Source: an uncultured Synergistales bacterium
GTDB lineage: Bacteria > Synergistota > Synergistia > Synergistales > Aminobacteriaceae
Assembly (NCBI GenBank): GCA_905233565.1
Contig: CAJOCL010000002.1
Location: 1-42,017 of the forward strand
Direction: 5' to 3'
Length of the DNA: 42,017 nucleotides
In this document: in pieces, positions 1 to 42,017 of the stretch
Layout of the letters: every line of letters begins with the position of its first letter
How positions within the stretch are numbered: position 1 is the first letter of the stretch
Program-made: the position numbers and the translations under genes
The notes under the pieces: model-generated
Told to the model about the DNA's origin: nothing
Databases searched by the model: none
Seen by the model: only the letters and a program-made list of their open reading frames with translations

Positions 1-1050
1 ATAAAAATTCCTCGCTGCAATCTTCCTCGACAACACTATATGGCCGTCAAGTATACCCCTGACAGTATCGGCAACAGGCTCATTCATGTCATCGCCGTCA
101 ACAAGAACCGTATATATTCCCGTAATGCTCCCGACTTCACCTGCTCCGGCACGTTCAAGCAATCTAGGCAGCATCTCAAAAACTGAAGGAGTATATCCCC
201 GTGTTGCGGGAGGCTCACCGATTGCAAGCCCGATTTCACGCTGGGCACGGGCAACACGCGTTACCGTATCCATCATCAATAATACGTCCTTGCCCTGATC
301 CCTGAAATATTCGGCTATCGCTGTAGCAGTCATTGCTGATTTAAGCCTGATTAATGCCGGCTGATCCGATGTTGCGATTACGAGAACTGAACGCTTCAGA
401 CCTTCAGGGCCTAAATCCCGCTCGATAAATTCACGGACTTCACGGCCTCTTTCACCGACAAGCGAAATAACGTTCACATCTGCCGTCGTGTATCTTGCCA
501 TCATTCCCATTAACGTACTCTTCCCGACACCTGAACCGGCGAATATCCCTATACGCTGACCCTTCCCAAGCGTCAGCATTCCGTCAATTACACGGACACC
601 GACACTGAGCGGAGTATCTACCATTTTCCGCCTCAAAGGATGAGGGGGAGTTGCATACAACGGGTAAAAATCACTCGCAACAATCGGCCCCTTATCGTCA
701 ATCGGATTTCCCAAACCGTCAAGAACACGCCCTAACAGTGTTTCGCCTACGGGAACTTCAAGAGGCCTGTTTGTTGACACTACATCACAGCCCGGCCCGA
801 CTTCCTGCAGCGCTCCGAGAGGCATTAACAAAACTCTGTCATCCCTGAATCCGACAACTTCTGCGTCAAGTTCGTGTGAACCGTCCCGGAAGCATATATG
901 GCATAAATCACCGACTCTCACATCAGGCCCCTGAGACTCGGCAACAAGTCCGACAACCTGCACTATTCTCCCGTTTATCTTTATTAACGGCTTCTGCAAA
1001 AGGTCGACTGAAAAAAGCTGAAATAAATCAACATCTTCTAAATCTTTCAT
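1..1050 (-). CDS. fliI: Flagellum-specific ATP synthase FliI (3' end beyond window)
   Basis: FliI is the hexameric ATPase of the flagellar type III export apparatus; it works at the cytoplasmic base of the basal body with FliH as regulator. I read this gene directly from the minus strand: 350 codons are visible from ATG 1050 to the left edge, against about 440 in the family, so the C-terminal domain is missing. A beta-barrel N-terminal domain is followed by a Walker A motif GSGVGKST at about residues 172-179, a [11 protein letters not shown] segment just after it, and a Walker B-like [10 protein letters not shown] near 260. The start lies two bases after the fliH stop codon, so translation is probably coupled. 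It is the fifth gene of the fliE-F-G-H-I operon. The nearest alternative, a V/F/A-ATPase catalytic subunit, is unlikely given the flagellar neighbours. Confidence 0.95.
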
Positions 1051-1052
1051 GA

Positions 1053-2000
1053 TTACTTATCCTCTTTTGCCGACTGCTGAAATACTTCGTCAACAACATC
1101 TTCAATCTGCGACATCTGGGTTTTCCATCTGGCATCGTAAACGCCTAATCCCGTTTCAACAATACAGCTCCCGTTTTCTATATTCGGATCTGATTTAAGC
1201 TCGAGTTTCTTTACGCCCCTGAGAGCCTCGCGGAACTTAGTATCCATTTTGCCCTCTAAGTGTTTCATGTCATCGGGCGAAACGTAAATCAATATCTGAT
1301 TTTTATCGCTCAGGCGTGATAAGAGTTCTGACAAAACGGAGTCTATAGTGTCGGGATTAAGTTCAACCTGCCTGTGAAGCATTCTGCGTAACATTTCAGT
1401 CCATACACGTATCAGTCTCGGCTGATTGAGCCTGACAAGTTCCGCAAAATTGGCCTCAAGTTTCTTCCCTGCGTTGTCAATAACTCCTGCAAGTTCTGAA
1501 AATTTGTTGAAATATTCCTGTTCAACTTCAGCCCTTGCCTTCTTCAAGCCCTCTTCATAACCCGTAATCTGACCTTCGCTGACCGCCTGCGCTCTGGCTT
1601 TTTCGGCTATTTTATCGGCGTTGTTCTTTGCTTCGGCCTCTAACTGTTTACGGCGTTTTTCGTAATCTGACTTTATGCCGCCGATTTCGCTTTCAAGTTT
1701 TGCTTTTGCCTCTGAAAGTTCAGCGTTTTCAACTTCAGCATTGCTTAAACTGTTTGTAAGTGCCTTAATTTGTGCTGATAGTTCCTCGATTTCATGGGCA
1801 TTTGCAGCCGGCATCTTGACTTGAACTTTCGGGGCTTCAGGTTTTGTTTGTACGGGAGATTTTTCAGGCTTTCCCGGTTTATTGTCCTGCGGTTTTGTTC
1901 CTGACTGCTTGATTTCGTTCTCAAATATGCCGATTTTCACTGCCTGCGGCAAAAGTCTGACCGTCCGCAGAACTCTTTGATGTGCCAGACCGCTAGACAA
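1053..2000 (-). CDS. fliH: Flagellar assembly protein FliH
   Basis: FliH is the stator-like regulator of FliI in flagellar protein export. The protein is 315 residues. A charged, Pro/Lys-rich N-terminal segment (about 30-65) leads into a long Ala/Glu/Lys-rich coiled coil (about 70-165), then a globular C-terminal domain with [16 protein letters not shown] and the family-like tail segment [19 protein letters not shown]. The only plausible start is a TTG at 2000 that lies inside the last codons of fliG (8-base overlap), which points to translational coupling. Identity rests on position between fliG and fliI as well as on the coiled-coil plus C-domain layout, because FliH sequences diverge strongly. 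Confidence 0.88.
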
Positions 2001-3030
2001 TCATATCGTCCCCTCCGCCGGATGCAATTACGATTTCGCCCTGTTCCTCAAGTCCGCGTATTATGTTCACCACTTTCTGCTGTGCTTCCTCAACGTCCTT
2101 GACACGTACGGGTCCCATGAAATCCATATCTTCCTGTAACATTTCGGCTGCACGTTTCGACATGTTTTTGAGGTATTTAGTCTTGAGATCTTCCGTAGCG
2201 CCTTTAAGGGCGAGGCTGAGTTCTTTCATGTCAACTTCACGGAGTACGCGCTGCAGCGACCTGTCATCGAGACGCATTGAATCTTCAAATACAAATAATC
2301 TCTTCTTGATTTCCTCTGCAAGTTCCGGATCGTTCTCTTCAAGATATTCCATGATGTTGCGTTCCGTTGCCCTGTCGGTGCTGTTTACGATTGCTACAAC
2401 CGCGTCAATTCCTCCCGCAACGGTGAAGTCCTGACCCATTACCGTGCTTAACTTGCGTTCCAAGACCCTCTCAACCTCCCTCAAAACTTCAGGCGTTATC
2501 CTGTCCATGTTTGCAATCCTCTTTGTTACGTCAGCCTGTAAAACCGGATTAAGGCCGCTGAGAATCATTGCAGCCTGCGTAGGCTCCAAGTATGACAATA
2601 TAAGCGCAATAGTCTGAGGGTGTTCGTTCTGTATAAAGCCAAGTATCTGGCCTGCGTCTGTATGTCTCATGAAATCGAACGGCTTGACCTGCAGGCTCGC
2701 CGTAATCCTTGCAAGTAAATTCTGCGCTCTCTCCGGCCCGAGTGCTTTTTCCAATACATCACGTGCATATTCGACACCTCCGCGCGCCATGAACTCACGG
2801 GCCATCAAGATTTCCTGAGCTTCTTTCAGAACCGTGAGTTTTACGTCAGGCGTTACCTTTCTTAAATTTGCTATTTCAAGCGTAATAAGCTCTATCGTTG
2901 AATCATCGAGCTTTTTATAGACTTCAGGTGCTATATCAGTTCCAAGCGAGACCATAAGAACCGCGATTTTTTCGCGTCCTGTCAGTCCCCTGCTTGCAGC
3001 ATCATTCTTTTTGTCATTCTTTGGGGGCAA
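1993..3030 (-). CDS. fliG: Flagellar motor switch protein FliG
   Basis: FliG forms the upper ring of the flagellar C-ring, contacts FliF, and transmits torque from the stator. Length (345 aa) is normal. The N-terminal FliF-binding domain includes LTGREKIAVLMVSLG at about 16-30. The middle domain carries the conserved EHPQTIA motif at 136-142. The C-terminal torque helix region has the charged segment around DDRSLQRVLREVDMKELSLALKG. Translation starts at TTG 3030, preceded at good spacing by AAGGAGTG (3038-3045). A terminator-like hairpin lies between fliF and this gene. The end overlaps fliH by 8 bases. Confidence 0.97.
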   Translation of the reverse strand: MPPKNDKKNDAASRGLTGREKIAVLMVSLGTDIAPEVYKKLDDSTIELITLEIANLRKVTPDVKLTVLKEAQEILMAREFMARGGVEYARDVLEKALGPERAQNLLARITASLQVKPFDFMRHTDAGQILGFIQNEHPQTIALILSYLEPTQAAMILSGLNPVLQADVTKRIANMDRITPEVLREVERVLERKLSTVMGQDFTVAGGIDAVVAIVNSTDRATERNIMEYLEENDPELAEEIKKRLFVFEDSMRLDDRSLQRVLREVDMKELSLALKGATEDLKTKYLKNMSKRAAEMLQEDMDFMGPVRVKDVEEAQQKVVNIIRGLEEQGEIVIASGGGDDMIV

Positions 3031-3057
3031 TGTAAATCACTCCTTAAAATTTCAGAG

Positions 3058-3088
3058 ATAAAAACACTCCCTGTTTTCAGCAGGGAGC
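3058..3088 (-). terminator. Terminator-like hairpin between fliF and fliG
   Basis: On the minus strand a 7-bp perfect stem (CTCCCTG / CAGGGAG, plus-strand arms 3067-3073 and 3081-3087) with a 7-base loop is followed by TGTTTTTAT. This is the shape of an intrinsic terminator, but it sits inside the operon, between the fliF stop and the fliG ribosome binding site. It could partly attenuate fliG-H-I transcription or mark a processing site. Confidence 0.42.
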
Positions 3089-3099
3089 ATGAAATATTT

Positions 3100-4677
3100 T
3101 TAACTGTCCATAGACAGCCATTCATTGACGAGCGTCGCAATCTCTTCAGGATGGCTCTTAGCGTATGCCTTGAGCTGTTCCTCAAGCACCGCCATTTCAC
3201 CCTGAAACGCCAGTAAATCAGGTGATGTAAGCATTTCCTGTATAGTCGGAACTTTCTTCCCTTCCGCTTCGATCTCTTCAACCGCGAGCCTTGCCCTCTT
3301 GACCCTAACCCAAGCATAGAGCGCACCGAGAACTACAAGGAGCAGTATAACGGCTGCCGTAGTCCCGTAAATCAAACGCCACATTCTGTCCTGTCTTAAC
3401 TGTTCGGCCATTGAGTCAGCAAATGCCGTCGAGAATCTCATCGCCCTTACGACAAGGCTGTCTCCCCTGTCCTTGTTGAAGCCTATCGCTGAAGATATAA
3501 CTTCCTGCAGTGCCTCGAGCCTTTCATCATTTATTTCGTTGTACTTGTCATCAATGAGAACGGAGGCTGATAAACGCCTGACACCGCCGGGCGTTACAAC
3601 CTGATCGCCTTTCCTTGTCGTAATTTCATAATTAGTCGTTGAATTAGTCCTGTTATATTCGCTCTGCACCGTCGTTGAGTTTATCGCGTAGCCGGGAATA
3701 TTCGTTGTTGTTCCGGGATTTCCGTTTACGGGGTTTCCCTGACCGGTATAACTTTCTTCCTGACGCTCATTGCTTCTCGGCACTCCTACGCCTGTATCAG
3801 GGTTCGGCGAATATTCAACGTATGAATTTGTGCGTTTGTCAAAATCTAAATCTATTCTCACTCTTACTACCGCAGTGCCGGGCCCGTAAACCTGTTCAAG
3901 CATTGCACGGACTTTATTTTCAAGTTCGCGCTCGTGCTGGCGTTCAAGTTCGCGCTGAACTGACGTTACAGTATTAGTGCCGTCAGGGTTGTACATTATC
4001 ATGCTGTCCGCAACCATGTCCGACAAAATACGGCCGTTCGTGTCAACAACCGTAACTGCATCAGGTTCAAGACCGTCAACCGAATGAGCCACTAAATGAA
4101 TTATTGATTTTACCTGTGTCGGGCCTATCGTTGCACCCTGACGCAATCTCAACAAAACAGAAGCTGTTGAAGGCTTCTGCTGTTCAAGAAATAATCTTTG
4201 CTCAGGGATTACGACACTTACTCGGGCATTTTCAACCTGCGACATCTGTGAAATTGTCCTCGCAAGTTCTCCTTCTATTGCCCTAGTGTATGCTATTCTC
4301 TGCTGAAATTCGCTCATTCCCATAGCTGAGTCGTCAAAAATTTCAAATCCTGTCGTCCCGCCCTTCGGAAGTCCGAGCTGCGCCAATGCGAGCCTCGTTT
4401 CATAGACTGCACTGCCCGGCATTAATATTGCGTTTGCTTTCGGATCTAACCTGTAAGGGATGTTATTTTCTTTAAGATAATCTACTATTGCCGCCTGATC
4501 ATTTACTTCAAGCCCGGCATAAAGAGGCTCGTAACTCGTGCTTCCTGTCATGAAGATTAACGCTCCGAGACCGCCTAAAACTAAAAAAACTGACAGGACT
4601 ATTGACGCTCTCTGCCAAAGTTTCAGAGAACCCCAGAAATTCAGGAACGAGGCGAACCAGCGTCTTAAACTGTCCAT
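3100..4677 (-). CDS. fliF: Flagellar MS-ring protein FliF
   Basis: FliF builds the MS ring in the inner membrane and is the first platform of the flagellum. The 525-residue protein has an N-terminal membrane helix at about 25-45, ring-building motifs (the conserved stretch LAQLGLPKGGTTGFEIFD near 95-112; PSTASVLLRL near 168-177), a Gly/Asn/Thr-rich variable loop in the middle (about 285-350), and a second membrane helix near 435-458. The C-terminal tail is the part that binds FliG in the family. The start is ATG 4677, eight bases after the fliE stop. All expected parts are present and length is normal. Confidence 0.97.
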   Translation of the reverse strand: MDSLRRWFASFLNFWGSLKLWQRASIVLSVFLVLGGLGALIFMTGSTSYEPLYAGLEVNDQAAIVDYLKENNIPYRLDPKANAILMPGSAVYETRLALAQLGLPKGGTTGFEIFDDSAMGMSEFQQRIAYTRAIEGELARTISQMSQVENARVSVVIPEQRLFLEQQKPSTASVLLRLRQGATIGPTQVKSIIHLVAHSVDGLEPDAVTVVDTNGRILSDMVADSMIMYNPDGTNTVTSVQRELERQHERELENKVRAMLEQVYGPGTAVVRVRIDLDFDKRTNSYVEYSPNPDTGVGVPRSNERQEESYTGQGNPVNGNPGTTTNIPGYAINSTTVQSEYNRTNSTTNYEITTRKGDQVVTPGGVRRLSASVLIDDKYNEINDERLEALQEVISSAIGFNKDRGDSLVVRAMRFSTAFADSMAEQLRQDRMWRLIYGTTAAVILLLVVLGALYAWVRVKRARLAVEEIEAEGKKVPTIQEMLTSPDLLAFQGEMAVLEEQLKAYAKSHPEEIATLVNEWLSMDS

Positions 4678-4684
4678 TTTTTAA

Positions 4685-5032
4685 TTAGCCTGTTATTCTC
4701 GATAATGCCTGGTATGCGTCAAGGAACTTGTTTCGGACTTCCATTACAAGGCGCAGTGCCGTATCTGCCCTTGATGATGCTAAAACTACTTCGGATATAT
4801 CTTCTACATCTCCTATAGCAAGATCACGGATTTTACTTTCCGCCTCAAGCTGAAGACTATTTACTTTCTTAATAGAAGATGAAAGCATATCTTCAAATGA
4901 TACTGCGGGAGTTTCCCCAGATTCTTTATTTCGTTTTGTTCCGTCTGTGTACGTACTGTATACACTTCTTGATACTCTATTAGTTCCGTTTTGTCCGTAT
5001 ACCTGTGAAAAATCTATTAGCAGACGTTCCAT
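4685..5032 (-). CDS. fliE: Flagellar hook-basal body protein FliE
   Basis: FliE links the MS ring to the rod. At 115 residues it matches the family. The N-terminal half is variable; the diagnostic C-terminal half contains SFEDMLSSSIKKVNSLQ, then RADTALRLVMEVRNKFLDAY and the closing QALSRITG. It is the first gene of the minus-strand operon in this window; flgB and flgC, which often precede fliE, are not here, so the promoter should lie in 5033-5323. Start ATG 5032 has a GGGAGG about 12 bases upstream, which is slightly long spacing. Confidence 0.93.
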   Translation of the reverse strand: MERLLIDFSQVYGQNGTNRVSRSVYSTYTDGTKRNKESGETPAVSFEDMLSSSIKKVNSLQLEAESKIRDLAIGDVEDISEVVLASSRADTALRLVMEVRNKFLDAYQALSRITG

Positions 5033-5323
5033 TTATTATAATGGCCTCCCAGTCAGAATTTTTTTTTCGCTCCATCAATGTGCCTAATTTTTTATTATAT
5101 AATGTGGTTTTTTGCGAGGAAAGCTCCTTTGCATCTGCCCATCTTCCATGATAAGACATACGCCACTTTTACCACGTTAATTTTACACCCCATACGAAAA
5201 TTTGACACAAAAAATTTATGCATCAAAACAGCAGCGGCGCAAAATATATTGAATTATACATTATAATTAATGCCGTAATAAACTATATCAAACAAAAAAA
5301 TGAAAGGAGCATGTTTATTTATC
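5033..5323 (+). other. Divergent intergenic region between fliE and the DUF4139 gene
   Basis: This 290-base AT-rich gap must contain promoters for both directions. On the minus strand a TATAAT (plus positions 5094-5099) lies 60-70 bases before fliE without a convincing -35 box. On the plus strand a TATAAT sits at 5262-5267 and an isolated TTGACA at 5202-5207, but they are not at usable spacing from each other. I see no RNA gene and no convincing flagellar sigma-28 site here. Confidence 0.3.
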
Positions 5324-6937
5324 ATGAAAGCATTAACTTTTCTTTTGCTTATAACTTTAACATTTATATTATCTCAAAGTCCTTCATCTGCTCAGGAAAT
5401 AATGAGAGCTGAGATCGTAAAAGTTGACTTTTACCCTTCAGGCGCAAAGTTCACCTTTTCCGTTGAACCTTCAGGGCAGGACGGCAGCTTCAACGCCGAA
5501 ATTCCGGGCGCGTTCAGTGCTGAGACGGTTAAGGCTGCGAACCCTGAGAATGTTTACGGCGATATTCAGGCAAGACAGTTTACGCGGACAAGGTGGATTC
5601 CTGAAGAGCTTGAAGCTCTCAATTCACAGCTCGAAAAACAGAGGACTCTCGTAAATTCACTTTTGGCGAGGAAAAATGCTCTCGAACAGACATTGACGCT
5701 CCTCAAAAATTCAAATCCCGACAAGTCAAAGCCTGAAGTCATAATCACGTTTATTACTGACGCTCAGGCATTGAGGCTTAAAACAGAAAATGATCTCGTT
5801 TCGCTTAATTCTGATCTGACAAGAGAACAGGAAAAACTCAGAGTTTTAACGGCTGAATTAGATTCAAAAAGACCTGCAAATGACAGGAGCTACATTCTCG
5901 TTACAGGTCAGGCAAAAGGAACAGTATACATTGAGGCTTTCACGGATTCCGCATCATGGGGACCGAAATACACGCTCAATCTTGACTCTCATACAGGCAA
6001 CATCGGCGTGAAAATGTATGTCCGTGCATTTCAGAAAACAGGGCTTAATTACACCGGAAAAATGACACTTCACACAAAAACACCTGACGAAAGAATAACA
6101 ACCCCTGAACTTTACCCCCTGAAAGTCGGCATAAAACCAAGAGAGGAAGTTATCGCTGCAAATTCAATGGTCAGTCTTTCACGCAATAATAATCAGTTCA
6201 AATCAGCAAGAAGAATGGCAATGCGTGAAGAATCAGAAACACTTGAAGATGTAACTAATTATGATGAGGCCGTTGCCGCACCTTCCATGATTCAGAGAGT
6301 TTCAGTTAATGAGACTTTAGCAGACAGGACACTTAATATTGAAGGGACGCTATCAGGCGACGGAACTGAAAGAGATTTTGAAGTAATCATGAATGATTTG
6401 ACGTTAAAGGGAAAAATAATAATCACCCTTATACCTGAACACAGAAATAACGCATGGATAGTCGCAAGCATGGATGAAAACAATGAGCATTTGATACCCG
6501 GTCAGGCTGAATTGAGGGTAGATAATCACACGTCAGGAAAAATATATCTCGATGAGTACGGCAAAAACGGAACAGGACAGAAAGAAATACCCTTCGGCTA
6601 TGCTGATCAGATTACGGTGAAAAAGACATCCCTTGTCGGAAAAACGGGTGTTTCATGGTTCAGCGGAGTATTTACAAGCGGCTATAAACTTGAAATAACA
6701 AACGGAACTAAAGACGATCATTTAATAACGCTCAAAGACAGGCTGCCGATACCTACGGACGAAAAAATAAAACTTGATGTCAAACGCATTGAGCCGCGCG
6801 AAAAAGAACGTGACAGAGAAAACCGGCTGACTTGGGAAATAAACGTCCCTGCTGGTGCAACAGTCCCGGTTATAGTCGATTATACTTTGAGCTACCCTTC
6901 AGGCGAGGAGCTGCAATACACAAATGGGACAGAATAA
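5324..6937 (+). CDS. Secreted DUF4139-family protein (MuiA-like)
   Basis: The protein resembles the DUF4140/DUF4139 (mucoidy-inhibitor MuiA-like) family, whose biochemical function is unknown. A signal peptide (KALTFLLLITLTFILSQ, cleaved near SSA-QE) is followed by a short beta domain, a coiled-coil hairpin at about 75-170, a beta-rich domain typical of DUF4139 (ASWGPKYTLNLDSHTGNIGV near 205-225), a variable Ser/Glu-rich loop, and a C-terminal beta domain ending with the PAGATVPVIVDYTLSYPSGE-like segment. I chose ATG 5324 rather than ATG 5300 because AAAGGAG at 5303-5309 would lie inside the longer version and precedes 5324; the spacing of 14 bases is long. The gene overlaps the next one by 14 bases. 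A role in the envelope fits with the lipid A genes downstream, but this is inference. Confidence 0.8.
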   Translation: MKALTFLLLITLTFILSQSPSSAQEIMRAEIVKVDFYPSGAKFTFSVEPSGQDGSFNAEIPGAFSAETVKAANPENVYGDIQARQFTRTRWIPEELEALNSQLEKQRTLVNSLLARKNALEQTLTLLKNSNPDKSKPEVIITFITDAQALRLKTENDLVSLNSDLTREQEKLRVLTAELDSKRPANDRSYILVTGQAKGTVYIEAFTDSASWGPKYTLNLDSHTGNIGVKMYVRAFQKTGLNYTGKMTLHTKTPDERITTPELYPLKVGIKPREEVIAANSMVSLSRNNNQFKSARRMAMREESETLEDVTNYDEAVAAPSMIQRVSVNETLADRTLNIEGTLSGDGTERDFEVIMNDLTLKGKIIITLIPEHRNNAWIVASMDENNEHLIPGQAELRVDNHTSGKIYLDEYGKNGTGQKEIPFGYADQITVKKTSLVGKTGVSWFSGVFTSGYKLEITNGTKDDHLITLKDRLPIPTDEKIKLDVKRIEPREKERDRENRLTWEINVPAGATVPVIVDYTLSYPSGEELQYTNGTE

Positions 6938-8081
6938 TTTTTTCAAATGGATTACTGTTCCGCCGGTCGTTGCAATCCCGACAATAATGCTCGCAAGAGC
7001 TATGGGGACAGGCAGCGTTATCGGCGAAGTCGACCTGTCTGTATGGGGTCTCGTTTGGTTCATGTTCATAATAATGAGCATTCTTTACGGACTCTTCATA
7101 GTTCACGGCTTCAATGAAGGCTTAATATCACTTCAGGCACTGGCTCAGGGCGTTTTACTGTGTCCGATGTCGATAACTTACGGCGCGAGAATGTTCCAAT
7201 GGCTCGGCGTTATTATCGCAGTCTGCGGAGGTGCCGCGCTTCTCGTAGCTTATAATCAGGCTGAAAACGAAAGAAATAAAGTTACTGTCGTTGAAATTCA
7301 GGACGATGTCAAACGCATACCGTCAAATTTCGTAATCACTGACAACACGGGAGTTATTCTAAATCTCACTGATGACATGCTCGCACTGTTAGGCATAGAG
7401 CGCGTTGAATCAGTCGGCAAAAATATAAGTGAATGGTTCAACCCCGTATCAACAACTACGGAGATAAACGGCAAAATCTGGGACATTAAGCGGAAAAGCC
7501 TCGATGACGGCAAGAGATTTTATTTTGAGCTCAACCCCAAAGGCCTTCCGTCAGGCGATGAAAACACCGGTGAACAGCAGGGCGAAAATTCAGGGGCTGT
7601 TGAATTTCTTGACCCTGATACACAGCTTCATACTTTCCGTTACGGAATGGCTAGAATCTCTGACGAACTTTACAGGGCAGGACGATATAACCGTCCTGTC
7701 AGTGCCTTGATGATACGCGTAGTATTCCCGCAGCTTCTGCCCGATGACGGAATGGACAAATATATACGTCCTTTCCGTGCATACTGCGCGAGGGTGAAGA
7801 AAGATTTAAGGCAGACTGACACGGTTATACAGGCCGGAGAATTTCAGTTTATCGCCGTTCTTTCAGAATGTCCGTATCAAATGGTCGAGAATATAATAAC
7901 CCGTTTGACTTCGATCGTTAATGCTTTATGCCCGACTTTTGAAGAGTTCCTGCATGTTACGATTCTTAGTGTCCATGAAACTTATGAAGGCGGAACAAAC
8001 ATACCGACAGCTCAGGAAGTTGTCGACAATTTAACACAGCAGATGACACGCAAGTATTCTGCGAATGCATTATCACAATGA
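6924..8081 (+). CDS. Membrane protein with PAS-like and degenerate GGDEF-like domains
   Basis: The 385-residue protein starts with about three membrane helices (roughly 10-27, 40-62, 92-110). A PAS-like segment follows at about 120-175 (FVITDNTGVILNLTDDMLAL), then a region shaped like a GGDEF domain from about 208: DPDTQLHTFRYGMARISDEL, RAGRYNRPVSALMIRV, and RQTDTVIQAGEFQFIAVLSE where an active cyclase would have GGDEF. The signature is therefore QAGEF and the protein is unlikely to make c-di-GMP. It may sense a signal or bind a nucleotide. Its start overlaps the DUF4139 gene by 14 bases and its stop overlaps the next ATG (ATGA), so it belongs to the envelope operon. I do not recognise a named family. 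Confidence 0.65.
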   Translation: MGQNNFFKWITVPPVVAIPTIMLARAMGTGSVIGEVDLSVWGLVWFMFIIMSILYGLFIVHGFNEGLISLQALAQGVLLCPMSITYGARMFQWLGVIIAVCGGAALLVAYNQAENERNKVTVVEIQDDVKRIPSNFVITDNTGVILNLTDDMLALLGIERVESVGKNISEWFNPVSTTTEINGKIWDIKRKSLDDGKRFYFELNPKGLPSGDENTGEQQGENSGAVEFLDPDTQLHTFRYGMARISDELYRAGRYNRPVSALMIRVVFPQLLPDDGMDKYIRPFRAYCARVKKDLRQTDTVIQAGEFQFIAVLSECPYQMVENIITRLTSIVNALCPTFEEFLHVTILSVHETYEGGTNIPTAQEVVDNLTQQMTRKYSANALSQ

Positions 8082-9181
8082 GAAGACGTTTACTTAATAA
8101 ATTAATATTGGGCTCATGTATTGGGCCTTTCATGTTCGGGATATTAATATTTGTTTTAATATTCGTTGCGGGAGATTTATTATTCCAGGCAGCAAAGTTA
8201 ATAATTGAGCAGGGCGTTGCTTTGGGAGTTGTTACGCGCCTGTTCTTTTACCGTCTTCCTGAAGTAATAGTTATGACGATTCCCATGTCGTCATTGCTCT
8301 CAACATTGCTGGGAATGTCAACGCTTAACGCAGGAAGTGAGTTAATCGCCCTCAAATCTCTTGGAATACCTTTCACAAGAATATTGAGACCGGTTTTTAC
8401 GGCCTCCGTATTAATTTCAATAATAGGCTTCGGACTTAATGAAACGATCGTCCCGTTCGGTGCAATAGCGGCAGACAGATTAATGAAATACGAGATAATG
8501 AAAAATCAGGCTTCCGTAATTCAAGAAAAAGTCTTCCTGAGAGATGAGCAGAACGGGAAATTAAAACGCGTTCTCTATATTGATGAGCTTGACCCGGAAA
8601 AAGGCACCCTCAGCGGCATAATGATGCACGAGTTTGACGACGACGGGCATTTGTCCCATACGCTGAACGCAAGGAACGGAATGTGGCAGAATACTCAGTG
8701 GTGGGTTGAGGACGGCAGAATGTACGATGTTGACCGTGAAGGAGAAATCAGGCTGCTGGTCAGGTTTGAACGTCAGAGGCTGGCTCTTAAATTATCTCCC
8801 GAACAGCTTCAGCGTTCAACAAGACGGCCTGCGGACATGAGCGCACATGAATTATGGAGTTACATAAATCAGGGTGAGGCAGTCGATTCTCAAGTTTCGC
8901 AGCTCTGGGTAATGTTCCATTTGAAAACGGCGATTCCTTGGGCCTGCGTAATCATGGCCGTACTCGGTGCAGGTTTCGGAGCGTCAAGGAGGGGACGTTC
9001 AGGAGGCGGAGTAGGTTTCGGGATAAGCGTTGTTATAGTTTTCGCGTATTATGTCGTGATGTCGCTCTGCCGTGCATTCGGCGAGGCAGGTACTCTTCCG
9101 CCTTTTATTGCGGGCTGGGGGCCGAATATATTATTCCTTTTCATTGCTCTTTATTTTGCGTGGAGGGTTGACAGGGTTTGA
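8078..9181 (+). CDS. LptF/LptG-family permease (lipopolysaccharide export)
   Basis: YjgP/YjgQ (LptF/LptG) proteins are the membrane subunits of the ABC machine that extracts LPS from the inner membrane and feeds the Lpt bridge. The 367-residue protein has the family plan: N-terminal helices with the conserved LPEVIVMTIPMSSLLSTLLG segment near 63-82, a periplasmic beta domain (about 140-250, e.g. MMHEFDDDGHLSHTLNARNG), and three C-terminal helices beginning with FHLKTAIPWACVIMAVLGAG. The start ATG overlaps the previous stop by four bases and the stop overlaps the lpxI TTG. Only one such permease is present here, so I cannot say whether it is LptF or LptG or whether it works as a homodimer. Confidence 0.88.
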   Translation: MRRRLLNKLILGSCIGPFMFGILIFVLIFVAGDLLFQAAKLIIEQGVALGVVTRLFFYRLPEVIVMTIPMSSLLSTLLGMSTLNAGSELIALKSLGIPFTRILRPVFTASVLISIIGFGLNETIVPFGAIAADRLMKYEIMKNQASVIQEKVFLRDEQNGKLKRVLYIDELDPEKGTLSGIMMHEFDDDGHLSHTLNARNGMWQNTQWWVEDGRMYDVDREGEIRLLVRFERQRLALKLSPEQLQRSTRRPADMSAHELWSYINQGEAVDSQVSQLWVMFHLKTAIPWACVIMAVLGAGFGASRRGRSGGGVGFGISVVIVFAYYVVMSLCRAFGEAGTLPPFIAGWGPNILFLFIALYFAWRVDRV

Positions 9182-9996
9182 GCATTGCACTTATAGCCGG
9201 TGAGGGGATACTGCCTGTTGAGATAGCCAAAAAACTGCAGGAAATTCAAGACAGGACGCTGATACTTGCATTGCGTAACGACACTGAGACATTAAAGCCT
9301 TATGCAGATAAATTAATACGCATGAGAACGCCTAATCTCGGACGCGGAATACATGAAGTAAAATCTTACGGCTCCGACAAAATCATAATGGCCGGACGTA
9401 TTCCAAAGAAATTAATTTATTATCTTCCTTTTTCGTTTTTCTTTGACAGGCTGAGCCGTTCAGTCCTGCGTAAAACCATGCGCGATGATCATTCGCTTCT
9501 CGGTGCAATCGTTAAAGCCTGTGAGGACGAAAATATTATAGTCATGCCCTATTGGCAGATACTCCCCGAATTTATCGCACAATCAGGAAAATTATCAGGA
9601 AGACCGCCTAATGACAAAGAAATGAAAGACATTAATTACGGCCGTGAAATACTGCGCGTAACTCTGCCGTGTTCATTCGGTCAGGCTGTATGCGTTGCTG
9701 ACGGTGCTGTCGTTGCTGTCGAAGCAATGGAGGGTACGGACATGATGATACGCCGTGCAGGTGAAATTTCAGGGCGCGGAACGGTCATAAAAATGATGAA
9801 GGAAGGGCAGGATATGCGTTATGATCTGCCGACCGTCGGGCCGGTAACGCTTGAGAACATGAAGAAAGCAGGGCTGACGTGTCTGGCAGTTCAGGCAGGT
9901 AAAACGCTCGTTCTTGAGCCGGAAAAATTTTTTGAGCTTGCCGACAGATACAATATAGCAGTTTGGGGTGTTAATTATGCAGAAGAAATTCTATGA
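9178..9996 (+). CDS. lpxI: UDP-2,3-diacylglucosamine pyrophosphatase LpxI
   Basis: LpxI hydrolyses UDP-2,3-diacylglucosamine to lipid X in lipid A synthesis and replaces LpxH in many bacteria; the next enzyme, LpxB, is encoded two genes downstream. The 272-residue protein starts with the DUF1009 signature IALIAGEGILPVEIAKKLQE. It then has KIIMAGRIPKKLIYYLPF, DHSLLGAIVKACED, and in the C-terminal domain GQAVCVADGAVVAVEAMEGTD followed by QDMRYDLPTVGPVTLENM, the region holding the catalytic aspartate in characterised family members. Translation begins at TTG 9178, overlapping the permease stop (TTGA). Confidence 0.93.
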   Translation: MSIALIAGEGILPVEIAKKLQEIQDRTLILALRNDTETLKPYADKLIRMRTPNLGRGIHEVKSYGSDKIIMAGRIPKKLIYYLPFSFFFDRLSRSVLRKTMRDDHSLLGAIVKACEDENIIVMPYWQILPEFIAQSGKLSGRPPNDKEMKDINYGREILRVTLPCSFGQAVCVADGAVVAVEAMEGTDMMIRRAGEISGRGTVIKMMKEGQDMRYDLPTVGPVTLENMKKAGLTCLAVQAGKTLVLEPEKFFELADRYNIAVWGVNYAEEIL

Positions 9997-11605
9997 TAAA
10001 GACTCAGCGTTACCGCAGGCACTCGAATTTATCCGCGAGAGCCTTGCTTCAATGAAGCTGAACGGTAAGGACATTAACAGAGCTGCGCTTATGTGCGAGG
10101 AGACATTGCTGACACTGCTTAAACGTGCGGATTTTTCGCATGTTCCGTATTTCTCGGCGGAGGTATATAAATTATTCGGCGATGTCATTATCGACCTGAG
10201 AGTACCGGGTGAAGAATTTGATTTTTACGGCAATGCTGAAGTCCCGTACCGCAGTGATGATGAGGAGCTTCAGGAGATGCAGGCCGCCGTTCAGGGCATG
10301 ATACTTCGCTCGTTCAGCCGCTATCTGAGATTCAAGCATCACCGCCGTTTCAATGCAGTACGTGTCAAAGCTGTCCTGTCGAATTATTCGGGGCTTTACA
10401 AAATATTGGCGGTGTTGTCCTTTGCGGTACTGTCAGGAGTTGTACTAAGGGGATTTTTCCCTGAGAGTGTATACATGGCCGTCAACGATAATATATTCGC
10501 TCCGATTCGTACTGTCTTTATTAACGGCCTGAAGATGTGTGCCGTACCTGTAGTTATGTTCTCGATAATTACGTGTCTTTCAAGGATCGGCAGTGCTTCG
10601 GGGCTTCGTGAGTCGGGCGGAAGGCTCATGAGATATATGCTGCTGTTCCAGATAGCGAGTACTGCCATAGGCTTCGGGCTGGTGTATTTACTAGGGACAG
10701 GCAGCGGGGTCAGGCTGACATCATCAGCCGTAGAGACGATACAGGGAGAAACGATGTCATTAACGGAAATGCTGATAAACTTAGTCCCGGCAAATATGGT
10801 GAGGCCGATGCTTGAAGATGATATGCTTCAGATTATGGTCATCTCCGTAATTCTGGGAATTTCAATCGGTCTGGCAGGGGTTAAGATTCTGCCCGATGTT
10901 TTCGGTGAACTTACGGCAGTATTCATGAGGGCAACGAGAATATTCATGCTGATAGCTCCTGTTGCTATATTCTGCTCGATTGCCTCAATGGTTATTACTA
11001 CGGGGCATGAAACTTTGCTGTCGGTGCTTGGGTTACTGCTGACGCTTATTTTAGGATATTTTTTGCTGAACGTGTTTTTATGCATTGCCGTGAAACTCCG
11101 TACGGGGTTAAGCCCTTTTACAATGCTTAGGAAATCCCTGCCGGTGATAATAACGGGGTTCAGCACATGTTCAAGTATAGCGGCAATTCCCGATGGTATG
11201 AAGTGCTGTGACGATATGGGAGTATCCCCGAAAATTTACTCGCTCTCAATCCCTCTGGCTTCGTCAATATGCAAGGCTGCTTTTCCCCTGATGTTTGCGG
11301 TTAACACGCTTTCAGCCGTGAATATGTACGGTCTCAAAATGTCGTTGTCGGGTGCACTTTCGCTTGCGTTTTCGATAATAGTGCTGTCGATCTCAACGCC
11401 CGGACTGCCCGGATCTGGCATAATATCGCAGTCGGCACTTCTTACGCAGGCCGGCTGTCCGCTCGAATTTCTGGGAATATTACTCAGTCTTGAGGCAATC
11501 GATGACATATTCAACACTCCTACGACATGTATGGGAAATGTTGCCTGTACGGTTATAGCTGCGGACGGCGGGAAACTGATAGACAGGCAGAAATATAACT
11601 CATGA
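9977..11605 (+). CDS. SDF-family (dicarboxylate/amino-acid:cation) symporter with extra N-terminal domain
   Basis: From about residue 140 the protein has the membrane plan of sodium/proton:dicarboxylate symporters (GltP/DctA fold): eight helices, a serine-containing re-entrant loop FSTCSSIAAIP, and the second loop STPGLPGSGII. Compared with the archaeal GltPh sequence as I know it, the substrate-site helix reads IDDIFNTPTTCMGNV, so the usual aspartate, arginine and asparagine are absent; acidic amino acids may not be its substrate. The first ~110 residues are soluble and resemble the start of an anti-sigma/HATPase fold (CEETLLTLLKRA as an N-box-like helix, then GDVIIDLRVPGEEFDF), but no G-boxes follow. 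I chose ATG 9977 over GTG 9968 because GGGGTG lies just upstream of it. The gene overlaps lpxI by 20 bases and lpxB by 4. Confidence 0.82.
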   Translation: MQKKFYDKDSALPQALEFIRESLASMKLNGKDINRAALMCEETLLTLLKRADFSHVPYFSAEVYKLFGDVIIDLRVPGEEFDFYGNAEVPYRSDDEELQEMQAAVQGMILRSFSRYLRFKHHRRFNAVRVKAVLSNYSGLYKILAVLSFAVLSGVVLRGFFPESVYMAVNDNIFAPIRTVFINGLKMCAVPVVMFSIITCLSRIGSASGLRESGGRLMRYMLLFQIASTAIGFGLVYLLGTGSGVRLTSSAVETIQGETMSLTEMLINLVPANMVRPMLEDDMLQIMVISVILGISIGLAGVKILPDVFGELTAVFMRATRIFMLIAPVAIFCSIASMVITTGHETLLSVLGLLLTLILGYFLLNVFLCIAVKLRTGLSPFTMLRKSLPVIITGFSTCSSIAAIPDGMKCCDDMGVSPKIYSLSIPLASSICKAAFPLMFAVNTLSAVNMYGLKMSLSGALSLAFSIIVLSISTPGLPGSGIISQSALLTQAGCPLEFLGILLSLEAIDDIFNTPTTCMGNVACTVIAADGGKLIDRQKYNS

Positions 11606-12723
11606 ATATATTTGTGTCATGCGGCGAAGTCAGCGGAGATATTTACGCAGGCTTATTAATCCGTGAAATCCTGAAAATCAGCCCTGATTCTAAAATTTGG
11701 GGAATGCTCGGCCATGAAGGGGAATCATCGGGAGGCCGTCCGGTCTGGAGCTATGAAGAGTTAAAGTTAATGGGAATACTTGAAATAATCCCTGCAATCC
11801 CAAGAATATTAAAATTAAAGAATAATATTACCCGTGAAATAATGAAGTCAAAACCTGATGCAGCAATTTTAATTGACTGTCCTGATTTTCATCTTATGCT
11901 TGCAAAATCTCTCAGGAAGTCAGGTTTTAACGGAAAAATAATCTCTCTCATTCCGCCGACCGTCTGGGCGTGGCGTTCAGGAAGAGTAAAAAATTTGAGG
12001 CGTGATTTTGATTTCTGCCTTCCGCTGTTTTCGTTTGAACATGAATTTTTGCTCTCAAAGGGCGTTAATTCACTCTGGAAATCTCACCCGTTAGTTCATG
12101 ATTTGGAGGGCGTTAAAATTTCTGATGAGTTCAAAAAGAGATTTGAGGGCGGAAAGATTATAGCGTTGATGCCGGGAAGCAGGCGTTATGATATTAAATT
12201 TCATCTTGAAATACTGCTCGGGACGGCTGAAATTTTGAAATTGAAAGGCTATCTGCCCGTATTCTCAATAGCTCAGGGATTGAGTTATGATTTGTCGGAC
12301 GAATTAAGAGAACGCGTTAAAAGTTCAGGCTTTGAATCTTGGGAAAGCAGCGGACGGGAATTAATGCTCGGTTCCTGTGCTGTTGCCGGAGTTTCGGGAA
12401 CTGTTGCGGTTGAAGCCATGCTGCTTGGCCGTTTCATGGCCGTAATATATAACATGAGACGTTTGAATTATGCAATTCTGAAACGCCTCGTACACGTCAG
12501 AAATATTTCAATACCTAACATGCTTACGGATAAGCGCGTTTACCCTGAATTATTATGTGATGATGCAAAGCCTGAAAGAATCGTTAATGAGCTTGAACGC
12601 TATATGAATGACGAAAAAGTGAAAACTGAAATTGATAACGCCCTGAAAATTGCAAGGCTCTCAATGGGGACTTGTAACGCCGCTGAATTTTGGGCTGAAT
12701 GTATCATTAACAAAAATAAATAA
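11602..12723 (+). CDS. lpxB: Lipid-A-disaccharide synthase LpxB
   Basis: LpxB (GT19) condenses lipid X with UDP-2,3-diacylglucosamine to give lipid A disaccharide at the inner membrane. All family landmarks are present in 373 residues: N-terminal FVSCGEVSGDIYAGLL, IDCPDFHLMLAKSLR near 92, the IPPTVWAWRSGRVKNLRRDF motif near 118-137, LMPGSRRYDIKFHL near 188, and SGTVAVEAMLLG near 262-273 in the nucleotide-sugar site. ATG 11602 overlaps the symporter stop (ATGA). Together with lpxI it makes two consecutive steps of the Raetz pathway, split by a transporter gene. A run of ten or so T residues follows the stop but I see no hairpin before it. Confidence 0.95.
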   Translation: MNIFVSCGEVSGDIYAGLLIREILKISPDSKIWGMLGHEGESSGGRPVWSYEELKLMGILEIIPAIPRILKLKNNITREIMKSKPDAAILIDCPDFHLMLAKSLRKSGFNGKIISLIPPTVWAWRSGRVKNLRRDFDFCLPLFSFEHEFLLSKGVNSLWKSHPLVHDLEGVKISDEFKKRFEGGKIIALMPGSRRYDIKFHLEILLGTAEILKLKGYLPVFSIAQGLSYDLSDELRERVKSSGFESWESSGRELMLGSCAVAGVSGTVAVEAMLLGRFMAVIYNMRRLNYAILKRLVHVRNISIPNMLTDKRVYPELLCDDAKPERIVNELERYMNDEKVKTEIDNALKIARLSMGTCNAAEFWAECIINKNK

Positions 12724-12753
12724 CATTTTTTTTTGATTTCGTGTTATTATTAT

Positions 12754-12777
12754 CTCCGTAAAAATTTTATTACGGAG
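12754..12777 (+). promoter_or_regulatory. Inverted repeat covering the nikK ribosome binding site
   Basis: CTCCGTAA (12754-12761) and TTACGGAG (12770-12777) form a perfect 8-bp stem around an 8-base A/T loop. The right arm contains the GGAG of the Shine-Dalgarno sequence (ACGGAGG at 12772-12778) ten bases before the nikK start. The element could hide the ribosome site in the mRNA or be a DNA operator. It does not match the GTATGA-type NikR operator. Confidence 0.4.
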
Positions 12778-12787
12778 GTTTATTTCT

Positions 12788-13573
12788 ATGACACTCAAAC
12801 GGATTATAACAATTTCAGTTATTATTGCATTGTCAGCAATTCCGTCATTTTCCCACGAATTAACAATCAAGGCAGAAAATGAAACAATGAAGGAAGGACA
12901 GCCCTTTCATGCTACGGTACAATCAGCACACAGATTTATAATTCCTGAAGAAGTTGAAGTGCTTGAACGCGTAAAGGCAGGAATAATCGAGGACGGAAAG
13001 TTTATAACTTCCGAACTGAAAGCAAATGAGCCGGGACTTTGCATTGACTTCACCGTAACGCCCAAAGATTTATCGCAGTCCGTAATACTCGCAGCAATAA
13101 AAGACGGTGAGACATGGTGCATAACGAACGAGGGCGGAAAATCAGGCGCAAGAAAAGAGCTTGAAGCAAAAAATCTCAAAGTCTTACGCGCAACGAAAAA
13201 CGACAAGTACGCAAAGGCAATCTACAACACTTCACATGATGACAAGAATTATTCTCAAATTTTAGGACACCCGTTAGAGATCATACCGATAACAAACCCT
13301 GCTGACGTTAAAACAGGCGATTACTTCAACGTCAAAATTCTGCTGAACGGACAGCCTTATACCGGCCCGGTATGGGCAACATATGACGGCTTTGTCAGGG
13401 AATATGAAAACACATACGCTTATTACACTGAGGCGGAGAACGGCGAGGCACATATAAAGATTACGGCTCCCGGCTGGTGGGGTATACGTGCGTATCAGGA
13501 TAACCTGCCCGGCGTTGAGGGGGATTATGACACAAGGACGTTAAGGGCGTTTCTGTTATTCAGAGTGAAATAA
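12788..13573 (+). CDS. nikK: NikK-like periplasmic DUF4198 component of a nickel ECF transporter
   Basis: The 261-residue protein has a signal peptide (KRIITISVIIALSAIPSFS then HEL) and a DUF4198-type fold: a mature N-terminus beginning at His, two beta domains, and the C-terminal pattern NGQPYTGPVWATYDGF ... APGWWGIRAYQDN. Such proteins accompany CbiM/NikM-type importers and are thought to assist metal delivery or recognition; they replace the small CbiN subunit of cobalt systems. It is first in a five-gene run nikK-L-M-Q-O with overlaps of 1, 1, 4 and 8 bases. The ribosome site ACGGAGG lies in a hairpin. Nickel is preferred over cobalt because of the K and L components, but the metal is not proven by sequence. 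Confidence 0.78.
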   Translation: MTLKRIITISVIIALSAIPSFSHELTIKAENETMKEGQPFHATVQSAHRFIIPEEVEVLERVKAGIIEDGKFITSELKANEPGLCIDFTVTPKDLSQSVILAAIKDGETWCITNEGGKSGARKELEAKNLKVLRATKNDKYAKAIYNTSHDDKNYSQILGHPLEIIPITNPADVKTGDYFNVKILLNGQPYTGPVWATYDGFVREYENTYAYYTEAENGEAHIKITAPGWWGIRAYQDNLPGVEGDYDTRTLRAFLLFRVK

Positions 13574-14031
13574 TGAGGACTAAAATTTTTATCGGGCTGG
13601 CTGTCTTAACCGGCCTGATATTTTTATTTGACGGTGAAATTTCTGCACACGGTACGGGTTATAAATATTCGGAACTTAAAGCCGCTGCGCTTGAATTTAT
13701 GTATTCAACGGGCGAAAAGATGAGTTACTGCAAAGCTGAAGTTTTTTCGCCGAAAGATGAAAAATTTGCTTTTCAGTCAGGAAGGACGGACGAACAGGGA
13801 AGATTCTCATTCGTTCCTGATTCTGAAGGTACTTGGAAAGTTACGGTACGCGATGAAGAAGGGCATCAGTGTACGGCAGAAATTAATATAACCCCTGAAA
13901 AAAATGTAAATGTTAATGCTTATAATCAGGGCGGATTATTGGGAGGCACTGAGATTTTAATACGTTCGTTGTTGGGTGTCAGCATAATTTTTAACATTGC
14001 AATGTTAATTTACAGGAAAGGTAAATCATAA
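13573..14031 (+). CDS. nikL: NikL-like auxiliary component of the nickel ECF transporter
   Basis: This 152-residue protein has an N-terminal hydrophobic signal/anchor, a His at the likely mature start (SAHGTGYKY), one transthyretin/CarboxypepD_reg-like beta domain (about 50-110; GRTDEQGRFSFVPDSEGTWK), and a C-terminal membrane helix (about 126-147). This two-anchor plan with a small periplasmic domain is that of NikL, which sits beside NikK in NikKMLQO loci. Its ATG shares one base with the nikK stop (TAATG), and its stop overlaps nikM the same way. Assigned by architecture and neighbours rather than by a diagnostic motif. Confidence 0.72.
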   Translation: MRTKIFIGLAVLTGLIFLFDGEISAHGTGYKYSELKAAALEFMYSTGEKMSYCKAEVFSPKDEKFAFQSGRTDEQGRFSFVPDSEGTWKVTVRDEEGHQCTAEINITPEKNVNVNAYNQGGLLGGTEILIRSLLGVSIIFNIAMLIYRKGKS

Positions 14032-14630
14032 TGCACATAAGCGAGGGTATATTATCGGGAAGCGTATTAATTGCAGGATGGGCGGGGAGCATAGCCGGAA
14101 TATCTTACGGCCTGAAGAAAACTGAGCCTGAAAAGATCGTCCGGACCGCGTTAATATCATCAGCTTTCTTTCTTGCCTCACTGGTTAATGTCAGAATAGG
14201 CCCGTCATCAACTCATTTAACGCTGCTTGCACCTATGGGCTTAATCTTGGGGAGTTCCGTATTCCCTGCTGTATTCGTTGCGCTGTTACTGCAGGCTGTA
14301 TTGTTTCATTTCGGCGGCCTTCTTGTTCTTGGGGTGAATACTTTTGTAATGGCATTCTCAGCTTTTACGGCAAATTTAATTTTTGGGAAACCGATAAAAA
14401 ATGAGAACGGGAAAATCCGCGTTATAGTCCTGTCTTTCATGGCCGGAGCATTCGCCGTTATACTCGGAGCGTTTTTAGCGGGGGCGTTTTTAGGCTTAAC
14501 CGATAAAAATTTCATGGGAGCCGTTAAATTATTGCTGATTGCCCATATTCCTTTAGCACTCATTGAAGGTTTCGTAACGTCATTTATTGTTATATGGATT
14601 AAAAGGGTAATGCCGGAGTTCTTATCATGA
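14031..14630 (+). CDS. nikM: NikM/CbiM substrate-specific subunit of nickel/cobalt ECF transporter
   Basis: This is the S-component that captures the divalent metal. The N-terminus MHISEG matches the conserved MHIxxG start in which the N-terminal amine and His2 coordinate the ion, so ATG 14031 is firmly fixed. About six membrane helices follow, with the family segment VNVRIGPSSTHLTLLAPMGLIL near 53-74 containing a second conserved histidine, and LLVLGVNTFVMAFSAF near 103. The length (199 aa) is normal for a CbiM domain without fused CbiN. Confidence 0.93.
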   Translation: MHISEGILSGSVLIAGWAGSIAGISYGLKKTEPEKIVRTALISSAFFLASLVNVRIGPSSTHLTLLAPMGLILGSSVFPAVFVALLLQAVLFHFGGLLVLGVNTFVMAFSAFTANLIFGKPIKNENGKIRVIVLSFMAGAFAVILGAFLAGAFLGLTDKNFMGAVKLLLIAHIPLALIEGFVTSFIVIWIKRVMPEFLS

Positions 14631-15346
14631 CGGGTAACACTTACACTCTTGAATTTTCGGGCGAAAATATAAACGCCGTCAAACATTCTTATTCACCTTC
14701 AGCAATTCTTATTTCCGCACTCTGCTATTCAATTTCAGTATCAATAAGCACCTCAATTTATGCTCTGATTATCGCGTCATTTTTGCCGTTTAAGTTAATA
14801 TTTGAAAAGAAAATCTTTTTTCATAATCTTTCAAAACTAAACTTGATTAATATATTTATGATTATCACTCTTTCTTTGACATGGCCGGAAATAAAATCAG
14901 GATTTCTCATGGGAATTTTAATAGCCGTCAGAATAAACATGATATATATTGCATTTACGGCTGTGATTTATCCTTTGGGAACTTCTGGAATGTATAACGC
15001 CCTCTGCGGTCTCGGAGTTCCCGAAAAAATGAGAGTGTTAATAATTCTGACGCTCAGGGGAATATATATCATGTATGAAAGACTTGAAGCCGCGTTAATT
15101 TCAGTCAAACTTAGAACTTCTAACCTTCACGGAATTATGAAACTCCGTGTATTTGCATATTTAACGGCCTCCGTGCTGCTGCAGAGTTCGATACGTTCTG
15201 AAAATATAATGCGTTCGGTTAAATGCAAAGGGGGCTTCAATGGTTTCAATCAATACGAAAATAAAGGAATAACGGCAGCAGATACGGCATTTATATTTAT
15301 CTTTATCCTTTATTCCCTGAGTATAATAATAATCAATTATGCTTGA
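14627..15346 (+). CDS. nikQ: NikQ/CbiQ energy-coupling transmembrane subunit
   Basis: The 239-residue membrane protein is the T-component (EcfT-like) that couples ATPase movement to NikM. Several hydrophobic helices fill the N-terminal half and the last 25 residues. The cytoplasmic coupling region carries ALISVKLRTSN near 165 and the later SVKCKGGFNGF near 200, where the family has its two Ala-Arg-Gly type signatures; these are weakly conserved here. It overlaps nikM by 4 bases and nikO by 8. Sequence conservation is low, so the call relies partly on position between M and O subunits. Confidence 0.85.
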   Translation: MTGNTYTLEFSGENINAVKHSYSPSAILISALCYSISVSISTSIYALIIASFLPFKLIFEKKIFFHNLSKLNLINIFMIITLSLTWPEIKSGFLMGILIAVRINMIYIAFTAVIYPLGTSGMYNALCGLGVPEKMRVLIILTLRGIYIMYERLEAALISVKLRTSNLHGIMKLRVFAYLTASVLLQSSIRSENIMRSVKCKGGFNGFNQYENKGITAADTAFIFIFILYSLSIIIINYA

Positions 15347-16049
15347 AATAGTTGACCTTCACTATAAATATTCAGACGGCCATGAGGCATTAAGGGGCGT
15401 AAATCTGAAAGTCAATAAGGGCGAAAAAATAGCCTTAATCGGTGCAAACGGGTCAGGTAAATCAACGTTACTGCTGCATATTTCAGGAGCTGTTGAAGTT
15501 CAGGAAGGGAGAATATTTTTTAACGGTCTTGAGGGTTCTGAAATTTTACGGAAAAATACCGGCCTTACGTTCCAGAATGCAGATGATGAGCTGTTAATGC
15601 CCAGCGTTATTGAGGACGTTGCATTCAGCCTCGTTGCGGACGGAATGAAAATTAAACAGGCTCACGAACGCGCAATGAATATACTTTCATCGCTCGGAAT
15701 ATCACAGCTCTCAAAGCGTCCCCCTCACAGGCTTTCAGGCGGTGAAAAGCGCATTGTCTCATTCGCGGGAGTTCTTGCCTCTGAACCTGAACTTTTAGCA
15801 CTTGACGAACCTACGGCAGGGCTTGACCCTAAGGCAAGGCGGCGTGTCATAAATTTTCTTTGTGAGACAAAAAAGACTGTAATACTCGCAACACATGATC
15901 TTGATATGGCTCTCGATATTTGCTCACGTGCCGTGATACTTAATGAGGGCAGAATTTCTGCTGAAGGTGAACTCCCTGAACTTTTCAAAGAACGTGAAAT
16001 ACTTGAAACAAATAACCTTGAACTCCCTTTGAAATTCTCAAAAATTTAG
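15339..16049 (+). CDS. nikO: NikO/CbiO ATP-binding subunit of nickel/cobalt ECF transporter
   Basis: This ABC ATPase powers the importer. In 236 residues it shows Walker A GANGSGKST at about 34-42, a Q-loop LTFQNADDELL near 74-84, the signature LSGGEKR near 131-137, Walker B LLALDEPTAGLD near 152-163, and a switch histidine in ILATHDLD. The early Q-loop wording QNADDxL is typical of CbiO/EcfA proteins. It is the last gene of the nik run; 33 bases separate it from the convergent amino-acid ABC ATPase gene. Confidence 0.93.
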   Translation: MLEIVDLHYKYSDGHEALRGVNLKVNKGEKIALIGANGSGKSTLLLHISGAVEVQEGRIFFNGLEGSEILRKNTGLTFQNADDELLMPSVIEDVAFSLVADGMKIKQAHERAMNILSSLGISQLSKRPPHRLSGGEKRIVSFAGVLASEPELLALDEPTAGLDPKARRRVINFLCETKKTVILATHDLDMALDICSRAVILNEGRISAEGELPELFKEREILETNNLELPLKFSKI

Positions 16050-16071
16050 GAGCCTGAAAAAATTTTCAAGC
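16040..16071 (-). terminator. Possible shared terminator between nikO and the amino-acid ABC ATPase gene
   Basis: In the minus-strand RNA, GCTTGAAAA (71-63 of 16063-16071) can pair with TTTTCAGGC (16060-16052), with one G-U pair, and an ATTTTTGAG tract follows. The stem is A/U-rich and the loop very short, so this is weak, but it lies exactly in the convergent 33-base gap where a terminator is expected. Confidence 0.33.
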
Positions 16072-16082
16072 CCCCCTTAATC

Positions 16083-16859
16083 TTATTGGCTGCGGCTGTA
16101 ACGTGTCAGGAACTGTTTAGTTCTCTCTTCTTTCGGATTATTGAAGACTTCCTGAGGGTCTCCCTGTTCGCAAATTATACCGCCGTCCATGAATATAACA
16201 TGATCGGCAACATCGCGTGCAAATTCCATTTCATGAGTAACGATTATCATCGTCGTTTTTTGTTCTGACAATTTGTTTATTACTTTCAGTACTTCGCCCG
16301 TCAGCTCAGGATCTAACGCGCTTGTCGGCTCGTCAAAGCATAAAATATCAGGGTGCATTATTAACGCCCTCGCTATTGCAACTCTCTGCTGCTGTCCTCC
16401 TGAAAGCTGGTGAGGGTAATTGTCCATTCTGTCATAAAGCCCTATATTCCTGAAAATATCATATGCTTCATCATAGACATCATGCCTTATTTTTTCCCAG
16501 TCATGATTTTCCTTAGCAATTAATTTGGGAGCTAACAGGACATTTTTTAAGGCTGTATACTGCGGAAAGAGATTAAACGATTGGAAAACTAACCCGAAAT
16601 GCAGCCTCTTTTGACGGATCTGCGACTCTCTCAGCGTTGAAGGGTCTGAACAGTCAAGCAGAACTTCACCGTTCACCTTTATACTTCCCTCATCAGGACG
16701 CTCAAGAAAATTCAGGCAGCGCAATAACGTTGTCTTTCCGCTCCCCGATGAGCCGATTATGGAGAGCGCTCCGCCCTTTTCAAGCGTGAAATCAATACCC
16801 TTCAGGACTTCAACATTTCCGAAGGATTTTCGTATATTCCTGACTTCAAGAACCGGCAT
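16083..16859 (-). CDS. Polar amino-acid ABC transporter ATP-binding protein (GlnQ/HisP type)
   Basis: This ATPase belongs to the polar amino-acid transporter family. With the start at ATG 16859 (MPVLEVRNIRKSFG) it has 258 residues. Walker A is GSSGSGKTT, the Q-loop LVFQSFNLFPQYTAL, the signature LSGGQQQRVAIARAL, and Walker B ILCFDEPTSALDPEL, with the switch IVTHEM. The wording is that of GlnQ. I prefer 16859 to an upstream ATG at 16904 because AAGGAGGGG (about 16869-16877) precedes it and the longer form would overlap the permease gene by 29 bases. It is the third gene of the binding protein-permease-ATPase operon. Confidence 0.93.
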   Translation of the reverse strand: MPVLEVRNIRKSFGNVEVLKGIDFTLEKGGALSIIGSSGSGKTTLLRCLNFLERPDEGSIKVNGEVLLDCSDPSTLRESQIRQKRLHFGLVFQSFNLFPQYTALKNVLLAPKLIAKENHDWEKIRHDVYDEAYDIFRNIGLYDRMDNYPHQLSGGQQQRVAIARALIMHPDILCFDEPTSALDPELTGEVLKVINKLSEQKTTMIIVTHEMEFARDVADHVIFMDGGIICEQGDPQEVFNNPKEERTKQFLTRYSRSQ

Positions 16860-16875
16860 AATATATCGCCCCTCC

Positions 16876-17562
16876 TTATCTGAAGTAATCGAGTTTACGC
16901 TCAAGACGGCCTAAAAGAAGCGTAACTATACCGTTAAAAATCAGATAATAAAACGCTGTAAAGAATAACGGCCATATTGCCCCTGAAATTCCGTGAGAAC
17001 CCTTCATAAATGCCTGTCCTGCCCATATAACTTCCTGAAGCGCGATAATTCTCGCCAGTGCAGTATCTTTAACAAGCGTTATAATCTCGTTTGAAATCGG
17101 CGGAACTATGCGCTTTATCATCTGCAATAACGTTACATTAAAAAATATTTGGCTTTTTGTCATTCCCAAGACCAAACCGGCTTCTGACTGTCCGATTGGA
17201 ACGCTCAATATTCCCCCCCTGTAAATTTCAGAGAAGTAACAGGCATAGTTGACTATGAAAGCTATTGATGCCGCAAGGAAACGCCCCGATTCGCCCCCGC
17301 CCCATATAGGACTGTGAAGGACAAGGCCGGGAAAATAATAGACGATTAACAGCTGAATCATTAACGGAGTTCCGCGAATTATCCAGATTATGAAACTCGT
17401 TGTTATGCTTATGACCTTAAATTTTGACAGTGAACCGAAAGCGATAATTAATCCCAAAGGAAAAGCCCCCAGCAGTGTAACCGCAAAGAGCTTCAGTGTC
17501 TGAATAAAACCCTCGTTCAATGCGTTTACTACTATCGGGAGCTGTTCAAGAATTGTACTCAT
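16876..17562 (-). CDS. Polar amino-acid ABC transporter permease
   Basis: The 228-residue membrane subunit has about five helices and the HisM/GlnP family features: an N-terminal NEGFIQTLKLFAVTLLGAFPLG segment split across the first helix, IIWIIRGTPLMIQLLIVYY near 58-77, and the EAA coupling loop EAGLVLGMTKSQIFFNVTLL near 126-145, which touches the ATPase. Only one permease gene is present, so the transporter probably uses a homodimer. ATG 17562 lies about 20 bases after the binding-protein gene stop. Confidence 0.92.
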   Translation of the reverse strand: MSTILEQLPIVVNALNEGFIQTLKLFAVTLLGAFPLGLIIAFGSLSKFKVISITTSFIIWIIRGTPLMIQLLIVYYFPGLVLHSPIWGGGESGRFLAASIAFIVNYACYFSEIYRGGILSVPIGQSEAGLVLGMTKSQIFFNVTLLQMIKRIVPPISNEIITLVKDTALARIIALQEVIWAGQAFMKGSHGISGAIWPLFFTAFYYLIFNGIVTLLLGRLERKLDYFR

Positions 17563-17583
17563 TAATTTCTGATTTTCTGAATT

Positions 17584-18351
17584 TTACTGCTTGATTAATG
17601 CTGCCTGTATTCCGTATTTTTCGGCTGTTTTGATTATACTTCCGTCATTGTAGCCGGCTTCAAAGAAAGCATTTAACATGAAAGTGAGGTCAGAGCCTTT
17701 GCGGAAACCAACACCGTATTCCTCGCTGTTAAGGGGCAGAGTGTAGGCTAAATTTTCGTAGCCCGTTCCTTTTCCAACCATAGCGGCGGCCATGAGAGAG
17801 TCAATTATTGCAGCATCTGCCGTTCCTGATGCAACTTCCATGAGTGCCGTAGCCTGATCCTGAACTTCAACGCATTTAAGGCCGTTAGCTTTTGCCTGTT
17901 CATTTCCTGCGCTGCCGTGTTCGACCGCAAAAGTCAGATTCTTTATTGCTTCGAGTGTTTCATACTGTGACGCTTTATCAGCAGGGACAACGACGATCTG
18001 AGCATTGTTGCAGTATGGATTTGAGCAGCTCATTGAAGATTTTACTTCGGGTGTCAGCGTCATTCCGTTCCAAACGCAGTCGATATTCTTTCCGTTGAGT
18101 TCAAGAATCTTGTTGTTCCATTCGATCTCCTGAAACTCGACTTTCACGCCCAGACTTTCAGCGAATGCACGCGCTAAATCAGCATCGAAGCCGATCCATT
18201 CGCCTTTTTCGTTCTTGTAATCCATAGGCTTGAAGTCAGTTATTCCGACAACGAGAACGCCTTTAGCCTTGACGTATTCTGAATCAGTCTCGGCATAAGC
18301 GCACGAACAGAAAGCCATTACAACGGCAAGAATCAGCAAAAACTTTTTCAT
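17584..18351 (-). CDS. Amino-acid ABC transporter substrate-binding protein
   Basis: This is a periplasmic binding protein of the SBP_bac_3 family. With ATG 18351 as start (MKKFLLILAVVMAFCSC), a signal peptide ends at CAYA-ET. Family segments follow: KAKGVLVVGITDFKPMDYKN, WIGFDADLARAFAESLGVKVEF, NGKNIDCVWNGMTLTPEVK, and TADAAIIDSLMAAAMV. The upstream ATG 18363 is rejected because AGGAG directly abuts it; the same AGGAG is 12 bases before 18351. A promoter (18419-18446) and a palindrome (18387-18410) precede it. The substrate cannot be read from sequence; the usual ligand arginine in the GMT motif position is not obvious. Confidence 0.9.
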   Translation of the reverse strand: MKKFLLILAVVMAFCSCAYAETDSEYVKAKGVLVVGITDFKPMDYKNEKGEWIGFDADLARAFAESLGVKVEFQEIEWNNKILELNGKNIDCVWNGMTLTPEVKSSMSCSNPYCNNAQIVVVPADKASQYETLEAIKNLTFAVEHGSAGNEQAKANGLKCVEVQDQATALMEVASGTADAAIIDSLMAAAMVGKGTGYENLAYTLPLNSEEYGVGFRKGSDLTFMLNAFFEAGYNDGSIIKTAEKYGIQAALIKQ

Positions 18352-18386
18352 TTGGGTAAACATCTCCTGTGTATGTAATAAAAATT

Positions 18387-18410
18387 CTTTAACGATTTAG
18401 CGTGTTAAAG
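18387..18410. promoter_or_regulatory. Candidate operator palindrome for the amino-acid transporter operon
   Basis: CTTTAAC (18387-18393) and GTTAAAG (18404-18410) are perfect 7-base inverted repeats separated by 10 bases. They lie just downstream of the predicted start point of the minus-strand promoter at 18419-18446, where a repressor would block transcription. No regulator gene is adjacent. Confidence 0.4.
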
Positions 18411-18418
18411 TGATAAAA

Positions 18419-18446
18419 ATTTTACCAGAAAATTCCTGAAAGTCCA
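18419..18446 (-). promoter_or_regulatory. Promoter for the amino-acid ABC operon
   Basis: On the minus strand, TGGACT (18446-18441) and TAAAAT (18424-18419) are separated by 16 bases, and TGG precedes the -10 box. This matches a sigma-70-type promoter reasonably well and gives a start point near 18412, about 60 bases before the binding-protein start. Confidence 0.5.
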
Positions 18447-18466
18447 TAGCATTAAACACAAAAAAA

Positions 18467-18565
18467 GGGCGGCTCCGTGAACTCCCCAAGCCTACAGGAC
18501 TTGAAAGCCGTATACATCGAGACTCGGAAACGGTACAAGGCTACGCTTGCCTACTTTATTTTTTT
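18467..18565 (+). ncRNA. Candidate structured RNA or leader upstream of the Synergist-CTERM gene
   Basis: Read on the plus strand, GGGCGGC (467-473 of 18467-18473) can pair with GCTTGCCT (18545-18552) using several G-U pairs and enclose two hairpins: CAAGCC-TACA-GG-A-CTTG at 18487-18503 and a GCCGT/ACGGT stem at 18507-18534. A CTTTATTTTTTT tract follows at 18554-18565. G+C content is clearly higher than in the flanking DNA. I do not recognise a known riboswitch, tRNA, SRP RNA or 6S RNA. It may be a small RNA, an attenuator-type leader, or chance. Confidence 0.3.
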
Positions 18566-18578
18566 ACAGGCAATAACA

Positions 18579-18605
18579 TTCGGAGCATAATTTTTCCATT
18601 ATAAT
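18579..18605 (+). promoter_or_regulatory. Weak promoter candidate for the Synergist-CTERM gene
   Basis: A perfect TATAAT at 18600-18605 has only a weak -35 (TTCGGA, 18579-18584) at 15-base spacing. It would place the start point about 30 bases before the gene. If it is the real promoter, the structured element at 18467-18565 is not part of the leader. Confidence 0.25.
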
Positions 18606-18640
18606 AATCCTCAAAATAATTCTAAAAAGGAGAATCATTC

Positions 18641-21600
18641 ATGAAACACAAAATGCGTTTTTCATTCGGAGTGTTCCTGCTGCTTCTTCTCAGTGCAGGA
18701 GCCTCATTCGCTGTAGCAATTCCCGGCCATGACGGTAAAGAGCTCGCATTGTCCCAGATACCCGACATAGTCAGGCATATTACGGGCAAAACCTCAGGGG
18801 ATTTAAGCATGAAGAAGGAATCACTGTTCATTTACAGTGTCGGCGGCAACCAGCACAAGGAACTTTACACGTTCAACAATGACGGCAGCCCTAACCGCCT
18901 CGTGTCATTAACGGGGGAATATGGTAGGTTGCCCTCTGGTCAGCATTACTGGCTGGACCTCTCAGACTATAGCAGAGTTTCAGTAGTCAACACTTCACCC
19001 GCAAGCAGCAGTGATGCAGGAAAAACCCTGCTGAATTTTGCTGTCGCTGGACTACCCTTAAGAACCTTCAGAACGCTGGACAATCAAGGTAATTATGTTG
19101 TGAGCAGTGCTGACGCAGGCGGTGTAAATGTTCAGGAGGGCGGCAAACGTTTTGTATGGCGGGATGTATGGCCGGAAGATCATGAAATCTCAGGCAAATT
19201 AGTCGGTGTCAAAGCAGGTATCAAAGTGAAGGGCTATGACGGCGAGCTTGTCGCGTTTCTCTTCAGGGACGGCGCAACAGTCCGTTTACATTTGGGATGT
19301 GTCAATTACGGCACTGCTGCCGCTGACGCGTACGTAACCCCGGCAGCTCCAGACACATGGTCAAAGACTCTCAACATGGTTCCGACTATGTTTGACGGAA
19401 CAGTATATTTCCCCGTCGACATGGCCGCAGGCGATTTCAACAATGACGGCTATGCCGATGAAATTGTTGTGGTTGAAACGGACACAGTTGCTATCCACTA
19501 CAACGTCCTCCATATTTCACACACGGGAAGCACACCAAAGGACGCTCGTTTCTCGGTCAGCCTGCTTAGAGACGGCGAGGTCGGCAGATATGACTACAAG
19601 ATTATGCATTACAAAGATACTATTGACCAGGAATTGACCGAACAGTACCAGGCCCGCGGCACTAACATTGACGGACTTTCCTGCACGTATTCAGTCTGCA
19701 CTGTGGCCGGAGATTTTGACGCGGACGGAAATACAGAGTTTGCCGTAATTTACAGGGACACATCGCCGCAGGTTCAAACCTTGAAAAGAGGCCCCACTCA
19801 GCATACTTTTTTCGTTGGCTACACAGGGCGCATTCACGTCAAGACATATAAATGGAACGGAGGCAGTTTCCGGAGTGAGGAAGACGTGCAAACTCTTGAT
19901 TCTGAATCCGTTGAGCGCAGAACATTTCTTGAATTACTAGATTGTAGAGAATATAATATGCCGATCGGAGTTAAGGCCACTGTCGGAGATTTTGACGGAG
20001 ACGGCCGTGATGATATTGCTGTCCTGAGAGTCATGCTTCAGACCGAGAGGTATTATAGTCGTTGGCATACTACCTGGCTTTTACCTCCGTATTTAAGTTT
20101 AGCATTCGGCGCATATGTTGACTGGTACACGTTCGACTATAGAAGCATAAAGCCGATATATAACGGTATCGGCACCCCCACCAGATACTGGAATCACAAC
20201 AACAGCAGCGGCTGGGTAGGAGTAAGCACAAAGGATGTGGATCTTCCTAGTACCAGCGAGGCAGGCATAAATCAGGACGGTGATCATTCACAGGAAAACC
20301 AGAACAAAATCAGGAAACTTTACTTTCTTCAGCCTATAACAGGAGAACAGAATCCCTATCCCTTTGTTGACCGCGAATTTGACATCATCGCCGGGAAATT
20401 CACAGGCACGGTAGGAAAAGCAACGACACGCGACGACCTCATCATCAAATATCCCAAGTGGGCTGACGGGGGCGGAAACAAACTGAGGAGTCATATTGCA
20501 CTGATGTCGAACATTCCGGGCATAAAAAGCGGGCAGGCTCAGGTCAAAGAGATTACTGTAGCCAGATTCCGCGATCATCATTTTGCATTTGCGAAGGCTG
20601 ATTATGTCGATGAGAGCATTTCTCTCAACGACCCTGTGAAAGTTACTGACACTTCGGACCGTGATTATACCGCCGAGCTTCAGATGTTCCCGTATCATGT
20701 CGATAACCTGACTTCAGACGGCACAGCACTGCAGAAAGGCCCGAATAATTTCACGCTCCGGCTTGGCACCACGGTAACATACAGCAACACTTCTTCAAGC
20801 ACAGAGACAGAGAACCTCAAATACGGCATGACGAGAGTAGCTGAGACTATATTTGCCATCGACAATCCGGCGATGCGGACGGCCTCAAAAACCTTCCAGG
20901 GCATAAGGGGAATAATGACCTCCGGAATAGGAGACAATGACTTTATCAAGAAGATTGGCACCGTTGGAGGGATATGGGACAAGCTGAAGGACACAGTAGA
21001 GACAACGACATCAAAATCAAACGAGCGTTCCCAGAGCTATACCATGACAATAAGAACTGAGGCTGACTATCAGGATACCCTGTACATGAACCTGTCAACC
21101 CGTTACATATGGCGTTATCCTATTCAGGAAGTCCCTGCTCCGGCGTGGATTATCGGCCAGACAAGAGACGACACTACGGGCAGCTTTGACAAATCGAAGG
21201 TAAGGGATAAGCGCAGCTACATCACTTTTGCCATGAGCGAGCCTTCATCGCCGTCAGGCGTGGCAGGTGTCAATGACTCGTACTACCAGCCGTATCACGA
21301 GCGCGGCAACCTGTTTTCATATCCTCCAACACTTGAGCAGGTAGAAGGCTACACGGGAGGAACGTCCATCGCCAAAGAAGGTAAAAGGACATGGAACGGC
21401 TCAAATTTTGCGGAAGAAATCACACTGACAAGCACAGTAACGAGCCAAGATCAGACAAAGAAGGTCAACAAGCTCGGAGCGATAACAAAATTCCTCTCAG
21501 CGATAGATAACCTTTTCGGCTCAAATATGGCGCATATTCCGCAGAACAGCGAGTCAAGTTTCACAAGGAGCGTAACAGACGGCGAGAGCATAAAAATAAA

Positions 21601-22810
21601 CATTCCTGCGGCGTACAGCGGTGCAGGGTTCACCGTAGGTTTTGACACATATCTTGACGCGGCCGGGACAATGACAACGGCATTTGCGGTAGAAGATTTC
21701 CACAGGGATGACGCTTTGTGGGGCAGAAACAGCCTCTACAGCAAGCTGCCTGATCCGTCGCTGCTTCTTCCTGAAAAATTCGCCTACAAATCCACAGGGG
21801 GCGAATGGGACAGGGGTTCATTCGATATCAACACGAATGATGACACGGCCATGAAAATGCGCGGAGTAAGATTCACTCTTGCTGACTACGGCATAGAGAC
21901 CGACAATATGCTGCTGCAGGGTCTGAAATACAAAATAAGCGTTCCTGTGTACAACGCGAGCTTTGTTGACGCTGACAATTTCACGGTGAAGCTGTCATAC
22001 GCAAAGGACATCTACGACAACCAGAACAAAAAAACGATAGGCGAATACACTTTCACAAAGCTCCCCGGCTGGGGCAACGGAAACAGCAGGCAGACGGCAA
22101 CATTCACTTGGACACCTTCCAGCGCGGACACAGCTGGAACGTACTGCCTTATAGCTGAAATTGACCCGGGTAAATCTCTTACTGAAGTCCATGAGAACAG
22201 GCGCAATGTAAGCGGTGATCTCATTGACGCAGGCGGCAACAATACGGGATATTGGCGGATAGGGCTCGTGTCCCCGAACTCGATTGTGTTGGATAGCGAC
22301 ACAGAGCTTTTAGGGGATGACTCAGAAGGCTTTGCGTTCCCCTATGTTCATTGGGTGAAAGCTGACGGCCTTGACCTTGAGGATTTCATCAGGCAGAAAG
22401 TTGACGGAGCAACTGAGCCTGTCCCTGTGGCGGTTGAGCTGAAGTATGGCGGTGAATATCTCATGACGAAAGCGAGTTTTGTCGGCTACAAGCTGAAGCC
22501 AGAATCAAAAGGCAAGGACATATCGGAAATCACTGATGCTGATATAGGGCTTGTGTTCGCGGACTTGAAATTTGCGTTTTTCCCGAACGATGATCATAAG
22601 CTGCATTTCAGAATCAACCCTGACTATCTGAAGGACGGTATCTACTTCGTTCTTAAAGTTCGTGGCGAGGCGTTCCCGTTGACGGACATAATATACGGCA
22701 GTGCAGTTAAAGGAGTTGGCAGCAGTTCAAGCGGAGGGTGCTATTCCGGGTTCGGACTCGTTGCTCTGCTCGGAGTACTGGGTATTGCAACGGCGGTGAA
22801 AAAACGTTAG
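18641..22810 (+). CDS. Large secreted protein with FG-GAP-like repeats and Synergist-CTERM anchor
   Basis: The 1389-residue protein has a clear signal peptide (FSFGVFLLLLLSAGASFA). Three FG-GAP/VCBS-like calcium-loop motifs occur at about 263-275 (GDFNNDGYADEIV), 357-369 (GDFDADGNTEFAV) and 449-461 (GDFDGDGRDDIAV). A later beta-rich region near 1100-1200 looks like a CARDB-type module (YKISVPVYNASFVDADNFTV). The last 30 residues are a Ser/Gly spacer with SSSSGGCYSGFG, a hydrophobic helix and the basic end KKR, which is the layout of the Synergist-CTERM sorting signal; the conserved Cys is probably the processing site. ATG 18641 has AAGGAG eight bases upstream. FG-GAP folds often bind partners at the surface, but no enzymatic domain is recognisable. 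Confidence 0.82.
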   Translation: MKHKMRFSFGVFLLLLLSAGASFAVAIPGHDGKELALSQIPDIVRHITGKTSGDLSMKKESLFIYSVGGNQHKELYTFNNDGSPNRLVSLTGEYGRLPSGQHYWLDLSDYSRVSVVNTSPASSSDAGKTLLNFAVAGLPLRTFRTLDNQGNYVVSSADAGGVNVQEGGKRFVWRDVWPEDHEISGKLVGVKAGIKVKGYDGELVAFLFRDGATVRLHLGCVNYGTAAADAYVTPAAPDTWSKTLNMVPTMFDGTVYFPVDMAAGDFNNDGYADEIVVVETDTVAIHYNVLHISHTGSTPKDARFSVSLLRDGEVGRYDYKIMHYKDTIDQELTEQYQARGTNIDGLSCTYSVCTVAGDFDADGNTEFAVIYRDTSPQVQTLKRGPTQHTFFVGYTGRIHVKTYKWNGGSFRSEEDVQTLDSESVERRTFLELLDCREYNMPIGVKATVGDFDGDGRDDIAVLRVMLQTERYYSRWHTTWLLPPYLSLAFGAYVDWYTFDYRSIKPIYNGIGTPTRYWNHNNSSGWVGVSTKDVDLPSTSEAGINQDGDHSQENQNKIRKLYFLQPITGEQNPYPFVDREFDIIAGKFTGTVGKATTRDDLIIKYPKWADGGGNKLRSHIALMSNIPGIKSGQAQVKEITVARFRDHHFAFAKADYVDESISLNDPVKVTDTSDRDYTAELQMFPYHVDNLTSDGTALQKGPNNFTLRLGTTVTYSNTSSSTETENLKYGMTRVAETIFAIDNPAMRTASKTFQGIRGIMTSGIGDNDFIKKIGTVGGIWDKLKDTVETTTSKSNERSQSYTMTIRTEADYQDTLYMNLSTRYIWRYPIQEVPAPAWIIGQTRDDTTGSFDKSKVRDKRSYITFAMSEPSSPSGVAGVNDSYYQPYHERGNLFSYPPTLEQVEGYTGGTSIAKEGKRTWNGSNFAEEITLTSTVTSQDQTKKVNKLGAITKFLSAIDNLFGSNMAHIPQNSESSFTRSVTDGESIKINIPAAYSGAGFTVGFDTYLDAAGTMTTAFAVEDFHRDDALWGRNSLYSKLPDPSLLLPEKFAYKSTGGEWDRGSFDINTNDDTAMKMRGVRFTLADYGIETDNMLLQGLKYKISVPVYNASFVDADNFTVKLSYAKDIYDNQNKKTIGEYTFTKLPGWGNGNSRQTATFTWTPSSADTAGTYCLIAEIDPGKSLTEVHENRRNVSGDLIDAGGNNTGYWRIGLVSPNSIVLDSDTELLGDDSEGFAFPYVHWVKADGLDLEDFIRQKVDGATEPVPVAVELKYGGEYLMTKASFVGYKLKPESKGKDISEITDADIGLVFADLKFAFFPNDDHKLHFRINPDYLKDGIYFVLKVRGEAFPLTDIIYGSAVKGVGSSSSGGCYSGFGLVALLGVLGIATAVKKR

Positions 22811-22814
22811 ACCA

Positions 22815-22856
22815 CTAAAAAATTCACTCCCCCCTTGCGATTTGTGAGGGGGGAGT
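22815..22856 (-). terminator. Strong hairpin between the two convergent giant genes
   Basis: ACTCCCCCC (22826-22834) and GGGGGGAGT (22848-22856) form a perfect 9-bp stem with a 13-base loop. On the minus strand it is followed by GAATTTTTTAG, so it is an intrinsic terminator for the protease gene. On the plus strand there is no U tract, though the stem may still protect the 3' end of the CTERM gene message. Confidence 0.72.
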
Positions 22857-22871
22857 ACACCCAGAAAATTA

Positions 22872-25800
22872 TTATTTCTTAACGGCAATCGCAGGAGAAT
22901 ATATTACCCCTTTATTGAGCCAGGCAGAAACGGTTATTTTTCGTTTTTCAGGAACGTTGAAAATCTCCTCGCCCGTCTCACCGTCATAGAACTCTGCAAT
23001 CTCATCATCACTTGACGATTTACCGTCCTCAGGGTTAGCAAGCCAGATTAATTTTGCCCCGACAGAAACATCGTTGCTTAATTCAGCGTCAAAGTCATAC
23101 ATTCCAGAAACATCTACGCTTATTTCAGGCAGAACGTAAACTACAGAATCGTATTCCTGTTTTGTTACGGTACTTGAACTTTCATTATTTGTTGCCGGTA
23201 CAGCTGACTTTATGGCCGTTTGAGTGCCTGCCGTGTTTGCCGTACCTGCAGTTGATGTTGATGTCGGTGCTGCTGACGATGTTTTTAGTGCCGGTGCAGA
23301 CGCTGACTTGACGCTTTTAGTCTTAGGGTCAACAACTGAGAGTGTGAAAGTTTTTGATGTATTGCCTATTGTGTTTGAGGCCGTTACCGTAACCGTATAA
23401 CTCCCTGTAGCCTTCGGGGTGCCTTTGAAAGTCCCTGAACTGAAAGTTATACCGCTCGGAAGTTTCCCCGTAACTTTCCATTTAATTGTCTTAGTTCCCG
23501 TTGCGGTCAGTCTTGAACTGTAAGATTTCGACAAAGTTGCAGATGAGAGTGAAGATGTCGTTATTTTCGGTGAAGTCATAGTTTTTATGACGATCTTCCT
23601 CGTTGCCTTGCCGTCAGCATTTGCAGCCGTTATCGTTATGTTTGTTGTTGAATCTTTCGCCGGAGCCTTTCCCGTCAGTTTGGCCGTGTAATCTCCCGTC
23701 TTCGTCAGCTTAAATCCGCTCGCACCGCTCATGGTAAACGTTATGTTTTTCGTTCCGTTTACTTTGAAGTCTATTTCTATATTGCTGTTGACTTCTTTTG
23801 TTAATGTCGTTGTAGCCGCTGAAGGTGTCGTGAATTTAGGCTTTGTTCCCGTAACGGTAAAATTGACTTTTCGTGTTACCCCGCTTGATGACACTGAATT
23901 TTTAGCAGTGAACGTTATCGGCAGTGATTTAATTGAAATAGTCGGAGTACCCGTTATTTTCGCCGTACCGTCAGAAGGATTAGCGGTAAACGTAAGCCCT
24001 AAATCCGAAAGGCTGCTTATGCCGAATTTAGCTTTATCTGATGCAGATATGCTGTAAGAAATCGTTATCGGCTTAGTTCCTGTTGCTGAAATTTTGCTTC
24101 CTGAGTACGAACTTCCTGCCCTTGCGTTTGCAAGCGTGGCCGTAAGTTTAGGTGCAACGCCGTTTACGGTGAGTGTCAATGTTTTTTCCGTTGAACCTGC
24201 CGAGTTAGTCAGGGTAAATTTAACCGTATACTTTCCTGCTTCAGTCGGAGTTCCCGTTATCGTTGCAGTTGCTCCCGTTGAAACCTGCGAAAATTTCAGG
24301 GTGCTTGGAAGTCCCGTTACTGTCCATTTTATATTTGCCGATCCTTTTGCCGAAAGTTTAAGCGAGTACTTTTTATCAGTTGTAGCTGCCGTGAGTGATT
24401 TTGTTGACAACGTAGGCTTCTGTACGACCGTAAGAGGGACTTTTAAAGTTGCCTTTCCTGCTGCGTTCTTGGCCGTAACAGTCATAGTGAATTTTCCTGC
24501 TTTTGTCGGAGTTCCTGAAAGAATCCCGGAACTTGACATTTTCATTCCTGAAGGCTGGCCGGATATTGACCACGTAATCGGGGTTGTTCCGTCTGAGGCC
24601 GTGAATTGAACGCTGCTGTATGCTTCACCCATTACAGCATCTTTCAGAGTTCCGGGCGAGGCTATGACGGGCGGACGGGCTTTTATAGTTAGCTTGAGAG
24701 TTTTTGTTACGGGCTTTTTGTCAAGCTGAGTTGCTATGTTCTCGGCGGTTATTTTTACGGTGAAAGTTCCTGCTGCTGCCGGCGTTCCGCTCATGTAAAC
24801 GGTGCTTTTTGTCAAAGACAGGCCGCTGGGAAGTCCCGTAACCGTCAGGCTTATCGGTGCCGTTCCCGTAACGCTTATTGCCTGTGAATAAGCATAACCT
24901 ACAGTGCCGATTTTCAGGCTTGAAACGTTTATAACGGGCTTTACGGGCTTTGTGTTTATCGTGAATTTAACCGTTCCCGTTGACGTTCCCTGCGATGTTA
25001 CGGCATTGAATGAGACATTGTAAGTCCCTGCTTTTGTCGGCTTTCCTGAAATTAAGCCGGATGATTTGTTTAACGATAACCCGGCGGGCAGTGAGCTTTT
25101 CGCCGTCCATGTTGCGGAAGTGCTGGGCGTTAATTGAAGTTTCTGGCTGAACGAGTAGCCTACATAACCCGTTAATTCAGTCGTGCTTATAACAGGCATG
25201 TCATAAACATCAATAGTGTAACTCTTTGAGGCTGATCCGTAAGAGTTTGTGACTGTTATTGTGAACGTATAACTTCCTGTTGCTGTCGGTGTCCCTGAGA
25301 TTGAACCCGTTGAAGTGTCAAGGCTTAAACCTGAAGGAAGGCTCCCTGCTGTCAGTGCCCATGTCATCGGCGTAGTTCCTGTTGCTGCAACGTATGAGCT
25401 GTAGGACTTCTTCAAATAACCGCTTGGGAGGCTTGATGTGTTTATTCTCGGCGCAACTCCTGAAACTGAGCCTGTAACTGTGAAGGCTTTTACACATGCG
25501 TTTATGGCCTTGCTTTCCCCCGTTGTCCAGTTTTGGCCGTTAGACGAAAAGAAACTGCCCTTATCTATAACAGCGTTGTCAGTAAAACCATTATTAGTTT
25601 TCATTTCAACTGCTGTAGTTGTATATCCTTTGAACCTTACGACAACTGAAAAGTATTCGCCGTTGGAAAGACTTACGGGAGTATTAAGAGTTATTGTGTG
25701 ATAACCTGCGAATGCTATTGATCCTGACTGAGTACTCAATGATGTTCCGCCTGAAGGGATCGGGCTTGATGAAGGCATTGCCGACATTCCTGCGTAAACG

Positions 25801-27017
25801 TTGATTTCGTAATTAATATTATTATCAGGAGTGTAGAACGCTACTTCGGTGAGTGTCTCATTTCTAGTGGCCCTGAAGACGTTAGCAAAATATATATTTG
25901 ATGCTCCGCTCGTATATCCCCAGTGTCCGCTCCAGCCCAGAGCGTCATAATAATATGCCTTCATTGATGAGTCTGCATCTTCAACAACGAACGCGCTTCC
26001 GTCAGTCAGTTTCTGTGCGTATGACATCCAGAAGTAGCCGTTATCTCCCCATGATGTACCCCATGAATTTTTTATCAGCCACGCGCCGTCAATACTGGGC
26101 TGACTTCCGCTCTTGAAGTTGCTTCTTGAATAGCTGTCGTCCCAGCCGACTATCTGTACTGCGTGGTTAGTTGTTGCGCTGTTTTTGTAATAATAATTTG
26201 TGCCTTTTGATGACTTGTAATAAGACGAATCATCGCTGTAATAACTGGCAACTACTGCACCGTTTGCTATTATGCGGTCTTTTACGATGTTTCGTGCTGA
26301 TGATGATTCGTTGACGTTTTTGTTGTCACCGAAACCAAGATAGAAAACATCTCGCAGCCTCAAAACTCTTGTGTAACTGTCGGGCGTACTCTTTGAGGGC
26401 TGTGTAGGATACGGGACTTCAGTCTCATTTGCCGGGCCTGATAGACGCGAGAATAACGCCGTAGGATAGAATGAATTTCCGCCATGATTCATGACATCTG
26501 CAAAACTTTTACTGTTCATGTTATCGAAGGCCGCTGATGCCGTTGAATTTCTGAACGCAAACCAAGCAAGGTGCATTTCTGAAAGGTCAAGGGCTGATTT
26601 TCCCTGCATTAAGTAATTGCTTTCCATTGCGCCGATTGCCGCATGTGCCCAGCATGTTCCGTAAGGATTTTGATTTTTTATGCTTGTAACATAACTCTTT
26701 CCGCCTACGCTGCGAAGGTCATACGCTGATACTGCCTTTCTGTTCGGAACAGGCGATGTTGTTTCAACAGGAGGATTTGACGCGAGGTGCGACAGGTCAA
26801 TCGGAATCGGAATATAACCGTTCTTAAATGATGATGACGATGAAGATGATGATTTTCTTGTTATTACTGAAGATGAGGATTTTTGCTCTGCCTGCCATTG
26901 GAGGAACTCAGGTGAAAGCGGCTTAAATCCTGATTCTGCGGCCTGTGCCATTGCCGAATGAATTACGAGAAATACTGCAATGAGCAATGAATATCTGAAA
27001 ATTTTCCGCATTGTCAT
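22872..27017 (-). CDS. Secreted papain-family (C1A) cysteine protease with eight Ig-like repeats
   Basis: The 1381-residue protein has a signal peptide (FRYSLLIAVFLVIHSAMAQA), a Ser-rich linker (about 47-63), and a C1A peptidase domain at about 97-345 with a complete catalytic set: Gln116 and Cys122 in NQNPYGTCWAHAA, His285 in TNHAVQIVGWDD, and Asn317 in WLIKNSWGTSWGDNGYF. A beta domain (about 350-510) follows, then eight tandem putative-Ig (He_PIG-like) repeats from about 525 to 1240, each with a version of LPSGLSLDTSTGSISGTP. A Ser/Thr/Ala-rich linker leads to a last beta domain; there is no Synergist-CTERM tail. Either ATG 27017 or ATG 27011 could start it. It is convergent with the other giant secreted protein. 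Likely role is surface or extracellular protein digestion or adhesion; the target is unknown. Confidence 0.88.
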   Translation of the reverse strand: MTMRKIFRYSLLIAVFLVIHSAMAQAAESGFKPLSPEFLQWQAEQKSSSSVITRKSSSSSSSSFKNGYIPIPIDLSHLASNPPVETTSPVPNRKAVSAYDLRSVGGKSYVTSIKNQNPYGTCWAHAAIGAMESNYLMQGKSALDLSEMHLAWFAFRNSTASAAFDNMNSKSFADVMNHGGNSFYPTALFSRLSGPANETEVPYPTQPSKSTPDSYTRVLRLRDVFYLGFGDNKNVNESSSARNIVKDRIIANGAVVASYYSDDSSYYKSSKGTNYYYKNSATTNHAVQIVGWDDSYSRSNFKSGSQPSIDGAWLIKNSWGTSWGDNGYFWMSYAQKLTDGSAFVVEDADSSMKAYYYDALGWSGHWGYTSGASNIYFANVFRATRNETLTEVAFYTPDNNINYEINVYAGMSAMPSSSPIPSGGTSLSTQSGSIAFAGYHTITLNTPVSLSNGEYFSVVVRFKGYTTTAVEMKTNNGFTDNAVIDKGSFFSSNGQNWTTGESKAINACVKAFTVTGSVSGVAPRINTSSLPSGYLKKSYSSYVAATGTTPMTWALTAGSLPSGLSLDTSTGSISGTPTATGSYTFTITVTNSYGSASKSYTIDVYDMPVISTTELTGYVGYSFSQKLQLTPSTSATWTAKSSLPAGLSLNKSSGLISGKPTKAGTYNVSFNAVTSQGTSTGTVKFTINTKPVKPVINVSSLKIGTVGYAYSQAISVTGTAPISLTVTGLPSGLSLTKSTVYMSGTPAAAGTFTVKITAENIATQLDKKPVTKTLKLTIKARPPVIASPGTLKDAVMGEAYSSVQFTASDGTTPITWSISGQPSGMKMSSSGILSGTPTKAGKFTMTVTAKNAAGKATLKVPLTVVQKPTLSTKSLTAATTDKKYSLKLSAKGSANIKWTVTGLPSTLKFSQVSTGATATITGTPTEAGKYTVKFTLTNSAGSTEKTLTLTVNGVAPKLTATLANARAGSSYSGSKISATGTKPITISYSISASDKAKFGISSLSDLGLTFTANPSDGTAKITGTPTISIKSLPITFTAKNSVSSSGVTRKVNFTVTGTKPKFTTPSAATTTLTKEVNSNIEIDFKVNGTKNITFTMSGASGFKLTKTGDYTAKLTGKAPAKDSTTNITITAANADGKATRKIVIKTMTSPKITTSSLSSATLSKSYSSRLTATGTKTIKWKVTGKLPSGITFSSGTFKGTPKATGSYTVTVTASNTIGNTSKTFTLSVVDPKTKSVKSASAPALKTSSAAPTSTSTAGTANTAGTQTAIKSAVPATNNESSSTVTKQEYDSVVYVLPEISVDVSGMYDFDAELSNDVSVGAKLIWLANPEDGKSSSDDEIAEFYDGETGEEIFNVPEKRKITVSAWLNKGVIYSPAIAVKK

Positions 27018-27112
27018 TATTATTAACTTCCCTTCATGTTTAATTTTCTTGTTATAGTTATATTTGTTATATTATCGGTCAGAATTAAACTAAATTTTAG
27101 AATTTTCAGCTT

Positions 27113-27673
27113 TTATTTTCCCCTGAATCTCTGTGAATCCGTATCTGTGAAAAAGCCCGTTTCATGGTCTTCTGGCAGCAATGTATTATTTGGATCTTTG
27201 ACCCATTCAACAGTGCTTCCGCTGTAATTCTTAAGTTTTGACGCTGAAAAATTAAATTTCCTGATTAACAGATCCGCAAATCTCCCCGATAATACCCCAG
27301 TGTTGCAGTAGACGATTATTATTTTGTCTTTCGTTATTCCTGCCTCAGCAAGAAGCCCGTACGCTCCTACGGCGTTGAGATTTGCAAAAGGGAAACTAAC
27401 CGCGCCCGGAATATGCCCTCCCGGTACTCCGGGTCTTGGCGATTTACCCATATATGACTCAAGGGGGCGCGTGTCAACAAGAACATAGCCCGGTTTACCT
27501 GCATGTTCTTTTACGTACTCGGCACTGACATGTTCGACATTGGGTTCAAGCCTTGAATATATAAGCGTAACAATGAAGATAAACGCGAATAATACAGGCG
27601 CGACAATTTCAAGCGGAGGATATTTCGTTTTCTTTTCGTCCGTGTAATTAACGCTTTCAGTTTCGGTATTCAA
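27113..27673 (-). CDS. Membrane-anchored rhodanese-domain protein
   Basis: The 186-residue protein has a short cytoplasmic N-terminus, one membrane helix at about 24-42 (EIVAPVLFAFIFIVTLIYS), and a single rhodanese domain outside (about 50-165). The domain has VLVDTRPLESYMGK, GHIPGAVSFPFANL, and the active loop VYCNTGVLSGRFADLL with the catalytic cysteine. It could be a sulfurtransferase or a sulfur/redox sensor at the periplasmic face. The start is TTG 27673, with AAGGGGAA about ten bases upstream. It is transcribed alone, divergently from miaA. The 95 bases between it and the protease start are AT-rich and show nothing convincing. Confidence 0.85.
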   Translation of the reverse strand: MNTETESVNYTDEKKTKYPPLEIVAPVLFAFIFIVTLIYSRLEPNVEHVSAEYVKEHAGKPGYVLVDTRPLESYMGKSPRPGVPGGHIPGAVSFPFANLNAVGAYGLLAEAGITKDKIIIVYCNTGVLSGRFADLLIRKFNFSASKLKNYSGSTVEWVKDPNNTLLPEDHETGFFTDTDSQRFRGK

Positions 27674-27726
27674 TTTTTTTATTCCCCTTTCCGGTAAAAA
27701 TTCCGCAGATTTTTTTAATTATACGC

Positions 27727-27753
27727 TTGCAAATTTCAAGTTTATGTTATAAT
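27727..27753 (+). promoter_or_regulatory. Extended -10 promoter for miaA-ispH-rpsA
   Basis: TGTTATAAT (27745-27753) is a perfect extended -10 element. TTGCAA (27727-27732) is a fair -35 box but at 15-base spacing, so the extended -10 probably carries most of the strength. The start point would be near 27760, about 44 bases before miaA. Confidence 0.55.
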
Positions 27754-27803
27754 TTCATGCACTTTGATTATTATGCTGTTTTTAACGAGGTCTTTAGATT
27801 TTC

Positions 27804-28763
27804 ATGAATAAGCAGCCAGTGGTTGCTCTGATTGGAGCTACAGCGGTAGGAAAAACCGCCTTGAGCTTATTAGTTGCAGAAAAATTAAATGCTGAAATCA
27901 TCTCTGTAGACTCACGACAGGTCTATCGTTATATGGACGTGGGTACCGATAAAATTTCAGCCTCCCTGCGCCGTGAAGTTCCACATCACCTGATCGACAT
28001 TGCAGACCCTGACGAAAAATTCACAGTTTCAGATTTTGCCGAAAGAGCATCGCAGACGGCCTCAAGAATTTTTGCACGCAGAAAAATCCCGTTATTTGTC
28101 GGCGGAACTCCGTTTTACTATAACGCGCTTTTTCATGCCTCTCTAAATTCTGATCTGCCTTCTGATTCTGACGTTCGCGGAAAATACGAGGCGCTTGCAA
28201 ATTCTCAGGGTGCGGAACTGCTTCACATGAGGCTTGCTGAAGTTGATCCCGAAACTGCCGAAAGACTTCACAAAAATGACGTTCAAAGACTTACGAGAGC
28301 CCTTGAACTTTGGGATCTGACCGGGAAAGCCCCTTCAGAAATTTACAGGGAAGGGACAAAAAAGGACTACGGTTTTGATATACTTTATATAGGGTTGTCA
28401 AGGGAAAGGAAAGAGTTATTTGAACGGATCGAAATACGTTTGGAGCAGGAATTTTCTTCAGGTTTCCCTGAGGAAGTCGAATGGCTCATGAAAAACGGTT
28501 TTGATGAAAGGTTTACGCCTCTAAAAGGTCTGGGCTACAGAGAACTTATTGACTTTCACAGGGGAAAAATAAAACTTAATGAAGCTCTTGAAGCTGCAAT
28601 TTCACGGACTAAGGCATTCTGCAGGAGACAGCAGACATGGTTCAAAAAATTCAAGCCCGTAATCTGGTTCGATATGTCCGGGTCAAGTCATGAGGAAGAA
28701 ATCATAAACGCAATCATTAAACACATTAATAAAAATAAAGACAAAGAGGATTCTCAGGAATGA
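27804..28763 (+). CDS. miaA: tRNA dimethylallyltransferase MiaA
   Basis: MiaA transfers a dimethylallyl group to the N6 of A37 in tRNAs reading UNN codons. The 319-residue protein has the P-loop ALIGATAVGKTAL at about 7-19, the IISVDSRQVYRYMDVGTDK motif near 32-50, VPHHLIDIADPDEKFTVSDF, VGGTPFYYNALF near 100, the tRNA-binding KNDVQRLTRALELWDLTGK, and the C-terminal GLGYRELIDF and TKAFCRRQQTWFKK. Its stop overlaps ispH by four bases. The neighbour ispH supplies DMAPP, the substrate of MiaA, so the pairing makes metabolic sense. Confidence 0.97.
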   Translation: MNKQPVVALIGATAVGKTALSLLVAEKLNAEIISVDSRQVYRYMDVGTDKISASLRREVPHHLIDIADPDEKFTVSDFAERASQTASRIFARRKIPLFVGGTPFYYNALFHASLNSDLPSDSDVRGKYEALANSQGAELLHMRLAEVDPETAERLHKNDVQRLTRALELWDLTGKAPSEIYREGTKKDYGFDILYIGLSRERKELFERIEIRLEQEFSSGFPEEVEWLMKNGFDERFTPLKGLGYRELIDFHRGKIKLNEALEAAISRTKAFCRRQQTWFKKFKPVIWFDMSGSSHEEEIINAIIKHINKNKDKEDSQE

Positions 28764-29638
28764 TTATAATAGCCGAACACGCCGGCTTCTGTTTCGGCGT
28801 TAAGCGTACGGTAGACGCAATCTCTGAGGCACTGAATAATAATAATGATAATCAGGAAGTCTGGACGATAGGCCTTCCGATTCATAATCCTCAGGAAGTT
28901 TCAAGGCTTCAGGATATGGGACTGCGTATCGCTGAGAATGACGGCGAAATACCTTCGGGCGCAAAAGTCATGATCCGCGCGCACGGCGAGCCTTTGGAAG
29001 TCATAACGAGGCTCAGGGAAAGGGGCGTTACGGTTGAAGACATGACATGCCCGTTCGTGAAAAAAGCTCAGGATCTGGCGGATAAATTATCACGCGAGGG
29101 ATATTACATTATTCTCTTGGGAGATAAAAATCACCCTGAAATCAAAGGCATCATGGGACATGTAAACGGTGAGAACAATTCAGAAGTAATTGCCGATGAA
29201 AACGAGGCTTCAAGAATTTCAAGGCATTCAAAAACGGCGTTAATCTCACAGACAACACAGAGAGAAGAGAGGCTCGAAAATGTCGCGAGCATTCTCACGG
29301 GTAAATGCTCGGAATTACACGTCTGCAACACTATCTGCAAGGCTACGGCAGACCGTCAGGAGGCCGTAAGAAAATTAGTTCATGATGATAATGTCGACGG
29401 TGTTGTTCTGATCGGCGGAAGGTCAAGCGCAAACACGGGAAAACTGCGCGATATTCTCGAATCTGAAGGCGTTGAAGTTCTTTGGGTAGAAGACGAAAAA
29501 GAGACAGAGACAGAAAAAAATTCAAAATGGTTTAATAACAAAATCAAGATTGGTATTGCTGCGGGTGCAAGTACACCCGAATGGCTTATCGATAAAGTAA
29601 AAAATATTATTGCGGCAAAGCAGGAATTTAAGGGGTAA
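28760..29638 (+). CDS. ispH: 4-hydroxy-3-methylbut-2-enyl diphosphate reductase IspH (LytB)
   Basis: IspH is the last enzyme of the MEP isoprenoid pathway and forms IPP and DMAPP using an iron-sulfur cluster. Its three cluster cysteines are in place: Cys11 (AEHAGFCFGVKR), Cys97 (VEDMTCPFVKKAQ) and Cys193 (CNTICKATADRQ). Other family residues include GLPIHNPQEVSRL, the MIRAHGEP histidine, GDKNHPEIKGIMGH, SQTTQ, and VVLIGGRSSANTGKL. Length is 292 aa. In many Firmicutes IspH is fused to S1 protein; here the two genes are separate but directly adjacent in the same order. Confidence 0.97.
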   Translation: MIIIAEHAGFCFGVKRTVDAISEALNNNNDNQEVWTIGLPIHNPQEVSRLQDMGLRIAENDGEIPSGAKVMIRAHGEPLEVITRLRERGVTVEDMTCPFVKKAQDLADKLSREGYYIILLGDKNHPEIKGIMGHVNGENNSEVIADENEASRISRHSKTALISQTTQREERLENVASILTGKCSELHVCNTICKATADRQEAVRKLVHDDNVDGVVLIGGRSSANTGKLRDILESEGVEVLWVEDEKETETEKNSKWFNNKIKIGIAAGASTPEWLIDKVKNIIAAKQEFKG

Positions 29639-29648
29639 TGATTCACTA

Positions 29649-31319
29649 ATGGAAAATCAGACACAGGAAGTAACACAGGCAACAGAAGCAACACAGGCAG
29701 CAGCTGAATTACAGGAAGCAGCACAGGCTCAGCCCGTACAGCCCGTACAGTCAGAACAGACGGAACAGCAGGGCGATTCGCATGAACCTGAGACAATGCA
29801 GGAAGCTCTTGACCAGTACGGCGACAACGTACACGTAAGACGCGGCGAAATCAGAACCGGCAAAGTCATGAGCAAGGGCGAAAACGGATTCTTAATCGAT
29901 GTCGGTTTCAAGTGTGAGGGCGTATTACCGATGAAGGAGTACACAAATCACACCCTTATCGAGGAACCCGGCTCAGAACCCAGTCCGGGCGATACGATAG
30001 AAGTTGAAGTCGTCAGCGTAAGGGACGGCGATGAGGCACAGTTAATGCTTTCACGCTGGAGACACGAGTTTGACAAACGCTGGGAAGCTCTCGAAAAAGC
30101 GGTAAAAGAAAGCCCGTACATGCAGGTTAAGGGCGTCAGCAAAGTCAAAGGCGGACTCATGGTCAATGCATTCGGCCTTGAGGGATTCATTCCGATTTCA
30201 CACCTGACACTTTCAGGGCGCGGCGTAAATCCTCAGAATTTTGTCGGCCAGACGTTAAGCGTCAAAGTTCTTGACCACGACAAGCGCAAACACAGGCTTG
30301 TATTCTCAAGGCGTGAAATGCTTGAAGAAGCTGAGAACGAACGCAAAAAGAAATTCTATGACAGAGTACATGAGGGCGATGTTCTTGAAGGCGAAGTTTC
30401 AAGTTTAACTGATTTCGGCGTTTTCGTTAATCTCGGCGAAATGGACGGCCTTGTACACCTCACGGAAATAACATGGAAACGTAATTTTAAGCTCAAGGAC
30501 ATGTTCAAGAAGGGCGATAAAGTTACGGTGAAAGTAATCGGAATCGACTACGAAAAAGACAGAATTTCACTGAGCATTAAGCAGGTTGCCGGAGATCCTT
30601 GGGACACGATAAGCGAACGCATTCACAAGGGTGATGTAATAAAAGGCACCGTTACGAATTTAACGGACTTCGGAGCATTCGTTGAGATTGAGCCGGGCAT
30701 TGAGGGTCTTGTACATGTCGGCGATATTTCATGGGCAAGAATCAAGAAGCCCCGCGATGTTCTCAAGAAGGGTCAGGAACTTGAAGTCGTCGTCCTTGAT
30801 GTCGATATGGAAAAGAAGAGAATCAGTCTCGGCTGCAAACAGCTCAACGATCCTTGGAACGATATTGACAAGAAATATTCAGCCGGTCAGGATATTCAGG
30901 TTAAAGTCGTTAGGCTTGCTGATTTCGGAGCATTCGTTGAAGTTGAAGAGGGCATCGAGGCACTTATACATATTTCACAGCTCAGCCGTAAGAGAGTTGA
31001 GAAGCCTGCGGATGTTCTTCAGGAAGGACAGGAAATAACCGCAAGAGTTCTTGAAGTCAACCCCGAACAGCGCAGAATGAGGCTCTCTCTCAGCGCCCTT
31101 GAGCCTGAACCGGAGCCGGAACCTGCACCCGTCAGAGAGGAACGCGCACCCGGCAAGCCCGATCAGAGGATTGAGCGTCCTGAACGCAGAGAACGCAAAG
31201 GCAGAGGACGTACACGTACAATCAGGGATAACGCCGGCTATGGTGATGACGGTGATGAAATGTTGTCTTACAACCCGTTTGCTGAAGCATTCAAAGACGC
31301 AGACTGGGACAAAGAATAA
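29649..31319 (+). CDS. rpsA: Ribosomal protein S1 homologue with five S1 domains
   Basis: S1 binds mRNA on the small ribosomal subunit and helps initiation. From ATG 29649 it is 556 residues. A low-complexity Gln/Glu/Ala/Thr tail (about 1-55) precedes five S1 RNA-binding domains at roughly 60-135, 150-220, 235-305, 322-390 and 405-475. Domains three to five are canonical (e.g. GTVTNLTDFGAFVEIEPGIE, VKVVRLADFGAFVEVEEGIE); the first two are degenerate, as expected for the ribosome-docking domains. The C-terminal 70 residues are rich in Pro/Glu then Arg. A TTG at 29610 would extend it by 13 residues into ispH, but AAGGGG at 29630-29635 supports 29649. A strong terminator follows. Confidence 0.93.
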   Translation: MENQTQEVTQATEATQAAAELQEAAQAQPVQPVQSEQTEQQGDSHEPETMQEALDQYGDNVHVRRGEIRTGKVMSKGENGFLIDVGFKCEGVLPMKEYTNHTLIEEPGSEPSPGDTIEVEVVSVRDGDEAQLMLSRWRHEFDKRWEALEKAVKESPYMQVKGVSKVKGGLMVNAFGLEGFIPISHLTLSGRGVNPQNFVGQTLSVKVLDHDKRKHRLVFSRREMLEEAENERKKKFYDRVHEGDVLEGEVSSLTDFGVFVNLGEMDGLVHLTEITWKRNFKLKDMFKKGDKVTVKVIGIDYEKDRISLSIKQVAGDPWDTISERIHKGDVIKGTVTNLTDFGAFVEIEPGIEGLVHVGDISWARIKKPRDVLKKGQELEVVVLDVDMEKKRISLGCKQLNDPWNDIDKKYSAGQDIQVKVVRLADFGAFVEVEEGIEALIHISQLSRKRVEKPADVLQEGQEITARVLEVNPEQRRMRLSLSALEPEPEPEPAPVREERAPGKPDQRIERPERRERKGRGRTRTIRDNAGYGDDGDEMLSYNPFAEAFKDADWDKE

Positions 31320-31335
31320 TACACATAAAATAATA

Positions 31336-31366
31336 ACGGTCTTCCTAAACGGGAGGCCGTTTTTTT
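31336..31366 (+). terminator. Intrinsic terminator of miaA-ispH-rpsA
   Basis: ACGGTCTTCC (31336-31345) pairs with GGGAGGCCGT (31351-31360) in a 10-bp stem with two G-U pairs, a 5-base loop and seven T residues (31360-31366) after it. It begins 17 bases after the rpsA stop. Confidence 0.87.
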
Positions 31367-31373
31367 GTTGTTT

Positions 31374-31400
31374 GAAAACCACCGGCTTAAAACCGGCGGT
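31374..31400 (-). terminator. Terminator-like stem-loop after jag, related to a stem-loop after valS
   Basis: On the minus strand ACCGCCGG (31400-31393) pairs with CCGGTGGT (31385-31378) in an 8-bp stem with one G-U pair, a TTTTAAG loop, and a TTTTC tail. It is 30 bases after the jag stop, so it can terminate the rpmH-jag operon. The same loop and tail recur at 39660-39681. Confidence 0.58.
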
Positions 31401-31430
31401 AATTATTTGTAATTATTTCAAGTTCTTTTT

Positions 31431-32255
31431 TTATTGACTATTTTTGTTATCTCTGTTTTCTTTGCTGTCTCTGCTGTCCCTGCGTTCTTTGCTGCGTCTA
31501 GGCCGTCTTCCGGAAGGGGCTGACGAGGGCGGAAAGTTCCGTGAATTGCTGTTCCGTTCTCTCTGACTGCGTATTCTCATTGTTGCAGGGCCGGGCATTC
31601 TGACTTCATCGGGTTCAAATTTGGGGATAATTACGACTTTCCTCATCGGGGTTTCGCCGACTGACTCAGTTGTTACGTCTGACCTGTCTTTCAGTGTCGT
31701 GTGAATTACCCAGCGTTCCCATGAGGCCATAGGGTCAAGCCGTACGGGTCTGCCGTATTTCACAGCCTGACGCGCCGTAGCTTCTGCGAGACGTTCAAGG
31801 CTTTTTGTCCTGCGTTCACGATAGCCGCATGAATCAATTTTTATTCTCGGTTCATTTCTAGGATCTCTCAGAGCTAGGTTAACGAGATATTCAAGCCCTT
31901 TAAGGGCATCGCCGTAACGCCCTACGACATAATCGGCGGCGTCATCTCCCTGAATTTCAATCATGCTGCGTTCTTCTTCCGAAAGAACTGCTTCAGCCTT
32001 GAAATCCATGAGCCTCAATATTTCGTTGACGAACTCGATTCCCCGCGTCATTACATCAGGAAGCTCCGGCATACTGATCTCAACTTTCATTTTTGCATTT
32101 CCCAGACCGAACATGCGCCCTAAAAATCCCTCGCGCTCTTTGCTGATTATTTCCGCGTGAAGGTTTTCAACAGGTACTCGCCACTGCTCCGATGCCTCTT
32201 TGAGTGCCTCGTTTACGTCTGAAACTTCAAAGGTCATTTTACGTTCATGTATCAA
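31431..32255 (-). CDS. jag: RNA-binding protein Jag/KhpB (Jag_N, KH, R3H)
   Basis: Jag (KhpB/EloR) binds RNA with KhpA in other bacteria and affects division and cell elongation. The protein has a Jag_N domain at the start (DVNEALKEASEQWRVPVENL ... EREGFLGRMFGLG), a KH domain (about 85-150; VVGRYGDALKGLEYLVNLAL), and an R3H domain (about 155-215) in which the Arg-x3-His pair is RWVIH. The last 50 residues are a basic Arg/Ser/Asn tail not usual in the family. I place the start at TTG 32255 because AGGGGTG, a good Shine-Dalgarno sequence, lies eight bases upstream; GTG 32264 would sit inside that sequence, and ATG 32237 is a third option. It follows yidC closely, the typical arrangement. Confidence 0.92.
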   Translation of the reverse strand: MIHERKMTFEVSDVNEALKEASEQWRVPVENLHAEIISKEREGFLGRMFGLGNAKMKVEISMPELPDVMTRGIEFVNEILRLMDFKAEAVLSEEERSMIEIQGDDAADYVVGRYGDALKGLEYLVNLALRDPRNEPRIKIDSCGYRERRTKSLERLAEATARQAVKYGRPVRLDPMASWERWVIHTTLKDRSDVTTESVGETPMRKVVIIPKFEPDEVRMPGPATMRIRSQRERNSNSRNFPPSSAPSGRRPRRSKERRDSRDSKENRDNKNSQ

Positions 32256-32266
32256 TTTTTTCACCC

Positions 32267-33097
32267 CTATTTTGCTTTTGGCTTTTCCTTATAGAGTACG
32301 GGTTTTTCCTTCATTTCCTCGCTTGTCTTTTTCGCAACGCGAACCTGATGGATTATTCCCATTAATGATGACACGCCCCAGTACAATAATACACCTCCCG
32401 GCAGCCCGAAGCATATAAACGTAAGGAACAGCGGCATAAACCAGTTCATCATTGCCATCTGGGGATTCCCCTGTGATGATATGTGCTGCTGATACCAGGT
32501 CAGATATGCTATCAATATAAGCAGTATGAAGTTAAATATCCATGTTCCTAAATGAGAGAATAATAATCCCAAGTTCGTAAATGACGAAAGAAATACCATT
32601 ATGAAGCCTAACTGTTCATTCGGTATTCTCGTGCCGGCCTCATCAACGAGATTCAATGCATCCGCTACTGTCGTCAAGACGCTTCCGCCCAAGTTCATGC
32701 CCAGAAACGTTACATCAGTGAAAGCAGCCGTTTTCGTCAGGTCATACAGTACGCCGTAAAGCAGTATAAAAATCGGGAGCTGTATTATTAACGGAAGACA
32801 GCCGCTCGCAGGGTTGACCTTATGCTCTTTGTAAAGTGCCATAGTTTCCTGATTGAGCTTGTCTTTGTCATCGGCGTATTTTTCCTGAAGTACTTTCAGC
32901 ATGGGCTGAAGTTTCTGCATTTTCTGCATACTTGCCATTTGTTTTGCGGTCAGGGGGTGCATTGCGAGCCTGACTAAAAGCGTGAGTATGATTATGGCTA
33001 ATCCCCACGCGAAATTCGTTCCTATTCCGATTGTCGTCATTGCGTTGTGTATCATCTGGAGAAGTCCCAAGAGCAACGCTTTTGCCTGTTCCCACAT
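32267..33097 (-). CDS. yidC: Membrane protein insertase YidC (short form)
   Basis: YidC inserts proteins into the inner membrane alone or with SecYEG. The 276-residue protein has about five core helices. The conserved arginine of the hydrophilic groove is Arg43 in LTLLVRLAMHPLT, followed by the cytoplasmic hairpin QKMQKLQPMLKVLQEKYADD and the NPASGCLPLIIQLPIFILLYGVLYDL stretch (about 95-120). It lacks both a signal-anchor helix with lipobox and the large periplasmic P1 domain found in proteobacterial YidC. It lies between yidD and jag with 2- to 12-base gaps. Confidence 0.95.
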   Translation of the reverse strand: MWEQAKALLLGLLQMIHNAMTTIGIGTNFAWGLAIIILTLLVRLAMHPLTAKQMASMQKMQKLQPMLKVLQEKYADDKDKLNQETMALYKEHKVNPASGCLPLIIQLPIFILLYGVLYDLTKTAAFTDVTFLGMNLGGSVLTTVADALNLVDEAGTRIPNEQLGFIMVFLSSFTNLGLLFSHLGTWIFNFILLILIAYLTWYQQHISSQGNPQMAMMNWFMPLFLTFICFGLPGGVLLYWGVSSLMGIIHQVRVAKKTSEEMKEKPVLYKEKPKAK

Positions 33098-33099
33098 AA

Positions 33100-33333
33100 T
33101 TATTTTTTCACCTCTCGTTTTAACGGCGGAAGGTCAACGCCCCCGTCATTCCATGCCCCGCACTTTGCCAGCCTCTTCAGCGTCAGCCACGTACCGCGCA
33201 AAAATCCCCATTCCCTGTACACTGCAACGGCATAATTCGAGCAAGTAGGGTAGAACCTGCAATGTTTTCCCAAGTAAGGGGAGATTATGAGCTGATATGT
33301 TCTGATTAAGATTATTGCAAGCCGGGACAGCAT
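33100..33333 (-). CDS. yidD: Membrane protein insertion efficiency factor YidD
   Basis: YidD is a small amphipathic protein that assists YidC. The 77-residue protein has every family landmark: IRTYQLIISPYLGKHCRFYPTC split over two motifs (RTYQLIISPYLG and CRFYPTCSNYA), then the GxxRGTWLTLKRLAKCGAWNDGG segment with the conserved Cys and the closing DLPP. It lies between rnpA and yidC with two-base gaps, the standard order. Confidence 0.95.
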   Translation of the reverse strand: MLSRLAIILIRTYQLIISPYLGKHCRFYPTCSNYAVAVYREWGFLRGTWLTLKRLAKCGAWNDGGVDLPPLKREVKK

Positions 33334-33335
33334 AG

Positions 33336-33674
33336 TTAAAGCAATAATTTTTTGCGCCTGAATAGTGTTTCAAGTTCCCTGTAAATGTCCTGAGTTTTTG
33401 AGTTTAGACCCTTTTCGCTGAGGCATAAGACGATTTTCAAGCCCGGAACGGTTTTTCCTGAGATTTGGCGGAATGCCTCGCGCAGTATTCTCCTGCCTCT
33501 TGAACGCACGTGAGCTTTGCCCTGACGTTTTCCGACAGCACAGCCGAATTTTATTGCGTTTTCTTTACCGTCCCGCAAAAATAACAACCGCACCAGCTCT
33601 CCGCTTGAACGTATGCCGGTGCGGAATAATTCGTCAAACTCCCAGCCTTTTCGGAGCCTCAAGACCTCAGGCAC
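33336..33674 (-). CDS. rnpA: Ribonuclease P protein component
   Basis: RnpA is the protein subunit of RNase P, which matures tRNA 5' ends. The 112-residue protein begins [16 protein letters not shown], has the [27 protein letters not shown] core that contains the RNR-like signature (here [10 protein letters not shown]), and a hydrophobic [12 protein letters not shown] strand. The start is GTG 33674, which overlaps the end of rpmH by eight bases, so its translation is likely coupled to that of rpmH. Confidence 0.94.
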
Positions 33675-33807
33675 GTGTCAAGAACTTGCGGCCTTTACGC
33701 CTTCTGTTGCGGAGGATCTTACGGCCTGACGGTGTTTCCGAACGTGCAAGAAATCCGATCTTTCTTCTTCTGGGTATAACGTGGGGCTGATATGTTCCCT
33801 TTTTCAT
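33667..33807 (-). CDS. rpmH: 50S ribosomal protein L34
   Basis: This 46-residue gene is read directly from the minus strand. The product begins [20 protein letters not shown] and continues [20 protein letters not shown] before KFLTRA, which matches L34 throughout (the usual KRTYQPS..RR...GFR.RM.T..GR.VL..RR.KGR pattern). AAGGAG lies about eight bases before ATG 33807. It is the first gene of the rpmH-rnpA-yidD-yidC-jag operon. In many bacteria dnaA is next door, but here rapZ is divergent instead. Confidence 0.96.
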
Positions 33808-33838
33808 GATGCTGCTCCTTCTATGATATGTTGAGGGA

Positions 33839-33868
33839 ATTATAGCACAGCAAAATTCTGGTGTACAA
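33839..33868 (-). promoter_or_regulatory. Promoter for rpmH operon, overlapping the rapZ promoter region
   Basis: On the minus strand TTGTAC (33868-33863) and a perfect TATAAT (33844-33839) are separated by 18 bases, with TGC before the -10. The start point would be near 33832. On the other strand a TACAAT at 33864-33869 could be the -10 box of rapZ, so the two divergent promoters would overlap face to face. Confidence 0.6.
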
Positions 33869-33902
33869 TGTCGCAGAAATATTAAAAGCGGGGTGCAGAG
33901 TA

Positions 33903-34766
33903 TTGAAACAGTTTATTATAGTTACGGGAATGAGCGGAGCAGGCAAAACAATGACCCTGAAAGTTCTTGAGGATTTCGGTTTTATAACGATCGACAATCT
34001 GCCGCCTGAATTACTGCCTCAGCTTTTCACGCTGATTTCGGAACGTCCGGAAGCCTCGAAAAGCAGGGGAGTTGTAGCTACTGTCGACATCAGGAACGTA
34101 AGCAGCAATTATGTAAAAGTAATAGATGACATTTCAAACGCTTGGGGCGGAGATGTAAAAGTAGTGTTCCTGACGGCCTCAGACGAGGAATTATTGAGGC
34201 GTTACGAGCGTACAAGGCGCGTTCACCCGTTGAACAAGGGGCTTTCAACGCGTGAGGGAATTATTGCGGAGCGTGAAATGCTTGCGCCCGTTCTTGACCG
34301 TGCTGATATCGTCATAGATACGTCAATGATGGATCTTCACCAGCACAGAGAGAGATTAATGCGTGAATTTTTCGGGAATGACGGCGGTATTTCAATATTA
34401 ATAAGTTCATTCGGATACAAGTACGGAGTTCCGCAGGATGCCAGTTTTGTTTTTGATGTCAGGTGCCTTCCAAATCCGTATTACGTCGATGAGCTGAAAG
34501 ATTTAACGGGCAAGAACAAGGCAGTGCAGGACTATTTAATGAAATTTCCCGAAACTCAGGAATTTATCGGGCTGACTAAAAACTTTCTTGATTTTTCAAT
34601 TCCCCAGTTCTTAAACAACGTGAGGGGACAGCTTCACATTTCGGTCGGCTGTACGGGCGGTAAACACAGATCCGTAGCAATGGCAGAATGGCTCTACGGC
34701 ATATATTCAGAAAAATATGACGGTGTCTGCGTAATTCACAGGGACAAAGGACACGGACAGAAATGA
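33903..34766 (+). CDS. rapZ: RNase adapter protein / nucleotide-binding protein RapZ (YvcJ)
   Basis: RapZ/YvcJ binds nucleotides and, in enterobacteria, controls glucosamine-6-phosphate synthase through small RNAs and RNase E; elsewhere its role is less clear. With TTG 33903 as start (MKQFIIVTG) it has 287 residues, the family length. Walker A is GMSGAGKT at about 9-16; [13 protein letters not shown] follows; [21 protein letters not shown] is near 95-115; and the C-terminal domain ends with [21 protein letters not shown] 33861 would add 14 residues but overlaps the likely -10 element, while GGGGTG (33891-33896) precedes the TTG at good spacing. It overlaps yvcK by four bases, a common pairing. 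Confidence 0.93.
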
Positions 34767-35869
34767 GTGAAGGAATGGGCTTATTTATTCTCGGCATCGT
34801 AACTACTCTTACAATATTATTTCTTTTCGGCCGTATAAAAATACGTTCGGGAAGGCCGGTTATTGAACGTGCAATAAACAGGAGATTATCTGAAGGGCCG
34901 TATATTGTTGCTGTCGGCGGAGGAACGGGACTGTCAACGCTTCTCAGGGGCATAAAGTCATTCACAAGAAACATAACGGCTGTTGTTGCGGTTACAGACG
35001 AGGGAGGATCTTCGGGAAGGCTTAGGAATGAATGGGGAATGTTACCGCCCGGAGACGTAAGGAACTGTATAGCGGCATTAGCTGAGAATGACAGCGAATT
35101 GAAACGCATTTTGGATTTCAGGTTTGACAGGGGGGAACTTGCCGGGCATAGTTTGGGGAATCTTTTACTTCTAGCAGTTACAGAAATGAGCGGAGATTTC
35201 AGCAAGGCCGTTGAAAAAATGAATCACCTTCTTTCAATAAGGGGGCGCGTTCTGCCCGTAACAACTGAAGGCATAACGTTAATGGGAAAAACAAGGGACG
35301 GCCTGAAAGTCAAAGGTGAGCTTGATATTTCAGAACATGGCCACGAACTTAATGAAATATGGCTCGAACCAATGAACGCCAAGCCGCTGCCTGAAGTTTT
35401 GAGCGCGGTCAACGATGCTGATGTAGTACTGCTCGGGCCGGGAAGTTTATTCACAAGCGTAATTCCTAATTTATTGCTGCCTGATTTTGCCGACAAGCTG
35501 AGAGATTCTGACGTTCCTAAAATATACATATGCAATCTTATGACACAGCCAGATGAAACTCAGGGAATGAATGTAGCCCAGCACCTTGACTGGGTGAGCG
35601 CGGCAATAGGCCGTGTCCCTGATTTCGTGATTGCAAACAGTGATCCCGTACCTGATGACATTATCGAGAATTACAGAAAAAAGGGAGCTGAACCGCTTTA
35701 TCTTGACGACATGCAGAGGGATACGATAAAGAATATGGGCTGTAACTGCATTGAAGCACCGATTATGTCAGTTTTTGAAAATGAAAAGGAAGGCCGCGTT
35801 CTCAGACATGATTCACAGAAACTTGCTTCAGTTATTTTCAGGTTAATACGGAGAATTAAGGGCGATTAA
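34763..35869 (+). CDS. YvcK/GlmR-family gluconeogenesis factor (CofD-like), membrane-anchored
   Basis: YvcK (GlmR) proteins bind UDP-sugars and support cell-wall synthesis during growth on gluconeogenic carbon sources. The CofD-like domain starts after residue 45 with IVAVGGGTGLSTLLRGIKSF, then AVVAVTDEGGSSGRLR, GMLPPGDVRNCIAALAEND, HSLGNLLLLAVTEMSGDF, and VLLGPGSLFTSVIPNLLL. Unlike the short Bacillus protein, this one begins with a membrane helix (about 5-22), so it should be tethered to the inner membrane. It is translationally coupled to rapZ (ATGA overlap). Length is 368 aa. Confidence 0.9.
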   Translation: MSEGMGLFILGIVTTLTILFLFGRIKIRSGRPVIERAINRRLSEGPYIVAVGGGTGLSTLLRGIKSFTRNITAVVAVTDEGGSSGRLRNEWGMLPPGDVRNCIAALAENDSELKRILDFRFDRGELAGHSLGNLLLLAVTEMSGDFSKAVEKMNHLLSIRGRVLPVTTEGITLMGKTRDGLKVKGELDISEHGHELNEIWLEPMNAKPLPEVLSAVNDADVVLLGPGSLFTSVIPNLLLPDFADKLRDSDVPKIYICNLMTQPDETQGMNVAQHLDWVSAAIGRVPDFVIANSDPVPDDIIENYRKKGAEPLYLDDMQRDTIKNMGCNCIEAPIMSVFENEKEGRVLRHDSQKLASVIFRLIRRIKGD

Positions 35870-35876
35870 TTATATC

Positions 35877-35885
35877 TGATATACT
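35877..35885 (+). promoter_or_regulatory. Extended -10 candidate upstream of the threonine aldolase gene
   Basis: TGATATACT just after the yvcK stop fits an extended -10 element (TGnTATACT); there is no clear -35 box. It would start transcription about 45 bases before the aldolase gene and separate it from rapZ-yvcK. Confidence 0.3.
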
Positions 35886-35937
35886 TTCAGCGTAACGGCC
35901 TATATTCAGGATTATTAAGGAGATTTTTATTCAGATT

Positions 35938-36981
35938 ATGATTAAGTTTGAAACTGATTATCAGGAAGGTGCATCGCCGGAAATCTTAGAGCGTTTAGTG
36001 AAGACTAATTTTGAACAGACTTCAGGATACGGCGAAGATTCACACTGTCAGCGAGCAAAGGAACTTATACGGAAAGAAATTAACAGGCCGAATGCAGCAG
36101 TTTACTTCATGGCCGGAGGAACTCAGACAAATACAACGGTTATAAAGCATTTTTTAACGCCTTGCGAGGGTGTTATAGCCGTAAATTCAGGTCATATAAA
36201 CGTACATGAATCGGGCGCAATCGAGGCAACAGGCCATAAAGTTATCGCCCTTAACGCTCATGACGGCCTGCTTGATGCAGAAGATTTAAGGCTTTACCTT
36301 GAGGCTTTTTATGCTGATCCGACACATGAACACATGGTACTTCCCGGCATGGTATATATTTCTTACTCTTCAGAACTTGGGACGCTGTACAAAAAATCAA
36401 TGCTTCAGGAAATAAAATCAGTATGCAGTGATTACGGGCTGAAGCTCTTTATTGACGGTGCGAGGCTCGGAGCGGGCTTAATGTCGGACAGCTCCGACAT
36501 GACAATGCAGGACATTGCAGGCTTATGCGACGCGTTTTACATCGGCGGAACGAAAACGGGCGCACTTTTCGGCGAGGCCGTAATCTTCCCTGAGCCTGAA
36601 AAAGCTAATCTCAAACAGTTTACTACGCTGATAAAACAGCAGGGCGGATTGCTTGCAAAAGGGCGGCTCTTGGGGATTCAGTTTGAAGTTTTGTTTGAAG
36701 ACGGATTGTATTTCAGGAATGCAAAACACGCAGATATTCAGGCCATGAAGATTAAGAAGGCTTTTTCTGAAGCAGGAATAAAATTTTTGATTGACTCGCC
36801 GACAAATCAGCAGTTCCCGATTTTGACGCGTGAACAGCATGAAAAGTTATCATCAAAATTCAGCTATGAAACTTGGCAGCCGTTAAATGACGGGAATATT
36901 GCCGTAAGATTCTGCACAAGCTGGGCAACAACTGATTATAATATAGACGAATTAACAAGGGCAATTAAGGAGTTAAAATGA
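35938..36981 (+). CDS. Low-specificity threonine aldolase-type PLP enzyme
   Basis: This fold-type I PLP enzyme of the beta-eliminating lyase family most likely splits threonine (or allo-threonine) to glycine and acetaldehyde. In 347 residues it shows AAVYFMAGGTQTNTTVIKHF near 54-73, the AVNSGHINVHESGAIEATGHKV segment near 83-104 in two parts, the cofactor aspartate in LFIDGARLGAGL near 167, and the PLP lysine in YIGGTKTGALFGEA near 201. AAGGAG lies about 15 bases before ATG 35938, a long spacing. It overlaps valS by three bases. The sequence cannot separate L- from D- or serine-type specificity. Confidence 0.87.
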   Translation: MIKFETDYQEGASPEILERLVKTNFEQTSGYGEDSHCQRAKELIRKEINRPNAAVYFMAGGTQTNTTVIKHFLTPCEGVIAVNSGHINVHESGAIEATGHKVIALNAHDGLLDAEDLRLYLEAFYADPTHEHMVLPGMVYISYSSELGTLYKKSMLQEIKSVCSDYGLKLFIDGARLGAGLMSDSSDMTMQDIAGLCDAFYIGGTKTGALFGEAVIFPEPEKANLKQFTTLIKQQGGLLAKGRLLGIQFEVLFEDGLYFRNAKHADIQAMKIKKAFSEAGIKFLIDSPTNQQFPILTREQHEKLSSKFSYETWQPLNDGNIAVRFCTSWATTDYNIDELTRAIKELK

Positions 36982-39653
36982 CTACAAGAAAACGGAACAG
37001 AAATTTAGACAAGAGTTATTCACCGGACAATATAGAACAGAAATGGTATTCAGAATGGCTTGAACACGGCCTCTTCAACGCTGAAATAAGCGCGGATAAA
37101 GAGGCGTTTTCGATCGTAATTCCGCCTCCTAACGTTACGGGTTCCCTGCATGTCGGCCATGCGTTCGATCATACGTTTCAGGATATTATGTGCCGTACAA
37201 AGCGTATGGAGGGTTACAGCGTCTTATGGCTTCCCGGGACTGACCACGCAGGAATCGCAACTCAAAACGTTGTTGAAAAGGACTTGGCAAAAAAAGGAAT
37301 ATCACGTTACGATCTCGGGCGCGATGAGTTTGTAAAAAAAGTCTGGGAATGGAAAAAAGTTTACGGCTCCCGGATAATCGAACAGATGAAGAGGCTCGGA
37401 AATTCCTGCGACTGGAGGCGAGAAAGATTCACGCTTGACGAGGGGTTATCACGTGCCGTCAGAGCCGTATTCGTAAGGCTTTACAAGAAGGGCTTAATAT
37501 ACAGGGGAAAATACATTGTAAACTGGTGTCCGCGCTGTGAAACGGCAATTTCAGACCTTGAAGTCGAATACGAGGACAAACAGGGTAAATTCTATTATGT
37601 GAAATACCCGTTAATTGAGACTGACTGCGAGGAAAAATACATACTTGTTGCGACGACGCGCCCGGAAACGATAATCGGCGATGTTGCTATAGCCGTTCAC
37701 CCGCGTTCAGAAAAATACAGGCACTTAATCGGTAAACATGTAAAAGTGCCGTTAACTGAACGAATAATCCCCATAATCGAAGATAACATGGTTGACCCTG
37801 AATTTGGTACGGGCTGCGTAAAGATTACGCCGGCTCATGATCCGAATGATTTTCTTGTCGGCTTAAATCACAATCTCGAACAGATACAGATTATTGACGC
37901 AAAGGGAATAATGAACGATAAGGCCGGAAAATATCAGGGAATGACAATCGAACAGGCACGCAAAGAGTCAGCGAAAGACTTGGAAGAACTGGGCCTGCTT
38001 GTCAAAACTGAAGACATAACCCACTCGGTCGGACACTGCCAGCGCTGCGGGACAACAGTAGAGCCGTATTTATCTGAACAGTGGTTCGTAAAGACAAAGC
38101 CTCTTGCAGAACGCGGAGTGCAGGCAGTTAAGGACGGGCGTATAAAATGGGTTCCCGAACAGTGGGAAAAAACGTATTTCAACTGGATGGAAAATATACG
38201 GGATTGGTGCATTTCCCGTCAATTATGGTGGGGACACAGAATCCCGGCTTGGGAATGTAAGGACTGCGGACACATAACGGTTGCAGAGATTGACCCGACG
38301 GAATGCGAACACTGCCACAGCAAAAATATTGAACAGGAAAGCGATGTCCTTGATACGTGGTTCAGCTCTGCTCTTTGGCCGTTTTCAACAATGGGCTGGC
38401 CTGACGACAAGCCGGAACTGAAGTATTTTTATCCGACTTCATTAATGGTAACGGGCTTTGACATAATATTCTTCTGGGTTGCGAGAATGATTATGATGGG
38501 TCTTGAGTTTATGGACGATGTACCGTTCAGGGATGTTTATATACATTCTCTTATACGTGACGAACACGGCAAGAAGATGAGCAAGACTAAAGGCAACGTT
38601 ATAGACCCGTTAGTAATGATTGACAAGTACGGAGCTGATGCGCTCAGAATGACGCTCGCCGCTTTATCAGTTCAGGGACGGGATATACTGCTGTCGTCAA
38701 CAAGAATCGAGACTTACAGATTTTTCATGAACAAACTTTGGAACGCCTCACGCTTTGCGCTCATGAATCTTGATGACGAAGTAAGAGATATTGACCTTTC
38801 ACAATTACAGCTTCATGATAAATTCATTTTGACGCGTACTCAGGAAATGGCAAAGAGTGTCAGAGAATTGATAGATTCTTACGACATCGGAACGGCTGCA
38901 AGGGGTCTTTACGATTTTGTCTGGGGGGATCTCTGCGACTGGTACGTTGAGATGAGCAAGCCTGCATTGAAGGGCGATGAGGGTGAAGACAGAAAGAAAA
39001 CAACTCAGGCTGTCCTTGAACATGTATTCAAGACAGTTTTGCCGCTGTTGCACCCGTTTACGCCGTTTATTACTGAAGAGTTGTGGGCTGCGTTCGGTTT
39101 CAACGATGATTACATTATGAAAACTTCATGGCCTGAACCTGTAAGAGATTATATTTTTGAGGGCGTTAATGACGACATGAAGGTATTGCAGGAGACTGTG
39201 AGGGTTCTTCGTAATCTCAGGGCGGAAGCACACGTTCCGCCTCAGCAGAAGTTAAGCCGTGCCGTAATCCGTGTCAGTTCGGGAACAAAGGCCGCTGAAA
39301 TTCTGAAAGCGTCATTAAATCAAGTCTCAAACCTCTGCAAAATCAATGATGTAATTCTTGAAGAACCTTCGGGCGGATGGACATACGGGCCTTCACTTTC
39401 AGGAGTTGCGGGTGAAGCTGAGGTTAAATTACCGGTAGGAGATGTCCTCGATGTTCCGAAGGAAATTGCGAGGCTTGGACAGGAAATTTCAACGCTTGAA
39501 AAGAATATCGCCTCAAGTCAGGCCAGATTGAATAATAAGGATTTTGTTTCACGGGCTCCGGCTGAAGTTGTCGAGAAGGAACGCTTAAAAGTCTCAGAAG
39601 GTCAGGCACAAATTGAAAGATTGAGGGCAAATCTTGAAAGTTTGAGCAGGTAA
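36978..39653 (+). CDS. valS: Valyl-tRNA synthetase
   Basis: ValS charges tRNA-Val and edits mischarged threonine. The 891-residue class I enzyme has the HIGH motif as HVGHAF in IPPPNVTGSLHVGHAFDHTF (about 48-67), the TDHAGIATQ loop, the editing-domain ATTRPETIIGDVAIAVHP segment, a zinc-like pair of cysteine motifs (WECKDCGH and TECEHCHSKN), the KMSKS motif as KKMSKTKGNVIDP near 532, and a C-terminal coiled-coil arm (about 825-890). All functional parts are intact and length is normal. Its ATG shares bases with the aldolase stop (ATGA). A stem-loop starts six bases after its stop. Confidence 0.97.
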   Translation: MTTRKRNRNLDKSYSPDNIEQKWYSEWLEHGLFNAEISADKEAFSIVIPPPNVTGSLHVGHAFDHTFQDIMCRTKRMEGYSVLWLPGTDHAGIATQNVVEKDLAKKGISRYDLGRDEFVKKVWEWKKVYGSRIIEQMKRLGNSCDWRRERFTLDEGLSRAVRAVFVRLYKKGLIYRGKYIVNWCPRCETAISDLEVEYEDKQGKFYYVKYPLIETDCEEKYILVATTRPETIIGDVAIAVHPRSEKYRHLIGKHVKVPLTERIIPIIEDNMVDPEFGTGCVKITPAHDPNDFLVGLNHNLEQIQIIDAKGIMNDKAGKYQGMTIEQARKESAKDLEELGLLVKTEDITHSVGHCQRCGTTVEPYLSEQWFVKTKPLAERGVQAVKDGRIKWVPEQWEKTYFNWMENIRDWCISRQLWWGHRIPAWECKDCGHITVAEIDPTECEHCHSKNIEQESDVLDTWFSSALWPFSTMGWPDDKPELKYFYPTSLMVTGFDIIFFWVARMIMMGLEFMDDVPFRDVYIHSLIRDEHGKKMSKTKGNVIDPLVMIDKYGADALRMTLAALSVQGRDILLSSTRIETYRFFMNKLWNASRFALMNLDDEVRDIDLSQLQLHDKFILTRTQEMAKSVRELIDSYDIGTAARGLYDFVWGDLCDWYVEMSKPALKGDEGEDRKKTTQAVLEHVFKTVLPLLHPFTPFITEELWAAFGFNDDYIMKTSWPEPVRDYIFEGVNDDMKVLQETVRVLRNLRAEAHVPPQQKLSRAVIRVSSGTKAAEILKASLNQVSNLCKINDVILEEPSGGWTYGPSLSGVAGEAEVKLPVGDVLDVPKEIARLGQEISTLEKNIASSQARLNNKDFVSRAPAEVVEKERLKVSEGQAQIERLRANLESLSR

Positions 39654-39659
39654 GAAAAT

Positions 39660-39681
39660 CCCCCAGCCTTAAAACTGGGGG
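39660..39681. repeat. REP-like stem-loop after valS, sharing loop with the stem-loop at 31374-31400
   Basis: CCCCCAG (39660-39666) and CTGGGGG (39675-39681) form a perfect 7-bp stem around CCTTAAAA. On the minus strand the loop reads TTTTAAG and an ATTTTC tail follows, as in the stem-loop at 31374-31400. On the plus strand no U tract follows, so it is not a classical valS terminator. It marks the left edge of the R-M pair. Confidence 0.5.
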
Positions 39682-39693
39682 CTAATTATAGGT

Positions 39694-40561
39694 ATGTTCA
39701 ACGATATATTGAAGATAATAGATAGTTCAAAAGGCAGAAATTTTTATGATGTCTGCGGACTATTAGAGGCGTTAATAAGCTCTGATAAAAATTTTAATGA
39801 TATTCTCCGCCAAATTAGGAACAATCCCTGAAAGCATATCGCATGACTCAGCTGAAGAAAAATTATTTTCTAAGGCTTCAGATATGGTTTTGTCCCGTGC
39901 ATTCAGAGAATTAGGGCTGAAATCAGCAGTTTTGCATGAACGCGGAGATTCGGCAGACGTTACCGCTGAATCAAGAATACACGGCTATACGTTTGTTGCT
40001 GATTCAAAGGCTTTCAGACTGAGCAGGACGGCAAAAAATCAGAAAGATTTTAAGATTTCAGCATTGTCAAGCTGGAGAAAAGATAATGATTATGCCGTTT
40101 TATGCTCTCCGTATTTTCAGTATCCGGCGAAATCGAGCCAGATATACGCGCAGGCACTTTCAAGTAATGTATGTCTTTTCAGCTGGGAACATTTAATCTT
40201 CATGCTTGATAATCACGTGAGAGAAACAGCAGAGTTAAATTTTTCAGAAATATGGAATTTCAGCAGTAATTTTTCACATAAAGTTCTGGTCTCTGATATG
40301 AAGAGAAATTTTATGCTTGATTTCAGCAGTTTTTTGGCTGAATTTCTAAATATTGACGCTGAAATATTTAATGCTTCGCTGAAAGAGCAAATATCATGCC
40401 TCATCAATCGAAGCCGTATTGAAAAAGATTTCTGGATTGATAAAATTAAAATCATAAAGAATTATTCACGCGAACAGGCAGTGAACGAGCTTATAAACTC
40501 GCTGAAAATCAACGAGAAACTAAACCAGATTAATACATATATCAGGAGCATATCACAATGA
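39694..40561 (+). pseudogene. HindIII-like type II restriction endonuclease, frameshifted near its N-terminus
   Basis: The catalytic ORF (39797-40561, 254 aa) is recognisably homologous to HindIII (cuts at AAGCTT): EEKLFSKASDMVLSRAF, the PD-(D/E)xK site with Asp54 and D69-S-K71 in FVADSKAFRLSRTAKNQKDF, NDYAVLCSPYFQYP, LFSWEHL, and RSRIEKDFWIDKIKIIKNYS. The HindIII N-terminal helices are found in another frame as a 45-residue ORF at 39694-39831 (FNDILKIIDSSKG ... NFNDILRQIRNNP). Removing one A from the AAA run at 39812-39814 joins the two as ILRQ-LGTIPES and gives 288 residues, close to the 300 of HindIII. So either a 1-base insertion has broken the gene, or there is a sequencing error. The isolated catalytic ORF might still be translated. 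The methyltransferase overlaps by four bases. Base composition is more AT-rich than around it. Confidence 0.85.
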
Positions 40562-41470
40562 AACTTGATGTATTAATTCACGGCAATTCGATAGAAATAT
40601 TGAAAACATTTCCAGAAAGTTCAGTACATGCAATAATCTCTGATATACCGTACGGAATCGGCTGCGATGAATGGGACATACTGCACGACAACAAAAATTC
40701 TGCATACGGCGGAGCTTCTCCTGCACAGATTTCCGGCGGTGGCCTGTTCAAACGCAGAGGGAAACCGTTAAACGGCTGGAGTGATGCAGACAAAAACATA
40801 CCGCGTGAGTATCAGGACTGGTGCATGTCATGGGCCTCTACATGGCTTAGAGTTTTGAAACCCGGCGGAACGTGCTTTATTTTTGCCGGAAGGCGTTACG
40901 CGCACAGGTGCATTACGGCTCTTGAAGATTCCGGCTTTACGTTCAGGGATATGCTTGCATGGGAAAAAGATAACGCCCCTTACCGTGCGCAGAGGCTTTC
41001 GTCAATATATGAACGCAGGAGTGATACAGAAAACGCTGAAAAGTGGCAGGGCTGGAGGGTTGCGAACTTGAGGCCGCTTTTTGAGCCTATATTATGGTTT
41101 CAGAAGCCGTACAGAACTGGAGGAACTATTGCGGACAACGTAATAAATTATGAGCTGGGTGCATGGAATGAGCAGGCCATAACAAAGTATAATATTCGTG
41201 ATGATAACAGCAATATCCTGAAGGTTAAGACCTCACAGAACGATCATGGCCTTCATGTTGCCCAGAAGCCTTTGAAACTCATGGAGCTGTTAATTTCTTT
41301 GGTTACAACTGAAGGACAGATTATTAGACCCTTTTATGGGTTCCGGCACTGTATGTACAGCCGCAAAAAATCTCAACAGACATTACATCGGAATAGACAT
41401 AGAGGCTTTGAATATAGCGACAGCCGAAGAAAGATTAAATACGGCTTTTCAATGTGAACTTGCACTGTAA
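40558..41470 (+). pseudogene. M.HindIII-like adenine-N6 DNA methyltransferase, frameshifted before motif I
   Basis: The product resembles M.HindIII, a beta-class N6-adenine methyltransferase that protects AAGCTT. Motif IV is ISDIPYG (Asp29-Tyr32 form of DPPY), followed by GCDEWDILH, RRGKPLNGWSDADK, RAQRLSSIYERR, and RPLFEPILWFQKPYRTGGTI. In the uninterrupted frame (to 41457, 299 aa) the protein ends in nonsense after EGQI. The next frame, from about 41327 to a TAA at 41468-41470, encodes the AdoMet-binding motif DPFMGSGT, then NRHYIGIDIEALNIATAEERL. Removing one base near 41320-41326 restores QILDPFMGSG and a 303-residue protein, close to M.HindIII. As it stands, the AdoMet motif is lost and the enzyme should be inactive. 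Confidence 0.87.
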
Positions 41471-41509
41471 AAATCCCTTTTTCAGCGAGGGCATAGGCTG
41501 CAGATAAGG

Positions 41510-41553
41510 AAAAATTAATCCCCTCTCTAAAAATTTCAGGAGAGGGGCTTTTA
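41510..41553. terminator. Bidirectional terminator between the R-M pair and the AEC transporter
   Basis: CCCCTCTC (41520-41527) and GAGAGGGG (41540-41547) form a perfect 8-bp stem with a 12-base loop. CTTTTAT follows on the plus strand and TTAATTTTT on the minus strand, so it can end transcripts from both convergent sides. Confidence 0.8.
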
Positions 41554-41558
41554 TGAGA

Positions 41559-42017
41559 TTAGATCATCATACATATAACTGGAATAGTAATCATACATAA
41601 TACATTCTGTAAAAACATAATCTTTGCTGCAAAATCAATATTCCCGTGATACATTTCACACATTCCGACGGTAACGCTTGCGCCGGGCATGGCGTTAATC
41701 AAGACAAGGACGGCTGAAACAAGAGGATTTGAACTTATGCTGAAAATTTTCAGGATTAAGCACAGTGCCACAGGGTATATGACAAGGCGCATTGCTGTAG
41801 CGATCCAGGCGTGAAAATTTTTGAGAATGTCAGATGCTTTTGAATGAGCTAATGCCATTCCGATCATGAACATTGAAAGAGGCGTTGTCATGTTGGATAT
41901 ATAAGAAATAGGGACGGCAGCTGTTGACGGCAGACTTATCCGGCCGAAATAAAATATTAAGCTCAAGACCGTAGCTATGTTTATGTTACTGAAGATTATA
42001 GATTTCATGTTCAGGCC
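41559..42017 (-). CDS. AEC-family (auxin efflux carrier-type) transporter, C-terminal part
   Basis: The reading frame is open to the right edge; the visible 152 codons are the C-terminal half of an AEC/malate-permease-type membrane transporter (full length about 300-320). Five helices are visible. Family features are the PISYISNMTTPLSMFMIGMALA segment just after the domain junction (kept here in two parts), LVIYPVALCLILKIF, and NAMPGASVTVGMCEMYHGN followed by the last helix. ATG 42008 is internal, since upstream codons continue in frame. Members of this family export organic acids or other small anions; the substrate cannot be read. Confidence 0.85.
   Translation of the reverse strand, partial: GLNMKSIIFSNINIATVLSLIFYFGRISLPSTAAVPISYISNMTTPLSMFMIGMALAHSKASDILKNFHAWIATAMRLVIYPVALCLILKIFSISSNPLVSAVLVLINAMPGASVTVGMCEMYHGNIDFAAKIMFLQNVLCMITIPVICMMI

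Follow-up and report, generated by a model that had tools for sequence, protein, structure and literature searches.

The closest described relative of the locus reported here is the HindIII restriction-modification (R-M) system (endonuclease family PF09518; PDB 2e52 and 3a4k). In 75 of 80 public loci of this type, the methylase (M) lies beside the endonuclease (R) on the same strand; one of them is a Haemophilus influenzae record (L089), whose two proteins are 44% (R) and 57% (M) identical to those of G030, a member of the genus studied here. When a restriction site is avoided, this is usually taken to signal either an enzyme that is still resident or the fading trace of one. Rusinov et al. 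2015 (PMC4687349) found the sites of orthodox Type II systems to be avoided in about 50% of the 1774 cases considered. Palindromic Type II sites were rare in the host and often also in relatives without the system: avoidance was seen in 43.3% of 1930 such cases when other strains of the same species were compared, and in 18.4% of 5162 when the comparison was with other species of the same genus. Literature searches on restriction-modification in the phylum or family, and on site under-representation, gave no title on the genus among the matches listed (12 of 1,184 in one listing).

We analyzed a window of 42,017 bases (positions 1..42017) from an uncultured Synergistales bacterium. An intact valS gene (36978..39653, plus strand) is followed directly by R (39694..40561, plus strand) and M (40558..41464, plus strand), and the pair also follows valS in G002, G028 and G030 (genomes are cited by our working numbers). 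R is homologous to HindIII over nearly its full length, matching PF09518 (RE_HindIII) with an E-value of 4.7e-58 (197 bits, cut-off 25.3) and HindIII in the PDB (2e52) with an E-value of 3e-73. M matches PF01555, is orthologous to the methylase that adjoins R homologues in public loci, and occupies the position of the adjacent cognate methylase directly after R, which is the pairing seen in those loci. By homology, the pair is a HindIII-type R-M system, in agreement with the first-pass annotation of such a pair at 39694-41470. Residues D54, D69 and K71 of R (numbered on the 254-aa ORF) are kept; the corresponding columns hold D in 80/80, D in 78/80 and K in 80/80 homologues, and we take them to be the acidic residues and the lysine of the catalytic site. 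Residue 70 of the same ORF (39797-40561), which lies between two of these conserved catalytic-type residues, is serine, unlike all 80 homologues, in which this position is alanine.

Unlike the HindIII system, both genes here are broken, each by one frame change. Residues 1-41 of R are encoded at 39694-39816 and the remainder in a second frame at about 39812-40561, the longest ORF being 39797-40561 (254 aa); relative to intact relatives, the change falls after about residue 41. In M, the change lies at about 41321-41340 (about residues 258-264), upstream of the DPFMGSGT motif, which is readable solely in the second frame. Beyond the breaks, R and M stay open and are 73% and 75% identical to those of G030, a pattern suggestive of recent breakage. 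None of the other 32 window ORFs was seen to be split, as judged from their Pfam matches (a few ORFs matched only partly); ORF 6924-8081, which has no Pfam family, and ORF 41559-42008, which is cut at the window edge, are weak controls. That sequencing errors in general account for the broken frames is therefore unsupported, within the reach of this limited control. The frameshifts had previously been described as recent or not real; the open, conserved tails favor the former, and the unsplit ORFs make the latter unlikely. Two other ORFs of the window (18641-22810 and 22872-27017) are very large (1389 and 1381 aa); one has a weak FG-GAP match, and the other combines a papain-like protease, a lectin-like domain and many Ig/PKD domains.

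An exact search of the window found no AAGCTT, confirming an absence that had been read by eye and that the discovery of several sites would have contradicted. Each of the pentamers AAGCT and AGCTT has 37 occurrences, close to the hand counts of about 30 and about 35. The base following AAGCT is A, C or G in 2, 15 and 20 cases, and the base preceding AGCTT is C, G or T in 12, 20 and 5 cases. The expected number of AAGCTT sites is 12.3 from base composition and 10.1 from a maximal-order Markov model, and at the latter value a count of zero has a probability of about 4e-5; in 100 dinucleotide shuffles of the window the number was 18.2 (sd 4.3). Shuffling of synonymous codons in the 34 window ORFs (39,132 coding bases), with proteins and codon usage held constant, restored AAGCTT to 15.6 sites (sd 3.8), and zero was reached in none of 200 shuffles. 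By exact count, GAATTC occurs 0 times in the window and TTTAAA once, and these two stand ahead of AAGCTT, which ranks third among the 64 six-base palindromes in both the Markov and the codon-shuffle tests. The comparison with other six-base palindromes that had been proposed as a check thus bears out the depletion but places AAGCTT only third, and because other palindromes are depleted as much, AAGCTT is ruled out as the sole avoided site. A degenerate AGCT-centred target is unsupported, as the window holds AAGCTC 15 times and GAGCTT 20 times.

The whole genome (2,020,267 bases in 34 contigs) contains 38 AAGCTT sites, far below the approximately 647 expected (O/E 0.06), in line with the genome-wide deficit that the first-pass annotation would predict; this Markov expectation was scaled from a 438.5-kb sample made up of the window and 20 stretches, some of which were picked for holding sites. 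The genome density is so low that a site-free 42-kb window, with a probability of 0.45, is ordinary for this genome, which rules out the window as a local anomaly. GAATTC, scaled in the same way, occurs 36 times genome-wide against about 789 expected. In the sample, 16 of the 64 palindromes have an O/E below 0.2, including GAATTC (0.02), GGCGCC (0.04), CCCGGG (0.05), GATATC (0.05), GACGTC (0.06) and TTTAAA (0.06). Non-palindromic words are also strongly depleted in the sample (CCGAGG, CCACGG, GACGCC, GAGCAC, GGACC, CCAGG and GTCAC); degenerate sites would fit these, with CCGAGG and CCACGG read together as CCNNGG, GACGCC as GRCGYC and GAGCAC as GWGCWC, as would five-base sites. GAGAAA/TTTCTC has an O/E of 0.34 (z -16) in the same sample and, to our knowledge, matches no known recognition site.

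These data bear on the possibility that no R-M system is involved and that AAGCTT is rare on account of base composition, codon usage or a broad aversion to palindromes. The median palindrome O/E of 0.58 in this genome is in keeping with such an aversion. However, AAATTT and ATATAT are near 1, codon shuffling brings back the 15.6 sites, and AAGCTT is near normal both in four system-less genomes of the genus (G014, G018, G024 and G036; O/E 0.77-1.09) and in ten genomes from other families of the order (0.61-1.1), and we find this explanation scarcely credible.

Islands might shelter some of the sites that remain: 10 of the 38 lie in six contigs shorter than 20 kb (58 kb together). However, these contigs were retrieved on account of their sites, and several of 10 scanned site-bearing ORFs are metabolic or gyrA-like. 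Structural RNA as a refuge of the remaining sites was not borne out, since an Rfam search over 8 loci yielded a single match, a RAGATH-18 RNA. This RNA is located at L192:213-275, on a small contig of this genome that also bears an AAGCTT.

PADLOC gave labels of Type II only. In a search of 43 genomes of the genus, four had a nearly full-length EcoRI-family endonuclease (PF02963), interrupted by an internal stop in one of them, and none was found in the genome of the window. GAATTC numbers fewer than 100 per genome in 24 of the 43 and 963-1472 in 7. The 37 genus genomes searched have 1-16 matches to PF01555 each, versus 0-5 in 24 outgroups from the order, and the genome of the window has 5, M included. 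G035 has 3, 0 and 0 matches to three methylase families, to which these counts are confined, versus 9 depleted palindromes; we take this mismatch as a lead only.

Whole-genome AAGCTT counts in the 43 genus genomes span 12 to 1838, and 32 genomes have fewer than 100 sites per Mb. A methylase orthologue (at least 74% identity) is present in 11 of the 43, and R in 9, that is, in 9 of 37 plus 0 of 6 for which an all-negative search does not establish absence; the pair is intact in G002, G008, G016, G025, G028 and G030. Depletion is seen in 8/11 genomes with M and 24/32 without it (Fisher P 1.0), and in 8/9 with R and 21/28 without it (P 0.65; 37 genomes). In phylogenetically independent pairs, genes and depletion hardly ever changed together, although too few pairs differed to support a test. 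The depletion appears to track the cognate system by clade, but not genome by genome. The attribution of AAGCTT avoidance to a HindIII-type enzyme therefore stands in part: the avoidance is real, genome-wide and of the right kind at the level of the clade, but the local pair by itself is not supported as a sufficient cause, since genomes without M are depleted as often and other palindromes are equally depleted, including GAATTC where no EcoRI-family endonuclease was found.

Markov O/E values, estimated from small samples of 32 genomes (four samples below 10 kb are unreliable), covered eight R carriers (all but G028); seven of these gave 0.025-0.18 and the eighth, G008, gave 0.38. System-less genomes gave 0.02-0.11 (G003, G004, G006, G009, G010, G011, G015, G023, G029, G031, G032 and G035), 0.16 (G007), 0.23 (G013) and 0.59 (G020), in addition to the four near-normal ones, and the methylase-only G012 gave 0.70. 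Palindromes with an O/E below 0.2 make up 229 of 971 evaluable cases in 27 genus samples, versus 5 of 383 in the ten outgroups.

The depleted genomes that lack the pair allow two explanations to be weighed. The genes might be present in most species and have dropped out of the genome bins, as accessory DNA is often omitted from metagenome assemblies. The closest homologues indeed come from metagenome-assembled genomes of rumen and gut, and genus genomes are often fragmented (up to about 530 contigs), but the pair-less, depleted G010, G031, G035 and G011 are 97-100% complete in 30-180 contigs, and in many genomes the flank of valS was examined and the pair was not found there. We consider such a loss from the bins very improbable. 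Alternatively, a separate, non-homologous AAGCTT-specific restriction system might keep the sites out of HindIII-less species. The near-complete G010, G031 and G035, depleted with neither PF09518 nor M.HindIII orthologues, are what it would predict; on the other hand, our analysis yielded no candidate for it, and the depletion starts with the HindIII-carrying clade, which fits HindIII itself. In our judgment, the involvement of a separate enzyme is quite doubtful.

The ValS tree includes 38 of the 43 genomes (G020 is absent) and was rooted on G018 and G064 by our choice. Its 10 carriers fall in one clade of 33 rows, 28 of which are depleted, and the five rows outside this clade have 399-762 AAGCTT per Mb. 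The undepleted rows within the clade are G066, G012, G013, G063 and G008; G066 (427 per Mb) and G009 lie near the base of the tree, where their placement is uncertain. In the methylase tree, all 11 sequences from the genus group together to the exclusion of 40 outsiders (support 98/98), and their subgroups resemble the groups of the ValS tree, with the exception that G016 is joined with G012. The simplest history would be one acquisition in the genus with mostly vertical descent, an assumption that implies 16 losses on the ValS tree.

Several genomes hold the pair in part. R is broken and M intact in G019 and G026, M occurs without R in G012 and G063, and both genes are broken in the genome of the window. 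G065 carries a scar beside valS, in which the beginning of R continues directly into a segment from the later part of M, and has 17 AAGCTT in 2.2 Mb. Remnants of the HindIII-type pair and a fragment of an EcoRI-family endonuclease are both found in G065 (L229 C37, L289 C21), where AAGCTT and GAATTC are both rare (17 and 15). The methylase-only G012 and G063 have 649 and 232 AAGCTT per Mb, in keeping with a lone methylase exerting no pressure on the site (n=2). In G012, whose genome contains 1234 AAGCTT, the HindIII-type methylase (L204, C42) has no endonuclease partner and stands next to a gene that is presumably RecO-like; G012 might be used to test if avoidance is relaxed by methylation alone.

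We modeled the decay of avoidance by redrawing synonymous codons in the window ORFs. The O/E was 0.07 with 2.5% of codons changed, 0.17 with 6%, 0.38 with 16% and 0.54 with 25%. Between HindIII-less sisters, synonymous ValS codons differ by 14% (G011/G035), 33% (G011/G034), 20% (G015/G062), 41% (G017/G032) and 51% (G023/G027). If half of the divergence is assigned to each lineage since a shared loss, the predicted O/E is about 0.2-0.5, whereas the observed values are 0.037 (G011), 0.069 (G035), 0.058 (G015), 0.083 (G032) and 0.02 (G023); the model is a simple one, with divergence taken from one gene and divided evenly between the lineages, and with expectations from small samples. Observed values below the prediction suggest either that losses took place far later and far more often than the tree implies, as would be the case for a system that is patchy within species, or that something else still acts on AAGCTT.

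This result weighs on the view that the system is gone from most lineages and that low AAGCTT is slow decay with no current selection. In its favor, Rusinov et al. 2015 (PMC4687349) document such traces of lost systems, the breaks in the genome of the window look recent, and G065 has a scar yet remains depleted. However, the O/E seen in G011, G035, G015, G032 and G023 (0.02-0.08) is lower than the model predicts, and many independent, very recent losses would be required. We therefore regard decay alone as unlikely. The depletion in HindIII-less clades points instead to patchy strain-level retention of the system or to an unseen AAGCTT enzyme. Tentatively, HindIII-less species may be under present AAGCTT selection, through unrecognised AAGCTT-directed restriction or a species-wide R-M pool of which each strain carries few genes.

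The explanation toward which we lean, if only slightly, combines one HindIII-type acquisition, clade-wide avoidance through self-cutting, repeated loss and patchy lingering. A HindIII-type (AAGCTT) Type II R-M system would have entered this presumed Synergistaceae lineage once, early in the genus; AAGCTT is the probable recognition sequence of the pair, given the homology and the distribution of depletion by clade. The presumed selective force, cleavage of the cell's own DNA where methylation is incomplete, would then have removed AAGCTT from the genomes of the descendant clade. Later the system would have disappeared repeatedly, in some cases with the endonuclease going first, and in the genome of the window both genes appear to have broken recently, with the sites not regained. 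Other Type II specificities may have left like footprints, making AAGCTT one of at least a dozen avoided sites. The system may linger as a patchy strain-level gene, which would prevent decay where the sampled genome, the one that represents each species, lacks the genes. This single-acquisition account draws on the depletion in the window and genome, the homology of R and M, the clade pattern, the normal outgroups, the single methylase clade, the G065 scar and the intermediates. Counting against it are the lack of a genome-by-genome association of R or M with depletion, the five undepleted rows of the clade together with G020, which has no pair, and the joining of G016 with G012 in the methylase tree, unlike in the ValS tree.

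With one inferred acquisition, many losses, a scar and methylase-only genomes, the genus would allow synonymous divergence to serve as a yardstick for the rise and decay of avoidance. If avoidance does persist without the genes, the R-M pool shared by a species, not the single genome, shapes composition and barriers to DNA exchange, and a genome would be moulded by enzymes absent from most of its cells. Compared with the cases described by Rusinov et al. 2015 (PMC4687349), the depletion here extends to 24 of 32 genomes without the methylase, often reaches an O/E below 0.1 for many sites at once, and exceeds the modeled decay after loss. Overall, the AAGCTT avoidance in this genus is the known footprint of old restriction in an unusually strong, clade-wide form, broader than first proposed.

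What the first reader, a model, noticed from the sequence alone, without database searches (positions are those of the whole stretch)
39694..39835. HindIII-like nuclease split by an apparent one-base insertion, with its N-terminal domain left in another frame
The catalytic frame begins abruptly at GTIPES, yet a 45-codon frame directly upstream aligns with the N-terminal helices of HindIII. The switch point falls in an AAA run (39812-39814); deleting one A fuses ILRQ to LGTIPES, as in HindIII (VRSIGILPE). HindIII homologues are uncommon, so a diverged one in a Synergistota-like genome is of interest by itself. Possible explanations are slippage mutation, programmed frameshifting, an active short form, or sequencing error.
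Basis: partly seen in the sequence, partly recalled or inferred. Interest (0 to 1): 0.78.

Follow-up and report, generated by a model that had tools for sequence, protein, structure and literature searches.

The report
Recently broken HindIII-type restriction-modification pair
A gut or rumen bacterium carries a close relative of the HindIII DNA-cutting enzyme and its protective methylase, and both genes have recently been knocked out of frame; this is ordinary decay of a known kind of defence system, not a new one.

Summary
A 45-codon frame (39694-39831) encodes the N-terminus of a HindIII-family endonuclease, and the catalytic part lies in the next frame (39779-40561). In six same-genus relatives the two are one uninterrupted gene, 41-71% identical to the window's N-terminal part and 67-76% to its catalytic part. 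The extra base does not lie in the AAA run; alignment puts it just downstream, at 39817.

Its AdoMet-binding motif I (DPFMGSGT) is in another frame at about 41320-41324. In 71.7 kb of homology-covered sequence on this contig, these are the only two frame breaks. Relatives show the whole decay series: intact R-M, broken R with intact M, lone M, and a 40-residue fossil after valS. About ten of 83 R homologues are broken, at varied places.

Best explanation: a real, recently inactivated type II R-M pair. All four pieces are still about as conserved as in intact relatives. Programmed frameshifting is unlikely: relatives have no shift site, and a +1 slip at the CCC_UGA present would replace near-invariant residues. 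Sequencing error cannot be excluded without reads. HindIII homologues are not uncommon (284 loci).

The parts
36978..39653 (+). valS (valyl-tRNA synthetase), intact upstream neighbour; the R-M pair follows valS in G000, G011, G023, G041 and, as a remnant, G026
39660..39681 (+). terminator-like hairpin CCCCCAG...CTGGGGG between valS and R
   Evidence: sequence; single copy in the window
39694..39831 (+). N-terminal part of the HindIII-type endonuclease (45 codons, of which 41 homologous), ends at TGA
39815..39819 (+). place where the reading frame changes (one base more than in relatives, at 39817)
   Evidence: comparison with six intact relatives
39826..39831 (+). CCC_TGA ending the N-terminal frame; a known type of +1-slip site, here probably incidental
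   Evidence: PMC5009743
39779..40561 (+). catalytic part of the endonuclease (open from 39779, first ATG 39797, homology from 39818); PF09518; D..D-S-K motif
40558..41457 (+). N6/N4 adenine-type DNA methyltransferase, N-terminal and middle part (homology to about 41319, then out-of-frame tail)
41320..41324 (+). frame change in the methyltransferase (two bases fewer than in relatives), just before motif I
41324..41470 (+). C-terminal part of the methyltransferase with motif I LDPFMGSGT, in the other frame
41520..41547 (+). terminator-like hairpin CCCCTCTC...GAGAGGGG after the methyltransferase
   Evidence: sequence

Best explanation
The locus is a HindIII-type type II restriction-modification pair (order valS - R - M) that has recently been inactivated in this lineage by small insertions or deletions in both genes. 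The R frame ends after 45 codons, before the catalytic domain. The M frame leaves the protein sequence just before AdoMet-binding motif I. Neither should give an active enzyme. Because an active R without M would cut the host's own AAGCTT sites, R was probably lost first or at the same time, with M following once no longer needed. Shown: both frame breaks, intact relatives, conservation of all pieces, decay series in the genus. Inferred: loss of activity, order of events, AAGCTT specificity.
For: R and M are single uninterrupted frames in six same-genus genomes. The genus shows graded decay: R broken with M intact (G035, G021), M alone (G009, G020), and R residues 1-20 next to M residues of motif I after valS (G026). 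In the window both breaks lie in R-M and none elsewhere in 71.7 kb of contig C2 that has homologous reference proteins. The pieces remain conserved: of columns invariant in relatives, the window departs at 0/11 (R N-part), 10/130 (R catalytic), 1/145 (M N-part) and 1/24 (M C-part), within the range of the relatives or just above it, so the lesions are recent. About ten R homologues of 83 are broken at other places, usually with M intact. No other close relative of this M is in the genome. Orphan methylases next to degraded REase genes are a known outcome (PMC6471742).
Against: No reads were available, so a base-calling or assembly error is not formally excluded. The recency of the lesions, with no accumulated damage, fits an error as well as a recent mutation. 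The catalytic frame has its own ATG (39797).
Confidence: 0.8

Rival explanations
1. Sequencing or assembly error in a metagenome-assembled genome; in the cell both genes are intact and the R-M pair works.
For: All four pieces are still conserved; AAGCTT is strongly depleted (3 seen, 59 expected in 200 kb), as in genomes with intact systems; draft genome of 34 contigs.
Against: Two errors in one 1.8-kb operon and none in about 70 kb of other homology-covered coding sequence; if two errors fell at random, both landing here would have a chance of about (1.76/71.7) squared = 0.0006. Neither site is a long homopolymer (three A at most). AAGCTT depletion is equally strong in G026 (fossil) and G040 (no system), so it does not show present activity.
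Confidence: 0.14
2. Expression through +1 ribosomal slippage: the R N-terminal frame ends in CCC_UGA (39826-39831), a known +1 shift site, with AGGA 5 nt upstream, and M has CCC_U (41329-41332) at its break; low-level slippage would make both full-length proteins.
For: Both breaks need a +1 shift and both carry CCC_U in register (read). CCC_UGA is used for +1 shifting in Listeria phages, and the review PMC5009743 gives figures of 15% and, for Salmonella, 1.9% at this site.
Against: All six intact relatives are in one frame and need no shift. The slip product would read QIRNNPES for QIGTIPES, losing a Gly (68/69) and an Ile (68/69), and in M would lose the motif I Asp (73/73). L020 has an independent break in the same segment of opposite sign. 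A cognate tRNA-Pro(GGG) is present and CCC is not rare (8.2 per 1000).
Confidence: 0.04
3. The short catalytic frame (from ATG 39797) is itself an active nuclease without the N-terminal helices.
For: The frame has an ATG upstream of the homology and keeps the D..D-x-K residues.
Against: The N-terminal part is present in 68 homologues judged intact by length; no Shine-Dalgarno-like sequence before 39797; without a working M, an active nuclease would attack the host; the invariant Ala in D-A-K (69/69) is Ser here.
Confidence: 0.02

Closest known systems
HindIII restriction-modification system (R.HindIII, PDB 2e52; Pfam PF09518; H. influenzae locus L066)
   Same: R catalytic part matches HindIII over residues 46-292 (E=3e-73); R accompanied by an N6/N4-type methylase, and the intact relative's M (G041) is 62% identical to the one found in the H. 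influenzae locus
   Different: Both genes are out of frame in the window; the D-A-K motif reads D-S-K; specificity not shown
Intact HindIII-type R-M pairs of the same genus (G023/L112, G041/L111, G011/L097)
   Same: Same place after valS, 73-76% identity in the R catalytic part, 81-82% in the M N-part
   Different: Single uninterrupted frames for R and M
Orphan methyltransferases left by degraded R-M systems (Seshasayee et al., as cited in PMC6471742)
   Same: Same kind of decay; seen here as G035, G021, G009, G020
   Different: In the window the methyltransferase is broken too

Membership tests
HindIII endonuclease family (PF09518) | Profile match above the curated cut-off | tested here: met
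   197.1 bits against cut-off 25.3, profile 45-283 of 285
HindIII endonuclease family (PF09518) | N-terminal region contiguous with the catalytic domain in one frame | tested here: not met
   In another frame in the window; contiguous in relatives
HindIII endonuclease family (PF09518) | PD-(D/E)xK catalytic residues | tested here: met
   SADV...FVADSK keeps D, D and K; the x (Ala in 69 of 69) is Ser
Functional type II R-M system recognising AAGCTT | Adjacent methyltransferase with motif I and the catalytic motif in one frame | tested here: not met
   Motif I DPFMGSGT is in another frame
Functional type II R-M system recognising AAGCTT | Cleavage and methylation of AAGCTT | not testable with these tools
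   Needs protein or native DNA; AAGCTT depletion (3/59) is genus-wide and not diagnostic
Programmed +1 ribosomal frameshift gene | Frame change with its shift site conserved among relatives | tested here: not met
   All six intact relatives are in one frame

The most novel reading that the evidence does not exclude
Both genes are made at a low level by +1 slippage at CCC_U sites, so that the pair is a throttled, leaky R-M system rather than a dead one.
Probability: 0.03. Interest if true: 0.6.

Novelty: new member of a known kind. Interest (0 to 1): 0.22.

Why it matters
Alone it is one more broken restriction enzyme. With its relatives it gives a readable series, within one genus, of how a HindIII-type system dies (R broken, M alone, both broken, fossil), which lets the order of loss be tested. 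It also warns against reading single-genome frame breaks as programmed frameshifts.

Tried and rejected
AAGCTT counts as a sign of present activity: rejected, because depletion is as strong in genomes without the system. Search for the same junction in viral contigs: nothing. Lack of a cognate tRNA-Pro as a cause of slippage: rejected, because GGG, TGG and CGG anticodons are all present. Phase variation by simple repeats: rejected on sequence, since neither site has a repeat tract long enough. Relaxed selection on old pseudogenes: no clear sign. No structure prediction was run, because HindIII has solved structures.

Full report
Observation. The window holds a 45-codon frame at 39694-39831 and, one frame on, a frame open from 39779 to 40561 (first ATG 39797). 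The second frame is a HindIII-family endonuclease: PF09518 at 197 bits from profile position 45, and phmmer E=3e-73 to HindIII chain residues 46-292. The first frame has no Pfam or HindIII match on its own, but against same-genus HindIII relatives its residues 1-41 match the missing N-terminus at 41-71% identity. It is therefore the N-terminal part of the same gene.

Place of the frame change. Six intact relatives read (R/K)QIGIIPE.

The neighbour is broken too. The next gene (40558-41457) is an N6/N4 methylase (PF01555). Its last part, with motif I DPFMGSGT, lies in another frame from 41324 to 41470. Relatives have two bases more at this place. No other close relative of this methylase is present in the genome; the only other match is 27% identical over 60 residues, E=6e-4.

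Error or biology. With proteins from relatives as references, 71.7 kb of the first 200 kb of contig C2 could be checked; the only two frame breaks are these two. Two random errors would both fall in this 1.76 kb with a chance of about 0.0006 (own calculation). This favours real mutation of the operon, but reads were not available.

Age. Of columns invariant in relatives, the window departs at 0/11 (R N-part), 10/130 (R catalytic part), 1/145 (M N-part) and 1/24 (M C-part), with pN/pS like that of the relatives; the R catalytic figure is at the upper end of the range of intact genes (0.077 against 0.015-0.078). Against a wider set of homologues the R and M N-parts have no more never-seen residues than intact genes; the short M C-part has 3 in 38, which may be a first sign of relaxation. 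Two near-invariant positions are changed: D-A-K to D-S-K in R and GSGTT to GSGTV in M. The lesions are recent.

Relatives. Nine of 43 genomes of the genus, the window's own included, match PF09518. Six have intact R and M. G035 and G021 have a broken R and intact M; G009 and G020 have M without a detectable R; G026 has only R residues 1-20 followed by M residues around motif I, directly after valS. The order valS-R-M is shared by G000, G011, G023 and G041. A scan of 84,980 species genomes gave 284 loci. Of 83 loci surveyed, about ten have a broken R, at varied places; one (L020) also has the N-terminal part in another frame, but through a lesion of opposite sign. Some of these may be assembly errors too.

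Mechanisms considered. Programmed shifting: the R frame ends in CCC_UGA, a known +1 shift site (PMC5009743), and M has CCC_U at its break. But relatives need no shift, the products would lose near-invariant residues, a cognate tRNA-Pro(GGG) is present, and lesions elsewhere are unrelated. Active short form: no start signal, the N-terminal part is near-universal, and with M broken an active nuclease would harm the host.

AAGCTT. The HindIII site is strongly depleted in this genome (3 seen, 59 expected in 200 kb), but equally so in G026 and G040, which lack a working HindIII-type system. It points to a long history of restriction in the genus (inference), not to present activity. Specificity of this enzyme is inferred from homology only.

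Source.

Verdict. A real but ordinary finding: a recently inactivated HindIII-type R-M pair, confidence 0.8; sequencing error 0.14; slippage 0.04; active short form 0.02.

Noticed in passing
G000:C2:1-200000 and 80-400 kb each of G041, G042, G035, G026, G040: Extreme avoidance of many six-base palindromes across the genus (AAGCTT, GAATTC, GATATC, GACGTC, GGCGCC, often under 10% of expectation; 31-45% of palindromes below 0.3) and of some asymmetric hexamers (GACGCC, CCCGAG, AGCGCC, GAGCCC), while other hexamers are near 1. No genome outside the genus was run as a control.
   Followed up: partly
L108 (G026:C37:136800-141500), about 981-1102: A fossil of the R-M pair after valS: R residues 1-20 next to M motif I residues, the rest deleted.
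   Followed up: partly
L106 (G009) and L107 (G020): Lone HindIII-type methylases without a detectable nuclease gene; candidates for orphan AAGCTT methylases.
   Followed up: no
L020 about 3880-4010: A Lachnospiraceae genome with its HindIII N-terminal part in another frame through an independent lesion.
   Followed up: partly
L071: R intact but one stop inside M: a combination that should be harmful unless an error or a second methylase is present.
   Followed up: no
window 22872-27017 (-): A 1381-aa secreted protein with a papain-like protease segment (GTCWAHA ... NHAVQIVGWDD) followed by many Ig/cadherin-like repeats, read from the sequence only.
   Followed up: no

Follow-up and report, generated by a model that had tools for sequence, protein, structure and literature searches.

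The nearest described counterpart of the locus analysed here is the HindIII system of Haemophilus influenzae (R.HindIII, PDB 2e52/3a4k, and M.HindIII), in which the restriction endonuclease gene (R) is followed by the methyltransferase gene (M). According to one published account, restriction-modification (R-M) systems in decay would give more methyltransferases than restriction endonucleases, and a surplus of endonucleases is harder to explain because the remaining endonuclease would cut the host (PMC6471742). For Metamycoplasma hominis, truncated methylases and methylase pseudogenes have been described, together with the absence of the endonuclease gene from some strains; the degraded loci belong to dam and dcm type families, which, like the organism, differ from those considered here (PMC10305163).

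The locus under study has the HindIII order of R then M, and its products are, over the aligned parts, 47% (R) and 61% (M) identical to those of the H. influenzae HindIII locus (L068), in agreement with an earlier note on this DNA, made from the sequence alone, that had proposed a HindIII-type pair with frameshifts in both genes. These two frameshifts set it apart from the H. influenzae system, and its specificity for AAGCTT is predicted from homology. The loss of R before M is something that it would share with R-M systems in decay and with solitary (orphan) methyltransferases; it differs from them in that M is lesioned as well, unlike in the 10 congeners that possess M.

The window, i.e. the whole stretch of DNA that was analysed (bases 1-42017; 42,017 nucleotides), is part of contig C2 of the assembly G000, which comprises 2.02 Mb in 34 contigs and is 96.5% complete. 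Gene order in the window is valS, then R, then M, and the closest named relatives of the window R are found in rumen and gut Synergistaceae and Fretibacterium-like MAGs. The features of the locus are as follows:

36978..39653, + strand: valS, intact, upstream neighbour of R
39694..40561, + strand: R, HindIII-type restriction endonuclease gene, frameshifted after about 41 codons (PF09518, 4.7e-58)
39797..40561, + strand: downstream open frame of R, 254 aa
39812..39820, + strand: lesion of R, one base extra in comparison with congeners (M..IPE spacing)
40558..41457, + strand: first frame of M, N6-adenine methylase, with the DIPY motif and the target-recognition part (PF01555 profile 1-185)
41320..41327, + strand: lesion of M, two bases short in comparison with relatives, directly before motif I
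41324..41470, + strand: second frame of M, with motif I (DPFMGSGT) and the C-terminus, TAA at 41468 (PF01555 profile 186-219)
41559..42017, - strand: AEC-type membrane transporter gene, downstream neighbour (PF03547, 1.8e-13), cut by the window end

A scan for promoters and terminators was uninformative; the numbers of promoter-like and terminator-like sites were 9 and 2, and those in shuffled sequence 5.3 (sd 2.9) and 1.9.

The window R does not run in one uninterrupted frame from the N-terminus, the frames changing near 39817. The second frame alone accounts for the PF09518 match at 4.7e-58, spanning positions 45-283 of the 285-position profile; the HindIII PDB chains match the window R at 3e-73, and the first 41 codons, which lie in the other frame, correspond to the N-termini of the congeners. 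The distance from the start to IPE is 43 residues in 7/7 congeners, and the window reaches 43 only if one base is skipped. By this measure, the window R carries one extra base. As read, R would yield a 45-residue peptide.

The first frame of M, starting at ATG 40558, ends in ...TTEGQIIRPFYGFRH... with its stop at 41455-41457 and consists of 256 normal residues, with normal reading up to 41325, plus 43 out-of-frame residues. The +1 frame reads LDPFMGSGTVCTAAKNLNRHYIGIDIEALN... and runs to the TAA at 41468-41470. A frameshift just before motif I, with DPFMGSGT in the +1 frame, was what the earlier note had reported, and this was confirmed; at the position of the lesion, 9/9 congeners inspected have a single M frame, mostly reading EGQI[IV]LDPFMGSGTT. 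Identity of the first frame to congener M is 74-82%. The window M has the order of motifs of the beta-type PF01555 methylases: motif IV (DIPY) comes first and motif I (DPFxGSGT) lies towards the C-terminus, here in two frames. Motif I was found in the +1 frame only and not in the open frame that holds the rest of the window M. The Pfam N6_N4_Mtase profile (PF01555) is split between the two frames without a gap, with positions 1-185 in the first (to residue 256) and 186-219 in the second. Because the profile is used continuously by two frames and the relatives are single-framed, the frameshift in M is, on these comparisons, not a product of chance.

The spacing between KP and DPF is 21 codons in 54/55 relatives with a usable motif (80 loci examined). 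In the window M it measures 61 nt versus 63 in relatives, i.e. two short, and in the alignment with the H. influenzae HindIII M there are zero residues between window residue 256 and LDPF, so that the junction is contiguous. By homology, M is two bases short and not one base long. The removal of a single base, by which M was previously thought to be mended, restores the frame and leaves the spacing uncorrected. Nor do the genes contain two single-base insertions, as had been claimed, given that R has one base extra and M lacks two; the accompanying suggestion of errors of the same kind is unsupported, the two lesions differing in kind. As read, the M product would lack everything from motif I onwards, with a nonsense tail in its place, and presumably could not methylate; with both genes affected in this way, the system would be dead. 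The idea that the C-terminal part is translated from a start of its own, making M a split methylase, was considered and rejected, since the first in-frame start, ATG 41336, sits inside motif I.

The assembly contains 38 AAGCTT sites, and a second close M homologue was not found in it; for these reasons, an active R would be expected to kill the cell if M were missing. Since the combination of an active R and a dead M should not be viable, R must have been lost before M unless M still works, and the reasoning of the earlier note that R must not outlive M is judged to be right. Contig C11 of the assembly carries an intact DpnII-type endonuclease gene with an overlapping N6_N4_Mtase gene (6900-8509; L133), the site of which is presumably GATC, unlike that of the HindIII-type pair.

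In a 300 kb sample of the assembly, AAGCTT was the most depleted of the 64 six-base palindromes (2 versus 91.7 expected). Other palindromes avoided in the same sample include GAATTC (3/122.8, observed/expected), GGCGCC (1/40) and TTTAAA (3/111.2). Across 43 genomes of the genus, with or without a HindIII-type pair, the number of AAGCTT sites ranges from 12 to 1838 per genome, the R-less genomes G063 and G012 having 441 and 1234, respectively. AAGCTT depletion does not discriminate and was rejected as a demonstration that a HindIII system had long been active here, because low counts are shared by many six-base palindromes and equally few sites occur in many congeners that lack the system.

M was found in 11/43 genomes of the genus, and R in 9/61 genomes searched, the own genome included in both counts. 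The R of the eight congeners is intact in six and broken in two, namely in G019 (stops and a frameshift) and G026 (a frameshift), M being open in both. In G012 and G063, M is open and R was undetected within 1.5 kb upstream. A short stretch resembling the N-terminus of R was noticed by eye directly before the open M of G063 (L110), as though a deletion had removed the bulk of R. A broken M is absent from all 10 congeners with M. In three of the 10 congener R-M or M loci (G002, G030 and G028), valS is located upstream of R as in the window, and in the other seven it was not within the examined flank. The shared position next to valS implies that the pair is old at this site and that the lesions are recent.

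Among 80 wider loci, both genes are intact in 68, and R is broken beside an intact M in five (four with internal stops, one with a frameshift). Clear cases of a broken M with an intact R numbered zero among these 80 loci. For these counts, L068 was taken as intact, its flagged stop being the natural end of M; L044 was left out, a second R piece lying at the other end of the contig; and L020, L023, L047, L058 and L079 are edge or missing rows, L047 having a short M match with 127 bases of the locus remaining. In L049, R is broken and no M is present in the available locus DNA. In L021, L025, L046 and L092, one internal stop each occurs in an otherwise well-conserved HindIII-type R, with an intact M beside it. 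The asymmetry among the relatives favours a loss of R first and of M after it.

Real decay of both genes in this lineage, R first, is probably what the window records; this weight and those given to the rival explanations below are judgements and not computed posteriors. A vertically inherited HindIII-type (AAGCTT) pair beside valS would have begun to decay recently. In a first step, a one-base insertion near codon 42 would have inactivated R; with R gone, M would have become dispensable for survival and could then have lost two bases just before the AdoMet-binding motif I. The sequences themselves show both frameshifts, their sizes by homology, the intact relatives and the R-first asymmetry among them; from these we infer the presence of the lesions in the cell, the order in which they arose and the loss of activity. 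The only broken M seen adjoins a broken R, and R-first decay predicts exactly such a pairing. Counted against decay are the missing signs of relaxed selection, a frameshifted single-copy pyrH in the same assembly and the lack of a broken M in the 10 congeners.

For R, pN/pS of the window against congeners was 0.19-0.34 (congener pairs, 0.15-0.32); for M, of which the first part was compared, it was 0.16-0.22 (congener pairs, 0.12-0.26). In these comparisons, neither relaxed selection nor lesions beyond the one per gene were seen in R or M. With pN/pS values as in intact congener pairs, either the lesions arose very recently or they are not real. The latter would be the case if both frameshifts were consensus or assembly errors and the cell had a working HindIII-type system, which we regard as unlikely. 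In its favour, R and M are otherwise pristine, and frameshifts are seen elsewhere in the assembly. The only copy of pyrH (UMP kinase; contig C7, approximately 17536-18244; L129, L175, L176) is frameshifted in a G run. Since pyrH is normally essential, the frameshift in this single copy probably reflects an error in the consensus and served as a yardstick for the assembly. An NADH:flavin oxidoreductase gene is split over two frames as well (contig C3, approximately 17697-18717; L125).

Against errors in both R and M stands the rarity of lesions elsewhere. Scanning approximately 700 kb, or 35% of the genome, revealed pyrH and the flavin oxidoreductase gene as the two frameshifted genes outside R-M (approximately 698 kb), a rate that is a lower bound, as the composition scan misses short pieces, left R unflagged and found pyrH borderline; in 400 kb, it returned no candidate. 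Among 222 comparisons with orthologues, the window genome showed frameshifts in 3 distinct genes (R, M and pyrH, i.e. two of the three being the pair itself); the corresponding figures were 3/118 for G019 and 3/94 for G030. When four lesions were placed uniformly in 700 kb by simulation, the closest pair was at most 1.5 kb apart in 2.6% of the simulations (0.026), which lends moderate support only to the previous claim that the paired lesions are unlikely to be chance. Moreover, the loss of two bases outside a long homopolymer is unlike the error in pyrH. ATTAG was rejected as a systematic error word; it occurs 226 times in 300 kb on both strands (121 ATTAG and 105 CTAAT), and the lesions of pyrH and the oxidoreductase gene lack it. 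Because two lesions within 1.5 kb are improbable at the low lesion density elsewhere, decay is favoured over error. Of the alternatives given in the earlier note, the comparative data favour a loss of R first, and they are compatible with consensus error as well.

If R were truly broken and the lesion of M alone a consensus error, the cell would possess a solitary AAGCTT methylase like G012, G019, G026 and G063. The open M in 10/10 congeners having the gene, the intact M in the five wider loci with a broken R and the finding that M is not under relaxed selection would suit this explanation, which is nevertheless quite improbable, as errors are infrequent and one would have had to fall precisely in the gene that adjoins a real lesion.

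Programmed frameshifting (recoding) would yield both proteins from the genes as they stand. Both sites share ATTAG, read as ATT AGR in the first frame, and need a shift in the same direction; ATT AGA and ATT AGG are nearly absent from open reading frames (2 and 0 versus 22.6 and 24.7 expected). This rarity is explained by the avoidance of all NNT-AGR codon pairs, which was about eightfold (62 versus 477 expected; 300 kb of the assembly, ORFs of at least 300 codons) and far stronger than that of NNT-ANN pairs overall in the same sample (3611 versus 5328 expected). None of the nine congeners inspected has a shift at the site, one common shift cannot give the spacing of the relatives in both genes, and a slippery heptamer was not seen by eye. 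A search of the available literature found no paper linking programmed ribosomal frameshifting with R-M methyltransferase genes. On spacing and lack of conservation in the congeners, recoding was rejected, and we give it hardly any credence. Its most specific form, in which the expression of both R and M would depend on a +1 shift at the ATT-AGR site that they share, the genome avoiding T-AGR pairs, so that restriction and modification would be coupled to the translational state, deserves slightly less still. Phase variation by slipped-strand mispairing is the least credible of all, even with two frame lesions within one R-M pair and R-M genes being often phase-variable, because neither site has a homopolymer longer than four bases, a longer repeat was not seen by eye and no congener inspected has a tract.

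We conclude that the most likely history of the window pair is one in which a gut-type bacterium has recently been losing a defence system by ordinary decay, the cutter first. If the frameshifts were errors, they would warn against reading a single frameshift in assemblies of this sort as biology without reads, even where it hits an essential gene such as pyrH. If they are real, the window would capture an R-M system partway through its death, the losses following the sequence predicted by addiction theory, and its sister species would display the intact, the R-less and the R-broken states.
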